DNA from: Sulfuricurvum sp.
Lineage (GTDB): Bacteria > Campylobacterota > Campylobacteria > Campylobacterales > Sulfurimonadaceae
Length of the DNA: 64,000 nucleotides
Direction: 5' to 3'
NCBI GenBank assembly: GCA_028718525.1
Contig: JAQULP010000004.1
Coordinates: forward strand, 1-64,000
The notes under the pieces are model-generated. The model had not been told where the DNA came from. It saw only the letters and a list, made by a program, of their open reading frames with translations, and ran no database searches. Below, piece by piece: positions 1-64,000 of this stretch; the stretch's first letter is position 1; each line of letters opens with the position of its first letter. A program made the translations under genes and the position numbers.

Positions 1-1041
1 CTCGGCCGCTTGCCCGGTGGTCGGATCCTCCGTGAGGGATGACAGGGCGCTGTGTGCCGCGCTCTGAGCCAGATCGGTGGCCGAGGCTTGGGTCGAGGCC
101 AGGCGATGTGCCGCTTCGGCCGCGGAGGCTTCGGTGGAGGCTGCGGAGAGCGTCGACGCCGAGAGCTCTTCCGCCGCCGCGACGATGGCGTCGCTGGCGC
201 TCTCTAATGTGAGGGCAATCTCACTTGCATAACGGGCGGCATCCATTGCATTCGTAACGGCAGTTTGATCAATCAATCCGTCATTACCGGCAGCGATCGC
301 ATCATTATAAGCTTGCAATGCACTCTCAGCAGCATCCATAGCGGTTTGCGCAACGTGAAGCGCCATCTCTTTTGCCGCTTCAACCGCAGCGATATTTTCG
401 GCTGAATGATTATTTTCAAGGGCGGCTATAGCGTCATTCGCACTTGCTAACACAGTATTAACCGTATCCACGGCTGCGAGTGCAACGGCTGCATTCTCTT
501 CGTAAACATCCATTGCAGCTTTTGCAAGTGCTTGAGCGACTAAGCTATCCTCTTTTGAGGTAGCTGTAACAACGTCGTTTTCAACCATGGTTTGAGGCTC
601 TTCAGTGACAATCACTTCACTGATCGGGATCAGAGGTTCGGAGCTAACCAGATCGGTCTCTCTTATTACATCAGCTATGGTATTGATATTATTGACAGTC
701 TCTTCTTGAATGGACAAAGGAGCAGCCGTATCAAAATTTTCTAAATAAAAAAGCCCTTCATCGACACCGTTCAATAATTCGTTACTATCAATCGTCACAT
801 CTGTCGTTGCCACAGGAGTATCCGACGTGACGACATCGCTGAGGCGCGCTATCGCATTCCCTTCCAATTGCAATATGTCACCGTGACTGAGTGCAACTTC
901 AAGTTCTAATCCATTACGTCCCAAAATCGTATCGTCTTCATAAATAAGACTCCCGACAGCTAAGATTTTGATCGTACCGTCTGCCGATTGAACGACATAC
1001 TCACCGGACATTTTTGAAACTTCACCTACCACTTTTGACAT
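1..1041 (-). CDS. LapA/RTX-like giant adhesin, N-terminal retention module (partial, runs off window)
   Basis: Open reading frame from an ATG at 1041 with a strong AGGAGAG Shine-Dalgarno site, still open at base 1, so only the first 347 residues are seen. Residues 1-65 (starting MSKVVGEVSKMSGEYVVQSA) resemble the retention module of LapA-type adhesins, a plug that stays in the TolC-like pore and anchors the protein at the surface. A TAAP at about residues 105-108 vaguely resembles the di-alanine site cut by LapG proteases but is not an exact match. From about residue 160 the chain is Ala/Ser/Glu-rich and helical-looking, and the DNA becomes markedly GC-rich towards base 1, suggesting an expanded low-complexity stalk. 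It is the last visible gene of a type I secretion operon and is the obvious cargo. Adhesin identity rests on the module and the neighbours; the C-terminal secretion signal is outside the window. Confidence 0.8.
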   Translation of the reverse strand, partial: MSKVVGEVSKMSGEYVVQSADGTIKILAVGSLIYEDDTILGRNGLELEVALSHGDILQLEGNAIARLSDVVTSDTPVATTDVTIDSNELLNGVDEGLFYLENFDTAAPLSIQEETVNNINTIADVIRETDLVSSEPLIPISEVIVTEEPQTMVENDVVTATSKEDSLVAQALAKAAMDVYEENAAVALAAVDTVNTVLASANDAIAALENNHSAENIAAVEAAKEMALHVAQTAMDAAESALQAYNDAIAAGNDGLIDQTAVTNAMDAARYASEIALTLESASDAIVAAAEELSASTLSAASTEASAAEAAHRLASTQASATDLAQSAAHSALSSLTEDPTTGQAAE

Positions 1042-1071
1042 ATCGTCTCTCCTGAAACACTTCCAATAATA

Positions 1072-1087
1072 GGTGTATTATTACACC
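1072..1087. terminator. Hairpin between unknown gene and adhesin gene
   Basis: GGTGTA (1072-1077) and TACACC (1082-1087) form a 6-bp stem with a TTAT loop. On the plus strand it is followed by CTTTTT. On the minus strand, the direction of transcription, the tail is only the T/A mix TATTATT. It lies 31 bases before the adhesin start and could attenuate or stabilise the adhesin transcript. Its role is not proven by sequence. Confidence 0.35.
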
Positions 1088-1122
1088 CTTTTTGGACGGT
1101 GTCTATTGTCCGATCGGTCAGG

Positions 1123-1905
1123 TTAAATGATTTTTAAAAGAGAATGACGAAATTCTTTGAGTTCAAATACGACATGATAGTAGAGCAGATATTTATTTTT
1201 GAGTGTATTCCCTTGCAATGAAGGGTCAATGACATAGAGAATCCGATCAATTTCAGACAGTACCACAATATAATCAACCGTCTTATGCCGGAATTGAGCC
1301 AATTTAGCCAACGACAGCAAAAAAATAAAAATCATATAGAAATTTTCAACAATGCGTTCAATCATTTTATCCGCATCCATCTCTATACGTGTATTCAAAG
1401 CCTCAAACAGTGATTTTAATTCATCATAATAGTGACGGCTATTGTGCAATTCCGTTCTATTTTTCCACCGTTTCCAACGACTCTTTTCAATTTGTTTAAT
1501 GTGGAGGGAAAGACTTTTCAGCATGTCGTCCGCATACTGTTTTAGTTGAATCATCGTGATCAGATTTTTTTCGCTCAATTCGAAATAATTCTCTTCTCTC
1601 TCCGTCGCAGCGTCAATATAGTGAGAAATAAACCCATCGATACTGTGATACAAACCGTTCGCATCCAAACCGTCGACATCGACACGGCACATTGTTTTCA
1701 GAATAAATTTCAAATGCTCTTCGTCGGCATCTTCTAATTCCTCTTTACAGGTTGCTATAATGCCGTTAAATCCCCGAATCATCAGCTGGGTAATATTTTT
1801 TTCTTCTTCCTGCGCCGCCGTAAAGGTTTCGGGAATGTAGTTTTTGATGGTGTGGATTAAAAAATCGATTTGGCGCTGAATCAAATCCACTGCGGGTTTA
1901 GACAT
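1123..1905 (-). CDS. Hypothetical protein in the type I secretion operon
   Basis: 260-residue protein I do not recognise. The start (MSKPAVD) has an AAGGA site six bases upstream inside the end of the regulator gene, and the two genes overlap by 8 bases, so they are probably translationally coupled. It is rich in charged helical residues, with a hydrophobic stretch around residues 185-205 (FYMIFIFLLSLAKLAQF) that could be one membrane segment or a buried helix. No signal peptide is visible. It sits between the LuxR-type regulator and the adhesin it may serve, so a role in controlling or loading the adhesin is possible, but that is guilt by association only. Confidence 0.7.
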   Translation of the reverse strand: MSKPAVDLIQRQIDFLIHTIKNYIPETFTAAQEEEKNITQLMIRGFNGIIATCKEELEDADEEHLKFILKTMCRVDVDGLDANGLYHSIDGFISHYIDAATEREENYFELSEKNLITMIQLKQYADDMLKSLSLHIKQIEKSRWKRWKNRTELHNSRHYYDELKSLFEALNTRIEMDADKMIERIVENFYMIFIFLLSLAKLAQFRHKTVDYIVVLSEIDRILYVIDPSLQGNTLKNKYLLYYHVVFELKEFRHSLLKII

Positions 1906-2512
1906 CCGTCATCCTTTTGATCCTCAACGCTAACGCCACACGATTATGTACCTCAAGTTTTTGATAGCAGGCAAGCAGATGTGATTTGACGGTACGCTCC
2001 GTTATGTCGAGTATGGAAGCGATCTCTTTATTGGAAATCCCCTGTGCAACGTATCGTGCAATCTGCATCTCCCGCTCGCTTAATCCCAAATTCGTATGAA
2101 CCGTACGTCCGGACTCGGTAACCGCCAAATGGGCGATCATCTCTTGGACAACACCGGGATCAAACCACATTCCCCCGCTCAAAACGCTGTGAATGGCCTG
2201 ATTTAAATTGACCGGTGCCGTGTGGGTATTCAAATACCCTTTTACCCCTACTTTTAATAAATGCACCGCCTGATCAAAACGCGGAACCGGGCTCAGGGCA
2301 ATCGCAGACAGGGGGTATTCACGCAAGAGCGCCCCTAATGCTTCATAACCGAGGCTAAAAGAGGCCAGATCGATGATGAAAAAACTCTTCTCCGATCCAA
2401 ACCCCTCTATTTCCGGATCAAATCGGTACATCGTGTGCCCCAGTGCCGCTACTTTCCCGTTCAATGATTTATAGCTTATCTCCGAATCACCGAGAAAGAA
2501 TGCCTGCCCCAT
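1898..2512 (-). CDS. LuxR-family response regulator of the adhesin export operon
   Basis: 204 residues. The C-terminal 65 residues form a LuxR/NarL helix-turn-helix: LSEREMQIARYVAQGISNKE, then TERTVKSHL. The N-terminal 130 residues have the length and general pattern of a receiver domain but are divergent. The acidic pocket is poorly conserved; the Asp in FIIDLAS is the only plausible phosphorylation site and GVKGYL supplies the conserved Lys region. It may therefore be an atypical receiver that works without a kinase. The ATG directly follows the TAA of the HlyD gene. LuxR regulators of this kind occur next to LapA-type secretion operons and commonly control adhesin expression; the target here is inferred to be this operon. 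Confidence 0.85.
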   Translation of the reverse strand: MGQAFFLGDSEISYKSLNGKVAALGHTMYRFDPEIEGFGSEKSFFIIDLASFSLGYEALGALLREYPLSAIALSPVPRFDQAVHLLKVGVKGYLNTHTAPVNLNQAIHSVLSGGMWFDPGVVQEMIAHLAVTESGRTVHTNLGLSEREMQIARYVAQGISNKEIASILDITERTVKSHLLACYQKLEVHNRVALALRIKRMTDV

Positions 2513-3856
2513 TTATTTCTCCGTCAGCGCATTTTGGCGTGCTTTGATAATCGGCTTCATCAAATACTGCAAAATGGTCTTTTTCCCGGTCACGATATCA
2601 ACGCTTGCCGTCATCCCCGGAATAATCTTCACGCTTGCCAGCCGTGTACCGACCAGATTTTTTTGATCAATTTTGATCTTGACGATATAGTAGCTCTCCT
2701 GTTTTTGCTGATCGACAATCGTATCCGAACTGATCTGATACACCTCCCCTTCCATACCACCGTATATGGAGAAATCATACGCACTGAATTTAACAATGGC
2801 TTTTTGATCCGGATGGATAAAGGCAATATCGGACGGCTTGATTTTCGTTTCGATCAGCAGAGTGTCTTCACTGGGAACCATCTCGACAATATCCATTCCC
2901 GGACGGATAACACCGCCGACGGTATTGACGAACAGTTGTTTGACGATACCGTTAACCGGTGCGGTAATTTGTGCGCGGGAGACCTGATCTGCAAGCGGCG
3001 TTGAACCGGCACGGAGCCTCTCGCTCTCCGCCACAGCTGCACTCAGCTCTTGTTTCGCTTTGGTTTGGTAGTCGATCTTTTCCTGTACCATTTTGTCCTT
3101 CAGCTCAACGATGGCGTACCGAAGTCGCGGCAGAGCATTTTTGGCCTCTTCCAACTGACGCTCAATCTCATTATGTTCACGCTGAAGTTTTAAAAAATCG
3201 ACTTGCCCCTCTACCCCTTTTTCCAGTAAAGATTTAGAAATTTTCTCCTCTTTTTGGATCAGAGCACGATTTTGTTCCAAAAGTTCCATTTTAGATTTGG
3301 CATCTTCGTATTCGCTGATTTTTTGATTTACCTGTTCGTTCAAAATCTTGATTTTATTGATTAATTGGCTTTTATTCCCCATAAACGTCGCTTCTTCATG
3401 CGGAATAAACTCCCCTAAGGCCCCTCTTTCATTTTCAGGGACACTCAAGTTACCCATGTTCGCTTCGGCTGTGAGACGATAAATTTTTGCTTTGAGTTCA
3501 TTGTATTTAATCTGGTTTGTTTCGTATTCACTGACCGGTTTTAAATCGCTGATGCTCAGCAATAACGACCCTTTTGCAACATAGTCGCCTTCATGAACGC
3601 GGATCTCTTTAACGATCCCCCCCTCCAGGTTCTGAATGACCTGAATATGGCTCGAAGGGATGACTTTTCCGTCTCCTTTGGTAATTTCATCGATTTCGGC
3701 AAGCCCCATCCATACAATACAGCCGAAAACCAGCGTTGCCATCGACCACACAAAGACTTTTGACCCCTGTGTCGCCGTTTTTTTGACGGCTGTGTTAAAA
3801 CTTGACATATAGTCGAGATCTGCGACATCGGTAAATAAACGTAATCGATATCTCAT
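2513..3856 (-). CDS. HlyD/LapC-like membrane fusion protein of type I secretion
   Basis: 447 residues. A cytoplasmic N-terminus of about 35 residues is followed by one membrane segment (about 36-54). A lipoyl-like half follows (IQNLEGGIVKEIRVHEGDYV), then a long coiled-coil (about 130-285) and the second lipoyl half plus beta-barrel (APVNGIVKQLFVN, then SAYDFSIYGGMEGEV near the C-terminus). This is the periplasmic adaptor that links the inner-membrane ABC exporter to the outer-membrane TolC-like channel. Its ATG overlaps the TGA of the ABC gene (ATGA), a tight coupling typical of subunits made in fixed ratio. Length and order match LapC of LapBCE systems. Confidence 0.93.
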   Translation of the reverse strand: MRYRLRLFTDVADLDYMSSFNTAVKKTATQGSKVFVWSMATLVFGCIVWMGLAEIDEITKGDGKVIPSSHIQVIQNLEGGIVKEIRVHEGDYVAKGSLLLSISDLKPVSEYETNQIKYNELKAKIYRLTAEANMGNLSVPENERGALGEFIPHEEATFMGNKSQLINKIKILNEQVNQKISEYEDAKSKMELLEQNRALIQKEEKISKSLLEKGVEGQVDFLKLQREHNEIERQLEEAKNALPRLRYAIVELKDKMVQEKIDYQTKAKQELSAAVAESERLRAGSTPLADQVSRAQITAPVNGIVKQLFVNTVGGVIRPGMDIVEMVPSEDTLLIETKIKPSDIAFIHPDQKAIVKFSAYDFSIYGGMEGEVYQISSDTIVDQQKQESYYIVKIKIDQKNLVGTRLASVKIIPGMTASVDIVTGKKTILQYLMKPIIKARQNALTEK

Positions 3857-6000
3857 GCTTTCCCCTTGGAAAGTTTATCCATAATATCATTTTTAGAACC
3901 GTCTGCAACGATTTTCCCCTCTTCTACCACAATCAGGCGGTCAACCAGATCGAGCAGGGAGGATTTATGGGTAATCAGAATCACGGTTTTGTCTTCAAAC
4001 GCTTCCGTGAGGTTTTTCTTGATTTTATCCTCAGTCATGCTGTCCATCATATTGGTCGGTTCATCCAGAATCATGATCGGAGCATCCGATATGATGGCGC
4101 GGGCTATGGCGATACTTTGACGTTGCCCGCCCGAAACCCCTTCTCCCCTTTCACCGACGTTCATATCAAAACCTCTCGGATGACGGTTGACGAAATCTTC
4201 CACTCCGCTGATTCGTGCCGCCTTGAAAATCATCCTCTCATCGGCCGAGGGTTCCCTAAATATGAGGTTGTCCCTTACCGTCCCTTTCATCAACGTAATA
4301 TCCTGAGGCACATATCCGATGTGTTGGCGCAAATCGACAGGATCAATCTGATTAATATCGACTCCATCCACTAAAATTGCCCCTTCATTAACACTGTAAA
4401 GACCCAAAATAAGCTTTTCGATCGTCGTTTTTCCGGAACCTATCCGACCGACAATGCCCACTTTTTCCCCTTCACGTACGGAAAAATTAACGTTTTGAAG
4501 CGAATATTTATCTTCCCCGGGATATTTAAACGAAACGTTCTTAAACTCAATATTTCCCCGCAGGGCCGTCCGTTTTAAAAACTCCGTACCGTTAGGGTGT
4601 TCGCAGGGCATCTCCATGATGCCGTTCAACGTTTCGTAAGAACTTTTAACGTTTTCATAATTGGTGAGGAGCGATGCAACCTGACCCAACGGGGACATCG
4701 CACGCGAAGAGAGCATGACGGCAGCTATCAAAGCCCCCATGGTCATCGTTTTGTCCTGAATCATATAGACCCCGGCAATAATGATCAAAACCGTGGTTAG
4801 CTGAATTAGAAAATTGGTTACGGTAGGGATGGAAGCCGTAAGAAGTTTCGATTTGAGCCCCACATCGGCGATATGTCCGTTGGCCTCCTCCCACTCCCAT
4901 TGGGCATGTCCGTTCGCTCCCATCGTTTTAATGGTCTCCAGATTCATCAAACTCTCAATCAATACGCTGTTTTTATTGGATGAGGCTTTGGAGGTTTGTT
5001 CAATACTCTTTTTGAGCGGAGCTTTGAGAATCAGCGTGTACAAGACAATCAATAACCCCATGATAATCGGTATAGCGACTATCGCCCCGGCCAGCAGCCA
5101 AACGACAAACAAAAAGATGACCAAAAAAGGGAGATCGATCAAGACCGCCAAAGTCGACGCAGAGATAAATCCCCGGACGGCATCAAACTCACGCAAATTA
5201 TTGGCAAACGATCCGATCGATTTCGGACGCGCCTGCATCCGGATATCGAGTACTTTTTCAAACAATATGGATGAGATAATGACGTCACTTTTTTTGGCGG
5301 CCAACTCCATATGGTAACTACGGGTAAATTTCATAATCATATCGAGTATATACACGAGAACGATCCCGCTGGCCAGTACCCACATAGTCTCTAAAGCGTT
5401 ATTCGGGATGACACGGTCATAAACGTTCATCGTAAAAAGAGGGCTGACGATAAGGGCAATATTGATAATAAGCGATGCGAGGAGCACATCCCGGTAAATA
5501 TAGCGGGACATCCACATGGTCCCCCAGAACCAATGCCCGGTCGTATGTTCATTTTTCTTTTTCTCGATCCCCTCGACCACATACTCTTTCTTGAGGTAAA
5601 ACGCATACCCGATATACTCTTTTTCCAGTTCGTCCAGACTGACCCAGGCTTCAGCCCCTTCGAGCTCGGGAAGAATAATTTTTGCCCTTGTCTGATCTTC
5701 GCTGAACCGTTCTAAAATACACGCACCCTTCCCCCCTAAAACCAAAATAGCCGGAAGGACCAGCGGGGAGATCTCGATAAGCTCTTTTTTAACGATGCGC
5801 GAACTGAGGCCCGCTTTACGGGCGGCACGGGAAAAAAGGCCTTTGGAACTGTTCGGTGAAAAGAGTTCGGGAGATTTTTGTCCATGCTGCAACGGCAGTC
5901 CGGCCACCAGCGACTCCGCACTGTGAGGGACATGATAGAGTTTGGTATAAAGGACCAAACACCCTAAGAGCGGATCAATCTCATTATTTTCTGACATCAT
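3853..6000 (-). CDS. LapB-like type I secretion ABC exporter with C39-like domain
   Basis: About 715 residues if started at the ATG at 6000, which has AAGGA five bases upstream; a further upstream ATG at 6021 is less likely. Residues 1-130 are a C39-peptidase-like domain that lacks the catalytic Cys of true bacteriocin peptidases (opening DPLLGCLVLYTKLY), so it probably docks substrate rather than cutting it. A six-helix membrane domain follows (about 155-430). The C-terminal ATPase has Walker A GRIGSGKT, signature VSGGQRQ and Walker B IMILDEPT. It powers export of the adhesin across both membranes together with HlyD and TolC. The gene overlaps the TolC gene by 17 bases. Confidence 0.93.
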   Translation of the reverse strand: MMSENNEIDPLLGCLVLYTKLYHVPHSAESLVAGLPLQHGQKSPELFSPNSSKGLFSRAARKAGLSSRIVKKELIEISPLVLPAILVLGGKGACILERFSEDQTRAKIILPELEGAEAWVSLDELEKEYIGYAFYLKKEYVVEGIEKKKNEHTTGHWFWGTMWMSRYIYRDVLLASLIINIALIVSPLFTMNVYDRVIPNNALETMWVLASGIVLVYILDMIMKFTRSYHMELAAKKSDVIISSILFEKVLDIRMQARPKSIGSFANNLREFDAVRGFISASTLAVLIDLPFLVIFLFVVWLLAGAIVAIPIIMGLLIVLYTLILKAPLKKSIEQTSKASSNKNSVLIESLMNLETIKTMGANGHAQWEWEEANGHIADVGLKSKLLTASIPTVTNFLIQLTTVLIIIAGVYMIQDKTMTMGALIAAVMLSSRAMSPLGQVASLLTNYENVKSSYETLNGIMEMPCEHPNGTEFLKRTALRGNIEFKNVSFKYPGEDKYSLQNVNFSVREGEKVGIVGRIGSGKTTIEKLILGLYSVNEGAILVDGVDINQIDPVDLRQHIGYVPQDITLMKGTVRDNLIFREPSADERMIFKAARISGVEDFVNRHPRGFDMNVGERGEGVSGGQRQSIAIARAIISDAPIMILDEPTNMMDSMTEDKIKKNLTEAFEDKTVILITHKSSLLDLVDRLIVVEEGKIVADGSKNDIMDKLSKGKA

Positions 6001-8428
6001 CAAATTCCTTAGCATGGTCATTACGGGATTTAGTGACTAAAGAGGGAGGTGCTTTCAACATCGGTTTTCCCCCTATAGTTTCATTACGGATAACGATTCC
6101 CAACTCCCGTAACCGTTCATCAAGCGATTTAATGCTCTCAGGAATTTTCGGCACCTCATCCGGTATATTCTTCGTATCGGTGTGACGGCTATCTTCTGCG
6201 GCACGTGTAGGGTCGATTTCAGGGATAGTGTGTAAAGGGGTACGGATCTGCTCACGGGGATAATAGGATTCGGCGATGAGGCGAGACGCTTCGCCGTTAC
6301 CCGCGAGGGAGAGTTTTTCGACTCTCTCTCGGACACTCTCAAACGCCCCTTCACGTTGCAGCCGTTTCGCGTTTGAAAGCACTTGAATGCACTCTTGACC
6401 GCAAGAAAGGTTCTCTCTATCTTTAGACGGTTCACTTTTCTCGGTTTTGGCAGACTCTGCCGCTTTCTGTTCCCAATATTCGGCTCGTCGGTGATCATGT
6501 TTTTTTCGATAGCGCTGCGCTACGATCGGATAAGCCGGTTCATACCCGTTCCGGGCTGCTTGCCGATACCAAATAGCCCCCTTATGTCTGTTTTTGGGGA
6601 TACCGGTTCCGCTTGCATACATCTGCCCCAGTGCAAACTGCGCCTTTACGTGACCGGAACGGGCCATCTTCAGCAAAAGGCGATACCCTTTTTTCTTGGA
6701 TTGCCCTGACCGATCGGAACGCGTATAGGCCATAGCTTCATCGTATTGAGAATCGTTTCTATCCACCACCCTCAATGTTTCCATAGACGCTTTTTTCCAA
6801 TATTCCCCTTGGATACGATCTTGTGCCACACCGATTCCGAGGGAATACATCTGCGATAATACTTCCATGCTCTGCAAATCGCCCTGATTGGCCCCTTTGG
6901 CGTACCACTCAAATGCCAAGCGGGCATTATCGGTTACCGCCGAATCCTCAGAAGGGGCCTTTACCCCTTTGGGAGAGAGCGATGGGGGGGTATCGAGAAA
7001 ACGGTATTCCTGCGGCTTAGGGACGATAGAGCAACCGTTGATACCGAAATTCGCATTGGCTGTGTTTTGACAGATGACGCTTTGATGCTCTTTTTCAACC
7101 TCATCCTCTTCCAAGGTATAGCGATTGGTCTGACGGGCGAACTCACCGTTGAGTGAAATATCCAAATACTTCAATAACGAACCTTTTGCATTTAAAACCC
7201 TAAATTCGGCCAAAAGCAAATCATACTCGTTTTGTACCCATTTATGACGTGCGCTGTTGTATTCGCTTTCGGCATTCAGAAGATCGATCAGACTGCGCCG
7301 TCCCAGATTAAACTCGTCATAATAGAAACTGACTTTTTGGGCATTGGTATCTTTATAAAGGGCTAAAAATGGGGATTGACGATTCATCGAATAGTAGGCA
7401 TTGTACGCCAACCCCATTTTTTCCATAACCGTACGTTGGAGCGCATACAACGATTCAATCGACTTTTCTGTTTCCGTCACACTTTTCATCATCTGTACCG
7501 AATCGTTCCCCCCGTTGTACAGATTCCAGCTTAACGTCAAAAGGGCGGAGGTGGATTCGGTCGTACCCGATAATCCGCTTGCATTTTGTGCCGTTCGCGC
7601 ATTAAGGGTAGCATCCAGTTTGGGATAATATTTCCCCTGATCCTGACGTATCAGCGCCTTGGTCGCTTCGAGCTCATAGCGCCCTACCATCAGGGAGGGG
7701 TTATACTGAAGCGCCTGGGTCAACGCCTCTTCAAGTTTTTTCGGAATTCCCGAAACCCTCTCCGGGCGTGTTAGATTTTGCCCCTCTTCATATCTCCCCG
7801 CCAGTTTATGAAAATTGCTGAGAGCATCGTGATACGCATTATCCTGAACAAGCAGATTCGAATACGCTAATGAAAGTTTCGAGGTTACTTCCGCATAATC
7901 CGATCCTCTTGCAGCACCGGCTTCTAGTTTCGTTGTGATATCGTTGTAAAACTTTTCATGGGATTTCACATTATCCAGCTCGATTTCCAGCCGTTCATAC
8001 GCTTTTAACGTATCCAGATAGGCTTTTGTCGTCGTCAGGGCAATCTCGTTTGCCTGTTCCATCAATGCGTATTGACGCGCTTTGATTTTATTTTCTTTTT
8101 GGGTAATTTCATTATCGGTGGCAAAACCGGCAAAAAGATTTTGCTTTAACGATGCAGAGGTGTTGAGTGTGTTGTAGCGGTTGTTTTGGGTTGCCGTCAA
8201 TTGTCGGGTTGTCGTCTCTCTGCCTACGCTCGCTTCGACATCAATTTTCGGATAATAACCGGAGCGTGCCAGCTTTAAATCTTCCCGCGCGGCTGCCAGC
8301 TCTTTTCGCTTCATCATAATATCCGGGTTGGTTTCAACCGCTTCGTACACAATCGTACGCAAATCGATTGCGGAAACGGAATGCACCCATATACAGATAA
8401 TGGCGATGTTTACAACTATCCGGCGCAT
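5984..8428 (-). CDS. TolC-family outer-membrane channel fused to C-terminal Sel1 repeats
   Basis: 814 residues, nearly twice the usual TolC/LapE length. A signal peptide (about residues 1-21, ending VSA) precedes a TolC domain (about 22-430) with two repeats of the coiled-coil barrel, for example YEAVETNPDIMMKRKELAAA and ALQYNPSLMVGRYELEATKA. A linker leads to at least three Sel1-like helical repeats (about 499-660), such as AQFALGQMYASGTGIPKNRH. A charged tail of about 150 residues ends the protein. It forms the outer-membrane exit duct for the adhesin. Sel1 repeats are protein-interaction scaffolds and would lie in the periplasm or form an anchor. First gene of the six-gene operon, so it is driven by the promoter at 8511-8540. 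Confidence 0.88.
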   Translation of the reverse strand: MRRIVVNIAIICIWVHSVSAIDLRTIVYEAVETNPDIMMKRKELAAAREDLKLARSGYYPKIDVEASVGRETTTRQLTATQNNRYNTLNTSASLKQNLFAGFATDNEITQKENKIKARQYALMEQANEIALTTTKAYLDTLKAYERLEIELDNVKSHEKFYNDITTKLEAGAARGSDYAEVTSKLSLAYSNLLVQDNAYHDALSNFHKLAGRYEEGQNLTRPERVSGIPKKLEEALTQALQYNPSLMVGRYELEATKALIRQDQGKYYPKLDATLNARTAQNASGLSGTTESTSALLTLSWNLYNGGNDSVQMMKSVTETEKSIESLYALQRTVMEKMGLAYNAYYSMNRQSPFLALYKDTNAQKVSFYYDEFNLGRRSLIDLLNAESEYNSARHKWVQNEYDLLLAEFRVLNAKGSLLKYLDISLNGEFARQTNRYTLEEDEVEKEHQSVICQNTANANFGINGCSIVPKPQEYRFLDTPPSLSPKGVKAPSEDSAVTDNARLAFEWYAKGANQGDLQSMEVLSQMYSLGIGVAQDRIQGEYWKKASMETLRVVDRNDSQYDEAMAYTRSDRSGQSKKKGYRLLLKMARSGHVKAQFALGQMYASGTGIPKNRHKGAIWYRQAARNGYEPAYPIVAQRYRKKHDHRRAEYWEQKAAESAKTEKSEPSKDRENLSCGQECIQVLSNAKRLQREGAFESVRERVEKLSLAGNGEASRLIAESYYPREQIRTPLHTIPEIDPTRAAEDSRHTDTKNIPDEVPKIPESIKSLDERLRELGIVIRNETIGGKPMLKAPPSLVTKSRNDHAKEFDDVRK

Positions 8429-8510
8429 TATCCGTCACCCTTTATTTCGTGGTACTTTTATAAATAACAGTTTTCTTACTTTCATCTCGGCAAAGTTTTT
8501 ATTTGATTAA

Positions 8511-8540
8511 ATTATAAAGTACTTGAATTCTATCATACAA
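8511..8540 (-). promoter_or_regulatory. Candidate sigma-70 promoter of the secretion operon
   Basis: On the minus strand TTGTAT (8535-8540) is followed after 18 bases by a perfect TATAAT (8511-8516), about 83 bases before the TolC start. It is the best promoter-like pair in front of the operon. The displaced 3' end of mutS7 lies immediately upstream. Confidence 0.5.
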
Positions 8541-8566
8541 TTCTAAGAAATAGATGAAAGCTTTGT

Positions 8567-8696
8567 TTAATTTTTAACCTCTTTCACCTCGAAATAGCTT
8601 AACCTCAGCCCCTCTTCACTCATCACAAATCCGTGAACGGCAATTTTCCCCTCATGCACGAGCCTGTGGTGCTTCGAGCAAAGCGGGATCAGATTG
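8567..8696 (-). pseudogene. 3' fragment A of a mutS7-HNH gene (probably the native, displaced end)
   Basis: Minus-strand reading gives about 42 codons matching the C-terminus of the intact MutS7 protein, including [17 protein letters not shown] and [12 protein letters not shown], then a different tail (FEVKEVKN) and a TAA at 8567-8569. Homology stops abruptly after base 8696, and the next bases belong to a repeat also seen at 10662 and 17965. Bases 8655-8696 are identical to 10509-10550 in fragment B. The gene body upstream is missing, so this is not a working gene. It fits the displaced chromosomal end left when an island enters the 3' end of a gene. Confidence 0.88.
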
Positions 8697-8731
8697 CATC
8701 AAAATCAATATTTAGCAGTGATTTTGGCACT
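8693..8731. repeat. Island-end repeat next to mutS7 fragment A
   Basis: Bases 8693-8709 (ATTGCATCAAAATCAAT) recur exactly at 10662-10678. Bases 8714-8731 (AGCAGTGATTTTGGCACT) recur with one mismatch at 17991-18008. The repeat starts exactly where the mutS7 homology ends, so it marks the left end of the inferred first island. Confidence 0.7.
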
Positions 8732-8807
8732 ACATTTAAACACATATCGCACTATCAGAAGGGGAGAATTTTGGAATGACCCCGTTTTTGTAGACTGAGT
8801 CAAGGTA

Positions 8808-8848
8808 GTTCAAAAACAAGCTAATTTTTGGCGTAGTATTTTTTGAAC
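8808..8848. repeat. Inverted repeat in the gap before the globin gene
   Basis: GTTCAAAAA (8808-8816) is mirrored by TTTTTGAAC (8840-8848) with a 23-base loop. The rest of 8732-8979 shows no open frame I trust. The repeat could be a remnant insertion-sequence end or a weak transcription stop. Confidence 0.35.
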
Positions 8849-8903
8849 CGACTAGCTTTAATAATTACGGACATCCCTGCTATATGCACAGTATGATTAA
8901 ATA

Positions 8904-8917
8904 TTAATCATGATCAT
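8904..8917 (+). promoter_or_regulatory. Possible Crp/Fnr-type box upstream of globin
   Basis: TTAAT-CATG-ATCAT at 8904-8917 matches the TTGAT-N4-ATCAA pattern in most positions and lies 63 bases before the globin start. In Campylobacter the related single-domain globin is controlled by a Crp/Fnr-family nitrosative-stress regulator (NssR). Binding here is only suggested by the half-sites. Confidence 0.35.
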
Positions 8918-8979
8918 AAGTATATTTATAACAATTTAACCTATCATTTTGTACCCAACTAATTTCAAAAGGATATCCT

Positions 8980-9405
8980 ATGTCACTATCACCTTCAACC
9001 ATTACTACGGTTAAAGCTACAGCAGGAGTAGTTGCAACCCATGCGGAAGCCATAACGATGAAAATGTATGAGATCCTCTTTTCAGAATATCCTGAAACCA
9101 AGGATTTTTTCAAAGATGCAGATCCTATGCAACACAAGAAACTTGCAAGTGCAGTCAGCGCCTATGCAGCTAATATCGACAACCTCGAAGTACTGACACA
9201 AGCTGTAGAAAAAATGGCTCAGACCCATGTCAAAAGCAGTGTAAAACCTGAACATTATCCCATCGTAGGAGTTTGTATTTTAAAAGCCATCAAAGAGGTT
9301 CTTGGTGATACTGCAACTGACGAAATACTTGAAGCATGGAAAGAAGCTTACTTTTTTCTTGCCGATATTCTGATTGCACGTGAGAAAGAAATATATGCAG
9401 CATAA
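8980..9405 (+). CDS. Single-domain haemoglobin (Vitreoscilla/Cgb-like globin)
   Basis: 141 residues with an AAAAGGA site six bases before the ATG. The sequence aligns by eye with Vitreoscilla haemoglobin over its whole length. Proximal haem ligand His83 (F8, in AQTHVKSSVKPEHY), Gln51 at E7, Tyr30 at B10 and Phe43/44 at CD1 are all visible, and the C-terminal HYPIVG and AIKEVLGDTATDEILEAW segments are highly typical. Such cytoplasmic globins bind O2 and NO and in Campylobacter protect against nitrosative stress by NO dioxygenation. It is one of the few plus-strand genes here, stands alone, and lies inside the inferred first island between two mutS7 fragments. Function is well supported; the physiological trigger is inferred. 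Confidence 0.95.
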   Translation: MSLSPSTITTVKATAGVVATHAEAITMKMYEILFSEYPETKDFFKDADPMQHKKLASAVSAYAANIDNLEVLTQAVEKMAQTHVKSSVKPEHYPIVGVCILKAIKEVLGDTATDEILEAWKEAYFFLADILIAREKEIYAA

Positions 9406-9468
9406 TTATTTGGTCAGAACGTTGATCTTGTCATGTTAAGACAGATCAGCTACCTGTACTTTAGCGAA

Positions 9469-9506
9469 CTGTTCCAAAATTGACCCCTTTCTGGAACAGG
9501 CTTTTT
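9469..9506 (+). terminator. Rho-independent terminator-like hairpin after globin
   Basis: CTGTTCCA (9469-9476) pairs with TGGAACAG (9492-9499), a perfect 8-bp stem with a 15-base loop, followed by GCTTTTT. It lies 64 bases after the globin stop. The stem also carries TTCCAAAATT, which is inverted at 8767-8776 on the other side of the globin gene. Confidence 0.6.
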
Positions 9507-9649
9507 AACAGTTAATTCGTTTCAAAATCAAGATTTTTTTGAAGTGATAAGATGAAAATGATAGTTGGATGTGAGCTAAAATTAGTATGTTATAGCAGCT
9601 ATCAGCAGAGCTGATTTTTGCTAAATTCAAATGATTTCAGTCGTCAAAG

Positions 9650-9934
9650 TTATTGGCTCACTTCGGTGTTTTTACCATATTGGTATTGTCCGCCAGTACC
9701 ACTGCCATCTTTCAATCTTTGCTGGTCCATAGTGCCTTGAGCATTTCCACTATGTGAATCTTTAGTACCTTTGTATTGGTATTTATTTTGACTTCCTGAA
9801 CCGCTTCCATCTTGAAGTCTTTGTTGCTGCATGGTACTATGACCACCAGAGCCACCACTTCCTCCGCCTCTTGCTAAGAGAGCATTACTGCTTAGAATCA
9901 AAGATGCAATGATTAAAAAACGTAACCCTTTCAT
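9650..9934 (-). CDS. Small Gly-rich secreted protein with an internal repeat
   Basis: 94 residues from the ATG at 9934, which has a GAGGAG site; an upstream in-frame start would add a non-signal leader and is less likely. A clear signal peptide (MKGLRFLIIASLILSSNALL) is followed by a Gly/Ser-rich segment and two copies of a motif: MQQQRLQDGSGSGS then KYQYKG, and MDQQRLKDGSGTGG then QYQYGK. No Cys and no known enzymatic motif. Probably a periplasmic or surface-exposed low-complexity protein; I do not recognise the family. It lies in the inferred first island and reads towards the globin terminator. Confidence 0.75.
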   Translation of the reverse strand: MKGLRFLIIASLILSSNALLARGGGSGGSGGHSTMQQQRLQDGSGSGSQNKYQYKGTKDSHSGNAQGTMDQQRLKDGSGTGGQYQYGKNTEVSQ

Positions 9935-10121
9935 GGGAACTCCTCTGTTTGTTGATAAGAGAATGGTAACATTCAAGTATTAGTGAAGTGTTAGTGAAAG
10001 GTTAAAATTGACTAATTCCTGCTAATTTTTAAAAAGCTAGACTTAATTTTTTTTGTGCAGTGACTACTGCTATCGCATACCTTTGTTCATACCTTGGCCT
10101 TTATTTTGCGATGTTGGGCTC

Positions 10122-10199
10122 AAACCTACAATTGGGTTTTTGTTGCATGCGTTTTAAAATTTGCTTAAAATAATACTGCTTGCTCTAAAACCTACAATT
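10122..10199. repeat. Two copies of a 12-base direct repeat
   Basis: AAACCTACAATT occurs at 10122-10133 and 10188-10199, 66 bases apart, each preceded by a GCTC. The spacing resembles one CRISPR repeat-spacer unit, but there are only two diverged copies and no cas genes. The rest of 9935-10301 contains no open frame or motif I can support. Confidence 0.35.
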
Positions 10200-10306
10200 T
10201 TAAAACCAATCGTCAGCTGATACAAAATGATGAACAATCTCGTGGAGGAAGGATCAAATTTCTGCCCTAAACAACCATCCAAAACTCAACTTTAATCTTC
10301 AAAAAA

Positions 10307-10327
10307 ATGTGAAGTTTTGTGTAGTTA
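10307..10327. repeat. TGTAG-type repeat downstream of mutS7 fragment B
   Basis: ATGTGAAGTTTTGTGTAGTT-like copy (one T shorter than its relatives) lying about 100 bases past the stop of fragment B. The same element lies at 10618-10638 and at 18085-18105, the latter at the equivalent place past the intact mutS7 stop. Paired GTGTAG-type direct repeats resemble arm-type sites of tyrosine integrases; this reading is inference. Confidence 0.55.
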
Positions 10328-10423
10328 CTATTGAAAATGTATTACGAGAAAAATGCTTCAAAATACTCTATTTTGCATTTTTTTGCTGTATAAAAGGTGC
10401 CTACATCTCCCTAAAACAGGGTT

Positions 10424-10558
10424 TTACGAACCACTTGCAGTTTCACTATAGCTGAGCTTCAGTCCCTCTTCACTCATTACAAATCCGTGAACGGCGATTT
10501 TCCCCTCGTGCACGAGCCTGTGGTGCTTCGAGCAAAGCGGGATCAGATTGTAGCGGTG
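10424..10558 (-). pseudogene. 3' fragment B of a mutS7-HNH gene
   Basis: About 44 codons ending in SYSETASGS and a TAA at 10424-10426. They match the C-terminus of the intact MutS7 (which ends SYSETGSDS) and include [19 protein letters not shown]. Homology breaks just after base 10558, inside the HNH-coding part. Unlike fragment A, the match to the intact gene continues about 120 bases past the stop (10302-10423 against 18081-18201). The divergence shows it is a different copy rather than a recent duplicate of the intact gene. It marks the junction between the two inferred islands. Confidence 0.88.
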
Positions 10559-10617
10559 ACATATTCCGTTTTTTAAAGCCCTATTTCACGGTGTTTCAAA
10601 GGGGTGTCTCAAATTTC

Positions 10618-10678
10618 ATGTGAAGTTTTTGTGTAGTTTATATTGCATCAAATTGCTTCAAATTGCATCAAAATCAAT
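10618..10678. repeat. Left copy of island-2 direct repeat with 10-base iterons
   Basis: ATGTGAAGTTTTTGTGTAGT begins at 10618. Bases 10630-10656 are identical, 27 of 27, to 17945-17971 on the far side of the type I restriction operon. Inside lie three 10-base units in tandem, ATTGCATCAA, ATTGCTTCAA and ATTGCATCAA (10642-10671). The gap 10559-10846 has no gene. The arrangement fits the end of a mobile island with helically phased recombinase-binding sites (inference). Confidence 0.75.
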
Positions 10679-10846
10679 TTTTTACACTAAATTAACTATA
10701 TATTTTCAATGTCAAAATGAGAGATTTTTTTGTCTAAAGATAGATAATCAATCAGGAAATTTGACACAATCAACTGATTTGAATGGTTATAAACTTTGAG
10801 GTGTTAGCGAAAAATAATGTGTCTATAAAACGGGGGGGTTCCAATA

Positions 10847-11380
10847 TTATAAAAAGCTTCTTCCCGCAGGTAAAGCTCCTCTAGCATAAGCAGAATTATT
10901 ATTTATTTCAAGTCTCCATAAAAATCGCTCCATCAGCCCTTTTGCATAATATATTTGTAGCTCATCATGCTCTCTATCTATCGAGCCACCGATTCTAGTC
11001 ATCATATTCTTGAAATCTTTTTCTTGATCTTTGTCATCTCTGAAAAGTGCATTATCCATTTTTATAGCTCGTTCACTTTCAGTTAAATCCATAAACTCTG
11101 ATTCTTTATCAAGTACTTCTTCAAAAAGTTCTTTTAATATATCAGATGCATAGATACTGTTTTTTATGTATATCTTCTTGAGTGCTAGAAAGTTATTATA
11201 TGGCTCCTCTGACCCATATCTCATATTTTTCAGATAATAGACATACAACGGACTGTATAGCTTCTCTATACGCTCTTTTAACTCAGCTTTATTACTATTG
11301 CGTACAAAGATATACAAATTAGTCCCAGCAACAAGTATTGCGCCCATGATAGCACCTATTCCGATAGCATTCAAATCCAT
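10847..11380 (-). CDS. Hypothetical membrane-anchored protein at the end of the type I RM operon
   Basis: 177 residues. The N-terminus has one membrane segment (about residues 5-26, IGIGAIMGAILVAGTNLYIF) and the rest is soluble, charged and helical. Its ATG overlaps the last base of the hsdS stop codon, so it is co-translated with the specificity subunit. No domain is recognised. Similar single-span proteins of unknown role sit in many phage-defence and restriction loci, where they may act at the membrane. The extreme C-terminus (SAYARGALPAGRSFL) is compositionally unlike the rest and may come from a read-through after a downstream rearrangement. Confidence 0.65.
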   Translation of the reverse strand: MDLNAIGIGAIMGAILVAGTNLYIFVRNSNKAELKERIEKLYSPLYVYYLKNMRYGSEEPYNNFLALKKIYIKNSIYASDILKELFEEVLDKESEFMDLTESERAIKMDNALFRDDKDQEKDFKNMMTRIGGSIDREHDELQIYYAKGLMERFLWRLEINNNSAYARGALPAGRSFL

Positions 11381-12621
11381 TACAACTCACCCCTAAACGC
11401 TTTATCCAGAATCGAAGCTTTCAAAGCTTTGAGACTATCCATTTTTTCTTTTTGAATCGTTTTCACTTTTTCCATTTTTTCGGATACAGAATCTAAATAA
11501 ACTACAACTTTTTGTTGGATTGGAAGTGGTGGAAATTCGATCTCAACATTTTTAATTTTTGATAAATTAAGGTTCTGTTGACGAACACCTTGACGTTCTT
11601 CTAAAATTTTTGGTTTTAAATATTCTAGTTGATATTTCAAAAAGAATATATTTAATTCATCTTCATTTGGTTTGATTCCAACGATTGCTTGATTACAACT
11701 ACCATCAGTATGCAATATGGACATTTTCATTGCGGCAGTATCATACATACCAATTAGTAACGTACCTTTAGAAAAAAGCTTTGCAGATGAATTTTTAAGA
11801 CCTTCATCTGTAATACGTTCTTTTGCAGGTAAAGTAAATTGTTGATTTAGCTCTCCAGAACTAAACCATTCAATTGTGCCATTTTCCCAATATTCATTTT
11901 TTGTCCGTAAAGGAGTCCCACCAGCAGACATTTTTTGATCAAATTTTTCTAGTTTTTCTTTTTTGTGTTGACCGTCCAACTCCCCAAAAACTTCATTCAA
12001 AACACTTCCCATAAAAGCATCCGCTTCATCCATATTTTTTTGATGAAGTTCGATTGATTTATCGATTTTGGTAAAGAGTAAATCGAGTTTTGAAACAATT
12101 CGTTGTTGTTCAGATAGTGGTGGGACTGGTATTTCTATTTTTTTTGTTTTTGTCAAACTAATAAATCTTAACGCAGAACCCATTGTTAAATCTACAAATT
12201 GATTTAAAAAAGGTTCTGAATAAAAATAGTAGTATAGATATTTCGGTTTTAATAAATCATTTGTTTTAAGTTTAGTCAACTGAGGAGATATGTTAGAGAT
12301 TTTAAAATATTCGTCTTCTATTATAGATGAAATATTAGAAAAATCATTTTTTACACCTCTGTTCACTAAAATTACATCACCAACAGTAGTTTGAGCTTTT
12401 GTCAAAATTGAATGTTTTTCATTTGATATATATTTAATTTTTTCATATTCAATTTTACCATTCACTCCAATTGCGGCAGCAGTTAAAAATGGAATACCAC
12501 TATCAATAAATTCATCTTTTGTTGGGTAGCTTTCACCATAGTTACCATCTATGATTTTATCAGTACATTCATCTAATTTTTTCCACTGCCACCCATTCGG
12601 AAGATCATACAACTCACTCAT
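11380..12621 (-). CDS. hsdS: Type I restriction-modification specificity subunit HsdS
   Basis: 413 residues with the usual two-fold layout. Target recognition domain 1 (about 1-150, LPNGWQWKKLDECTDKIIDG) is followed by a conserved spacer helix (PVPPLSEQQRIVSKLDLLFT). Target recognition domain 2 (about 215-365) and a second spacer helix (FPPLPIQQKVVVYLD) complete it. HsdS chooses the bipartite DNA target for the HsdM2S methyltransferase and the HsdR2M2S nuclease. The start overlaps the 3' end of the preceding 213-residue gene by 8 bases. The two recognition domains differ in sequence, so the target should be asymmetric; it cannot be read from here. Confidence 0.93.
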   Translation of the reverse strand: MSELYDLPNGWQWKKLDECTDKIIDGNYGESYPTKDEFIDSGIPFLTAAAIGVNGKIEYEKIKYISNEKHSILTKAQTTVGDVILVNRGVKNDFSNISSIIEDEYFKISNISPQLTKLKTNDLLKPKYLYYYFYSEPFLNQFVDLTMGSALRFISLTKTKKIEIPVPPLSEQQRIVSKLDLLFTKIDKSIELHQKNMDEADAFMGSVLNEVFGELDGQHKKEKLEKFDQKMSAGGTPLRTKNEYWENGTIEWFSSGELNQQFTLPAKERITDEGLKNSSAKLFSKGTLLIGMYDTAAMKMSILHTDGSCNQAIVGIKPNEDELNIFFLKYQLEYLKPKILEERQGVRQQNLNLSKIKNVEIEFPPLPIQQKVVVYLDSVSEKMEKVKTIQKEKMDSLKALKASILDKAFRGEL

Positions 12622-13240
12622 TATCGAATCCTAATTTCCAAAAATACATATCTACTAATTTCATTTTAGGAAATTTACTTTCAAATTTTTCAAATTCATT
12701 GATATTATCGATATAAAATTTATTTAACTGCAACAAACCTTTTTTAGAAAATTTTTTCTCTATTTCTTGTCTTGGATTTTCTCTATTGTGCAGAGCTATG
12801 CCATTAACAAAAAATCTATCATAAGCAGGTACACTTCCTAATGTACCTAATAATATTTTAGTAATTAATGTATCTGTTGAATTATTATTACCTTTTGAAT
12901 TTTTATGAGCATTTGCATAGTAATGCTTAATAATTTGCTCTTTAATTTCATTTATAACACTAAAATCATATATGTCATTTACACTATATTTTTTAATAAC
13001 TTTCACAACTTCAATATGAATCGTATAATCATTTTGAAGTAAAAAGGTGGAGCCTCTATACATACCCCAGCTTGCCAAGTAAAATCCTAAATGTAATGCA
13101 GCAGTATCATCATCACTTTCATCTTTAAAATAAGTATTTTGAAAATATTGATAACAAGTTTTCCAAGAATTAAATCTATGAAATTCTTGTTCTTCTAAAT
13201 CAATAAATGATTGCAATGTGTTTTTAATATCATTATTCAT
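12614..13240 (-). CDS. Hypothetical protein between hsdM and hsdS
   Basis: 208 residues from the ATG at 13240 (MNNDIKNTLQSF), which overlaps the end of hsdM and has GGAAAAA eight bases upstream. I do not recognise a named family. Conspicuous segments are LHLGFYLASWGMYRGSTFLL and LGTLGSVPAYDRFF, which look like a conserved globular core rather than random filler. It has no signal peptide or membrane segment. Its overlaps with both hsdM and hsdS show it is part of the restriction operon. Possible roles are a subunit, inhibitor or effector; none can be chosen from the sequence. Confidence 0.75.
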   Translation of the reverse strand: MNNDIKNTLQSFIDLEEQEFHRFNSWKTCYQYFQNTYFKDESDDDTAALHLGFYLASWGMYRGSTFLLQNDYTIHIEVVKVIKKYSVNDIYDFSVINEIKEQIIKHYYANAHKNSKGNNNSTDTLITKILLGTLGSVPAYDRFFVNGIALHNRENPRQEIEKKFSKKGLLQLNKFYIDNINEFEKFESKFPKMKLVDMYFWKLGFDNE

Positions 13241-14720
13241 TGATATTTTTTCCAATCAATATCGCTTCGATTTCATTCATTAAATCAGTAATCTCTTCAT
13301 TGTTAAGTTTGATATTTTCGACCAGTTCGATGGGTGATTTATGCTCGATTGTTTCATTTCGATTGGGATTTTTTGCCGATATATCAAAATCTTTGATATC
13401 GTTGACATTCACTATCCAACTGTTCTCTGTAATGGTTCTCTCTTTCCATACGGACAAAAATTCTGAGAAGTGATCGTAGGTGATAGGTTTGTTCTTGGTG
13501 AGTTTCGAGGTTGGATTGACCTCGTAATAAAATATGTCCGATGTCGATCCGTTTCTATCGAAAAATATAACATTCGTTTTAACACCGCTATACGGTAAAA
13601 ATACACCACTCGGCAAACTCAGTATCGTATGGACATTAAAACGCTCCAGTAGCTCTTGTTTAACCGCTTGGAACGCATTATTGGTTTGAAACAATACTCC
13701 CTCTGGGATTACCACCCCACATCGTCCATTTACTTTTAGACTGTTCATCATGTGTTGAAGAAAAAGTAGCTCAGTCGCATTGGATTTGATAGGGAAATTT
13801 TGTTGTATTTGCTCTTTTTCTTTTCCGCCAAACGGTGGGTTAGCTAGGATGATGTCATATCGATCTTTTTCCTCTAGCCCTCGGATATCTTTGGTCAGTG
13901 TATTGGTTTTAGAGATGTTTGGTGATTCGATACCGTGCAGGATCATATTCATTACACCCATGACATAGGACAATGGTGTTTTCTCATTTCCGAAAAATGT
14001 ATCTTCGCTCAAAAACTTGAACTGATCGACGGATATGTCTCGTTGTTTATTCTCTTTTGCATCAATGTATCGAATATGGTTGTACGCTTCGATCAGGAAT
14101 CCACAACTTCCGACAGCTGGATCATAGATCGTCTGCCCGACTTGTGGATTAACCACATCGGTCATAACTTTGATAAGGGGACGAGGAGTATAAAATTCCC
14201 CACTGTTTCCACCATCACTTCCCATATCTTTGAGCAGTTTTTCATAAATGATTGAGAGTTGAAATAGATCAGATTGGTTATGGAAGTCCATTTCATCGAT
14301 AATATCCAATATCTCTCTGATCGTATGCCCATTTGCGATACGATTATCTAAATATTCGAATATTGCACCGATTTTATATTTGATCGATTTAGGGTCTTCA
14401 GTAATATTTTTGAATCCCTTAAGATACGGAAATAGCTCTTTATTTACGAAGTCCAATAGATCAGCTCCGCTTTTGGCATTGATGAGATCGATTTTCCCAT
14501 TGACCTTTGGAACTGCCCAATTGCTCCATTTGAACTTATCATCTAAAATATAGTTGTAGTCTTTACCGATCAGTAATGCTTCATCTGCTTTTGAATCTTC
14601 GAGATCATTGAGAAATTTTAAAAAAAGTATCCAACTGATTTGCTCTGTATAGTGCATCGCACCACTTATACCATCATCACGTCTTAGGATGTCGGTTATT
14701 CGATTAATTTTTAATTCCAA
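13233..14720 (-). CDS. hsdM: Type I restriction-modification methyltransferase HsdM
   Basis: 495 residues. The helical N-terminal HsdM domain (about 1-130) is followed by the N6-adenine methyltransferase core with the SAM-binding motif I (YDPAVGSCGFLIEAY) and catalytic motif IV NPPF (in ILANPPFGGKEKE). It modifies adenine in the sequence chosen by HsdS and forms the core of the restriction complex. The gene overlaps the HEPN-motif gene by 17 bases at its start and the 213-residue gene at its end. Length is normal for the family. Confidence 0.96.
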   Translation of the reverse strand: MELKINRITDILRRDDGISGAMHYTEQISWILFLKFLNDLEDSKADEALLIGKDYNYILDDKFKWSNWAVPKVNGKIDLINAKSGADLLDFVNKELFPYLKGFKNITEDPKSIKYKIGAIFEYLDNRIANGHTIREILDIIDEMDFHNQSDLFQLSIIYEKLLKDMGSDGGNSGEFYTPRPLIKVMTDVVNPQVGQTIYDPAVGSCGFLIEAYNHIRYIDAKENKQRDISVDQFKFLSEDTFFGNEKTPLSYVMGVMNMILHGIESPNISKTNTLTKDIRGLEEKDRYDIILANPPFGGKEKEQIQQNFPIKSNATELLFLQHMMNSLKVNGRCGVVIPEGVLFQTNNAFQAVKQELLERFNVHTILSLPSGVFLPYSGVKTNVIFFDRNGSTSDIFYYEVNPTSKLTKNKPITYDHFSEFLSVWKERTITENSWIVNVNDIKDFDISAKNPNRNETIEHKSPIELVENIKLNNEEITDLMNEIEAILIGKNINE

Positions 14721-15486
14721 TTATATTGCCTCTTTTTTCATATAAGTTTTTTTCTGAATATGCTTTTTGTATTTTATCTCCCCAACCAAATTCCAAAGAT
14801 CTCCACATATCGAAATTTAATTCATTTAATACAACTATGATTTTTTTAAATTCTTTTAAAATCAAATATAAAATTTTTGTATCATCATTTATCCTACAAA
14901 TTAAATCATTTCCATTTTCATGAATAATTTTCAGAATTTCACCATATGAATTTATAGAACTATATTCATCTTTTTTAAATTTAAGAAATGTGTTTCCATG
15001 TCCAAGTTTATTCCTTAATTTTTTCATACAAAGAACATATTCATAATTACAAACATTTTTCATATCAATATCTGTAATTAAAGCAATGTAATCTATTGCT
15101 CTTTCAATATCTGAATAAATTGCTTTTAATCCAAAATCAGGAGGAATCTTACAGCCATATTTTTCTCTTACTTCAAAAGAAAAATTAACCATTGCTTTTT
15201 CAAAAATAGTATATATTTTAATAATCAGTGATTCATTGATTGTTGATGATATGTACTTCACATCTTCAAAGTTGTCTGAAAACATTGTTTTGAATTCTTC
15301 CAAAGTTAAGTTGTAATGATTTTTTTCATATTCTACGACCAAATCACCTTCAATCTTTTCATATAATTCATGCAATGATTCGTCTAAGTTTTTTGATATT
15401 AAATCAATTGCATCTTTGATATAGGCGTATTCTTTTCTTGTGTAGTAAAAAACAAACTCTCCACTTTTAAAATCTTCATCAATCAT
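14704..15486 (-). CDS. HEPN-motif protein embedded in the type I RM operon
   Basis: 260 residues, AT-rich and all-helical in appearance. Around residue 157 lies RNKLGHG, which fits the R-x4-6-H catalytic motif of HEPN ribonucleases (RN...H form), in a predicted helix after a long helical N-terminus. HEPN domains act as RNases or scaffolds in defence systems; PrrC and RloC anticodon nucleases are known examples linked to type I restriction. No ATPase domain is fused here, unlike PrrC. The ATG overlaps the hsdR stop (TAATG) and the end overlaps hsdM, so it is made in step with the complex. HEPN membership rests on one motif and context. Confidence 0.6.
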   Translation of the reverse strand: MIDEDFKSGEFVFYYTRKEYAYIKDAIDLISKNLDESLHELYEKIEGDLVVEYEKNHYNLTLEEFKTMFSDNFEDVKYISSTINESLIIKIYTIFEKAMVNFSFEVREKYGCKIPPDFGLKAIYSDIERAIDYIALITDIDMKNVCNYEYVLCMKKLRNKLGHGNTFLKFKKDEYSSINSYGEILKIIHENGNDLICRINDDTKILYLILKEFKKIIVVLNELNFDMWRSLEFGWGDKIQKAYSEKNLYEKRGNIIGIKN

Positions 15487-17816
15487 TATTTATATATCTC
15501 TTTCTGCAACTCTAAATACTCATTTCCCATCTGTGGTATCCCACCAAAATGAGTGGCAACTTCTCTAATCGTTCCCAATCCACTCAAATCTACCAACTTA
15601 CCGAGCTTGTCATCATCCAACTCTTTTACCCCATCTTTACGGTATCTATCCAATATAAATTCGATAAAAGCTTTTGCCTTTTCATTATGATATTTCTCTA
15701 CGAAATCGGAGTTCTCAACGGCTATAACTCGCTCATTACGACTCTTAATATCCATATTGAATGATAGATGTGCCAATACATCATAAATATCACTATCTTG
15801 TGCTTCAAATATCTGTTTTAAATCATCCAATTGAGATTCATCGATATTCATCTCTTTGAGTTTATTTAGTAAATCTTTTCGATTTTTTGGATTGCTCCAT
15901 ATCTCTCGCAATCCATCTTCATCATTATAGAATTTACCCAGTACACCAATGAGTAATTCCAAATAATCTTCGGTTTTGAGTGGGATACCGTCTTCACCTA
16001 CATAGGTTGTTTCGATATTTATGACTTTGAGCTTTTTGCCCCTGATATCGATGGTGACTTTTTCTCTAAATGGTGGATCAACGATGATAGGTGGTTCATC
16101 TTCTCCACCTTTCCCGTCTTCACCTTTTTCTTTTGGTGTTTTTGGCTCTTTTTCTCCCTTTCCACCACTGACTTCTTCCGCTTCACCATCCCATCTGTCA
16201 TCATAGAAGAGATTGGTTGCCCCTACGAAGTCGATAATGGTAAAAAAGTCTTTCCCTTCATAAACCCTTGTCCCACGTCCAATGATCTGTTTAAACTCCG
16301 TCATGGATTTAATTGGAGCTGTTAATACAACGTTTCTAACATTTTTAGCATCAACACCTGTTGTGAGCATCTTCGATGATGTCAGAATGGTAGGAATGTC
16401 TCTATCGTTGTTTTGAAACATCTCTAAAAAGTTTCTCCCTATGTCACCCTCATCGGAAGTGACCCTGACGCAATAGTTATTGTCTTTAATCGTTTTGAAT
16501 TTATCGATAGCAATTTTCATATCGGATGCGTGTTGTTGATTGACACAGAAGATGATGGTTTTATCCATAGGATTCATATTTTCTAAAATCGTTTTGGCTA
16601 CCAACTCGGTTCGTTTAGGGATCACGATCTGTTTTTCAAACTGCTCTAACGTCACGATTTGTTTTTCTAGTTCACCCGTAATAATGTCATTTGGATCGAA
16701 TCGGTATTCATCGACATTGGTTTGGATTCTTTTAACTTTATAGGGTGTGAGAAATCCATCATTGATCCCGTCTTTGAGAGAATACTCATATACTGGATCA
16801 CCAAAGTATTCATACGTATCCCCGTTATCATCCCGTTTAGGGGTTGCGGTGAGTCCTAAATGAACAGCAGATTTGAAATGGTTAAGTATTTCTCTCCAAC
16901 TGCTATCGTTGTTTGCACTTCCTCTATGACACTCATCGATAATAATTAAATCAAAAAAGTTATGGGGGTATTGTTTGTAATAAGCAGTTACATCATCTTC
17001 GGTATTTACTTCATCCGATTTTCTCTCTGCAATGGATTGATAGATAGCAAAAAAGATATTGGCATTGGTAGGAACTTTGCCACCTCTTTTTTTAATCTCT
17101 TTGCCATTGATTCGTACACAATCCTTTTCCAATGGATTAAAGGTATTCATCGATTGATCGGCTAATACATTTCTATCTGCTAAAAATAAAACTTTTGGTC
17201 TGCGATCACTTCCGTCTCTATTCCATTTGGACTGGAATAATCGATAAACAATTTGAAAAGAAATATAGGTTTTACCTGTACCTGTAGCAAGAGTCAATAA
17301 TACTCTATCATCTCCTTTGGCTATCGCTTCAATCGTTTTTTGAACCGCAATCTGTTGGTAAAAACGGGGCTTCATGGAGCCTTCGATATGAAAAGGATAA
17401 GTGATTATCGTTTCTGCTTTGGTTTGCGGCTGTCCGTATTTTCTCTCAAATAGTTCTGTTGGAGTTGGATAACTTTCAATCCATTTACCCTTACCTTCTT
17501 GCAATGAGTGTTCATAAATTTTATGCCCATTCGTCGTATAGACATAATCGATACGGAGTTTTTCAGCATAGTTGATCGATTGTTGCAATCCATCTAAAGG
17601 ATCTTTGTTTTCAGCTTTGGCTTCAATGATAGCTAGGTTGGTATTTTTATAGGTAAGGAGATAGTCCACAAAATATTGCTTACCCCTTTTATTACCGATA
17701 AGTTTTCGTCCGTCCGTAAAATAATACTCTCTAACGATATGGGATTCGTTCCATTCACTCTCTTTGATTTTCGGGTCAATGAGTTTTGAACGAGTATCGG
17801 ATTCAGAGAGTGCCAT
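15486..17816 (-). CDS. hsdR: Type I restriction-modification endonuclease/translocase HsdR
   Basis: 776 residues from the ATG at 17816 with GGTGGA upstream; a GTG at 17828 is an alternative start. The N-terminal PD-(D/E)XK nuclease region (YFVDYLLTYKNTNLAIIEAK carries D...E-x-K) is followed by a superfamily 2 translocase with Walker A LATGTGKTY, DEAH-like IIIDECHRG and motif III LTATPKR. A helicase C-terminal half (IIGRGTRVYEGKDFF) and a helical tail that contacts HsdM follow. It cuts unmodified DNA after ATP-driven translocation. First gene of a six-gene operon: hsdR, HEPN protein, hsdM, unknown, hsdS, membrane protein. Confidence 0.95.
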   Translation of the reverse strand: MALSESDTRSKLIDPKIKESEWNESHIVREYYFTDGRKLIGNKRGKQYFVDYLLTYKNTNLAIIEAKAENKDPLDGLQQSINYAEKLRIDYVYTTNGHKIYEHSLQEGKGKWIESYPTPTELFERKYGQPQTKAETIITYPFHIEGSMKPRFYQQIAVQKTIEAIAKGDDRVLLTLATGTGKTYISFQIVYRLFQSKWNRDGSDRRPKVLFLADRNVLADQSMNTFNPLEKDCVRINGKEIKKRGGKVPTNANIFFAIYQSIAERKSDEVNTEDDVTAYYKQYPHNFFDLIIIDECHRGSANNDSSWREILNHFKSAVHLGLTATPKRDDNGDTYEYFGDPVYEYSLKDGINDGFLTPYKVKRIQTNVDEYRFDPNDIITGELEKQIVTLEQFEKQIVIPKRTELVAKTILENMNPMDKTIIFCVNQQHASDMKIAIDKFKTIKDNNYCVRVTSDEGDIGRNFLEMFQNNDRDIPTILTSSKMLTTGVDAKNVRNVVLTAPIKSMTEFKQIIGRGTRVYEGKDFFTIIDFVGATNLFYDDRWDGEAEEVSGGKGEKEPKTPKEKGEDGKGGEDEPPIIVDPPFREKVTIDIRGKKLKVINIETTYVGEDGIPLKTEDYLELLIGVLGKFYNDEDGLREIWSNPKNRKDLLNKLKEMNIDESQLDDLKQIFEAQDSDIYDVLAHLSFNMDIKSRNERVIAVENSDFVEKYHNEKAKAFIEFILDRYRKDGVKELDDDKLGKLVDLSGLGTIREVATHFGGIPQMGNEYLELQKEIYK

Positions 17817-17842
17817 TATCGATTCCACCGCTTAGCTGTAAG

Positions 17843-17872
17843 TTATCACTATTTTAGCTAAAACTATGTCAA
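17843..17872 (-). promoter_or_regulatory. Candidate hsdR promoter with a palindrome in its spacer
   Basis: On the minus strand a perfect TTGACA (17867-17872) is followed after 18 bases by TGATAA (17843-17848), a weak -10. The spacer contains the perfect 12-base palindrome TTTTAGCTAAAA (17852-17863), placed where an operator would block RNA polymerase. No control-protein gene is visible nearby. Confidence 0.45.
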
Positions 17873-17944
17873 TCTAAAGTTTAAAAAATAAATATTTCAA
17901 AATAAATAATCACTGGAACTGTATATTTATTCTTTGGCAAAAAT

Positions 17945-18008
17945 TGTGTAGTTTATATTGCATCAAATTGCATCAAAAGATATATTTATTAGTAGTGATT
18001 TTGGCACT
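17945..18008. repeat. Right copy of island-2 direct repeat
   Basis: Bases 17945-17971 are identical to 10630-10656. Two ATTGCATCAA units follow in tandem, then AGTAGTGATTTTGGCACT at 17991-18008, almost the same as 8714-8731 next to fragment A. The gap 17829-18201 contains this repeat, the hsdR promoter and the repeat at 18085, and no gene. Confidence 0.75.
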
Positions 18009-18084
18009 TAAAGCAATACTTTTTACCCTTAAGGGGATAAGATATTTTTTTGTCAATATAGTATAAGAATTTATTATTTAAAAA

Positions 18085-18105
18085 ATGTGAAGTTTTTGTG
18101 TAGTT
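18085..18105. repeat. TGTAG-type repeat downstream of intact mutS7
   Basis: ATGTGAAGTTTTTGTGTAGT lies about 100 bases past the mutS7 stop. It repeats 10618-10638 exactly and 10307-10327 with one base less. It is the third member of the family and sits at the same distance from a mutS7 3' end as the copy behind fragment B. Confidence 0.65.
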
Positions 18106-18201
18106 AACTTGAAAGAGTATTACACAAAAATTATGAAAAAACTGTTTTAAAATTCTCTATTTTACTACGCAAAATATTGATAAAACACCCTAAAATAGAG
18201 C

Positions 18202-21135
18202 TTATGAATCACTCCCCGTTTCGCTATAGCTGAGTTTCAGCCCCTCTTCACTCATAACAAACCCGTGGATGGCGATTTTCCCCTCATGGACGAGCCTGTG
18301 GTGCTTCGAACAAAGCGGGATCAAGTTGTAGCGGTGATTCACACCGAAATGCCCTACTCCGCCCCCATCATCGGCATTCGCCTGCGGAACGATATGGTGC
18401 ACTTCATCGACCGCTTCATCGCATAAGGCACATTTGGTCAAAAAGAGCTTCGTGTTATAGCGGCTCTTTTTCTCCCGCTTCAGCATCGAGGCTTCGTGGG
18501 TTTTGTCGGTAATCCGCCCCCGTATCTCGTACGCCTTTTTCAAAAAGGTCTCATCCATATGGAGCGATTTGGCAAACTCCAGTCCGTACAGCGTCGAGCC
18601 GCTGCCGCTTTTGAGCTTGCGGTCATACACAAGCTTGTCGCTTGCCTCGTCGTAATAGACCCCCAGATGGAGCAGCACGATCTCGCGCGCTTTTTGGATT
18701 TCACTCAAGCTTGAAAGCTGATGAAGGTGCGTTGCAAAAATAAACATACTGCCGATCTCACGGAGTTTGAGTATCGCACTCGCCACAATCGCCAGCGCCG
18801 ATTCGGTCTCGGTTCCGTGGCTGATCTCATCCCCTAAAATGAGAGTATTCTCCGTCGCTCGGTTGAAGATGTTGCGCAGCTCCAGCATCTCGACCGCAAA
18901 CGTCGAGAGCCCCTTGTAGAGGTTGTCTTTGGAGACGATACGGGTGAGGAGTTTGTCCACCGGAGAAAAACGCATCATCGCACACGGGACGAAAAATCCC
19001 CCCTGCGCCATCACGACGGAGAGCCCGATACTCTTCATCAACGACGACTTCCCGCTGGAGTTGATCCCATAGAGCAACACCCCTTTGACATCTTCATCGC
19101 TCTCGATCGTCGGGTGTTCCTTATAGGTATGGTGCTCGACCGAACCTAAAAAAAGGTCGTTCGGGACAAAAATACCGTTCTCTTCACGCGATTCGATCAA
19201 CGGATGACGCAGCCCCACCGTTTCGATAAACGCTTTAGGGGCGGGGACCATCGTCGGTCTGACGTAGCGGTACTGTTTGGCACATTTGGCACCGCTGAGA
19301 CTGACGTCCACCACCGCGAGAAACGAGATCAGATGCTCGATCGCATGGGAAAACCGCTTCTCAATCTCTTCAAGCTGTTCTCGGTAGCGCTCTTTGACCT
19401 GTGCGATCATCCGCGATTTGGCTCCGGCATTTTCGATCGAGAGTTCATCGAGGAAGCTCGAGGAGAGTTTCACCGCCGTTTTGAGTTTGCGTACCTGAAA
19501 ATCGCGGAAAAAGTAGTGCTGACCGTCCAGCGTAAAAAAGCTGTTATGGAGCGCCTCTTCGACACTCACATAGCGGTTGCGGGTCATCAGCAGATGATAC
19601 CCCTCGCTCTCCAGCCATCCGATAGAGGCGTAGGACCCCCCCGATTCGAAAAAGGTATCGATGTGTCTGATGATCGCGTCCAGTTTCGAGACGTTATGGT
19701 TCTGAAGCTGCTCCAGCGCATCGATAGAGGGGTCGATCCCCTCGTTAAAGAGGTTTTCGTCTACCTGATCGCGCCGGAATTTGGCGCACGCTTCAATATT
19801 GAAGATCCGCCGAAGTTCGGAAGCGCATTGGGTACATTCCCGTGCGCTCGACTTGTCATAGACAATTTTAAGCCTATCCGCATCGCTAAACAAACTTTCC
19901 GCCGCACTCAAAGAGGCGTAGAAATAGGCGAGTTCGAAGGGGTGCAGTTTTCCGAGTTTGAGACGGCGCAAAATCCGCTCCAGATCGTACACCTCTTTGA
20001 GTTTCGTCTCCAACGGTGCGATATGCTCGCCCATTTTGTCGATCAGATCATACCGCTCTTCGAGAAGCTTCGGATCGCAGATGGGATTGAGAAGCCGCTC
20101 GCGCAGCAGCCGTTTCCCCATCGCCGTAGAGGTTTTATCGATCAGTTTGAGGAGCGTCATCTCATCGGCATCGCGCGAAATGATCCCCAGCTGTTCCGCC
20201 GCATTGTTCCCAAGATACATGTACCGGTTGGTTCCCAAGAACGTCGGACGGTTCATCTTCTCGATGATGGCGGGATCGTGGTCGATGATGACGTTGATGA
20301 GGATACAGAGCGATTCGGAGGCATAGGGGTAGCGTTCCAGATCGAGGTACTCAATCGGGCTGAGGAGAGAGCGGATCTGATAAATCCGCTCGAACAGTTC
20401 GTTTTGGTAATCGATGCGCAGACGCTTTTCGTTTTGGGAGGTGCGGTGATGGTTTTTGATCTCCAGATAGCGGTTCACTTCATCCCGGTCGATATCCCCC
20501 GCACAAAACGTCACCACCACTTCGGAAGTCTGGTAGCTTTGAAGCAGCGTAAACACTTCATCCAGCGCATAGGTCTTGTCTTCGCGGGTTCCGTGGATTT
20601 CGTTGATGAGGGTTTTGCCCGTCCCCACATCGATCGCGGAGTATCCGATGGAGTAGACGCCGTTGTTCTGATCGATCAGCAATGAGGCGATGTAGTTTTC
20701 GCTCGCTTCGGCGATGTAGTCGAAATTGGTCCCCGGAGAGATGATGTTGGAAATGTATCGGCGGATATGGGGAACTTCACCCTGCTGACGGACAAGGACG
20801 ATCGTGTATTTTTTCGACTGCACCAGACGCGAGAGATAGCGTTCGATCGAGACGGTCGGAACCCCGGCGAGGAGAGGGTTTTGGATCGAGTTTTCGAGTA
20901 TCGTTTTGTTTTTGCGGGTGAGCTGGATGTTGAGGAATTCGGCGACTTCTTTCGCTCGTCCGACATTTAAATTTTCATTATTTACCTGATACACTTCGAA
21001 GAATGACCCTACTTCGATGAGAACAACGGTATCAGGTCCATACTTTTTTTCACATTCTATTTGAAGTTCAAAATAGATTTCGGAAAGGAGCTTCTTTTTG
21101 TCATTTAGTATAGCCCCTAATTCTTCCGTATTCAT
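18202..21135 (-). CDS. mutS7: MutS7-type mismatch-repair ATPase with C-terminal HNH nuclease
   Basis: 977 residues from the ATG at 21135 with GGAG upstream; an ATG at 21159 is less likely because fragment D also starts at MNTEE. The N-terminal mismatch-binding domain keeps the Phe-x-Glu wedge (EVGSFFEVY, Phe45-Phe46-Glu47). A connector and clamp region spans about 290-640. The ATPase has Walker [10 protein letters not shown] near residue 690 and Walker [17 protein letters not shown] near 765. An HNH domain follows at about 895-955 ([17 protein letters not shown], then [10 protein letters not shown]). This fusion defines MutS7, known from octocoral mitochondria, giant viruses and Epsilonproteobacteria, and proposed to recognise mismatches and nick DNA by itself. 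The first 55 or so codons are AT-rich (about 34% G+C by hand count) while the rest is GC-rich, which indicates a recombinant 5' end. Confidence 0.93.
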
Positions 21136-21178
21136 CGAATCTCCACACCATTTTTTCATTCCAAAAGTTATAAAATTT

Positions 21179-21184
21179 ATTATA
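21179..21184 (-). promoter_or_regulatory. Candidate -10 box of mutS7
   Basis: Minus-strand TATAAT at 21179-21184, 44 bases before the mutS7 start, preceded by CTCCTTTTAG. The same pairing of CTCCTTTTAG and TATAAT (26904-26909) precedes the orphan 5' fragment near serA, with a 10-base larger gap. No good -35 is seen. Confidence 0.35.
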
Positions 21185-21292
21185 CTAAAAGGAGTCTATA
21201 TTACAGGTTAGAAACTAAGCAAGGCAATTTTCTTTCCCGAATTTCATAAAGTTTATATGTGCATTGGATCGGAAAATAGAAACTCAGCATAT

Positions 21293-21347
21293 AAAAACTA
21301 TTGCTGAATTTCATATCAAAAAAAAAATTATGTAGCTTTTTATGTAG
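21293..21347. repeat. Left copy of island-3 flanking repeat
   Basis: AAAAACTATTGCTGAATTTC (21293-21312) and TATGTAGCTTTTTATGTAG (21329-21347) both recur exactly, in the same order and orientation, at 26458-26477 and 26495-26513. A further shared TGCCTATTTT(G/A)GG lies 70 bases on. The second block is two TATGTAG units separated by CTTTT. The gap 21136-21596 has no believable gene. Confidence 0.8.
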
Positions 21348-21596
21348 CTCGATCCGAATTTTTGCCTTTTTTGCAGTTTTTTGCTTATATTTATCATAAT
21401 TATTATTCATAATAATGCCTATTTTGGTCATTTTTTTAGTAAATAATAATTTCTTATAGATTTAGTAGCAAAGAATGAATCAATTTTATAATATTAAATT
21501 AATCTAATAAATTTATTTTTTTATGTAGTTCAATAATTTTTTTAGCTTATCTACTTAGGAAATTCAGTAACTTAAATTTTGCAATTCTATTGTTTA

Positions 21597-22583
21597 TCAT
21601 ATTAGTCCCAATTCTTCAGAGATGTCTTTTATAAGTTTTGAAAGGGGACGTTTATTGATCTCATCGTCAGTAATGTAACCGCATGTAATTAAGCGCATTA
21701 AATCCTCACGGTTTTTGAAAAGTCTTCCTTCGTAATTGTGCATTAGTTCCTCAATATAACTGTCATTATAGATTTCGGCTTTTTGAATTAATTCTAAAAC
21801 TATGTCTTTGTGTTCGCCATAAAGTTCATTTAATCTAAAAGTCTTAATAGTATTCTTCGTTTCATTATCTTTATCATTAATAGGTTTCAAAGCTAAACTA
21901 ATCCGCTTTGTTGAAAAGAGAGGATACTGCTTATTAGCATGAGTAGGACTATTAAAGGAATGGGTAAATTTTGCTTTTTTATTGAAATCATCTTCATAAG
22001 GGTGCAAGTGAGGAATATTATAAAAATTTGCCTGTGCTTTAAACTTACTGTTGCAAATACTACAAGATGGAATTAGGTTATAAAAAGACAATGCCAAAAA
22101 GGGATAATTTTTTTGACTATAAAAATGATCAAGATGAGCTACAGTTCTTAATTCCGACTTTGTTTTATCATAGAATTTAAAAATATACTCCCTATTGCAA
22201 TAAGGGCAACTAATTAATTTTAAATTTTTTGCAAAATCTACTTTATCAATTTTCGTATCATAATCAAAAATTTTAATTAAAGCATTTATAAATTCATTTT
22301 CATGAATTTGTTGTGGCAAAAGATTTATATTCTTTGGTTTTTTATGTTTTACAAGTTGAATATTAAACGTTAAAATCTCTTTTATATGCTCTCTCAATCT
22401 TATAGGTTTGTCAGCAATAATACTTTCGATATTTTTTTCTATATAAGAAATTGCTGAAACATACGATTGATTAGTTTGATATAAAGTAGTGTTTTTTATC
22501 GCACTGAAATCCAAACTATTTTTAAGATTTGCATAATATTTTTGCACCAATTCATTCACGTTGGAAACAGTGATCTTAATCAT
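21597..22583 (-). CDS. HNH endonuclease, PtuB-like, of the four-gene cassette
   Basis: 328 residues. A zinc-type HNH core lies mid-protein: SCPYCNREYIF at about 122-132, HLDHFYSQKNYPFLALSFYN at about 146, then LIPSCSICNSKF at about 167-178. The two CxxC pairs would bind zinc, and DHF plus Asn supply the nuclease residues. Helical regions flank it. The ATG overlaps the stop of the ATPase gene (ATGA). An AAA15 ATPase followed by an HNH protein is the arrangement of Septu (PtuA/PtuB) anti-phage systems, where the HNH subunit is the effector. Assignment to Septu is by arrangement and domain type only. Confidence 0.8.
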   Translation of the reverse strand: MIKITVSNVNELVQKYYANLKNSLDFSAIKNTTLYQTNQSYVSAISYIEKNIESIIADKPIRLREHIKEILTFNIQLVKHKKPKNINLLPQQIHENEFINALIKIFDYDTKIDKVDFAKNLKLISCPYCNREYIFKFYDKTKSELRTVAHLDHFYSQKNYPFLALSFYNLIPSCSICNSKFKAQANFYNIPHLHPYEDDFNKKAKFTHSFNSPTHANKQYPLFSTKRISLALKPINDKDNETKNTIKTFRLNELYGEHKDIVLELIQKAEIYNDSYIEELMHNYEGRLFKNREDLMRLITCGYITDDEINKRPLSKLIKDISEELGLI

Positions 22584-24187
22584 AAGCGTTTACTCAATAA
22601 ATCAATTCGATGTTTCAAAAACTCAATTTCTTCTTTCGTATCTTTAGCTAAATAATCTATTTTATTTCTATCTAACATCCGTTGGAGTTGCTTTTTTAAT
22701 ATAGGTTCACCAATGATAGAAATAATATTTTCACAAAATTCCATCTCTTTATCTGTAAGTGTTTTTCCATTAAGAAGAGTGATGGCATCGTTTATTTTCT
22801 TATTTGCAAACTCTCCCATTAAACCTTCTTTCATGAAAAAACCGTGGGAAAGAAGAGTGTGAATATTTGCTCCGAAGGTATCAATATCCGGATAAACTTG
22901 TTTTCCATCTTTGAGAAAAATGATATTTTCTTTAGATAGATCAGAGAGAATAAATGGAGAATGAGTTGTTATGATTGTATGTATTGTTAAATTTGACATC
23001 GTATCGTTATAAAAATCAATAAGTCTTTTTAAAAATTCTCTTTGCCAACGAGGATGCCAATAGACAATTACTTCATCCAATAAAACTAATAGGAAATTGT
23101 ATTTAACTGTACTTTTATGGTAGAAAATGATTGCAAATAACTTTAAAAAGTCTTGTTCTCCTTTGCTTAGGTCTTTCAACCAAATTTTTTTATTTTGATC
23201 TTTTCTCAAAAATTTGAAATAAATCAAATCATACATTTCTATTTTAAAGATCTTATCAAGATACTCATAACTCGAATTGTTGATAGCGGTATATACATTC
23301 ATTTCCTTTTTCTGACTAATATTGTATAAATTATTCAACAATGTGATTATCTCAGGCAGATCTTTATTGTATTCATTTACAATTTCTTTGATTTCTTCAA
23401 TAAAATTTTCTACATAATTGTTTCGCACTACGATTATATCGATTAGCAATCGAATATAAGCTCCATCTTCCTGAATATGATCCACTATCTCATCTTGGTC
23501 TTGATTGTATGATGTTTCGTATAAGTTATTTTTCATGTCATATTTACTAATTTTTGAAATAGTTTGTATGAAATATTTACAATATGCATAATCAGTAAAA
23601 TTACCAGTTGAAACTAGATTTTGGAAAGCACGTTCAATCGTTTCACTAAATAAAGTTTCTATGGAAGTAATATCTTCTTGAGAAAACTCATTATAAGGAA
23701 GCTCCGAAAACGAATAATTCGCATTTAAAAAGTTCAAATGATACAAACCATCGATACTATACTTATTAGACAAATTCCAATAAACTGTATTTGGTAAAAA
23801 TGAATGTAAAAAGAAATTACTTTTTTTAGCCTCATTAGCAAAATACAATATTTCAAAATCATATGAATTTTGATTAAATTCATTTGGTTCAATCAAAACT
23901 TTATTAATATCTTTATCATCAATCATTTTACCTGTTAAATCAACGAAAAAAGTATGCTTTTGTTCATAAAGTTTATGTAAAATAGCACTTTTTCCACTTC
24001 CATTTTCACCTACAATTGCAGTGACATTAATATTCTTAGGAAAAATATGAATGTAATCTTTTTTTTCATTGAGAGTAAGTTTTTTTAGCTTAGGATCATA
24101 ATCATTACATCGATATCGTCCGCTAAAGTTAAAACCATCTTCTTTAATATTTTTGTAATTTTTTACCCATAAATATACTAATTCCAT
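22580..24187 (-). CDS. AAA15/OLD-like ATPase, PtuA-like, of the four-gene cassette
   Basis: 535 residues. Walker A is GENGSGKSAIL near residue 60, preceded by the short beta-hairpin start (MELVYLWVKNYKNI) usual for SMC-like defence ATPases. After a long variable helical insert come the signature LSKGEQDFLKLF (about 330), Walker B LLVLLDEVIVYWHP (about 365) and the D-loop His region IITTHSPFILSDL (about 405). The C-terminus is a short coiled-coil. Such ATPases sense invasion and license a partner nuclease. It is directly coupled to the HNH gene downstream and lies 29 bases after the HEPN-motif gene. G+C is low, as in the rest of this cassette. Confidence 0.85.
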   Translation of the reverse strand: MELVYLWVKNYKNIKEDGFNFSGRYRCNDYDPKLKKLTLNEKKDYIHIFPKNINVTAIVGENGSGKSAILHKLYEQKHTFFVDLTGKMIDDKDINKVLIEPNEFNQNSYDFEILYFANEAKKSNFFLHSFLPNTVYWNLSNKYSIDGLYHLNFLNANYSFSELPYNEFSQEDITSIETLFSETIERAFQNLVSTGNFTDYAYCKYFIQTISKISKYDMKNNLYETSYNQDQDEIVDHIQEDGAYIRLLIDIIVVRNNYVENFIEEIKEIVNEYNKDLPEIITLLNNLYNISQKKEMNVYTAINNSSYEYLDKIFKIEMYDLIYFKFLRKDQNKKIWLKDLSKGEQDFLKLFAIIFYHKSTVKYNFLLVLLDEVIVYWHPRWQREFLKRLIDFYNDTMSNLTIHTIITTHSPFILSDLSKENIIFLKDGKQVYPDIDTFGANIHTLLSHGFFMKEGLMGEFANKKINDAITLLNGKTLTDKEMEFCENIISIIGEPILKKQLQRMLDRNKIDYLAKDTKEEIEFLKHRIDLLSKRL

Positions 24188-24216
24188 ATACCCTCACTAA
24201 TAAAATTTTTCTATAT

Positions 24217-24798
24217 TCATTTTATACTCTCAACTTGAGAATCTAAAACTTGTTTCATCATAATGACTGCAAATTTGACACCTTCTTTTTCGGACAAAAT
24301 ATTACTGAGATAGATTTTTTCATTTTCTAAATAATTTGCTGGAAAATTGATAGCGAGATATGTCATTAATTTCTTATCATTTTCCCAAAATCTATATTTT
24401 ACTTTACCTGACGATTGATACTTGATCAAAAAATTATGAATAGACTCTGTTTTACCTTTCCAGTTAATAAGTTCCATGTCGAACCATATATCATCCCAAC
24501 TATCAAAAAATGGAAAATGTAAAATCAAATTTCTAATAAATTTAAATAATTTACTTGCGATTTCTGATTCCATTGGAGGTCGTTTTTCTTTTATTTCTTT
24601 TATTACCCATGCAATTGGTTCATAGTTTAACAGCTCTACATAAACAGCAAAAACTTCTTTAATTTTTGAAAATCTATATTTAGGTTCATACATCCAAAAT
24701 TCATTATTAAAAATCTCTTCTTGTATATCATAAAATCTATTATAGGCAAGGTTTAAAAACTTCAGTTCTTGCGAGTTTGGTTTTACATTTGCACTCAT
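24217..24798 (-). CDS. HEPN-motif-containing hypothetical protein of the four-gene cassette
   Basis: 193 residues, helical, unrecognised as a named family. Near residue 88 lies FIRNLILHFPFFDSWDDIWF: the RNLILH segment fits the R-x4-H catalytic pattern of HEPN ribonucleases and the WDDIW that follows is a conspicuous acidic-aromatic patch. It lies 43 bases after the PD-(D/E)XK gene and 29 bases before the ATPase gene, all in one direction. It could be a toxin-like RNase held in check by the others, or a non-catalytic scaffold. The HEPN call is from one motif. Confidence 0.55.
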   Translation of the reverse strand: MSANVKPNSQELKFLNLAYNRFYDIQEEIFNNEFWMYEPKYRFSKIKEVFAVYVELLNYEPIAWVIKEIKEKRPPMESEIASKLFKFIRNLILHFPFFDSWDDIWFDMELINWKGKTESIHNFLIKYQSSGKVKYRFWENDKKLMTYLAINFPANYLENEKIYLSNILSEKEGVKFAVIMMKQVLDSQVESIK

Positions 24799-24841
24799 AT
24801 GATGATTCCCATTAAACCATTATAAACATCGAAATTACTCA

Positions 24842-26281
24842 TTACATAATCAATAGATCAAATTTTCGTTGAAAAAACTTGAACATCATATTTTTATAAT
24901 CCATTGATTGACGAATCCGTATCAATTCTTCAAAATCTTTATCTTCAAGAATAAGAATAAATCCTCTATCGTCTTTTGCCGTATCTTTACATCTTTTCAA
25001 AGCAAGTTCTTTATCAACAATATTTCTACAAACAAGTAATCCAAATCTTCCTCTGCTTGGTGAAAATCTACCTGACAATTGATCAAATTCTGGATTTTTT
25101 AATTCCAATGAATAGTTTTTACATTCAATAAAAACATGAGAAGCAGGATAGTTAAGTGCAAGCCAATAGAAAAACCCTTCTTGAGCAATATTTGTATATT
25201 TTATATCTATTCTTTTACGTCCATCGTGAATTTTATGCTGTAATTCAGGATACATCAAATCTGGGTAAAAAATTATCGATATTAATTGTTCAATTATTTT
25301 TTCATAAGTATCTGCATCTTTCTTACCTGTTGGTATTGCTTTTAATTGATCAAATAATTTTTCAAGATTCGGCATTGAATTATTTTCTATAATTGCTAAC
25401 TCATTATGATCCAAGGGCGCCGATATATCATTTGATTTATCTTCTCTATATTTATCTAAAATGCTTGGATGGTTAAGTGTTTCTCTAATCGAAACTTCTT
25501 TTTTTTCTTTTCCGTATTTGCTTTCTAAATTTTTATTAGTGATACGGCGTTTACCATTTTTTAGCATTTCAATTAATCCACTATTTGCTCGAAATTCTTG
25601 GCTTCTTAAAAAATCTAACACATAGTGATTATAGTATTCATCAATATCGTAATTTGTTTTTTTTCGAATTATTGCTTTAGGAATTAAGAGTAAAGTCCCT
25701 TGATCTGTTTTCGGTAAACTAACTAATTCGTGTTCCCATCTAGAATGCTCTGGATTCCATATAGGGCCAGATGCAACACCACTTTCCAGTGGAATAGAAT
25801 ACAGCTCTGCCATTTTCTGGGTATATATAATTAATTCACTTCGTATAATATTAGTCGTAATATCAGAGATAATGTCATATCGAACTCCTCTGATTAACAA
25901 TGCCGTTTCTTCTAAATTTTGTAATAATCCAGTTTTAACTGCTTCACTATCTTTTAAAGAGTCCAATACTTCTGAAGCCAAATAAGGACCAAGACCTCTA
26001 CCTTGAGATTTTTCTTTTGAAACCCCTAAATGTGTTTCATTCGGTTCTTTTAATTCTAAAAGTATTCTACGCGCACTGGATATGTCTCCATTGCGAATAA
26101 ATTGAATTAATGTATCAAAAAAGTTTCGAATATAGTATTTACATCGATCTGAAAATTCTGATGAAATCATTTCAAATGCATACGGGTCAATATAAAGCTT
26201 AATATCATTATAAATATCTACATCAAGAAAATCCAAAGATGCCTGTGAACGCCCGAGTTTGTAATATTCTGAAACTCTCAT
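24842..26281 (-). CDS. PD-(D/E)XK nuclease-like protein of the four-gene cassette
   Basis: 479 residues. The C-terminal part carries a restriction-endonuclease-like core: HDGRKRIDIKYTN (catalytic Asp about 357) and, some 28 residues later, HVFIECKNYS (Glu-Cys-Lys about 383-385). A typical following helix contains GLLVCRN. The N-terminal 300 residues do not match anything I know; GRSQASLDFLDVDIYNDIKL near the start suggests a conserved sensor or assembly domain. First gene of the operon, with GGA six bases before the ATG. Family-level function as a nuclease is reasonable; its substrate and role beside a second nuclease (HNH) are unknown. Confidence 0.7.
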   Translation of the reverse strand: MRVSEYYKLGRSQASLDFLDVDIYNDIKLYIDPYAFEMISSEFSDRCKYYIRNFFDTLIQFIRNGDISSARRILLELKEPNETHLGVSKEKSQGRGLGPYLASEVLDSLKDSEAVKTGLLQNLEETALLIRGVRYDIISDITTNIIRSELIIYTQKMAELYSIPLESGVASGPIWNPEHSRWEHELVSLPKTDQGTLLLIPKAIIRKKTNYDIDEYYNHYVLDFLRSQEFRANSGLIEMLKNGKRRITNKNLESKYGKEKKEVSIRETLNHPSILDKYREDKSNDISAPLDHNELAIIENNSMPNLEKLFDQLKAIPTGKKDADTYEKIIEQLISIIFYPDLMYPELQHKIHDGRKRIDIKYTNIAQEGFFYWLALNYPASHVFIECKNYSLELKNPEFDQLSGRFSPSRGRFGLLVCRNIVDKELALKRCKDTAKDDRGFILILEDKDFEELIRIRQSMDYKNMMFKFFQRKFDLLIM

Positions 26282-26307
26282 ATATATCCATTATGATTAA
26301 ATGTTAT

Positions 26308-26336
26308 ATTATATATAATCAAGTTAATAAAAGCAA
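26308..26336 (-). promoter_or_regulatory. Promoter of the four-gene defence-like cassette
   Basis: Minus-strand TTGCTT (26331-26336), a 17-base spacer and a perfect TATAAT (26308-26313), 27 bases before the first ATG. A good sigma-70 match in an AT-rich setting. Confidence 0.55.
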
Positions 26337-26457
26337 ATTATTATATAAATACTAATTCCAATCTAGTAATTTTGTAAAGAGAATGATCTCATTCTAATTA
26401 TTGAAACAAAACATCTTAAAAGATGCCTTGCCTAATTTCTTACTGGATTACCTAGCA

Positions 26458-26513
26458 AAAAACTATTGCTGAATTTCTAATGTGTGGTACGACTTATGTA
26501 GCTTTTTATGTAG
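26458..26513. repeat. Right copy of island-3 flanking repeat
   Basis: Exact repeat of the 20-base and 19-base blocks at 21293-21347, in direct orientation, with a 17-base spacer of different sequence. A third TATGTAGTTT follows at about 26530. It lies about 125 bases from the point where the mutS7 5' fragment breaks. The gap 26282-26639 holds this repeat and the promoter and no gene. Confidence 0.8.
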
Positions 26514-26639
26514 TTGTTAATGAGATTCTATGTAGTTTAATGCACCTTGCAGAATTTGTTAGATTCTTCAAAAGTGCCTATTTTAGGGCTTTTTACGATA
26601 TTCAGGAAGCCAAATTATGAAGTATGCAATTATCCTTGG

Positions 26640-26820
26640 CCTTACCGATCTTCATCTCTTCGTTGTTGACCTCATAAACCTCGAAAAAAGAGCCCACTTC
26701 GATGATGACGAGGGTATCGGGGCCGTATTTGGCCTCACATGCTGCTTGGAGTTCAAAATAGATTTCGGAGAGGAGCTTTTTTTTGTCGTTTAATATTTCT
26801 CCGATTTCTTCCGTATTCAT
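26640..26820 (-). pseudogene. 5' fragment D of a mutS7 gene (displaced native start)
   Basis: From an ATG at 26820 with GGAGA upstream, about 60 codons match the start of the intact MutS7: [20 protein letters not shown], then [16 protein letters not shown] and GKAK. After GKAKD homology stops and a stop codon soon follows. The DNA is about 43% G+C by hand count, like the body of the intact gene and unlike the AT-rich start of the intact gene. The mismatch-binding Phe-Phe-Glu is retained, but there is no clamp, ATPase or HNH domain. It still carries an upstream TATAAT. It sits against the core gene serA, so it is probably the original chromosomal start of mutS7. Confidence 0.88.
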
Positions 26821-26944
26821 CCCATCTCCACACTATTACTTCGTTTCCGTACCCATCGGACACAATGTCCCTACGGCAAATTCATATTGAATATATTGGT
26901 TAGATTATAACTTAGAGGGGCTAAAAGGAGGCTATAAAGAGGAG

Positions 26945-26966
26945 ATATTTCCCCCAAGGGAAATAT
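26945..26966 (-). terminator. Hairpin at the end of serA
   Basis: ATATTTCCC (26945-26953) and GGGAAATAT (26958-26966) form a perfect 9-bp stem with a 4-base loop, directly at the serA stop. No strong T-run follows on the minus strand, so it may be a processing or pausing hairpin. It marks the edge between the core operon and the accessory region. Confidence 0.45.
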
Positions 26967-28555
26967 TAAAGACGTGCGTAAGAGACGCTGATGCACGCTT
27001 CGAGAGAAGCAAGCTCTTTGATCGTTTTATCGTTAACCGGAGTATCGACGATAATAACGGCCAACGCTTCAGAACTTTTGTTACGTCCGAGACGGAAATC
27101 GGCAATGTTGACTTCATGCGCAGCCAACAATGTCCCCACTTGACCGATTACACCCGGTACGTCGGTATTTTTGAAAAGGATCATGTTCCCTTTCGGTTCT
27201 ACATCGACGCCGAAACCGTTAATGTCGACGATACGCTGAACGTCGTCGTTAAACATGGTCGCGCTGATTTCGATGACATTTTTATCCGTTGTCAGTTTGA
27301 CCGTTACAAGATTTTTGTAAACAGGGCTTCCCGGAAGTTCTTCGGTCTCAACTTTGATACCGCGCTCTTTTGCCACGAAATCGGCATTGACGTAGTTAAT
27401 CGTATCGCCGGAGATATCGGCAAGGGCGCCGACGGTCACAAAAGTGGATAATGAGTTGACATACTCGGCAATATCGCCGCGACCGCTCACTTTGATCGAA
27501 ACGATCGGTGCTTTGTTCATTTGAGATGCCAAGAATCCGATTTTTTGACCCATTTCCAAGAACGGTTTAACGAATGCAGGGATCTTCGTCTCATCGATCG
27601 GCAAATTCAACGCATGAGGGTAAGCAATCCCTTTTGCCGCTTCGATCGCCTGTTGAGCCGCTTCTACCGCGATGTTATACTGAGATTCGAACGTATTGGC
27701 ACCCAAGTGAGGAGAGACACAGATATTGTCCAAATCAAGCAATTTATGATCGGTTGCCGGTTCTTTGTTGAACACGTCGATACCCGCAAAACGGATTTTT
27801 CCGGATTTCAACCCTTCATACAACGCCTCTTCATCATACAATCCGCCGCGTGCGCAGTTGATAAGGACGACACCGTCTTTCATTTTCGCGATTTCATCCG
27901 CTCCGATCATACCGACCGTCTCTTTGTTTTTAGGGGTATGGATCGTGATGATGTCACACGCCAAAATATCATCAAAATTGGTGGTGTATTTAGCCCCCAG
28001 ATCGGTTGCTTTGGAAGGGTGGATATACGGGTCATACGCGATAACATCCATTTCAAAAGCTTTTGAACGGATACCGACGCGGCTTCCGATATTACCGAAA
28101 CCGATCACCCCGAGTTTTTTCCCTTTGAGTTCGTAACCGTACCATTTCTCACGTTTCCAAATGCGTTGATTTTTCAAATGGTCGTGTGAATACGGGAACA
28201 TACGCATACAAGAGAGCATATGGGTCATGGTGAGTTCAACCGCGGCAATCGTGTTCGCCGTAGGGACGTTCATGACGATAATCCCCTCTTTTGAACATCC
28301 CGGGATATCGACGTTGTCCACGCCTACACCGGCACGGACAACCGCTTTGAGTTTGCCCCGTGCGGCTTCGATAAATTTATCATCCACATCGGTAGAGCTT
28401 CGTGTGATAGCGACATCCGCTTCTTTAATCACATCCAAAAGGGCCGTTTTATCCATATCAGCGGCAAAAATCATCTCCACCTGATCGTCACGGCGAAGAA
28501 GATTCAATCCCTCTTCATGGATATGATCACATACGACAATTTTATATTTTTCCAT
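26966..28555 (-). CDS. serA: D-3-phosphoglycerate dehydrogenase
   Basis: 529 residues, the long three-domain form. The substrate and NAD domains include the Rossmann motif GFGNIGSRVG near residue 150, INCARGGLYDEEAL and the catalytic His in SPHLGANT. An intervening domain and a C-terminal ACT domain (NIADFRLGRNKSSEALAVII) for serine feedback follow. It oxidises 3-phosphoglycerate in the first step of serine synthesis. The ATG overlaps the stop of the preceding 160-residue gene (TAATG). It is the last gene of the conserved pheS-pheT-aroA-ispH-rpsA-serA block. Confidence 0.97.
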   Translation of the reverse strand: MEKYKIVVCDHIHEEGLNLLRRDDQVEMIFAADMDKTALLDVIKEADVAITRSSTDVDDKFIEAARGKLKAVVRAGVGVDNVDIPGCSKEGIIVMNVPTANTIAAVELTMTHMLSCMRMFPYSHDHLKNQRIWKREKWYGYELKGKKLGVIGFGNIGSRVGIRSKAFEMDVIAYDPYIHPSKATDLGAKYTTNFDDILACDIITIHTPKNKETVGMIGADEIAKMKDGVVLINCARGGLYDEEALYEGLKSGKIRFAGIDVFNKEPATDHKLLDLDNICVSPHLGANTFESQYNIAVEAAQQAIEAAKGIAYPHALNLPIDETKIPAFVKPFLEMGQKIGFLASQMNKAPIVSIKVSGRGDIAEYVNSLSTFVTVGALADISGDTINYVNADFVAKERGIKVETEELPGSPVYKNLVTVKLTTDKNVIEISATMFNDDVQRIVDINGFGVDVEPKGNMILFKNTDVPGVIGQVGTLLAAHEVNIADFRLGRNKSSEALAVIIVDTPVNDKTIKELASLEACISVSYARL

Positions 28556-29037
28556 TATTTTTCCTCAGTATAAGGCGACACCGTCGCCGTAATTTGGTAG
28601 GTTTTTAGTTTTGTTACAAGAGATAAGAGTAGAGATTGATTTGCCGAATCGACAGAAAGGGTCATGGTATTTCCCTCTTTCTTCATCGAATAGGGGAGAG
28701 CACTTTTTTTCAGTTCTTCTTTAACGCAGAAAAGTTCATACGAACTTTTCAGAATAACCGATAACCTATAGTTTTCAGACGCAACGGCTCCTCGATCCAT
28801 GTCGAGTTTCAATGTTACTTCGTTAATAGGATAAAAGTACCCTTTATCTTCACTCCCGGATAAACGGTCAATCCAGCTCCCGGACTCTTCATCAACAGTT
28901 TGTGTCGAATCGCTCTCTTCACTCTTGAGAGAATCCAATTTGGGCGCGGCCGGATTGATCTGGATTAAAAACAGGACAATAAAGACGGCTACTGCTAGTG
29001 CTATAAGGGGAAATAGCCAGTATGCAGCTCGTCGCAT
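28555..29037 (-). CDS. Conserved hypothetical membrane-anchored protein between rpsA and serA
   Basis: 160 residues: an N-terminal membrane anchor (about residues 5-26), a low-complexity Ser/Asp/Glu linker, then a soluble periplasmic domain of about 90 residues. Gene order suggests it is the equivalent of the hypothetical gene between rpsA and serA in Helicobacter. It starts 5 bases after the rpsA stop and overlaps the serA start. One Cys (FCVKEEL) is present. I do not know its function. Confidence 0.8.
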   Translation of the reverse strand: MRRAAYWLFPLIALAVAVFIVLFLIQINPAAPKLDSLKSEESDSTQTVDEESGSWIDRLSGSEDKGYFYPINEVTLKLDMDRGAVASENYRLSVILKSSYELFCVKEELKKSALPYSMKKEGNTMTLSVDSANQSLLLSLVTKLKTYQITATVSPYTEEK

Positions 29038-29042
29038 TGAAT

Positions 29043-30698
29043 TTATTTCAATTGATCTTTAATCAAATCACCAAGACTGTGTGAATCGTTATCGTTGATC
29101 TCATCCAACATTTTTTGATCTTTAATACGCTCAAGTTTTTTCACCGACAAACGGATACGGTCGCGTTTGGCATCGATAACCAAAATAGCCGCTTCGATCG
29201 TTTGACCGATTTCAAGCTCTTCCGGTACCATCGGGTAAAGATCTTCGTTACGGATAAGGGCGTCAACACCGCCTTCCAAAGAGACGAATACACCGAAGTC
29301 TTTCACATCGCGAACCGTAGCTTTAACCACTTCGTTCATTTTGTGATTCGATGCGAATTGATCGATCGGAGACTCTTCAAGCGATTTGCGGTTCAATGAA
29401 ATTTTTTCATCTTCAGCGTTGATTTTTGCGATTTTAACTTCGACTTCATCACCGACTTTCAAGGTATCTTTACATTTTACGTTTTTATCCCATGAGAGAT
29501 CTTGGTTATGCAATAACCCCTCTACGCCGCCAACTTTGACGAATGCGCCGAAATCGGTCAATGAAGTGACGGTGCCTTTAACAACATCGCCCTCTTTGAA
29601 TTTTTTGGTAAATTCTTCAAACGGCTTAGGGAGAAGGCGTTTGTAAGAGACACGCAATTTGTGTGTTTTAGAGTTGATTTCGATAACTTCAACATCGATC
29701 TCCTGACCGACAGTAAGGTAATCTTTAGGGTGTTTGATGTTTTTATCCCATGTGATTTCCGAGATATGCAAGAACCCTTCAATATCGTTTCCGAGGTCAA
29801 CAAAAATACCGTACGGTTCGATGTTGCTAACGGTAACGGTGATGGTATCACCCTCTTCCAATGCCTCTTCAACTTCCTGCCACGGATCCGATTGTACCGC
29901 TTTGATTGAGAGGGAAAGATGACGTTTGTCTTTGTCGTAAGCGATCGCTTTTACGTTGACAACATCCCCTTCTTTATACAATTTAGACGGATTAACCGGC
30001 CCTTTATAGCTGATTTCATTGTAATGAACCAACCCGTCGATTCCGCCAACGTCAACGAACATACCGTAGCTGGTGATCTTTTTGACGGTACCTTGGATAA
30101 TTTTATCCTCTTCCATCAACGCGTCGATTACCTCTTTTTTACGTTTACGCTCGTCATTGAAAAGTTTGCGGCGTGATACAACGATAGAAGCTTCTGCCGG
30201 ATCAACTTTAACCACTTGGGCTTTGATCGTTTTACCGACAACTTGATCCGTCTCTTTGAACGCAGCAAGCGAACGCGGAAGGAAGAAATGGACATCGTCC
30301 GCTTCCAAAAGGTATCCGCCTTTATTTTTCTTTGTTACCAATGCTTCGATAACAACTGACTCAAAATCCTCTTTATGTGCATTGATAAACGCTAAAGTTT
30401 TCTCTTGCTCAAGCACTTTTTTGTAGGAGATTTTCGGACGCTCATTGTAGTGTCCCATTACCATAACCATAATTTTATCGCCGACGTTGAACAAAAGCTT
30501 GCCGTCTGCTCCGCGAATTTCATCCAGTGACACAATCCCTTCAAGTTTCTCACCGACGCCTACCAATGCGCGGTTGTCACCCTCTTGGATCTCTACGATT
30601 TCACCTTCAGTAATGCGCGTAGATTCTTGCTCTTTGAAAGATGCCTCTAACATCTCAGCAAAATTTTCTTCTTCGAACGATTCGTTATCGAAAGCCAT
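29043..30698 (-). CDS. rpsA: 30S ribosomal protein S1
   Basis: 551 residues with six S1 RNA-binding repeats, for example GMFVDVGGIDGLVHYNEISY, GIFVDLGNDIEGFLHISEIT and GAFVKVGGVEGLLHNQDLSW. AAGGGA lies six bases before the ATG. S1 binds mRNA leaders and brings them to the 30S subunit. Length is normal for the phylum. It is separated by about 73 bases from ispH upstream and probably also has its own promoter, as expected for an abundant protein. Confidence 0.97.
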   Translation of the reverse strand: MAFDNESFEEENFAEMLEASFKEQESTRITEGEIVEIQEGDNRALVGVGEKLEGIVSLDEIRGADGKLLFNVGDKIMVMVMGHYNERPKISYKKVLEQEKTLAFINAHKEDFESVVIEALVTKKNKGGYLLEADDVHFFLPRSLAAFKETDQVVGKTIKAQVVKVDPAEASIVVSRRKLFNDERKRKKEVIDALMEEDKIIQGTVKKITSYGMFVDVGGIDGLVHYNEISYKGPVNPSKLYKEGDVVNVKAIAYDKDKRHLSLSIKAVQSDPWQEVEEALEEGDTITVTVSNIEPYGIFVDLGNDIEGFLHISEITWDKNIKHPKDYLTVGQEIDVEVIEINSKTHKLRVSYKRLLPKPFEEFTKKFKEGDVVKGTVTSLTDFGAFVKVGGVEGLLHNQDLSWDKNVKCKDTLKVGDEVEVKIAKINAEDEKISLNRKSLEESPIDQFASNHKMNEVVKATVRDVKDFGVFVSLEGGVDALIRNEDLYPMVPEELEIGQTIEAAILVIDAKRDRIRLSVKKLERIKDQKMLDEINDNDSHSLGDLIKDQLK

Positions 30699-30771
30699 GC
30701 CTATTCCCTTGTAACTAAAAATTGGCTGATTATAGCGAAAAAATGCTTGTTTTTAAATTATAAGGGAGAAA

Positions 30772-31605
30772 TTAAAGGCTTGAAAGTTGTTTAATTTTAT
30801 CAATAACCTCATTGATAATCCAATCGGGCGTTGATGCTCCGGCACTGATTCCGCACAATTTTTTTCCGCTAAACCACTCGGGCTCCAAATCATCCCGGCT
30901 CTCGATATGATAACTGTCGGGGCAGTAGTTGAGGGAAATCGTTTGAAGCTGCTTGGTGTTGGAGGAGTTTTTCCCGCCGATAACAATCATGACGTCCGCT
31001 TTTTGGGCCAGCTTGCGGACGGCATCTTGATTATCGAAGGTAGCATTGCAAATGGTATTGAAAACGCGGACCTCTTTGTGCGTCCCCATCAAATGGGCCA
31101 CAATCTCCTGATACTCTTCAATTTTACGGGTTGTTTGCGCAACGACCGCTACTTTCTCCCGGGTATGCAGGTCAGCCACTTCGTTTGCGGAATTGACGAC
31201 AAAAACGTTGCCGACCGCATAGCTTTTAACCCCTTTGATTTCAGGGTGCGCCTCATCTCCGAAGATGATGATGTCGTAGCCTTGCGCCGACATCTCTTCA
31301 CAAATCTGCTGCGGTTTCGTCACGTACGGGCAGGTGGCGTCGACGACATTAACCTGACGTTCGTTCAAAAGGGAAAGTTCTTGTTTGGGAATACCGTGAG
31401 TCCGTATGACAGCCGTTTGGCCTGCTTTGAACGTATCTATGTTTTCACTCAGGGCGACGTTAAAATCATTTTTAAGCCGTGCGATTTCATTGGCGTTGTG
31501 GATAAGCGGTCCATAGGTAGCAGAGTTGCTGTTTTCTTCGGCAATTTTAATGGCCCGCTTCACTCCGAAACAAAATCCGTAACTCTCTGCCAACTCTATT
31601 ATCAT
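30772..31605 (-). CDS. ispH: 4-hydroxy-3-methylbut-2-enyl diphosphate reductase
   Basis: 277 residues from the ATG at 31605, which overlaps the aroA stop (ATGA) and has AAAGG upstream. The three cluster-binding Cys are visible: Cys12 in [10 protein letters not shown], one near 94 in DATCPYVTK and one near 186 in [12 protein letters not shown]. It holds an iron-sulfur cluster and makes IPP and DMAPP in the last step of the MEP isoprenoid pathway. The aroA-ispH neighbourhood is typical of Campylobacterota. Confidence 0.96.
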
Positions 31606-32879
31606 CGTTCTACCTTTGTACACATCCCTAAAAGATCGAAAAAGTTGGGAAACGACGTGTTAATACACTCGATATCCTCTACCTCCATGCCGCATTTAAG
31701 CCCTCCGATCAGAAAACTCATCGCAATTCGGTGATCGCCGAAACTGTTGACACAGGCATTTTTGAGCTCTCCGCCAATAACCGCATACCCGTCCGGATAC
31801 TCTTCGGTTTCAATCCCGCAAAGGTTAAGGTTGTCCACCACCGTTTTAATCCGGTCCGACTCTTTAACCCGAAGTTCTTCGGCATTTTTGACGGTGCTTT
31901 TTCCCTCGGCGCACGCCATAGCGATCGAAAGGGCCGGAAGTTCGTCGATCAACCATGCGATATTCTCTTCGACGCTTACGGCTTTAAGAGGGGCATGGTT
32001 TACCGTAATCGTCCCGATCGGTTCATACCGCTCATCCGTCAGGGTGTAGGAAATGTCCGCCCCCATCCGTTCCAACACCTTAAACGCCTCAATGCGGGTC
32101 GGATTAAGGGTAACACCTTCGATCACCGCCGACGAACCGGGGATGATAGCCGCCGCTACCGCAAAGAAAAAAGCGCTTGAAGGATCGGCGGGAACACGGA
32201 TATTCAGAGGAGAAAGCGGTTTTTCCAAAGGCCATACTTTCGTCTCCAGGCCGTTGACTTCAACGCGTGCCCCCATCCCTTTCAACATCCGTTCCGTATG
32301 GTCACGGCTAAGTTCCGGTTCACGGAAGGTACAAACCCCATCCGATCGCAATGCAGCGAGGATCATGGCACTTTTTACCTGTGCCGATGCTATTTTTGAC
32401 TCGTAATCAAATGCTTTTAAGGATGCTCCGCGGATGGAAAGGGGTGCCAGATCACCGTTATTTCGTCCGTCAAGCTTGGCGCCGATATTACGCAAAGGGT
32501 GTGTTACCCTTTTCATCGGACGGCGTTTTAAATATTCATCCCCGGTAAGGACAAAATGCCCTTCAGCCGAAGAGAGGAGGCCGCAAAAAAGGCGCATTCC
32601 CGTCCCCGAATTACCGCAATCAAGTATCTCGGGACTCTCTTGGATACCGTTTGAACGTACGGTGATGACGGTTCCCTCATCAACGATATCCGCTCCGAGA
32701 TGGCCGACGATCTTGAGGGTATTGAGCGTATCTTCAGCTCTCAAAAAATTTTCGATTCGGCTCTCCCCTTCAGCCAACAACGCAAACATGGCCGACCGGT
32801 GTGAAATCGATTTATCCGGCGCGATTGCATCACTTTTAAACTCGAACGGTTGAGCGGAATATACCTTGGCGGAGATCAT
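31602..32879 (-). CDS. aroA: 3-phosphoshikimate 1-carboxyvinyltransferase (EPSP synthase)
   Basis: 425 residues. Typical signatures are [18 protein letters not shown] near residue 82, [18 protein letters not shown] near 115 and [14 protein letters not shown] near 385. It joins PEP to shikimate-3-phosphate, the sixth step of the shikimate route to aromatic amino acids. The start overlaps the pheT stop (ATGA) and the end overlaps the ispH start, so the three genes are co-translated. Confidence 0.96.
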
Positions 32880-35206
32880 CGCAAACTTACCCCTAATTCT
32901 TCTTTCAGTCCGTTTAGAACCGATTCCATAGCCATCGTGATGTCTTCGTCTTCGAGGGTCTTTTCATCCGATTGCAATACAAAACGGAGGGTTAGACTCA
33001 TATTTTCTCCCAAATTCTCCGACACGTACCGGTCGACCGGATAAAAACGTTGGATCTGTGCCGAGCGGTGTTTTTCAATGACCGCTTTGATCGCCTCATA
33101 GGTCACCTCTTTCGAAATTAAAATACTCAAATCTCTGAAAGAGGCCTGGAATTTTGAATACGGTTGCGCTTCAATAAGACCGTACGGGAGCAAATCGGTT
33201 TTCAATTCGCACATAAACGTCTGCGGCAAATCAAACTCTTCTTCAATCTGAGGATGAACACGGAAAAGCTCACCCGCCTCTTCTGAACCGATCATCACTT
33301 TTGCGCATACGTACGGATGGGCCAAAGTGTGTGCCGGTTGATGGGCAACCAATTCAAAAGAACCGACAACATCCGCTATCAATTTCGTAAAGGCGGCAAA
33401 ATCAATCCCCGACGGTTTCCCGGCATTCGAAATTTTTTCGCTTTCCATTGCCCCCGAGACTATAAACGAGATCCGTTTTGATTCACGGCGATGAGAATCA
33501 AAAACCATCCCCGCTTCGAATAACGCGATTTTTTTCTGGTTCACCTTGACGTTGGCCGAAGCCGAATTCAACAATCCGACCAACAGGGTCGGACGGAGGG
33601 TATCAAACGTCGCCGTAATCGGGTTAAGGAGCTCTTTTGACTCTTCGGTGCAGACAAACCCGTATTTTTCTACCTGAACCCGTTCGTTGAAGACAAAATG
33701 GACACTCTCGTAAAATCCGGACTGTGCCGCACGCTGACGATACATTCGCGTCTTTTTATAGTCGGCCAAATCATCGCTCATCCGATTTGCTTCCGCAAAA
33801 ACAAGGGGTTTTGATGGGATATTATCAATCCCAACGATACGGACGACCTCTTCGATAATATCTTGTTTATTCACGATATCGTGACGAAATTTCGGGACGG
33901 AGATCGCAAAAGTGGACCCTTTGGGCTTACCGATATCCATTCCCAGATTTTTAAAAATTTGGGTAATGCGCGTTTTATCGATTTTAAGTCCGATAAACGA
34001 CTCGAACTCTTCTTCGCACATACTGATGATACGGGGCTCATAAGATGAGCACAGTTCGATATTGCCGCCGTATATTTGCGATGCGGAATGTTTTTCAAAC
34101 AATGCCGTCACGTATTCGATACCCATATTGATTTTGGGCTCGCTCCCTCTGGAAGAGCGGTAATAGTGCGGGCAGCTAGGGATTTTTTTATCCCCCATTT
34201 TTTTGGCGATCAAATCCGGTGCGATGTAGCTGGCTTCAATGACGGCCAACCCTTCACTTCCGGTAAAATGGGCCTCTTTTTCTTGAGAAACACCGATTAC
34301 GGAAACTTTTTCTTTGCCGTACAAAGCCGCATAGCCGTTTTCGTCATCCCCCAGCGTTATGATCCCTTTATTTTCAAGATCGCCGAATTTTTCAAACGGA
34401 TAGGCTCTTAAAATGACACCCGTCGAATGGGTTGCGTACAAAAGCAATGCATCCACCGAGGTTGTATAAGGCTGATCAATCATCGCCAAGCGCAATTGAA
34501 CCGTGAAAGGGACTGAAAGTTCTTTGATATCTACCGCACCGAAAAGGAGATCCGTTTCAAACGTCTCAGAATGGTGAAGCTGCAAAATTCTTCCGATACC
34601 TAAGCGCCCCTCCTGTTTCTCATTCGGATTCATCTCTTTCAAAGGACGGGAGAGTGCCGCACGCAAATCCCGTGCGATTCCATGGATGCTTAAACAGTCG
34701 CCGCGGTTGGCGGTCAGTTCAATCTCGATAATTTCATCTTTGAAAGCGCTATATCCGTTTAAATTCTTTCCGAGGACCAATTCTCCGATGCTGTCGTCAA
34801 GGATCATAATCCCCTCACCCATAGGGGGAAGCCCGATCTCTTTGGCTGAACAAATCATACCGTGCGATTCTACCCCGCGAAGTTTTGCCTCTTTGATTTT
34901 AAGACCGCCCGGAAGTTCAGCACCGACCGTTGCCAATGCGATATGAATGCCCGCACGTACGTTGGAGGCGCCGCATACAATTTGTCGGATCTCATTGCCG
35001 ACATTGACTTGGCAAACGTTCAATTTATCGGCATCGGGGTGTTTCTCACACTTCTCTACGTAACCGACGACAACCCCATCCGGGATAGAAATCGTTTCGT
35101 GCCGATCAACTTCCAATCCGATAGCGTTAAACGTTTTGAGCAAGTGCTCCGTATCCACTTCGCTGAGATCGATCCATTCATTTAACCAATTTTTTGTAAC
35201 GATCAT
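32876..35206 (-). CDS. pheT: Phenylalanine-tRNA ligase beta subunit
   Basis: 776 residues, normal length. The N-terminal EMAP/tRNA-binding domain ([20 protein letters not shown]) is followed by B3/B4 editing and B5 domains, a degenerate synthetase-like domain, and a C-terminal ferredoxin-like anticodon-binding domain ([13 protein letters not shown]). It pairs with PheS in an alpha2-beta2 enzyme charging tRNA-Phe. Its ATG overlaps the pheS stop by 4 bases. Confidence 0.97.
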
Positions 35207-36195
35207 CTAAACTGCTCCAATAATCTCGTATCTCCCTCAAATAATGAGCGCAAATCACCGATCCGGTGAATCAACATCGCAAAGCGCTCAACGCCAAGGC
35301 CGAATGCGTACCCGCTGACATTTTCGTATCCGACCGCTTTAAATACATTCGGATCGACGATACCGCATCCGAGTACTTCAAGCCAGCCCGTTTTCGAACA
35401 GACGCGGCACCCCTCTCCGCCGCAGAAAATACAACTGATATCCACTTCGGCCGAAGGTTCCGTAAAAGGGAAGAAACTCGGACGGAAACGGACATTGACC
35501 TCTCCGAACATCGTTTTGAGAAAATCTTCGAGGATATATTTCAAGTTGGCGAAAGAGACTTTGCCCGCCTCTTCTACCACCAGCCCTTCTACCTGATGAA
35601 ACATCGGGGTATGGGTAATATCGTAATCCCGGCGGAACACCGCACCCGGTGCAATCATCCGAATCGGCGGCTTCGTAGCGAGCATCGTACGGATCTGGAC
35701 CGGCGAGGTATGGGTACGCAACAGCATCGCATCTTTAAAGTAAAACGTATCCTGCATATCGCGCGCCGGATGATATTTTGGGAGATTTAAAGCCTCAAAG
35801 TTGTGAAAATCATCTTCAACCATCGGACCCGTTTGAACGGAAAAATTCATCGCCGTAAAATAGTCTACAATCCGGTCCATCGTCTCCATTACCGGATGGA
35901 GTGAACCGCGTTCGGTTGTGGGGGAATAGAGGCTGACGTCAATGGCTTCTGCCTTCATCGATGCTTGTAAATGTTCCATTGCCAAGAAAAGTTTCCGATC
36001 CAGCAACAAGGCGTTAAGCCCCTCTTTATGGATATTTAGATCTTTGGCGAATGCCCCTTTTTCCGCATCAGGAATATCTTTCATGCGGGCAAACTCAGCG
36101 TTCATGATCCCTTTTTTTCCGAAAACGGCGATTCGGATCTCTTCGATTTTATCAATCGAGTCAGCCGATTTTATAGCGTCATACCACTCTTGCAA
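35203..36195 (-). CDS. pheS: Phenylalanine-tRNA ligase alpha subunit (TTG start)
   Basis: 330 residues. An N-terminal coiled-coil is followed by the class II catalytic core: motif 2 region [20 protein letters not shown], the Phe-binding FHQVEGLVV and motif 3 [13 protein letters not shown]. The Cys-rich [12 protein letters not shown] near 255-266 looks like a zinc site seen in some PheS. The best start is a TTG at 36195 with GGAGA seven bases upstream; no in-frame ATG fits. First gene of the block, transcribed away from the HIT gene across a 159-base gap that must hold both promoters. Confidence 0.96.
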
Positions 36196-36354
36196 AATAG
36201 AGTCTCCATTGATGATTTTCTAAAAGCATGCACCAGATAATTTAGGTTTCTGAATATACTTTCAATATTGGGGGATATTGTAGTCAAATCTCTTTTATAA
36301 TTAGCTTCAAGGGATAAAGCATATGTTACAATAGCACAAAAAAAGAGGTATATT

Positions 36355-36711
36355 ATGTGTATATTTTGTAAAATCATCAATAAAGAAATCCCTTCGAATA
36401 CGGTTGCCGAAAATGAAGAGTTTTACGCTTTCCACGACATCAATCCCAAAGCCCCCGTACACGTTTTAGCGATCCCTAAAGCCCATTATGACAGTTTTGA
36501 TACCATTCCGGGAGAGGTGATGGGGAGAATGTCGACGTTTATGCAAGAGGTTGCCAAAACATGCGGAATTAACGAAAGCGGATACCGGATTATCAGCAAT
36601 ATCGGAGAAAACGGCGGTCAGGAGGTGAAACATCTCCATTTTCATATCGTCGGCGGTGCAAAACTGCATTGGGGCCATTTTGCCGATGCAGACCCGAAGG
36701 ATTTCTTTTAA
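36355..36711 (+). CDS. HIT-family nucleotide-binding hydrolase (HinT-like)
   Basis: 118 residues with AGAGG upstream. The histidine triad HLHFHIVGG is near residue 98-106 and the N-terminal CIFCKIINKEIP is typical. HinT-type enzymes hydrolyse purine nucleoside phosphoramidates such as AMP-lysine. It is divergent from pheS, the same order as in Helicobacter. A TTACAAT about 30 bases before the start could be its -10 box. Confidence 0.95.
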   Translation: MCIFCKIINKEIPSNTVAENEEFYAFHDINPKAPVHVLAIPKAHYDSFDTIPGEVMGRMSTFMQEVAKTCGINESGYRIISNIGENGGQEVKHLHFHIVGGAKLHWGHFADADPKDFF

Positions 36712-36734
36712 TACACCCCCAAGGTGTTCTATCC

Positions 36735-37436
36735 TTATTCAGGATAGAGCATCTTTTTCGTTACCCCTCCGTCAATGACAAAGTTCTCTCCTGTAATAAA
36801 TCCTGCCGCTTCGCTTGCAAGATACCACACCATTTCGGCAATATCTTCAACACGCCCGACGCGCCCGCAGGGGTGAAACGCATGGTCAGTTTCCCGTAAG
36901 CTCTCGGGAGCAACGTGTTCGATCCAACCGGGACTTATCGCATTGACCCGAATCGGTGCCAGACTCATGGCCAAAGCATGGGTGAGGCTAATAATCCCCC
37001 CTTTGCTCGCGCTGTACGCTTCGGTATGAGGTTCGCTCATCAACGCACGTGTCGAAGCGATATTGACGATGGCCCCTTTGGCTGAGTCGAGCTTATCCGC
37101 CAGTAACCGCGAGAGGAGAAACGGAGCCGTAAGGTTGATACTCAGAACACGGTTCCATTCGTCAAGCAAAAGGGATTTCGGATCCGTATTGGCACTCACG
37201 GCGGCATTATTGACCAATACGGTTAGAGAAGGAATCGAGAGGGCCGCTTTTTCAATTTGCCGGGGGTCGGCCAGATCACATACAATCGGCTCAAACCCTC
37301 CTTGTCGGGATGCTTTCGCCAAAAGCTCTTCGTTGGCATCCAGTCCAATAACCCGCCAATTTCGGCTGACGAAAAGGTGCGCCGTAGCCAAACCGATCCC
37401 TTGAGCCGCTCCGGTAATCACTATGGTCGGCATCAC
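36735..37436 (-). CDS. Short-chain dehydrogenase/reductase
   Basis: 233 residues. The NAD(P)-binding TGAAQGIG is at the N-terminus, followed by VLVNNAAVS, catalytic Ser in VNIASTRA and the YxxxK pair in AYSASKGG. Classical SDR length; substrate not predictable. It lies 30 bases after the OsmC gene and 97 bases... effectively at the end of an argH-osmC-SDR run, and converges on the HIT gene. FabG-like activity is possible, but the Ser-Tyr-Lys core alone does not decide. Confidence 0.88.
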   Translation of the reverse strand: MMPTIVITGAAQGIGLATAHLFVSRNWRVIGLDANEELLAKASRQGGFEPIVCDLADPRQIEKAALSIPSLTVLVNNAAVSANTDPKSLLLDEWNRVLSINLTAPFLLSRLLADKLDSAKGAIVNIASTRALMSEPHTEAYSASKGGIISLTHALAMSLAPIRVNAISPGWIEHVAPESLRETDHAFHPCGRVGRVEDIAEMVWYLASEAAGFITGENFVIDGGVTKKMLYPE

Positions 37437-37466
37437 TATCCTTTGCGAATGAATATCTTCTCGATT

Positions 37467-37931
37467 TTAGGCATTGCACCCTTGCAAATTACCGAAATCG
37501 ACGCTGCTTCCGCCGCCGCTGATCATTGTTTCGTTCTCACGGATCATAGTACCGTTATGGATGATCGTATAGGTAATTTTGGTCGTGTCCCGGATGGTAT
37601 TGATCGTCGAACAATAGGTCTCGACACTTGCCATAACCCAGCGGGCGGCAAGGGTGTCGTCGGCATTGGAATCAAAGCGGTATTCAAGATGAAGGGTGTT
37701 AAATTTGCGCGGTGCCGACTCGTTTCGGACAACTTCGCCGGAAACTTCTAAATTTTTTACTTCATACCCCTGTTTTTGGGGAAGCATCACAACATCGGTT
37801 GCGCTGCAGGCAATAATGCCGCTCAAAAAATACTCGATCGGTGAAATTTGCGGACAGTCGATAATAAAACTGCTCTTTTCGGTTTTAGCTTCAAAACGCA
37901 TAGCGTCCTGATGAGATACGGTAATTTTCAT
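37467..37931 (-). CDS. OsmC/Ohr-family protein
   Basis: 154 residues. The family core SPIEYFLSGIIACSATDVVM carries the first conserved Cys (about 43) and VETYCSTINTIRDT the second (about 111). This pair reduces organic or lipid hydroperoxides in OsmC/Ohr proteins. The N-terminus (MKITVSHQDAMRFEA) follows the YhfA-like OsmC subgroup. It begins 27 bases after argH. Confidence 0.88.
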   Translation of the reverse strand: MKITVSHQDAMRFEAKTEKSSFIIDCPQISPIEYFLSGIIACSATDVVMLPQKQGYEVKNLEVSGEVVRNESAPRKFNTLHLEYRFDSNADDTLAARWVMASVETYCSTINTIRDTTKITYTIIHNGTMIRENETMISGGGSSVDFGNLQGCNA

Positions 37932-37958
37932 GATTCGTTCCTTGAATGTTTTAAAGGC

Positions 37959-39344
37959 TTATTTTATATCGTTTAAATAATGATCAAAATAGATAATTTG
38001 TTCTAATGTACGTACTTCAGCCGTTCCCCCCTGGGAAGTTCTTGCATTCATCGAATGTTCGATCGCAAGGTAATCGCAGACGTCTTTTTTGATCCGTTCA
38101 TCGATGGCATGAAGTTCACGGTATTCGATATCGCTCAAATCGATCCCCAATGCTTCCGCACGGGCGACAGCGCGTCCGGTAATGTGGTGCGCCTCACGAA
38201 ACGGAACACCGCAGTGTTCGACCAGATAGTCGGCTAAATCCGTAGCGCTTAAGTGGCCGAGTTTACATGCACGCGCCATGTTCTGCGGTTTTACCGTCAT
38301 GGTTTTAAGGGCTTCGCGTAAAATTTCCAGAGAGATTTCTGCGGTTTCAACACTGTCGAAAACCCCCTCTTTATCCTCTTGGGTATCTTTGTTATAGGCC
38401 AGAGGAAGCCCTTTCATGACGGTTAGGAGCCCCATCAGATTTCCAAAAACACGTCCTGTTTTTCCGCGAAGCAGTTCCGGAACGTCCGGGTTTTTCTTTT
38501 GAGGCATGATGGAGCTTCCGGTAGAATAGGCGTCGGAAAGTTCGACAAAACGGAATTCATAACTCGACCAAAGGATAATCTCCTCTGCAAGACGGGAAAT
38601 GTGCATCATCAGGGTTGAGATATTGAATAAAATTTCCAATGCGAAATCGCGGTCACTGACCGTATCGAGACAGTTGATACTGACCGAATCGAATCCCAGG
38701 GTTTTCGCGGTCATTTCACGATTGATATTGTGGGGTGTCCCCGCAAGGGCGGCACATCCGATCGGAGAGATGTTATTACGATCCGCACTGCTTTCAAACC
38801 GTTCACAATCGCGCTTGAACATAGCGGCATAGGCCAAAAGATGAAAGCCGAAATTGATCGGCTGGGCATGCTGCAGATGGGTCATTCCCGGCAAAAGTGT
38901 GGTCGTATGTTCACGGGCGATATCGACAATAACCCCCATCAAAGATTTAATCTGTGCGACGATTTCACGATTTTTCCGCAATACGAAGCGGCGAAAATCA
39001 AGGGCTACCTGGTCGTTACGGCTGCGTGCGGTATGAAGTTTTTTGCCTGCTTCGCCGATGATCGACGTAAGACGCTTCTCAATCGCCATATGCAGGTCTT
39101 CATCACCGATTTTCCATTCAAAAGAACCCGATTCGATTTCACTCAAAACCTGTGCCATCCCGGATTCGATCAACGCAAGCTCATCCGGAGTCAAGATCCC
39201 CTGATGGGTCAACATTTGAGCGTGCGCAACCGACCCTTCAATATCTTCACGGTACAATTTTTGATCAAACATGATCGAAGCATTAAATTTTTCTAATAGG
39301 GTTGACGTATCTTGAGTAAAACGTCCTGACCACATTTTTTCCAT
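37959..39344 (-). CDS. argH: Argininosuccinate lyase
   Basis: 461 residues. The fumarase/ASL superfamily signature [17 protein letters not shown] lies at about 273-286 and the N-terminus [20 protein letters not shown] is characteristic. It splits argininosuccinate to arginine and fumarate, the last step of arginine synthesis. The rest of the arginine pathway is not nearby. Confidence 0.97.
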
Positions 39345-39479
39345 AGGATCTCCGAATTGTTATAATAAGTGGGGTATTCTAGCGAAGTTTGTTTTAGAAG
39401 AAAGTTTGGTTAAATAAATGCCAAAATAAGTTTTTTGGATTTATTTATCCCTGTTTTGAGGAAAAGAGCGGTGTCACTA

Positions 39480-39815
39480 TCAGTTGCACGCCGGAACATT
39501 TCCGGTATCCGATGCATATTCGGTTAAAAAATCCTCTAAGTGTTTGGCATCTTTTGAATACGAACGGTCGCTGAAATATTCCCAGGAAGGTTGTGCCTTT
39601 TTCGAAGAGAGATGAATGTCCGCCAGTTTTTCACCTTTGTTTTCCATCAATTTTTCCCAAATCCGCTGCTTTTTCGATGCGGCCAGCGTTTGCCCGCCGC
39701 CATGACACTCTTTGCACGAATTCATATAAATTTTCTGACCTTTATAAGCGGCAGCGTTTAATGTCATAAAACCGGATAAAAGAGTGAGCGCTACAGTAGC
39801 ATAAAGCTTGTTCAT
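39480..39815 (-). CDS. Small periplasmic mono-haem cytochrome c
   Basis: 111 residues with a signal peptide (about 1-22) and one haem-binding CKECH near residue 34-38. The sequence YKGQKIYMNSCKECHGGGQT is typical of class I cytochromes. A C-terminal Cys (PACN) is odd. It probably carries electrons in the periplasm. It stands alone between ubiD and argH. Confidence 0.88.
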   Translation of the reverse strand: MNKLYATVALTLLSGFMTLNAAAYKGQKIYMNSCKECHGGGQTLAASKKQRIWEKLMENKGEKLADIHLSSKKAQPSWEYFSDRSYSKDAKHLEDFLTEYASDTGNVPACN

Positions 39816-39916
39816 TATATATACTCTTCCCTGTTAATAAAATCTTCATAAATATTACATTACAAAATATAATAAAGTGCTTAAGTTGTAGCGCTTAAAA
39901 GCGGCAGTACCGCCCT

Positions 39917-41737
39917 TCAGAGTTGATATTTTTTCTCCCGATCCGCTTCTAAATCCCATACCAAAAGTGCTTTCAAACGCTCCACAACCGACGGCGTACA
40001 CTCAACATCGCCGGGCCATTCTCTCTCAAAGCCGTCCATCGCCGTTTTCGTGGTCCCGTCAATCGCTACAATGGATTCGGAGCGGTATATGTCCCGACCG
40101 GCATCGATGTTGTTGGAGACACGCCATATCAACATATAAGGGTTGTGGATATCGTTTTTCGCTTCATCCACAAAAATAACAATACGCAAATAGGTCTTCA
40201 ACGTTTCCAAAGCGCTAAAACACTCTCGAAGCGAACGTGTTTTCCGGATACTGACAATCGTAATCGGATTGGCGGTATGACGCATATACTGGGTCAAACC
40301 GGTTGTTTCCGGCAAAAGGGCAGCCACTTTTTCCAATAAATGGGTACTTTCAATCGAATCAGGCGCTGCCGGCGAATACGAAGCGGTAAAATCGATCCCC
40401 AACTTTCCGCCGACCAGGGATTCCGGACTGGAGTGATCCAGCGCATCGGTAATCCCTTCGGAAATAAAGAGGCATTTTGGGATAAAACGGTTCAGCGCAT
40501 AGGTCACCAATGCCTCATAATTGGTCAGTTTTGGGGCATCTTCACCGAAAAAGAGGGCATGTTTAACGAAACTCATCTGACCCGAGCCCCAGAAAATATG
40601 CATAAACTGTTTGGCATGCCCTTTATACAACGGCTTCATTTTCGCCAAAATAAGATTATGAAATACGCCGTTTTCCGGCATATGGTAATCGATCAAATCG
40701 GCGGCATTGGTTTTGAGAAGCGGCAAGAATACCCGTTCCGTAGCCCATCCCATGTATTTGTCTTCCAATGGGGGTTTGCCGACAACCGTCGCCAAATAGA
40801 GGGGATTTTTACGATGGGTTATAGCGCTTACTTCCATCACCGGATAATATTCCGCAAGGGTATAATACCCCGTGTGGTCCCCAAACGGCCCTTCGAGTGC
40901 AAGCTTTTCGGTATCCACCCACCCTTCAATGACAAAATCGACATCACTCGGGATATACAGCGGCGTCGTAATCGATTCAACCAATTTGGGTGACTCTTTT
41001 TTAATAAGGCCGTACAGGAGCAGTTCGTTGACGCCGTAGGGCAATGGGGCGGTCGCACACCAGGTATAGAGAGGATCCCCCCCGATTGCGATGGATACGG
41101 GCATTTTTTTACCGGCACGCTGATACTGATCAAAAAAGTGGGAAGAGTCTTTGTGGATTTGCCAATGCATACCCAAATGGTTTTTATCGTACACTTGAAG
41201 ACGGTACATTCCCAAATTTACCAAAGCTCCGTCAAGGCTCTGGGTATAGACTTGGCCCATTGTAATAAACGGTCCGCCGTCTTCTTCCCAGGTTGTCAGG
41301 ATCGGGAGATCGTACAGATTCACTTCGGCGTCTTGTTTAATATTTTCCTGACACTCCCCCCGTCCTTTGAGTCTTTTCGGGAAAATATCTTTCATCGCGA
41401 ACAAATCGCCGAGCATTCCGATTTTTTCTTTAAACCCTTGGGGAGGTTTCATATGGAGAAGTTTCTCAATCTCCGTCGCAACCCCCTCTACTTCCCGACC
41501 AAAAAGGAGCTCCGTCCGGCGATAGGAACCGAACAAATTCATTACTACCGGAATATCGTACGTTGTGCCGCTTTGTTTATCGACGGGATGGGTAAAAAGG
41601 AGGGCCTTCCCCCCGTCTTTTTTTTTGACTTCGGCATACGCTAAATGGGGAATTTCCAATACGATATCCAAAGGGGTATCGATTACTTTCAGTTCCCCTT
41701 TGGATTGGAGCAAGTCAAGTGTTTTTTGTAATGTCAC
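39917..41737 (-). CDS. ubiD: UbiD-family prenyl-FMN-dependent decarboxylase (GTG start)
   Basis: 606 residues. The start is a GTG at 41737 with AAGG upstream, three bases after hemC. UbiD features include PFITMGQVYTQSLDG, HWQIHKDSSHFFDQY, LEGPFGDHTGYYTLAEYYPV and the C-terminal VFVDEAKNDIHNPYMLIWRV. Family members remove aromatic or alpha,beta-unsaturated carboxyl groups using prenyl-FMN from UbiX. In Campylobacterota, which make menaquinone by the futalosine route, a UbiD-type enzyme is a candidate for the late decarboxylation. Its place beside haem and isoprenoid genes agrees with a quinone role, though this is inferred. Confidence 0.92.
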   Translation of the reverse strand: MTLQKTLDLLQSKGELKVIDTPLDIVLEIPHLAYAEVKKKDGGKALLFTHPVDKQSGTTYDIPVVMNLFGSYRRTELLFGREVEGVATEIEKLLHMKPPQGFKEKIGMLGDLFAMKDIFPKRLKGRGECQENIKQDAEVNLYDLPILTTWEEDGGPFITMGQVYTQSLDGALVNLGMYRLQVYDKNHLGMHWQIHKDSSHFFDQYQRAGKKMPVSIAIGGDPLYTWCATAPLPYGVNELLLYGLIKKESPKLVESITTPLYIPSDVDFVIEGWVDTEKLALEGPFGDHTGYYTLAEYYPVMEVSAITHRKNPLYLATVVGKPPLEDKYMGWATERVFLPLLKTNAADLIDYHMPENGVFHNLILAKMKPLYKGHAKQFMHIFWGSGQMSFVKHALFFGEDAPKLTNYEALVTYALNRFIPKCLFISEGITDALDHSSPESLVGGKLGIDFTASYSPAAPDSIESTHLLEKVAALLPETTGLTQYMRHTANPITIVSIRKTRSLRECFSALETLKTYLRIVIFVDEAKNDIHNPYMLIWRVSNNIDAGRDIYRSESIVAIDGTTKTAMDGFEREWPGDVECTPSVVERLKALLVWDLEADREKKYQL

Positions 41738-41740
41738 GGA

Positions 41741-42682
41741 TTACGCCTTATTTGCCATAGCTTCCGCTCTATGCAGAAGTTCCATCGCCCCCTGTGCGAT
41801 CAGTCGTTCCGCCATGGATTCACCGACACCTTCCGTTTCCCCTTTTGAAACCGTGATTTCATCGCCCATCACTTCGGAACCGTCAGGCATACCGAGGGTT
41901 GAGCGGACGATTACGTCACCATTTTCCTGAACCCGTGCGCTGACGCCGATCGGCACTTGGCACCCTCCGTTAAGGGTATCTACAAAACCGCGTTCGATCG
42001 TTGTCTCAATGCGGCTATTTTCATCTTCCAGATAGGCTGCAATCTCTAACACCCACGGTTCATTCACAGTTTCGATTCCCAAAGCCCCCTGCCCCATAGC
42101 CGGAAGCATCTCATCCAAGGAGATCGGATAAAAATAGGTCACCAAATCACTGAAACCTAAACGGTTGATTCCGGCCGCCGCCAGGATAATCGCGTCAAAC
42201 TCCCCCTCTTTGAGTTTACGGATACGGGTGTCCACATTCCCGCGTAAATCTTTGATAACCAGATCGGGGCGTTGTTGTACCAACTGCATCCGTCGTCTCA
42301 AAGACGACGTTCCGACAACGGCACCCTGTGGAAGGGATGCGATATCGGGGTATTTTTCACTGAGCATCGCATCACGTACGTCTTCACGTACCGTAATTGC
42401 CGAAAGCAATAGCCCCTCGGGCATAACCGTAGGGACATCTTTCAATGAGTGGACCGCCATTTGAGCCTCACCTCGAAGCATCGACTCCTCAATCTCTTTT
42501 AGAAACAACCCTTTACCGCCGATTTTCGCCAAAGGTACGTCTAAAATTTTATCCCCGGAAGTGATAATGATTTTGAGTTCAACCTCTACATCCGTAAATT
42601 TTGATTCAATTACCGATTTGATATGGTTGGATTGCCAAAGGGCAAGTTTGCTTCCGCGTGTCGCGATGGTGAGCTTTTTCAT
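41741..42682 (-). CDS. hemC: Porphobilinogen deaminase
   Basis: 313 residues. The N-terminus TIATRGSKLALWQS, the RGNVDTRIRKLKEGEFDAII substrate-binding segment and the cofactor Cys in NGGCQVPIGV (about 239) are all present. It joins four porphobilinogen units into hydroxymethylbilane in haem synthesis. Part of the run polyprenyl synthase-hemA-proS-fxsA-dsb-hemC-ubiD; the order hemA-proS-hemC is also seen in Helicobacter. Confidence 0.97.
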   Translation of the reverse strand: MKKLTIATRGSKLALWQSNHIKSVIESKFTDVEVELKIIITSGDKILDVPLAKIGGKGLFLKEIEESMLRGEAQMAVHSLKDVPTVMPEGLLLSAITVREDVRDAMLSEKYPDIASLPQGAVVGTSSLRRRMQLVQQRPDLVIKDLRGNVDTRIRKLKEGEFDAIILAAAGINRLGFSDLVTYFYPISLDEMLPAMGQGALGIETVNEPWVLEIAAYLEDENSRIETTIERGFVDTLNGGCQVPIGVSARVQENGDVIVRSTLGMPDGSEVMGDEITVSKGETEGVGESMAERLIAQGAMELLHRAEAMANKA

Positions 42683-42685
42683 GAA

Positions 42686-43513
42686 TTATTTAACCTTAAT
42701 CTCTTTATATTTGTTTTTTGTAGAATCTTTTTGTCCGTTAAAAAAGACGGTAGGGGTTCCGGAAACCATCATCGACTGTGCTGTTTTTTGATCAAATTCA
42801 AACTGCTTCAAGACCGAGGAGCTGCGGATATCATCAAGACCGATTTTAGTCCCGAACGTTTTATTGAAAGCATTGAGAATTTTCTGTTCATCTTTTTCAT
42901 TGGCATTAATATCTACTTTATAGAGTTTTGATACCACGTTATCATACCCCTTTTGCTCTGCGGCAATAGCCGCTTTGGTTAATGCAACCGATGCGGGGTG
43001 GAGGGCTTCAAGCGGAAGATGATAATAATAGACCCCAAAAGTTTTAGGATATTTTGCCATATAAGAGAGGGCTTCCGGGACATAGCGACGGCAGAAAGGG
43101 CATAACGGATCGGAAAAAATGGCTACCTTATAGGTTGCGTTCGCTTCACCCGCTATACGGTTTGCTTTGGTATAAAAAGCGTCATCAAAATCGGGCGACA
43201 TCGTTTCGTTATACCGTTCACCCGTCTTGACGTTTACAAGTTCCGGAGCAAGGATACTGCCGTTGACGAAATAGGTACCGTTTTGATTGATATGACGTGT
43301 ATCGTTCCCTTGTTTGACATCGGCTTCCATCGTAATGAAATAAACCTGCCAACCGCTCAAGGCGGGGAGATTCTTTTTGCCGCTCACATTTATTTGTAAA
43401 TTACTGATATTCGGGTTATTGGCGATCCCTTTTTTTAAAAATGCGGTTATCTCACCGTCAGTAGCTCCGAATAGACTAGCGCAGAGCAGTAGTGTGCTCG
43501 ATAATTTCGGCAT
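42686..43513 (-). CDS. Periplasmic DsbC/DsbG-like thiol-disulfide protein
   Basis: About 275 residues from the ATG at 43513; a slightly earlier ATG at 43522 is possible. A signal peptide ends near FGATDG, followed by a small dimerisation-like N-terminal domain. A thioredoxin fold with the active-site CPFC in FSDPLCPFCRRYVPEAL (about 140-156) and a cis-Pro region VSGTPTVFFNGQ follows. It likely reduces or isomerises disulfides in the periplasm, possibly to serve the c-type cytochromes. It overlaps the fxsA gene by about 38 bases. Confidence 0.88.
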   Translation of the reverse strand: MPKLSSTLLLCASLFGATDGEITAFLKKGIANNPNISNLQINVSGKKNLPALSGWQVYFITMEADVKQGNDTRHINQNGTYFVNGSILAPELVNVKTGERYNETMSPDFDDAFYTKANRIAGEANATYKVAIFSDPLCPFCRRYVPEALSYMAKYPKTFGVYYYHLPLEALHPASVALTKAAIAAEQKGYDNVVSKLYKVDINANEKDEQKILNAFNKTFGTKIGLDDIRSSSVLKQFEFDQKTAQSMMVSGTPTVFFNGQKDSTKNKYKEIKVK

Positions 43514-43883
43514 CAATGACATGGTCGTCCTTTGGTTGGGTTGGTGTGTGATATTTTCGCGAAAAACGGTTAATGATAAGCGAACTAAACAATGAAAACT
43601 GCAGTACTATCCCGATAAAATCGCTTAAAAAACCGGGAAGTATCAAAAGAATCGCACCGAATAATCCCATCAGATTTCGATTTGAAAATCCTTCCATATC
43701 GATGTGACGCATCCGCAGAGCGTAGACATTTTCGGCCAAGGTATGGCGAAAATTCATCAAAATCGATATTCCTAAAAAAGCACTCCCTATGATCTCTAAA
43801 AAAGTAGCTAATCCCCCGATTTGCGAAGCGATCTCAATGGAAACGAGGACTTCTAAAAAAAGGTAGACTAAAAAATAGATCAT
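43476..43883 (-). CDS. fxsA: FxsA-family membrane protein
   Basis: 135 residues with at least two membrane segments (about 1-50) and the FxsA pattern: an EI..QIGG..TFLEII segment near the start and [16 protein letters not shown]. FxsA is best known for relieving exclusion of phage T7 by plasmid F, but its normal job is unknown. It is co-translated with proS (ATGA overlap) and with the Dsb-like gene. Confidence 0.88.
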
Positions 43884-45583
43884 CGTGATAATTCCTCGAT
43901 CTTAGCCAGTACGTCGGCTGCTTCGACCGTAATGATTTCACGCGTTGCACGAATCAAAATTTGTACTTGCCCGTTTTCCAGCTCTTTACCGACAATCACC
44001 GTAAAAGGGAATCCGATCAGCTCAGCATCGGACATTTTAAATCCGAACCGCTCTTTTCGGTCATCAAAAATGGTTTCGATACCGCGTGCCTGCAAAGAGG
44101 CATAGAGCTCTTCGGCATACGCCATATGCGATTCTTCTTTGATATTCGAGACCATAACGTTGACCAGATACGGAGCCGTAGCGTGGGTCCAGATACACCC
44201 TTTTTCGTCATGGTGCTGTTCAATCACCGCTGCGACAAGACGGCTGACGCCCATTCCGTACGTGCCCATAATAAACGGTTGCGAACGACCGTTTTCATCC
44301 AGATACTCGGCTTTCAGCGGTGCGGAATAAACGGTACCGAGTTTGAAAATATGACCCACTTCGATCCCTTTGGTATGGAGAAGTTTACCGCTGCAGTGCG
44401 GACATCCGTCACCCACTTGCACCGCCGTCAGATCCGCGAACGGGGATTCGTTCATCACGTTCAGATCGACCCCGACAAAATGGTAATCCGCCTCATTGGC
44501 ACCGCAGATCATATGGGTTGCACCGCGTACATCATTATCCATCACGATACGGATTTTATCCTGATCGAGCGGTCCGATGAAGCCCGGAACCAAACCGATT
44601 TCGGCCAATTCCGCTTCGGTAGCATCAACCAAATCGATCGCTCCGATACTGTTGCGTGCTTTGACCTCTTGAAGCTCATCGCATCCGCGGATAAAGAAAC
44701 AGACCAGTTCAGACCCTTCGGTATAAACCGCACGCTGAACCACCGCTTTGAGGGTGTAATAGGGATCGACATGGAAAAATCCGCTCAAATCTTCGATCGA
44801 TTTGATATTCGGTGTTTTAAAACGGGCAAAGTCCGCTTGCGGCGCTTCCGGAATCACACTTCGCGGTGCACGCCGCGCCGCCTCCACATTGGCCCCGTAT
44901 TCGCACGTGTCGCACACGGCCAGCGTATCTTCTCCGCTCTCAGCTAAGACCATCAACTCTTTTGAACCGGTACCGCCGATCGCGCCGCTGTCCGCTTCGA
45001 CGATTCGGAACGTAAGACCCAAACGTTCCAATACACGTTTATAGGCCGCTTCCATCGCATCGAATTCACGGTCCAAATCTTCGGTAGAAGCGTGGAAACT
45101 GTATCCGTCTTTCATCACAAATTCGCGAGCACGCATCAATCCGAATCGCGGGCGCGCTTCATCACGGAATTTGGTTTTGACCTGATACACGTTGAGGGGA
45201 AGCTGTTTGTAACTCGTCACGCGGTTACGAACGATGCTGACCATCATCTCTTCGTGGGTCGGTCCCAGGACAAAAAGGTTGTCTTTCCGATCACGGAAAC
45301 GGAGCAGCTCTTTCCCGAATTTTTCAATACGTCCGCTCTCCTGCCACAATTCAGCCGGCGTTACGAAACTGAGGTCAACTTCCAATGCTCCGCATTTAGC
45401 CATCTCTTCATTGATAATTGTCTCAATTTTTCGGAGAACCCGTTTGCCAAGCGGTAAGAAATTATAAAGACCGCTTGCAACCTGGGCAACAAATCCGGCG
45501 CGTGAAAGATATATATGGCTCGGAAGCTGAGCATCTTTGGGTGATTCTTTGGTTGTAGGGATATAGGCTTTAGTAAAACGCAT
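43880..45583 (-). CDS. proS: Proline-tRNA ligase
   Basis: 567 residues, the bacterial form with an editing insertion. Class II core motifs include [36 protein letters not shown] and [14 protein letters not shown]. The YbaK-like insertion between about 220 and 380 removes mischarged Ala or Cys. A C-terminal anticodon-binding domain follows. Its ATG overlaps the hemA stop (TAATG). Confidence 0.97.
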
Positions 45584-46875
45584 TAATTTCCTTTTGGTAA
45601 ATAGGTACAGGAATTTTTAGAGAGATCGAACCCCTCTTCTTGATCCATTAAAAAACTCATCGATTCGATCAGCGTATCCACTCTCATCGGATCAGAACCA
45701 TCACGCATACGCTCGGCAAACGGATGTAAAAAACGTTTCAATGCCTGCAGCGTTGCTTTTTGAACGGCATATTCATACTCTTTGGGAATATACCCGTTGT
45801 TGATGACACGTGATGATTCTTTCATCGCCGCATCCGACGCTCTCACATACATACTTTTGATAAGTGGTTCTACGGAGAGCGTTTTCAGCCATTCGAAAAA
45901 TTGTATAACGTGGCGGCGAACAATAACGTACGAAAGTTTGGCCTCATCTTCACGAAGAGCAATGTTTTCGGATACGATCTCTTTTAAATCATCCACGTAA
46001 AACAGCCGAATGGACCAAAGTTCAGGATCACACTCGATATCCCTCGGAACGGCCATATCAAACCAAAAACGCTCATACGGACACGGTTTAATCATCTCGT
46101 CGGTGATGATCGGCGTGATCGATCCCGTTGCGGTGAAGAGGAGTTCGTTTTCATTGATCGCATAGGCCAGCTCTTCGTAAGAACGGACACGTGCATTGCA
46201 CTCCCGCGCAATCACTTCTGCCTTTTCAAACGTTCGGTTCATCACCGTAACCTCTACCCCTTGGGCACTCAGATGTTTACAGGTAATAACCGACATCTCC
46301 CCTGAACCGATAACCAACGCTTTTTTGCCGCTGACATCACCGATGCTCTCTTTGACTTTGGCGACGGCGACACTGGCTACAGAGACCGGTTTTGAAGAGA
46401 TATTGGTAGCATTTCGGACTTCGGCGGCACACTTAAAGGCATAATTCATTGCACGGGCGATTTTCTGTGCCGAAAACCCGTTGTCTTGGGAGAGTTTAAA
46501 CGCATCTTTAAGTTGACCGGCGATTTGAGTCTCACCGACGACCATCGAATCCAAAGAGCTGGCTACGCTGAAGAGGTGATGGATTCCCCCCTCATCTTCA
46601 AACATATCGGCACGTTCGTGAAGTTCGCTGCGGCTTAATCCGGAGTGGTGCGAAAGCAAAGCGAACAGCGCATCGGCCGCAGCTTCCGTATCATTGCAGC
46701 TGCATACGATTTCAACACGGTTACAGGTAGAGAGGACCATCGATTCGCTGATACAAGGATCCGTGTTCAAAAGACGCATCGCATCCAATTGCGCCGTTTC
46801 ATTTACAAAAGCGAGTTTTTCGCGTATCGCCAACGTCGAATTTTTATGTGAAAAGCTAACAACCAAATAGTGCAT
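45583..46875 (-). CDS. hemA: Glutamyl-tRNA reductase
   Basis: 430 residues. Catalytic Cys in [11 protein letters not shown] (about 50), NADPH-binding [10 protein letters not shown] (about 185) and a helical dimerisation tail are present. It makes glutamate-1-semialdehyde from Glu-tRNA, the committed step of the C5 haem route, which fits placement with hemC. The start overlaps the polyprenyl synthase stop (TAATG). Confidence 0.97.
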
Positions 46876-47777
46876 TAATGGCTTCTTTGAATGACGGTTT
46901 CGATAATTGCCCGCAGCAATGGATCTTCGCCGATCGCTTCAAGCGCTTCATCACACAACGCTCTGGCATGGCTGTAGGAGTGTTCAATAATCCGGAATTC
47001 ATCCATTTTGGAACGGATCCACCCTTTTTCCTCTTCACTCAAAACTTTGCCGTGGTTAGCGATTAACCGCTCTTTATCCCCGTTTTCAAGCCGTTCGTAT
47101 AAATCAATATACGGCAGGGTAACTTTCCCTTCGGAAAAATCGTTTAATGAGGGTTTCCCCAAGGTCGCTTCATCCGAAGTGATATCAAGAATATCATCAA
47201 CGATTTGAAATGCAAGGCCAAGATTCTTACCGTAGATGGCATGGGCGGAGGCATCTTTACCGGCCAATACGGCGGCACTGAATGCACACGCTTCAATCAA
47301 AGTCGCCGTTTTAAGATACAGCATTTTCAAATAGAGTTCACGATCCGTATTAAAATTTTCCGCCATCGAGACGTCCATCATCTCTCCGACCGAAAGACGG
47401 GTTACGGACTCAGCCACAGCGCGCGAAATCGAAGGGTCAAACGCCGTCAATTCGCTAAAGGCTTTTGAATAGAGGATATCACCGAGCATAATGGCCGTTT
47501 TCGATCCCTCCGTAGCGTTCACGGATGCGACTCCGCGTCGCAGCTGCGCTTCATCGATGACATCATCGTGGAGGAGACTCGCCGCATGTATCAGTTCAAC
47601 AATCGCACCCAATAACGGAGCGGACGGAGCAGATGGTGCAATGGTTAAAATCAGACGTGCCCGCAACCGTTTTCCGCCTGAGAGCTTTTTAAAAAGATCT
47701 GCGGCATGAGGATAATCAACCTCATCAATCAGTTTGGCAATAAGGGTTTCTACGTTTTCCAACATTCCTATGATCAC
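46875..47777 (-). CDS. ispB: Long-chain polyprenyl diphosphate synthase (IspB-like)
   Basis: 300 residues if started at a GTG that overlaps the preceding stop (GTGA); an ATG at 47765 is the alternative but has its GGA too close. Both Asp-rich motifs are present: LLHDDVIDEAQLRRG (about 66-80) and FQIVDDILDITSDE (about 195). It builds the all-trans side chain of menaquinone from IPP, linking ispH and ubiD function in this window. Confidence 0.92.
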   Translation of the reverse strand: MIIGMLENVETLIAKLIDEVDYPHAADLFKKLSGGKRLRARLILTIAPSAPSAPLLGAIVELIHAASLLHDDVIDEAQLRRGVASVNATEGSKTAIMLGDILYSKAFSELTAFDPSISRAVAESVTRLSVGEMMDVSMAENFNTDRELYLKMLYLKTATLIEACAFSAAVLAGKDASAHAIYGKNLGLAFQIVDDILDITSDEATLGKPSLNDFSEGKVTLPYIDLYERLENGDKERLIANHGKVLSEEEKGWIRSKMDEFRIIEHSYSHARALCDEALEAIGEDPLLRAIIETVIQRSH

Positions 47778-48184
47778 TTCTTAGTTAAATAATCCAACAC
47801 GATTCGATTTTCTTTGTCGATCAAAAAAAGATCCATTTGTGCCGTTGCGTTCCCTTCGTCGAATTTTTTAAAAACGACCAAAACATAAGGGATATCTTGT
47901 TGACTGCGCTTTAGCGGTAAAAGCTGTTTGCGAAAGCTTTGATTGGCGTGCCCTGCATAAAGAATATGCTGTCCGACAAACCGGTCAAAATTCTCATGAA
48001 CGACCAGCGCTTTATCGGTGTAGAGGGTCCACCGGAAATTCAATATCCGTTCTTGGCCTTCGCTTTTGACCAATATTTTGACCATCTGGTCTTTTTTCAG
48101 GATAAAACTTTCCGATTCCCTCCATGGGGCACCGTCTAACACCGAGCAAAGGCCTATAATCAAAATCAAAAGAAAGTTTTTCAC
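47774..48184 (-). CDS. Conserved hypothetical secreted protein
   Basis: 136 residues with a signal peptide (MKNFLLILIIGLCSVLDGAP) and a beta-rich soluble domain (FILKKDQMVKILVKSEGQ, LNFRWTLYTDKALVVHENFD). No Cys in the mature part, no catalytic motif. The 3' end overlaps the polyprenyl synthase start by 4 bases, so it belongs to the same operon. I do not recognise the function. Confidence 0.78.
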   Translation of the reverse strand: MKNFLLILIIGLCSVLDGAPWRESESFILKKDQMVKILVKSEGQERILNFRWTLYTDKALVVHENFDRFVGQHILYAGHANQSFRKQLLPLKRSQQDIPYVLVVFKKFDEGNATAQMDLFLIDKENRIVLDYLTKK

Positions 48185-48186
48185 GT

Positions 48187-48319
48187 CTACTCGTTACACG
48201 GCGAGACATTTTCCCCTACGCCGACCGGTTCACGGCCGACATACACAACAGACTCCAAAAATTTGCTTTTCGACGGGCTTCGGAGATTGAATGTCTTCAT
48301 CTTCGTACAGATTATACAT
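48187..48319 (-). CDS. Tiny ORF(s), possibly one gene split by a frameshift
   Basis: Two overlapping minus-strand frames. Frame 1 starts at an ATG at 48319 with a good TTTGGAG site and reads MYNLYEDEDIQSPKPVEKQI before stopping at 48230 (29 codons). Frame 2, one base on, reads from an ATG at 48300 without a ribosome site and gives SPSKSKFLESVVYVGREPVG, then VGENVSPCNE, stopping at 48187. The natural-looking composition changes from frame 1 to frame 2 midway. This suggests a +1 frameshift, programmed or mutational, or a base error. Low certainty. Confidence 0.35.
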
Positions 48320-48410
48320 CGTAACTCCAAAGGATCAATTTAAGTCGGCGATTATACCATCTGTATTCTTAGGTACGTAAAAAAACAGAGGATGAGGAAC
48401 AATCGGCGCG

Positions 48411-48641
48411 TTAAAGCTCTTGGAGTTTTCCAGCCAATTTTTTTAAAACCTTGATCTCTTTGGTCAGCTCTTTTATCTCTTTTTTATCGGAGCATATTTC
48501 CAGTTTTTCTCGCTTGGAATGTATTTTTTTCTCAATTTTTTTCTTGAGTACATCTCTCAGTTCGGCAGCTTTGTCACTCTTTTTTTCTTTGAATTTATCA
48601 AAAAACTTTCCGATCGCTTTAATCAGTTTTTTCATTTTCAT
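48411..48641 (-). CDS. Small Lys-rich coiled-coil protein coupled to the phosphate transporter
   Basis: 76 residues, about one third Lys, with heptad-like spacing (KEIKELTKEIKVLKKLAGKL). The ATG overlaps the stop of the Na/Pi transporter gene (ATGA), the main reason to believe it is translated. No known domain. It may be a small cytosolic partner of the transporter or a nucleic-acid-binding peptide; both are guesses. Confidence 0.6.
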   Translation of the reverse strand: MKMKKLIKAIGKFFDKFKEKKSDKAAELRDVLKKKIEKKIHSKREKLEICSDKKEIKELTKEIKVLKKLAGKLQEL

Positions 48642-50395
48642 ATGAGTTCTCCCATCTCTTGAACTTTCTCATCGGCAATCCACAAAACCGTCGCTACCCG
48701 TATAAGTCTTTTAATAATATCGTAGGCATAAGAGCTGTCGTTGATAATAGATGTAGCCATTTTCGTATCAATCTTATTTTCACGGATGAGATGATCTATT
48801 CTGCCGTTATGAATTGTATCCAACCGTTTGATATCCTCTTTGAGAACCGCCAGTTTGGTAATCGCCTCCATATCATCATTATTGTTTTGAAGCATATAAA
48901 TCATATCCAGCGTTTTGGCTATCTCAGAGCGGATAAAATTATATTCTCCCTGCAGGTACTCATTTTTCGATTTTGAATAGAGGGCAATGTTTTTTTGAAT
49001 CTCTTTGACGCTTTTTAGAGCTTCAACGATATTTTTGGAAGCATTTTTAAGTTTATACGCCTTGGTTTGCGTTATCTCTTCGGTGAGATGCAACTCTGCC
49101 CTCACCGTAAAATGGATAATATCCCCGTATAAAATTTTGATCTTTTTTTCATACAATTCGTCAATATTGGTATCGATTTTTTCCGTCGATGTTTTAATCA
49201 CCTCCGGGATATCGTGATGTCCATAAAATTTATGCCGATGAATGGATAACGCGTGAGCAAACCCTTCCGTCGAATTCTCATAAAGATGGATTACCTCCTT
49301 TTTCAAAGCTACCAATGCGGCATCAGGGATCGTAATAACCACATCGTCCAGGAACTTTGCCCGATCGATATCATCCTCTTCTTTCTGAAAACGTCCTTCT
49401 AAAAATGTGACAAGCTTGGATGTAAACGGGGCGACGATCACGACGCCGAGGATGTTGAATACCGTATGGAAAAGTGCCAGCTTCATCCCGTAATCCTGTT
49501 CGGCTATCCCGATATCATGGGCCAAAGCATCGACGATATGGGCAAGCTGATACAATAACACCATAGCCACGACACCGGTTACAACGTTAAAAATAAGATG
49601 GGCAGCCGCCAGCCGTTTACCGTTGGCATTTGAGGTCATCGCTCCCATAATTGCGGTAATGGTTGTACCGATGTTGGCTCCGATAGCCAATTCTAACCCA
49701 TTGATATAGCCAATCTGACCCGATGCGAGTGCGGTAATGATAATGGCAACCGTTGCACTGCTGGATTGGATAATGACCGTCGCAACCACACCGATCATGA
49801 CAAAAAGCACTCCTCCTGCCAATCCCCCCATCCGATACTGGGAAAGATCCAGACCCGCCTTTAATCCGTCGAAGCCGTTTTTCATGTAATCGATACCGAG
49901 AAAGATAAATCCGAGCCCGATTAATATATTCCCAAGCCCCTGATAGGATTTTCGTCCATTGAAACGGAAAATTACCCCGAAAATGAGCATCGGCATCGCA
50001 AAATGGGCTATGTCGATTTTGACCCCGAATGCCGATACGATCCATGCCGTGGCCGTCGTTCCGATATTTGCCCCGAAAACGACTCCGATAGCACTGGATA
50101 AGCTCATAAGCCCGGCACCGACAAACGAAATGACGATAACGGTGATCAAAGAGGAGCTTTGAACGACCGAGGTGACGGCAAATCCCGTTCCGATAGCCTT
50201 GGGGAGGGTATTGGTACTTTTTTCCAGAATACTTTCCAGTACTCCGCCGCTGAAAAGCTTGAATCCATCATCCATAAATACCATGCCGACCAAAAAGATC
50301 GCTATCCCCGCGATAATAATCCGTGAGTCTCCATACGTAAAGAGGATCATCCCTACCAGGAGTAAAAATAACGGATAGAAAAAAATTTTATACAT
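48638..50395 (-). CDS. Na/Pi cotransporter (NptA-like) with PhoU-like C-terminus
   Basis: 585 residues. Membrane domain (about 1-330) has the family's inverted duplicate: QSSSLITVIVISFVGAGLMS with GANIGTTATAWI, and QSSSATVAIIITALASGQIG with GANIGTTITAIM. The QSSS and GANIGTT repeats are the transport core. The C-terminal 230 residues are helical and PhoU-like. It imports phosphate driven by sodium. It starts 21 bases after the HD-GYP gene and is followed by the small coiled-coil gene. Confidence 0.93.
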   Translation of the reverse strand: MYKIFFYPLFLLLVGMILFTYGDSRIIIAGIAIFLVGMVFMDDGFKLFSGGVLESILEKSTNTLPKAIGTGFAVTSVVQSSSLITVIVISFVGAGLMSLSSAIGVVFGANIGTTATAWIVSAFGVKIDIAHFAMPMLIFGVIFRFNGRKSYQGLGNILIGLGFIFLGIDYMKNGFDGLKAGLDLSQYRMGGLAGGVLFVMIGVVATVIIQSSSATVAIIITALASGQIGYINGLELAIGANIGTTITAIMGAMTSNANGKRLAAAHLIFNVVTGVVAMVLLYQLAHIVDALAHDIGIAEQDYGMKLALFHTVFNILGVVIVAPFTSKLVTFLEGRFQKEEDDIDRAKFLDDVVITIPDAALVALKKEVIHLYENSTEGFAHALSIHRHKFYGHHDIPEVIKTSTEKIDTNIDELYEKKIKILYGDIIHFTVRAELHLTEEITQTKAYKLKNASKNIVEALKSVKEIQKNIALYSKSKNEYLQGEYNFIRSEIAKTLDMIYMLQNNNDDMEAITKLAVLKEDIKRLDTIHNGRIDHLIRENKIDTKMATSIINDSSYAYDIIKRLIRVATVLWIADEKVQEMGELI

Positions 50396-50416
50396 TGAGT
50401 TTCTCCCCTTTCTGTA

Positions 50417-51913
50417 CTACAGCCGATTTTTCAGCAGATTGATCAACCGATCGTCTTCGTGCAACAGCCGTATGCAGAGATCAACGATTTGAGGATCGTA
50501 GTAGCGACCTTTGTGGGCTTCAATTTCGTTGATGGCAATCTCGATCCCCAAAGCTTGCCGATAGGGACGATGCGAAGAGATTGCTTCCACCACGTCCGAA
50601 ACTGCAAGGATCTTTGCTTCGGGAATAATCTCTCCGTTTTTCAGCCCTTTTGGGTAGCCGCTGCCGTCAAGGCGCTCATGGTGCTGTGCGATCATCTCGG
50701 CAATCGGCCAGGGGAATTGGATCTCTTTGAGTATATCGTAGCCGCTTTGAGGATGTATTTTGATCAATGCGAATTCGGCTTCCATCAGTTTTCCCGGCTT
50801 GCTGAGGATTTCAATCGGAACCGCAATTTTCCCGATATCGTGAATCAGTGCCCCCAATTTGAGCCCTTCGATACGGTCATTATCCCAACCCATCTCTTCG
50901 GCGATCCGGACCGCTATTTCGGATACCCGCTGCTGATGCCCCGCCGTATAGGGATCTCGTTTTTCAATCGTTAACGCAACCGCTCGAATCATATCGATGA
51001 GGCTTTGATGGAGCTGTTCGCGGGTAGCCTTTTCCGCTTGGGCCAACCGTTTTTGTTCGGTAATATCGTGGGCGATCCCCTCCATTCCAATCACATTCCC
51101 CTCCTGATCCGTAAGCGGATGTTCAGAAACGAGAAAAAATCGGGGACTCCCGTCTTTTGCGTACACTTCCGCTTCGTACGAAATCTGGGTTTCACCGACC
51201 GATAGGGCAAGTGCGGTCAGCCTTTTGGCCTCTTCGTTGATCGGATTGGGGGTTAAAAAATCGTCATAACTGCGTAAACACTCAGCTACTTCGTATCCGA
51301 GCGATACGGTCACGGTCGGGCTGACGTAGGTGAAACGTCTCTCTTTGTCGTGCCGAAAAATAATATAGTCCGAACTCAGCCCCTCGATCAAGCGGCGGTA
51401 ATTCTCTTCGCTCTCTTTGAGTTTGGCATGCTGTTCTTCCAGTTCATGAAGCTTTTTGTCAAGCATTTTTGCCTGTGCTTCATAATGTTTTTGTTCAAAT
51501 TCGACAAAAGGTTTTTCGCTGGAAGAGAGACGGTTACGTTCTTTGGCCTGTTCCAAAATCCGATTGATAATGGCCAAAAACTCATCCATTTCTATCGGTT
51601 TATAGATAAATCCTACCGCTCCGACCTCTTCGGCCAAAGCTTTGTCTTCGCGATCGGTATACTGCGCCGAGTAGAAAACGACCGGAATATTTTTCAGGGA
51701 TTCATCGTTTTTCACGGCACGGCAAAACTGGAATCCGTCCATCTCCGGCATTAAAACATCAGATACGATGATATCGGGATAAAACGTTTGCAGTTTTTCC
51801 AGCCCTTCAATCCCGTTCATCGCCGATACTACATAAAAGTCATCTGATTCAAGAATTGCCGTTTGTAACACAACGGCGTCTTCATTGTCATCCAACAACA
51901 AAACTTTTTTCAT
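50417..51913 (-). CDS. Response regulator with PAS and HD-GYP domains
   Basis: 498 residues. N-terminal receiver (VLLLDDNEDA, phospho-Asp in IIVSDVLMPEMDG) is followed by a coiled linker (about 125-170), a PAS domain (about 170-290) and an HD-GYP domain (about 300-480). The latter has HDIGKIAVP, HHERLDGSGYPKGL and DVVEAISSHRPYR. HD-GYP domains break down cyclic-di-GMP, so this is likely the output of the signalling operon, lowering c-di-GMP and affecting attachment or motility. No diguanylate cyclase is in the window. Confidence 0.92.
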   Translation of the reverse strand: MKKVLLLDDNEDAVVLQTAILESDDFYVVSAMNGIEGLEKLQTFYPDIIVSDVLMPEMDGFQFCRAVKNDESLKNIPVVFYSAQYTDREDKALAEEVGAVGFIYKPIEMDEFLAIINRILEQAKERNRLSSSEKPFVEFEQKHYEAQAKMLDKKLHELEEQHAKLKESEENYRRLIEGLSSDYIIFRHDKERRFTYVSPTVTVSLGYEVAECLRSYDDFLTPNPINEEAKRLTALALSVGETQISYEAEVYAKDGSPRFFLVSEHPLTDQEGNVIGMEGIAHDITEQKRLAQAEKATREQLHQSLIDMIRAVALTIEKRDPYTAGHQQRVSEIAVRIAEEMGWDNDRIEGLKLGALIHDIGKIAVPIEILSKPGKLMEAEFALIKIHPQSGYDILKEIQFPWPIAEMIAQHHERLDGSGYPKGLKNGEIIPEAKILAVSDVVEAISSHRPYRQALGIEIAINEIEAHKGRYYDPQIVDLCIRLLHEDDRLINLLKNRL

Positions 51914-51949
51914 AAGTCCCTTTCTCTCAATCTATCACTCATCGACTCT

Positions 51950-52321
51950 TTATTTTGCTTTTTCCAGCACTTCCGCAATCTGAATAATCACCCGCTCGGG
52001 ATCAATCGGTTTTTCAATATAGCCGTTGCATCCGGCCGAGAGCATCCGCTCTTCGTCACCGGACATCGCGTACGACGTCATGGCAATGACCGGAACCGTT
52101 TTACCTTTTTCTGATCCCCGAATCCGTTTTAACACTTCCAATCCGTCGATATCGGGCAATTGAATATCCAAAATAATATAATCGGGATTTTCGCTTAATG
52201 CCATCTCAACACCGCTGAGTCCATTTTCCGCTTTGATGGTTTCATAGCCGTTGGCTTCAAGGATGAAGGAGATGAGTTCCATATTATTTTCATTATCTTC
52301 GATAATCAATGCTTTAGCCAT
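51950..52321 (-). CDS. Single-domain CheY-like response regulator
   Basis: 123 residues from the ATG at 52321 with a strong AGGAGG site. Complete receiver: acidic pair in IIEDNENN, phospho-Asp in YIILDIQLPDIDG, Thr in AMTSYAM and Lys in IEKPID. No output domain, so it probably relays phosphate between the upstream kinases and a target. The start overlaps the kinase stop. Confidence 0.93.
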   Translation of the reverse strand: MAKALIIEDNENNMELISFILEANGYETIKAENGLSGVEMALSENPDYIILDIQLPDIDGLEVLKRIRGSEKGKTVPVIAMTSYAMSGDEERMLSAGCNGYIEKPIDPERVIIQIAEVLEKAK

Positions 52322-53870
52322 TCTTTGATCCCTCCTGAGATTGTTTTTTAGCAATTTTTTTGGAAATCGTCAGCCCGAACGTACTGCCGGATTCTTCTTC
52401 ACTCTCCATCCACACATTCCCTTCCAATAACTCTTCGACAATTTTTCGTGTCACGTAGAGCCCTAATCCCGCCCCGCCGGCTTTGACTCTCAAACGGGTA
52501 TCCAAACGCTCAAATGCTTCAAAAAGTTTAACGCGGTCCTCTCGTGAAATGCCGATACCGTTGTCGATAACGGCGATTTTAACCCGGGTATCCAACTCTT
52601 CCGCACGTATAACGATAGTACCACTTTTTTCCGTAAATTTCACTGCATTTGTGAGATAATTGCGTATACACTGATGGAGCCGCCGTTTATCGGTATGGAG
52701 GAGAATATCCTTTTCCATTTCAGCAACAAGGCTAAGCCCTTTGGCTTTGGCCGTCGGTTCCATCTCCTCTAGGAGTTTTCCGATCAGGGATTCAAGTGAA
52801 AATGTCTCCACAACGACATCCATAAGCCCTGCTTCGATCTTTGAGATATCGATAACGTCGGTAATCATTGCCAGTAAATGGTGCCCCGCTTTGTTGACCC
52901 GTTCGAGATGTTCACTTTGCTTGCTGTTGATCTCCCCTACCAATCCCTGCTGTAAAATACCGGTAAAACCGATAATGGCATTCAGCGGGGTACGCAATTC
53001 ATGGCTCATCGATGCGATAAACATGGTTTTCAGTTTATCCATCTCTTTGAGTTGTTCATTCGCTTTTTCAAGATCACGCGTACGCTCTGCCACTTTGATT
53101 TCCAACGCATCGCTAAAGCTCTCTGCTTGAAGCTGTTTCTCCTGCAGCTGGCTTAAATAACGGTTAAAATTTCTCCCTCCGAAGCCAATCAAAAACATCC
53201 CAACCAGGAAAATGACGCTGTGAGAAATGATTAATCTCATTTTGATACGTTCAAAATTTTCGACGTAGGGGGCCATTTTCACCACTACTTCTACCCCGCC
53301 GCGAATATCCCCCTCATGATATCCCTGAATGGCATGGCATTTCAAACAGCTTTTTTCGGCGATCATCGGACGCATCAGACGTAAATAGGGTTCACCCCTA
53401 TGCATGGTGAACTCAAACTTTTCTTTGCTTCCGTGCTTAAACGCTTCGATCGCAGCGGCTTCCCACGGGTCCGGTTCGTTGGGTTTCCACAACGCCTTGT
53501 CACTGACGATACGCCCTTTTACCCCGTACTCTTCCGGAAATTCGTCCATCATCTGACGCAGCATATAGGCCGGATTCATCAGTGTCAGTTCAACGCCGGA
53601 GGGGGTGCGAAGATCACGTTCGGGAATATGGGCAAGATTGGGATTCGAGGGGGTTCTAGCGTCTTTTTTAACATATATCCCGCCGTGTTTGCTCGCCCAG
53701 AATCGAAATGCCTGATCTTTGTTAAAATTGGCGATCGCATCTTTTTTGGCTAAAGCGTTCATAGAATCCTTTTGCTGGGTCAGGTTCCATACAAACGATC
53801 CTCCGACGATCAGTGTCCATACAAGAGCGATAAGCGAAAAATATTTCAATGCTTTTGTATTGCCCGGCAT
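52314..53870 (-). CDS. Sensor histidine kinase with haem-type DUF3365 sensor
   Basis: 518 residues from the ATG at 53870, four bases after the previous stop. Membrane segments lie near 12-32 and about 205-225. Between them is a periplasmic Tll0287/DUF3365-like domain with CLKCHAIQGYHEGDIRGGV (about 174), a CxxCH haem c site. HisKA follows with His about 290 in SMSHELRTPLNAIIGF, then HATPase_c with VIDNGIGIS and GAGLGLYVT. The covalent haem suggests sensing of redox, oxygen or NO. Signal assignment is inferred from the fold. Confidence 0.92.
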   Translation of the reverse strand: MPGNTKALKYFSLIALVWTLIVGGSFVWNLTQQKDSMNALAKKDAIANFNKDQAFRFWASKHGGIYVKKDARTPSNPNLAHIPERDLRTPSGVELTLMNPAYMLRQMMDEFPEEYGVKGRIVSDKALWKPNEPDPWEAAAIEAFKHGSKEKFEFTMHRGEPYLRLMRPMIAEKSCLKCHAIQGYHEGDIRGGVEVVVKMAPYVENFERIKMRLIISHSVIFLVGMFLIGFGGRNFNRYLSQLQEKQLQAESFSDALEIKVAERTRDLEKANEQLKEMDKLKTMFIASMSHELRTPLNAIIGFTGILQQGLVGEINSKQSEHLERVNKAGHHLLAMITDVIDISKIEAGLMDVVVETFSLESLIGKLLEEMEPTAKAKGLSLVAEMEKDILLHTDKRRLHQCIRNYLTNAVKFTEKSGTIVIRAEELDTRVKIAVIDNGIGISREDRVKLFEAFERLDTRLRVKAGGAGLGLYVTRKIVEELLEGNVWMESEEESGSTFGLTISKKIAKKQSQEGSKNG

Positions 53871-53874
53871 CCTC

Positions 53875-55713
53875 TTATTTCCCCTCGACCGTGATCTGTT
53901 TCGGGATACGCAGACCGAATACCGATCCTTCTCCCGCTTTGCTTTCAACCCATACCGTCCCCTGCAGGACGCTTTCGGTAATTTTTCGGGTCAGATAAAG
54001 CCCAAGGCCCGTCCCTCCCGGAAGAACCCTCAAGTGGGTTTCCAGTCGCTCAAACGCTTCAAACAAACGCGGTTTGTCGGCTTCGTCAATACCGATACCG
54101 GTATCTTTCACCCAAATACGGATAGTTTCCCCTTCGTCCATCACCCCCAGGGTAACCCCTCCGCTTTCGGTAAATTTGACGGCATTGCTCAAGTAATTCA
54201 AAATGCACTGATAAAGCCGCTTTTTATCCGTAAACATCTCAATCTCCGGGATCAATTCGAGTTCCAGTGTGAGCTCTTTCGGTTTCGCCAAAATCTCAAT
54301 TTCCCCGTACGCTTCCTGGATCAAATCGTTCAATTTAAACGGTTCAGGAGAGGCCATCACCCGCCCCGCTTCAATTTTCGAAATATCGATCACATCGCTG
54401 ATCAAGGAGAGGAGATGCTTCCCGGCCGATTTTACCCGTTTGAGCTGATCGGTCTGTTTCTCATTGAGAGGACCGCTCAGCCCCTGCAACATGACACCGG
54501 CAAAACCGATAATCGAATTCAGCGGCGTACGCAGTTCATGGCTCATCGAAGCGATAAACATCGATTTGAGCTTATCGAGTTCCTGAAGTTTTTTATTGGC
54601 TTCGACCAATTCATGGGTCCGTTCCGTGACCTTGAGTTCCAGCGTTTCATTGGTCTCTTTCAAGGCTTGCTGCTGACGAAGCAGATCGGTAATATCATGT
54701 GCGGCGGCATAAATGACCGCTCCGACGGGGACCGACTGCCACATCAATGACCGATAACTTCCGTCCCGGCATCGGTAACGGTTGACAAAACCGATAACGC
54801 TTGATTGGGAGTCGAGCGTTTCGACGGCTTTTAAAGTTGCCGCCATATCATCGGGATGGATAAAATCAAAAAATGTATGGGTATAGATCTCTTGCAGAGG
54901 GTATCCCAGCACCGTTTCCCACGCATTATTCAAACGCAGAAGATTCCCTTCCATATCGGCGATGCAGAGCATGTCCAGGGTAACCGTAAAAAACCGGTCC
55001 AGCTCTCCGATACTTTTACGCAGTTCGGCTTCGCGCTTTTGAATTTTGTTCTGCATGACATCGATGCTTCTCCCCAGCATTCCGATTTCATCGTTGCTGT
55101 CCAAAGGGATTGGCCAATCGTATTCCCCCTCCGCAATATGGTGCGTCGATTCGTTTAATTGTTTCAAAGGATATATGATTAAGCTCTTGAGCATCCATCC
55201 CAGCAAAAATGTGATGACGGCAGCGCTGAATACGGCCATCACCGCCGCACGGAGAAACTCTTCGCGGAGCTGATTTTTCATTTTTGTTTTGGAAAAATAG
55301 AGGATAATGCGGCCAATCGTCGCTTCTTTATGGGTGATCGTACCGCTTCGCATTACCAAATCTCCATTCAGATGGTCATGGACGATATCGATTATCTTTC
55401 CGTGATCATCACGCCTCTTGGCGGCAAAAATCCCCTCTTCCCCCTCTACAAAAACCGCATCAACTTGTTCATTACGCATTTCCGTCAAAATAATCTGATC
55501 GATCCACTCTTTGTCCAGTTCCCATAGCGGAAGCTGAAGATCATGCTCCATCCGGATCAACTCCGTATCCGCTAGGGTATTAAGTTCTTTCTCCAGTTTA
55601 CTCTGAAGCGACTGATACGCAAAAAAGTTAAAAAAAACAATGAATCCTGCGAAAATGACTAAGATATACAAAATGATTTTGCCGGAAAGGGTCTGCGGTA
55701 TCAGAGTTTTCAT
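53875..55713 (-). CDS. Sensor histidine kinase with periplasmic sensor, HAMP and PAS
   Basis: 612 residues. Two membrane segments (about 12-33 and 165-185) enclose a periplasmic domain of about 130 residues. HAMP (about 185-240), PAS (about 250-360), HisKA with His about 391 in SMSHELRTPLNSIIGF and HATPase_c (VKDTGIGID, GTGLGLYLT) follow. The start overlaps the stop of a binding-protein gene, so a binding protein could feed it ligand information. Kinase halves of this and the DUF3365 kinase are clearly paralogous. Confidence 0.92.
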   Translation of the reverse strand: MKTLIPQTLSGKIILYILVIFAGFIVFFNFFAYQSLQSKLEKELNTLADTELIRMEHDLQLPLWELDKEWIDQIILTEMRNEQVDAVFVEGEEGIFAAKRRDDHGKIIDIVHDHLNGDLVMRSGTITHKEATIGRIILYFSKTKMKNQLREEFLRAAVMAVFSAAVITFLLGWMLKSLIIYPLKQLNESTHHIAEGEYDWPIPLDSNDEIGMLGRSIDVMQNKIQKREAELRKSIGELDRFFTVTLDMLCIADMEGNLLRLNNAWETVLGYPLQEIYTHTFFDFIHPDDMAATLKAVETLDSQSSVIGFVNRYRCRDGSYRSLMWQSVPVGAVIYAAAHDITDLLRQQQALKETNETLELKVTERTHELVEANKKLQELDKLKSMFIASMSHELRTPLNSIIGFAGVMLQGLSGPLNEKQTDQLKRVKSAGKHLLSLISDVIDISKIEAGRVMASPEPFKLNDLIQEAYGEIEILAKPKELTLELELIPEIEMFTDKKRLYQCILNYLSNAVKFTESGGVTLGVMDEGETIRIWVKDTGIGIDEADKPRLFEAFERLETHLRVLPGGTGLGLYLTRKITESVLQGTVWVESKAGEGSVFGLRIPKQITVEGK

Positions 55714-56525
55714 CGACGTTCCTGTACTGATTCAAATGAATAGATCTGCTCAAATTGGGTCAAATGGTTATACCAGTCTGAGGGGACCGGAAGAGCCGTG
55801 TAATATTTGTCGAGGATCTTCTGATACGTCCCGTTTCGGATGATCCGGTGAAGCCCCTCTTGGTAGCGGCGTCCGATTTGAAGGGCATTCGGAGTAGAAC
55901 TGTCAATCATAATCGCTATCGGGGAAACCGTTTCAGGAATCACCTGGATACCGAACTTATCCGTTTCGTTCGGAAAAAGGGAACGGATCGTCCGGTTCCC
56001 TACCAAATCGAGTTCCAAGACAAGATCAAGACGCCCCTTATGCAGTTTTTTAAACAACGATTCATGCGAATAGCTCTCTTCAAACTCACCGAATCCTGAG
56101 AGCGAAGCCGGATTGGAAATCGTCCCTTTCAGTGCTCCGATATGCCGTTTGGAACACTCTTTTTGGGGGAGTCTGCACTCTTGTGTATGGGGAAGGTAGG
56201 AAAAAAAGGCGGTGTAGGTAACGGCGATCGGAATAACGGCGGCAAAAGACTGATTGTTCATATAAAACAGCGGGTTGCCCAAATCATTATTAGAGGTGTC
56301 GGCAATCAGACGTTTTAACGGGCGAAATTCGATTGTCGTATCGATCCCCGCTTCGTGTGAAATAGCTTTAAGGATCTCGCATCCCATACCGCTGCATGAG
56401 TCTTTTTCAACCCAATACGGGGCACTTTCATTGGCTTGGAGCGTTATGTTCAGTCGCTCCTGAGCCGATAAACCTCCGGAGAGAACAAGGACAAAAAAGA
56501 GTACCCCCCTCACCGCTAGTCTCAT
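55710..56525 (-). CDS. Periplasmic solute-binding protein family 3 (sensor-associated)
   Basis: 271 residues with a signal peptide (about 1-21, ending LSAQ). Family 3 bilobed layout: ITLQANESAPYWVEKDSCSG near the start and a C-terminal RYQEGLHRIIRNGTYQKILD typical of amino-acid-type binding proteins. Cys pairs may form disulfides. No transporter permease or ATPase lies nearby. The gene overlaps the next kinase gene, so it probably serves sensing rather than uptake. Confidence 0.85.
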   Translation of the reverse strand: MRLAVRGVLFFVLVLSGGLSAQERLNITLQANESAPYWVEKDSCSGMGCEILKAISHEAGIDTTIEFRPLKRLIADTSNNDLGNPLFYMNNQSFAAVIPIAVTYTAFFSYLPHTQECRLPQKECSKRHIGALKGTISNPASLSGFGEFEESYSHESLFKKLHKGRLDLVLELDLVGNRTIRSLFPNETDKFGIQVIPETVSPIAIMIDSSTPNALQIGRRYQEGLHRIIRNGTYQKILDKYYTALPVPSDWYNHLTQFEQIYSFESVQERR

Positions 56526-57397
56526 TTTTTTGCGAGCTCATTTTTCCATAATTTTTTGAAGTTTTTTAGATGCGACTGCGAAAGCGGATTTTTACCTTCA
56601 TATTTTTCGATAATGGCCTGATATTGGCCGTTTTCCAAAATCGTGTTCATCCCCTCACGGAATTTTTTCAAGACCGCTTTGGCATCCGAATTTTTGAGAT
56701 TGAAAATAATCAGCGCGGTCGATTCCTCCGGAGCGGGCTCAATCATCCCAAACTGATGTTTATCCGCTTTAAAATTGGACTCCAACATCATATTGGCACT
56801 CAATTCCGGCTCTTTGATAAAATCAATCTCCCCCTCTTTGAGTTTTTTAAACCGTTCCAACGCGCTGACGCGAACAATTTTAACCCCCGCTTTTTGATAA
56901 GCTGCCGTATTCTCTTCCTCCCGTGCCCCATAGCGCATCCCTTTGAGATCCGAAAGGGCCCCTTTCCACACTATACCTTTAGGGTGGAGAGGTTTGTAAT
57001 AGTAATAATGCTCATGTACCAGACACACCGGCAATACCTTGTTCCCCCGCTTATCCTCATTTGAGAGCGTCGGGTCTCTCCCCATAACCCCCAGAACCTT
57101 CTCCTGCGTCAAATAATAATCGACCATTTTTTGGACCGGATACGTTGTCAGGGTGACCGTTTCATTTTGCGTTTTCAGCGCCGCCGACACTATTTCGAAC
57201 GCAAGCCCTCCGTCCGGGCGCTGCATTGAAAACAGCGGGGCGTTCTCTACGGTAACAATTTCATTTTTGGTTTCAGAGAACATTGCCGCGGTAATGCGGG
57301 GACCGGTCGCGCTCAAAGAAGCCGAAACGATCATCACCAATCCCGAAATGCCGATCCATCGGCTTAATCCTTTTAACGAGGTTACATACTTCATCAT
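56522..57397 (-). CDS. Second periplasmic solute-binding protein family 3
   Basis: 291 residues, signal peptide about 1-30. It has the same layout as its downstream neighbour: LKGMRYGAREEENTAAYQKA in the middle and KKFREGMNTILENGQYQAII near the C-terminus. The two overlap by 4 bases (ATGA) and look like an old tandem duplication. It begins 10 bases after the serine hydrolase gene. Ligand unknown. Confidence 0.83.
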   Translation of the reverse strand: MMKYVTSLKGLSRWIGISGLVMIVSASLSATGPRITAAMFSETKNEIVTVENAPLFSMQRPDGGLAFEIVSAALKTQNETVTLTTYPVQKMVDYYLTQEKVLGVMGRDPTLSNEDKRGNKVLPVCLVHEHYYYYKPLHPKGIVWKGALSDLKGMRYGAREEENTAAYQKAGVKIVRVSALERFKKLKEGEIDFIKEPELSANMMLESNFKADKHQFGMIEPAPEESTALIIFNLKNSDAKAVLKKFREGMNTILENGQYQAIIEKYEGKNPLSQSHLKNFKKLWKNELAKK

Positions 57398-57407
57398 TGC
57401 TCCTTTC

Positions 57408-58736
57408 TTAATCTGATATCGCCGATGCCGAGAGCACCTCTAGTTTGTCCCATAAATCGAAATGATGCCCGAACGGGGTCGTTTGTGAGAGGAAAATCGT
57501 GATTTTTTCCTCTTTCGGATCGACGCTGAATCGGGTCGAATACAAACCTGCCCATTCAAATACCCCTACGTCTCCGGCGTCTACATTGTGTTCGCGGTCT
57601 TGCTGAATCGCAAATCCTAGCCCAAATTTCCACCCCTTATCGTGCAGGTAATCCGCGTAATATTGACCGCTATGGTTGGTCGCCGTCATCAGTTCCACCG
57701 TTTTTCGGCTCAACAGGCGAACCCCATCAAGTTCCCCCTTATTGAGCAGCATTTGCGAAAACCGAAAATAATCGTAAGCTGTCGTGAGGACGCCACCCCC
57801 TCCCGAGAGGTATTTTCCCGATGTCTCGTACGCATCATACGGACACATGGCGAGTTCATTGCTCAGGAGCATTTCATGCTCACCCACCCGTTCCAGTGAC
57901 CCCTTCCAATCGCTTTTATAGACTGCGGCCAGACGGCGCACTTTCTCTTTAGGGATAATAAAATAACTATCGTCCATTTTGAGAGGTTTAAATACATTTT
58001 CATAAACGAAGCGGTCAAATTTCATCCCCGATACTACCTCTATCAGATAGCCCAGAACATCGGAATTGAGACCGTATTCCCAAAGTTCCCCCGGCTGAGC
58101 CGTCAAAGGGAGTCTCCCCAGCCGTTTGACCATATCCCCGATCTCTTCATCGCTCCGGCAATAGCCATCGTTGATCTGTGCTTCTTTATACAGATTCAGC
58201 ATATCTTTCCGTCCCGGCTGATTGGGATAAAGGCCGGCATAGGACAGGTACATAATGCCCGACGTATGGGCCAAAAGATCGCGTACCGTCACCTCCCGTT
58301 GTACCGGCACCAGCTTATAGGGATACGGTGACCCTTTGGGCTGCGGAACAAGCACTTTTTGATTTTTAAATTCGGGGATGTATTTGGAGACGGGATCGGA
58401 AAGGAGTAATTTTCCCTGCTCATACAAGATCATTGTGGCTACGCTCGTGATGGGTTTGGACATCGACATGACCCGCATAATCGTATCTCTTTCCATCGGC
58501 TTACCCTCATCGGCTTTGCCCGTCGCTTTGAAATAGGCGATTTTTCCATGCCGTGCAACCAACACGACGGCTCCGGCCATCTTCTTTTCCTCAATATGCC
58601 GATCGATAATGTTATCGATGTTTTCGAGTCTCTGCGTTGAGAGGCCCACACTCTCCGGTGCGACCTGTTTCTCTTCCCACCCCTCTGCACACAGGCTCAC
58701 GAACCCTATCATGAAAATCACTGCGAAACGCTTCAT
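57408..58736 (-). CDS. Secreted class C beta-lactamase-fold serine hydrolase
   Basis: 442 residues from the ATG at 58736 with AGAGG six bases upstream; a longer frame upstream lacks a site. A signal peptide ends near CAEGW. The catalytic Ser-x-x-Lys is SMSK (about 95-98) and the Tyr motif is YGLNSD near 218. The third motif is not the classic KTG. EstB/penicillin-binding-like hydrolases of this group cleave esters or peptides, and resistance is not implied. It heads the sensory operon, so its product might be the ligand sensed. Confidence 0.87.
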   Translation of the reverse strand: MKRFAVIFMIGFVSLCAEGWEEKQVAPESVGLSTQRLENIDNIIDRHIEEKKMAGAVVLVARHGKIAYFKATGKADEGKPMERDTIMRVMSMSKPITSVATMILYEQGKLLLSDPVSKYIPEFKNQKVLVPQPKGSPYPYKLVPVQREVTVRDLLAHTSGIMYLSYAGLYPNQPGRKDMLNLYKEAQINDGYCRSDEEIGDMVKRLGRLPLTAQPGELWEYGLNSDVLGYLIEVVSGMKFDRFVYENVFKPLKMDDSYFIIPKEKVRRLAAVYKSDWKGSLERVGEHEMLLSNELAMCPYDAYETSGKYLSGGGGVLTTAYDYFRFSQMLLNKGELDGVRLLSRKTVELMTATNHSGQYYADYLHDKGWKFGLGFAIQQDREHNVDAGDVGVFEWAGLYSTRFSVDPKEEKITIFLSQTTPFGHHFDLWDKLEVLSASAISD

Positions 58737-58890
58737 GTTTTTCCTCTCTCTTTCCCAAGGGTACGCTTGGTACAACCGCTACATAACTTCTTTATGCTAA
58801 CGCTAATCGACTTTGGCAAAGCTTAGTTGAATCATAAAAAACTATATTTTGAAAGGGCGGAACATCGGATAGCACCCCGGCAGTTTACCC

Positions 58891-59418
58891 TCATTCCCAG
58901 ATTTCCGGCCGGATTGTCACATCGCCGCGATCGCTGTGAAAGCTAAGTTCACCGTCGCTGATGTTGCATTGCAGCCGCATGGAGCGCTCGCACAGTTTTT
59001 CGATCCCCTCGGCATGCAGATGGATCACACGGAGATTTTTAAACCGTGCAAACGTCGAGCCGTATTGCTTCCACCATGCGATTGCCGCTTTAGAGTTATA
59101 CGTGTAAACGATGACGCTCTCCGCTCTTCCGCACGCTTTGCGCAGCCGTTTCTCATCCACCTGTCCCAGATCGATCCACAGCTCGATCTCGCCGCCGTAG
59201 TTTTTCTCCCACAGTTCGGGTTCGTCGTCTCCTCCAATCCCTTTGGTGATGACGAGGCGATCGCTGGCATTGAGGGCAAAGGCCGCAAGGCGGATCATGA
59301 GGCGCTGATCGGTCTCTGAGGGGTGCTGGGCGATCGTAATCTCATGGGTTTCGTAGTAGTTGCGATCCATATCGGAAATGCTGAGTTGTGCTTTGTAGAT
59401 CGTGGAACCTGCGGCCAT
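58891..59418 (-). CDS. YaeQ family protein
   Basis: 175 residues. The sequence AGSTIYKAQLSISDMDRNYY and the later GGDDEPELWEKNYGGEIELW, RVIHLHAEG fit YaeQ, a family with a PD-(D/E)XK-like fold. It was once linked to RfaH function, but no activity is established. Flanked by its own promoter gaps on both sides (115 and 110 bases). Confidence 0.92.
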   Translation of the reverse strand: MAAGSTIYKAQLSISDMDRNYYETHEITIAQHPSETDQRLMIRLAAFALNASDRLVITKGIGGDDEPELWEKNYGGEIELWIDLGQVDEKRLRKACGRAESVIVYTYNSKAAIAWWKQYGSTFARFKNLRVIHLHAEGIEKLCERSMRLQCNISDGELSFHSDRGDVTIRPEIWE

Positions 59419-59528
59419 AAGAACTCCCTTGTAAGTGTGGGATTATGGCATAAGGGGGCTTAGTTAATGGATAAAAGTAATTGTAGAGAAGGTTTCCCGC
59501 CGAAGTGGGAGGGAGAGAAAAGAAGCTA

Positions 59529-61487
59529 TTAGCCTTTGACTTTCGCTTCGATCGTTGCAACGATGCTTGGGTCTTCAAGCGTCGAGATATCCTGAGTGAT
59601 CGCATCCCCTTTCGCGATAGAGCGAAGGATACGGCGCATGATTTTTCCTGAACGTGTTTTCGGCAAGCCCGGAACGAAAACGATGTCATCACAGATCGCG
59701 ATGTTACCGATCTCTTTCATGATCACTTTGTTGATCTCTTTGACCATCTCCATCTCTTCACCGACGGTGTCGTCGCTTTTGAGGACGATGTAGGCGAAGA
59801 TCCCCTCACCTTTGATATCGTGCGGTTTACCGACAACGGCAACTTCGGCAACGTTAGGGTGTTTTTTACATGCCGCTTCAACTTCGGCTGTTCCCATACG
59901 GTGACCGGAAACGTTGATTACGTCATCGGTACGCCCCGTGATCGTAATGTATCCGTCTTCATCGTAGATTGCACCGTCACCGGTAAAGTAGACCGGCTGA
60001 CCGTCTTTTTTCACATCGCCGAAATACGATTTCACGAAACGTTCCGGATCGCCCCAGATTCCGCGAATCATGGACGGCCATGGACGGGTTACACACATAT
60101 ATCCGCCCTCTCCCGCCGGTACTTTGACACCCGTTTGAGGATCAAGAATCTCAGCCATGATCCCCGGAAGTGGGAAGGTTGCGCAGGCAGGCTTAATCGG
60201 AGTCGCACCCGGAAGCGGAGAAACGATGTGTCCCCCCGTCTCGGTTTGCCAGTAGGTATCGACGATCGCACATTTGCTTCCACCAACAGCTTCATAGTAC
60301 CATTTCCATGCCGGAGGGTCGATCGGCTCACCAACGGTTCCGAGAACTTTCAGGCTGCTGAGATCGTATTTAGCCGGCTCATCTTCACCCATTTTGTGCA
60401 ATACGCGGATCGCGGTCGGAGCGGTATAGAATTGGTTGATTTTGTACTCTTCGACCATTTTCCACGGACGTCCCGCATCAGGGTACGTAGGTACCCCTTC
60501 AAACATCACAGTAGTGGCACCCATCGCAAGCGGTCCGTAAACGATGTAAGTATGCCCGGTAATCCAGCCTACGTCTGCCGTACACCAGTAGGTGTCGTTT
60601 TCTTTGACGTCAAATACCCATTCCATCGTCATTTGCGCCCAGAGGATATATCCTGCAGAGTTGTGTTGAACCCCTTTCGGTTTTCCGGTTGAACCGGATG
60701 TGTAGAGGAGGAACAACGGATCTTCCGCATCCATCTCTTCGGCTTCACAAACGCTTGACTGGCTTTTGATCAGTTCGTTGTAGGAGTAATCGCGTCCGGC
60801 TACCCAAGTAATATCTTCGTTATTACGCTCAACGACAAGAACCTTTTCAACCGGAGATTTTTCATCGATCGCCTGATCGACTACCGGTTTAAGCATATAC
60901 GGTTTATCTTTGCGGTAGGCACCATCAGCCGTGATGACCAATTTCGCTTCGGCATCTTCGATACGGTCTTTGAGCGCTTCGGAGGAGAATCCGCCGAATA
61001 CGATCGAATGGATCGCACCGATACGGGCACACGCGAGCATCGCATACGCCGCTTCCGGGATCATCGGCATGTAGATAACGACGCGATCCCCTTTTTTAAC
61101 TTGGAACTCATTTTTAAGGAGGTTGGCAAATTTGTTGACGTTGTAATAGAGTTCAAGGTAGGTAATACTTTGTTTATCACCGCGGTCCCCTTCGAATATA
61201 ATCGCCGCTTTGTTTTTGCGTGAGCTAAGGTGACGGTCGATACATTGGTGAGCAACGTTGAGTTTTCCGTTCACGAACCATTTATAAAACGGTGCGTTAC
61301 TCTCGTCGAGAACTTGAGTGTAAGGTTGAAACCAATCAATTTTTTCATTGGCGAAATGGCCCCAGAATCCTTCATAATCTTCATTTGCCCACGTTTGCAA
61401 GTCGTGGTATTCACACATATTTTTAATTCGGGCATTTTTAGCAAACTCGCGGTTTGGATGAAAAGTCGGTTTTACAGTATCACTCAT
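59529..61487 (-). CDS. acs: Acetyl-CoA synthetase (AMP-forming)
   Basis: 652 residues. ATP-binding [17 protein letters not shown] (about 259-272), TYWQTETGG and the catalytic Lys in TRSGKIMRR (about 611) are present. It activates acetate to acetyl-CoA. An AAGGAG site precedes the ATG. It lies 17 bases after the exonuclease gene and is probably in one operon with it. Lys611 is the site that protein acetylation controls in other Acs enzymes. Confidence 0.97.
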
Positions 61488-61504
61488 ATTAAGGCTCCTT
61501 GTGT

Positions 61505-62122
61505 TTAGTTTAATTTTGTCGTGTTATTTAGTTTTACAAAGACCATTGCGGTCATAATAGCATCATTCAATGCATTATGTTGACCCATCTTCGGAATCTT
61601 CAAATCTCGAAGGATTGTATCGAAGCGTAAATCAATATTTCCTTGAGGGATCAAGGCAATTTTTTTATCAAAATATAGCCCAGAAATCTCAATCTGTTTG
61701 TTAGGGAGATTTACCCCAAGCCACGGCTTGATCAGACGATTCATCATCGCCATATCAAACTCTAAATAATACCCAACCAAAGGGCGGTTTCCAATAAATT
61801 CCAAAAATTTTTTTGCCCCCTCTAACGGCTCGAGAGCGTATTCCAAATCGCAGGGGCGAATATGATGAATTTTAATACTTTCACGGCTGATTTCCCGAGA
61901 AGGTTTTAAAAAAATCTCAAAGCTTTGAGAAGTCAGAATCCGATCCCCCTTGACTTTGACCGCACCGATACTGAGGACAACATCCTTCTTCGTATCCAAT
62001 CCGGTTGTTTCGGTATCAAAAACGACCACTTCGTCCCCGAAATAGGGATCGAAAATCCAACCGTAGCTCTCATCTTTCAACCCCCTGCGATTCCAAGAGC
62101 GTTTAAGCGAATCGAACATCAC
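61505..62122 (-). CDS. DEDDh 3'-5' exonuclease (DnaQ-like)
   Basis: 205 residues. Exo [12 protein letters not shown], exo [13 protein letters not shown] and exo [14 protein letters not shown] give the DEDDh set. Length suits a stand-alone nuclease rather than a polymerase subunit. Its start overlaps the DUF294 gene by 4 bases. This pair near acetate genes recurs in other proteobacteria; why is not known. Confidence 0.92.
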
Positions 62123-63942
62123 ACCACCATTCCCAGATGATAATGATAGGTGAGGAATTTTTTAAACGTATTGACGATTTTAAAAGCATCTTTGAGCAAA
62201 TCGCGTTCAGCCTTGCTTAAAAGTTTCGGATTGACATAATTTTGCCCCTCCGATCCCGGTTTTTGCGCCAATATAAAACGGAGCCGGATGCTTAAGAGAG
62301 TATCATACGCTTCAATGAGTTCGTTGGCGAATGCCCGGTCAAACAAGCCGCGGTTATTCAGCTCTTTGATCCGTTCGGTCGTATTGGTTGCGCTGACTTT
62401 AAATTCCAGTGCTAAAATACGGATACCGTGCACAATCGCAAAAATACCCCCTTTTTTGATATCGAATTCACTCTCATGTTCGGCTCGCCCCAATACGAAT
62501 CCCGAGAATAAACTCAACGGCGTTTCAAAAGCCAAAGCCGATTTGGCCAAATGGGCCATCACATCGCTTCGCCCTTCAAAACGTTCAAAAAGATACTCTT
62601 GACATTCGCGCAGCAGGTTCTCGTCTCCGGCGACGCAATGGGCATCCAGGAAGATCGACAGCCCCATCAACGACTCTTCGTTAAACGTTTCTATCCAATC
62701 CGCAATCATCTTTTTATAGCCGTCTACACTATGGCGCCAATAAGGGTTTGAAACCATGACGTTTCCGTTACACGGCGGGAACCCCAGTTGCAGCAGATAC
62801 TCATTGAACTGGATCATGTAGGGGATGAAACGCGCTTCATCTTCCCCGTTTCGGATAATCAAACCGTTATCCTGATCGGTTCGTAATACCTGTTCGAATC
62901 GCCCTTCGCTTCCCATCACCATCAAAGCGCATTTATCCTGCAGCTCAGCCGGGACAACCATTTCGTATACTTTGCGATAAACTTTGCTATTGAGTTCACT
63001 GACCAGTTTCGATATATAGCGTACCCGTACTCCTTTGCTTGTCAAAGAACGGACCAGATGGGTCAAGGAACGCTGCGCGTTTTGAAGTTCCTCTACTGTC
63101 CCGGCACGATCGATCGAGGCTGCAATCAAATGGGTATGATTGGCAAAATGGCTCAGTAGATCCAGCTGTTCCAAAATTCCCACGATCTTCTCTTCTTCGA
63201 CAACGACCAGCCTCTTAACCCCGTGCTTGGTAAACAGGAGCAAGGCATTAAAGAGGAAATCGGTTCGCTCAATCGTGATCAAACCGTAGCTGGCAATCTC
63301 CGAAATAGGATCATGGGTACTTTTCCCTGTCAGCAGAACCCTTTCGCGAAGGTTGGTATCGGTTACGATCCCTATCTTCGTCCCCTCTTTGACCAAGATG
63401 ACATTCGCATCTTCTAAGCTCATTTTTTTGATAGCGTCATAGATAGTCGTATCCGATTCTACAAAACATGGGGCATGCAAATAGATTTCATCCACACGTG
63501 AAACCATAAAAGGGGTCAATTCATTTTGATGCTGACGCTCTTTTAAATTTTGGTGTTTCGTGATGAAATCTTGCATGAAGTAGTTTTGAAAAGATTCGGC
63601 GTCTTGGAGAAGATTGAGAAAAGATTCTTTGGGGAGTTCGTAACAGATGAGATCTTCGGAAACGATGAAAGTACTTTGAGTATTGCCGTATATAAGGGAA
63701 TTCGCGTCAAAACTGTCGCGCTCCCCGTATACATTTTGGAGTTCACCGTCAACCGTTTCGTTGACAAAACCTTTGATGATGATATAAAGTGATTCTCCCC
63801 TTACCCTCGGAGCGATGAGAACCGTCTCCTTGGGATAATAGGCAATATCCATCTGTGTCATCAATTTTTCTATCATCCGTTCGGTGAGAAGATCGAAGGG
63901 ATGAATCGATGTCAAAAGTGCTTTTTGATCAAAAAGACTCAA
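62119..63942 (-). CDS. cNMP-binding, CBS and DUF294 nucleotidyltransferase-like protein
   Basis: 607 residues. Cyclic-nucleotide-binding fold (about 10-130), two CBS domains (about 150-275) and a nucleotidyltransferase-like domain with LMVMGSEGRFEQVLRTDQD (about 337-352) precede a helical DUF294 C-terminus (about 460-600). Proteins of this build resemble the regulatory half of GlnD and are thought to sense nucleotides. First gene of an operon with the exonuclease and acs, suggesting control of acetate use. The 58 bases upstream to the window end show no other gene. Confidence 0.93.
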   Translation of the reverse strand: MSLFDQKALLTSIHPFDLLTERMIEKLMTQMDIAYYPKETVLIAPRVRGESLYIIIKGFVNETVDGELQNVYGERDSFDANSLIYGNTQSTFIVSEDLICYELPKESFLNLLQDAESFQNYFMQDFITKHQNLKERQHQNELTPFMVSRVDEIYLHAPCFVESDTTIYDAIKKMSLEDANVILVKEGTKIGIVTDTNLRERVLLTGKSTHDPISEIASYGLITIERTDFLFNALLLFTKHGVKRLVVVEEEKIVGILEQLDLLSHFANHTHLIAASIDRAGTVEELQNAQRSLTHLVRSLTSKGVRVRYISKLVSELNSKVYRKVYEMVVPAELQDKCALMVMGSEGRFEQVLRTDQDNGLIIRNGEDEARFIPYMIQFNEYLLQLGFPPCNGNVMVSNPYWRHSVDGYKKMIADWIETFNEESLMGLSIFLDAHCVAGDENLLRECQEYLFERFEGRSDVMAHLAKSALAFETPLSLFSGFVLGRAEHESEFDIKKGGIFAIVHGIRILALEFKVSATNTTERIKELNNRGLFDRAFANELIEAYDTLLSIRLRFILAQKPGSEGQNYVNPKLLSKAERDLLKDAFKIVNTFKKFLTYHYHLGMVV

Positions 63943-64000
63943 AGTTGACTCCTAAAATAAAACCGTTACACAACGGTATATTATCCCGCCACCCCTGTTT

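Follow-up and report, generated by a model that had tools for sequence, protein, structure and literature searches.

The closest described systems each resemble the present locus in part. The dusA-associated genomic islands share with it short semiconserved att repeats and varied cargo, but have their own dusA-specific integrase beside the 5′ end (PMC4482086); here the target is mutS7, both of its ends are used and the window's islands carry no integrase, so the resemblance is one of mechanism only. SpyCI, at the 5′ end of Streptococcus pyogenes mutL, is likewise a site-specific island in a mismatch-repair gene and one of its members has a deleted int, yet it is phage-like and blocks mutL reversibly (PMC3430984), whereas mutS7 is kept whole in most genomes here. 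These two are precedents for end replacement and for a mismatch-repair gene as the target. CIMEs keep attL and attR, have lost their integration genes and stack at one gene end (PMC5704250); the present islands may parallel them, with paired arms, stacking and no integrase, but neither transfer genes nor an ICE parent was seen here. In Enterobacteriaceae and Pseudomonas, islands or prophages often settle beside mutS, a known hotspot (PMC7232297, PMC2647930); however, those insertions are described as lying between genes, whereas the mutS7 cores lie within coding sequence and the ends appear to be exchanged, and mutS7 belongs to another MutS lineage. GInts, gene-end islands that change a C-terminus or re-drive a 5′ end, bear ginABCD with three putative integrases (PMC5385486), of which the islands here have none.

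Judged from sequence comparison, bacterial immunity genes dock repeatedly at mutS7, where islands, several of them with anti-phage genes, have entered at set positions near either end of the coding sequence. Very probably (probability about 0.85), the insertions are made at short fixed cores by integrative elements whose attachment sites are of the tyrosine-recombinase type, as suggested by common breakpoints, native continuation of displaced 3′ ends, a foreign-looking 5′ head in the window and matched arms on six islands.

The window, i.e., the whole 64,000-nucleotide stretch analysed, lies on contig C4 of a draft assembly of Sulfuricurvum, a sulphur bacterium from the environment (G000; 83% complete, 31 contigs). 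Sequence comparison and tblastn recovered the four mutS7 pieces recognized earlier, all on the minus strand: (i) one intact gene; (ii) two displaced 3′ ends (A and B); (iii) one displaced 5′ end (D) (Table 1). Chance similarity is excluded by the E values of the displaced pieces (6e-28 for D, 9e-22 for B and 7e-16 for A). MutS7 is defined as a MutS with domains I, III and V plus a C-terminal HNH (PMC3166940), and all of these were found in the window's intact protein by Pfam. No tRNA or tmRNA was found within the window.

Table 1. Features of the mutS7 locus, in positions of the window.
Feature	Position	Strand	Evidence or remark
A, displaced, shortened 3′ end	8570–8705	-	76% identity to B
Globin gene between B and A	8980–9405	+	Globin, E 8e-17
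Arm-like site past B, shorter by one base (AACTACACAAAACTTCACAT)	10307–10326	-	Sequence comparison
B, displaced 3′ end, island-type	10424–10559	-	Core at 10548–10555; 88% identity to intact 3′ end
Far-side arm of the hsd island (AACTACACAAAAACTTCACAT)	10618–10638	-	One of two in G000
Restriction island	10847–17828	-	hsdR 15486–17828, 260-aa ORF, hsdM 13233–14720, 213-aa ORF, hsdS 11380–12621, 177-aa ORF
Gene-side arm of the hsd island (AACTACACAAAAACTTCACAT)	18085–18105	-	One of two in G000
Intact mutS7-HNH	18202–21135	-	977 aa; open frame extends to 21159; MutS_I, III, V and HNH_2 by Pfam
3′ end of intact mutS7, taken as island-borne	18202–18333	-	ETGSDS followed by a CTCTATTTTAGGG repeat; G001 and G028 end similarly
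Core of 3′ site in intact gene (CGCTACAA, codons 935–937)	18326–18333	-	Breakpoint comparison
Core of 5′ site in intact gene (GCGAAAGAAGTCGCC)	20941–20955	-	Sequence comparison
Putative island-borne 5′ end of intact mutS7, codons 1–63	20947–21135	-	Lowest head identity among 28 genomes
Arm site CTACATAAAAAGCTACATAA, 5′ island end beside intact gene	21328–21347	-	Exact match
PDC-M62B, weak PtuB/HNH similarity, 5′ island	21597–22583	-	E 7e-79
AAA ATPase, 5′ island	22580–24187	-	PDC-M62A (Septu PtuA-like), E 1e-98
193-aa protein, 5′ island	24217–24798	-	Without family match
479-aa protein, 5′ island	24842–26281	-	PADLOC PDC-M36A, E 3e-49
Arm site CTACATAAAAAGCTACATAA, far end of 5′ island	26494–26513	-	Exact; one of only two in G000
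Core of 5′ site at D (GCCAAGGA, codons 61–64)	26632–26641	-	Breakpoint comparison
D, displaced 5′ end with native look, codons 1–63	26632–26820	-	Breaks off at the same codon as in G028, G038, G029; typical identity to the heads of relatives
serA, native 5′ neighbour of mutS7	26966–28555	-	Order rpsA-duf-serA-mutS7 also in unoccupied relatives

Displaced 3′ ends were found in 6 of the 41 Sulfuricurvum genomes, and a single 8-bp core, which lies inside the HNH motif and holds its central Asn codon, is the start of six of the seven displaced 3′ fragments. As short-tail identity failed in several genomes to tell foreign ends from native ones, continuation into downstream DNA was adopted as the test. 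In all five other genomes with a displaced 3′ end, this end continues over 312–335 nt into the sequence that follows mutS7 in unoccupied relatives, and the empty site is present in relatives for each of these ends, whereas the intact gene's own 3′ end (four tested, from those of the five genomes that keep one) matches native sequence over only 107–141 nt and does not run on. Identity of the end sequences is 86–92%, versus 51–60% at four-fold sites of hsdR/hsdM. The 3′ site also looks occupied in G013 and G022, but their contigs end before the far side and both were left out of these counts.

Within the window, B ends in ETASGS and a stop, followed by a CCCTGTTTTAGGG repeat and the shorter arm site, and shows no run-on into native DNA; with this island type of end, B marks the stacking of another island upon the first. 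The start of A falls slightly within the core, at what seems to be a junction over a CAAT microhomology, and downstream of A lies a secretion-type operon, unlike the neighbour gene of unoccupied relatives. Of the three displaced ends, D looks native, B is island-borne and A is truncated.

At the 5′ side, displaced ends stopping at codons 63–64 were found in four genomes of the 41 (the window's D, G028, G038 and G029, the last lacking part of its head at a contig end, with the codon 64 stop still counted). The core sits shortly past the Phe-x-Glu residues 45–47. D and the intact head are 77% identical over 201 nt (78% in amino acids across codons 1–63). Compared with relatives among 28 genomes, the intact head has the lowest identity (median 72.0%, best 78.3%) and looks like a foreign outlier, whereas that of D is typical (median 81.75%, best 88.9%) and looks native. 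In G028, only one side of the 5′ site carries an arm, and the intact head looks native. A putative 5′ fragment in G016 was dropped, being a frameshift.

These coincident breakpoints, together with the native continuation in five of five genomes, support the first-pass proposal of repeated site-specific insertion at the mutS7 ends. Coincidence holds at the 3′ core and codon 64, but single genomes also have breaks in mutS7 near codons 46, 83 and 400, and the 5′ case of G028 lacks a foreign head. Relatives include unoccupied sites as well as different islands at the same codons, and neither plain tandem duplication nor unrelated breakpoints were seen for the 3′ core or codon 64.

Matched direct-repeat 'arm' sites flank six islands at both ends, and several other islands are without them. 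The 5′ arm CTACATAAAAAGCTACATAA has, besides its two exact sites in G000, only two others across the 41 genomes, both near integrase genes. The arm AACTACACAAAAACTTCACAT occurs six times in total, exactly twice each in G000, G001 and G028, where the sites flank the hsd islands, and in none of the other 38 genomes. No arm repeat is present at the tested ends of G016 and G020 or at the visible ends of G013 and G022. A generic arm pattern was not enriched (30 matches versus 40 in shuffle), and the case for arms thus rests on the matched pairs.

Many of the island proteins tested are products of defence genes. By PADLOC, the genes of the restriction island are type I R, M and S, with related islands in G001 and G028; the same insertion codons hold different islands in different genomes, and the 5′ site of G038 holds a 419-aa integrase plus type III restriction genes. 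The globin module is not a known defence cargo.

PF00589 integrases matched six times in G000 (on C2, C5, C12 and C24) and never on C4, in agreement with the earlier statement that the window has no integrase gene; none was found near mutS7 in seven genomes checked, in four of which contigs end inside the locus. A genus-wide PF00589 listing covers the other genomes, with their weak integrases included in part. Arm sites of this kind also adjoin integrase genes of one tyrosine-recombinase family, and the same layout occurs in the int-bearing relatives G038 (which has the same 5′ core) and G019, while 13 of 25 related integrases are without an upstream arm repeat. Because members of the family of the G038 integrase carry the same kind of repeat upstream of int, the recombinase probably belongs to that family. 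A shared integrase for the 3′ islands was considered and rejected: none is near mutS7 in the seven genomes, and since the 3′ arm motif occurs nowhere in the 41 genomes but at the hsd islands, no integrase could be tied to them. The 5′ and hsd islands of G000 keep paired arms without an integrase, and the window's islands would thus be either CIME-like remnants, stuck today, or elements moved in trans.

For insertion at the two cores (codons 61–64 and 935–937), we infer that a copy of the gene end travels on each circular element, so that crossover would restore a complete mutS7 at one flank and displace the native end to the opposite flank; the window's history would then comprise at least two tandem insertions on the 3′ side and one on the 5′ side. 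No circular form of the islands was seen.

The mutS neighbourhood of enteric bacteria exchanges DNA often. Islands might accordingly hitchhike with mutS7 alleles by transformation, the repeated ends being traces of homologous crossovers within mutS7. Known islands beside mutS in enterics and pseudomonads (PMC7232297, PMC2647930) are in line with this, as are the position of a secretion operon 3′ of mutS7 in G000 and 5′ in G001 and the arms missing at some island ends; gene-end repeats could also guide later exchange. Homologous recombination is nonetheless improbable, as it predicts neither the same 8-bp core in six genomes, nor the codon-64 stop in four, nor matched arms inside islands. Less credible still is that mutS7 was duplicated in tandem and then decayed, the accessory genes being chance arrivals of a later date: the pieces are homologous and share one orientation, but native neighbours are joined to the displaced 3′ ends rather than the intact ones, breakpoints coincide between species, and intact and displaced ends differ by 12–24%. 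The least probable account is an assembly artefact; although the window's assembly is an incomplete draft, the same structure lies within long contigs of two other genomes, G001 (2.57 Mb; assembly 100% complete in 5 contigs) and G028 (374 kb).

The mutS7 locus provides a mapped defence-island dock in Campylobacterota that is unoccupied, singly or multiply occupied within one genus, and insertion, stacking and cargo exchange are therefore directly open to study. It connects the movement of islands with a repair protein, at both its head and its nuclease tail, and similar islands can be sought in DNA by their paired arm sites even after loss of the integrase gene. Giant viruses and octocoral mitochondria harbour MutS7 relatives. 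A doubtful extension is that MutS7-HNH is a standing multi-port dock for mostly integrase-less defence islands mobile in trans, which might reshape the mismatch-reading head and the nuclease tail, sometimes swapping the head for a few residues (G038) or adding a whole second MutS7 (G023), and that such carriage could have taken MutS7 to those distant hosts.

Searches were extended to mobile elements and beyond the genus. The mutS7 C-terminus had no match in plasmids and phages, and G001 mutS7 DNA had none in plasmids; full MutS7 hit 48 plasmid records, all at <60% identity, and among the 20 listed the annotated genes read ordinary mutS. In IMG/VR, both mutS7 ends gave pattern matches (31 and 45) with no relative among them, and the G023 MutS7 was not found. 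Among the best 80 of 280 GTDB relatives, five were flagged short, three of them the Sulfuricurvum fragments described above; L163 has a frameshift, and in L173 what remains of mutS7 has lost an internal segment beside the same HRYN codons, with no island recognized. The family's other large genus, represented by 135 genomes, is presumably Sulfurimonas; there the mutS7 C-terminus is present in 111 genomes, and a second copy of it occurs only in G122 and G137, beginning at codons 883 and 877, respectively.

The window genome (G000) is a draft, 83% complete, with the window being the start of its contig C4. In gene direction, the order is serA, D (the displaced 5′ end of mutS7), an island of ~5 kb, the intact mutS7, a restriction (hsd) island of ~7.5 kb, B (a displaced 3′ end), a globin module of ~1.7 kb, A (the other displaced 3′ end) and an operon whose ORFs look like those for type I secretion. 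By its placement in the window and in the relative G001, this operon would be a module that changed sides.

Coordinates of features in the window and in mutS7 loci (L) of related genomes (G; contigs, C)
Feature	Location	Strand	Observation
mutS7-HNH, intact	window 18202-21135	minus	
Secretion-type operon	window 3853-8428		3′ of mutS7 in the window; between serA and mutS7 in G001 (L038)
Island ORF without Pfam or PADLOC match	window 12614-13255		beside restriction/defence genes
Island ORF without Pfam or PADLOC match	window 14704-15486		beside restriction/defence genes
Island ORF without Pfam or PADLOC match	window 24217-24798		beside restriction/defence genes
Insertion at mutS7 codon 46	L047 (G025:C63) ~8900-10300		mutS7 5′ end to codon 46, then 365-aa integrase, helicase, methyltransferase, other genes
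Insertion at mutS7 codon 83	L049-L050 (G023:C15), ends		~30 kb; junctions read
Insertion at mutS7 codons ~398-403	L051 (G023:C30) 1-8390		GTGTATAAAAAAGTGTATAA and AAATAGGG repeat at right end
hsdR remnant, short	L043 (G016) 17371-17472		ahead of Septu pair (PtuA, PtuB)

Among the 41 genomes of the genus surveyed, a MutS match of some kind was found in 40 and a mutS7 orthologue, whole or partial, in 34 (counted from the survey table). Displaced 3′ ends were present in six of the 41 (two in G000, and one each in G001, G016, G020, G028 and G034), and six of these seven ends start at CGCTACAA, with one base different in G016 and in G020. This core corresponds to codons 935-937 (Arg-Tyr-Asn), the Asn of which is taken as the centre of the MutS7 HNH motif, following the motif's description in excerpts of PMC3166940. 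The start of piece A lies a few bases inside the core, and a deletion between two copies of CAAT seems to have removed its flank. All displaced 5′ ends (G000, G028, G038 and G029) stop at codons 63-64, ~17 codons past the Phe-x-Glu residues 45-47, which presumably act in reading mismatches. The remaining 5′ breaks are single: codon 83 in G023 and codon 46 in G025, the latter adjoining a PF00589 integrase of a type different from that of G038. The mapped breakpoints support the repeated insertion at both ends of mutS7 proposed in the first-pass annotation; support for site-specific integration is good at the 3′ core and fairly good at codon 64.

In unoccupied genomes, one of a few neighbour genes directly follows mutS7. 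The 330 nt from the core onward were aligned with such loci. In each of the five other genomes with a displaced 3′ end, the displaced side matched throughout (G001, 81.7% over 312 nt to G037; G016, 93.6% to G032; G028, 85.4% to G038; G020, 77.3% to G030; G034, 80.3% to G030), whereas the intact-gene side of G001, G016, G028 and G034 matched for 107-141 nt only, approximately the coding tail. G020 was left out of the latter comparison, as no intact mutS7 was found in this genome (99% complete); its displaced 3′ end (L040) lies with type I restriction genes. Since the displaced side runs on into unoccupied loci and the intact side stops, in these genomes the displaced 3′ end is the native one and the 3′ end of the intact gene probably came with the island. 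Joining the flanks keeps the reading frame (980 codons in G001 and 976 in G028). In the window, neither the intact 3′ end nor B continues into native DNA (best, 119-121 nt), and B is therefore part of a second, stacked island. The proposal that islands bring a replacement end and displace the native one is thus supported on the 3′ side, by the displaced end in five of five relatives and by the intact gene's end in four; B is island-type, not native. As for the 5′ side, a comparison of 28 heads places that of the intact window gene last in similarity (median 72.0%, best 78.3%), while D (median 81.75%, best 88.9%) and the gene body (median 79.0%, best 86.0%) are typical.

Direct-repeat arm sites were found near the island ends. 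In G000, G001 and G028, the hsd islands carry AACTACACAAAAACTTCACAT at each end without mismatch; with up to two mismatches allowed, the motif was absent elsewhere in the 41 genomes (reversed control, 0). The 5′ island of the window carries CTACATAAAAAGCTACATAA at both ends; elsewhere in the genus (two mismatches; reversed control, one match), it occurs only beside a G038-type integrase in G019 and ~1 kb or less from an integrase domain in G020. The arms of G034, TACGTAAAAAATTACGTAA and TACGTAAAAAACTACGTAA, form a distinct pair split over two contigs. Those of G038 are likewise on separate contigs: GTGTATAAAAAGGTGTATAA adjoins the displaced 5′ end, and a sequence differing from it by one base marks the opposite end. 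Across these six islands, arms are alike within an island and unlike between islands. No arm repeat was found at the tested ends of G016 and G020, on the intact side of the G028 5′ site, or at the ends visible in G013 and G022. As a generic arm pattern gave 30 matches in the loci versus 40 in a shuffle, the pattern alone proves nothing.

Among the three hsd islands, the 140 nt past the stop are 86-92% identical, the far ends 79-89% and the coding tails 80-82%, versus 51-60% at four-fold sites of hsdR and hsdM and 61-74% at those of hsdS; a small ORF common to the G000 and G001 islands reaches 90% over 29 four-fold sites. That non-coding ends are better conserved than synonymous sites suggests selection on the ends, and hence possible action in trans.

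In G038, a 419-aa PF00589 protein (E 6e-7) adjoins the displaced 5′ end, with an arm just upstream; the island deprives mutS7 of its first 63 codons, and an open frame offers a start with eight other residues (L045 start; L046 from 11024). An arm-type repeat lies upstream of 10 of 25 distinct related integrases in an exact 8-of-8 test, plus two by eye, with 13 lacking it, a count that has no shuffled baseline. In G019, the arms of the element with a G038-type integrase are 9.5 kb apart in direct orientation. A tie to this integrase family is thus reasonable for the 5′ island of the window and unproven for its 3′ islands.

A further insertion point was seen in G023, which holds an intact mutS7 plus pieces of another, one broken at codons ~398-403; with 5% contamination, the extra pieces possibly derive from a second strain. 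The insertion there, which has an arm repeat at its right end, brings an entire MutS7-HNH gene (993 aa); identity is 47% to the window's MutS7 and 50-52% to the best-matching loci in the comparison. Among 135 genomes from the second large genus of this family, none showed a displaced end at the 3′ core; clear displaced ends were confined to Sulfuricurvum among the best 80 of 280 GTDB loci, and searches of plasmid, phage and IMG/VR collections gave no free form. As far as seen, the mutS7 dock is therefore a trait of one genus.

Several features have precedents in excerpts of published work. Islands at dusA already provide a fresh 5′ end and push the previous one aside (PMC4482086); CIMEs are att-flanked, lack integration genes and form tandem stacks (PMC5704250); GInts use gene ends (PMC5385486). 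The mutS neighbourhood of enterics and Pseudomonas is an island hotspot, yet those insertions sit between genes (PMC7232297, PMC2647930), whereas the mutS7 cores are inside the gene. Use of both ends of a mismatch-repair gene, anticipated as unusual, was indeed found; for a mismatch-repair gene as target, an island family inside mutL, with int deleted in one member, is a precedent (PMC3430984). Given these systems, and as the mutS7 site is not reported among the matches listed in the searched literature on islands targeting mutS, on islands of Sulfuricurvum or on HNH-bearing MutS7, novelty is limited to the target gene, the use of its two ends and further points within it, the exchanged parts (encoding the head that reads mismatches and the tail with the nuclease) and the islands' lack of an integrase.

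Cargo was surveyed by PADLOC on a chosen subset of proteins. Matches were obtained for 6 of 10 proteins in window islands (type I R, M and S; PDC-M62A, M62B and M36A) and 7 of 9 in relatives' islands (Tmn, type III M and R, PtuA, PtuB, a PD-T4-6-like kinase and, weakly, HipA), versus 0 of 10 in a chosen, non-random control of accessory proteins between serA and mutS7 without an adjoining displaced end. For the insertions at codons 46 (G025) and 400 (G023), 3 of 7 matched at E < 1e-5, one weakly, and the G028 5′ segment has a PemK-like toxin gene. The view of mutS7 as an anchor for defence islands is thus largely upheld, with the globin module as an exception, and alternative islands are seen in relatives, with type III M/R, PtuA/PtuB and Tmn among their cargo. 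The G016 island seems to be a restriction island with swapped cargo.
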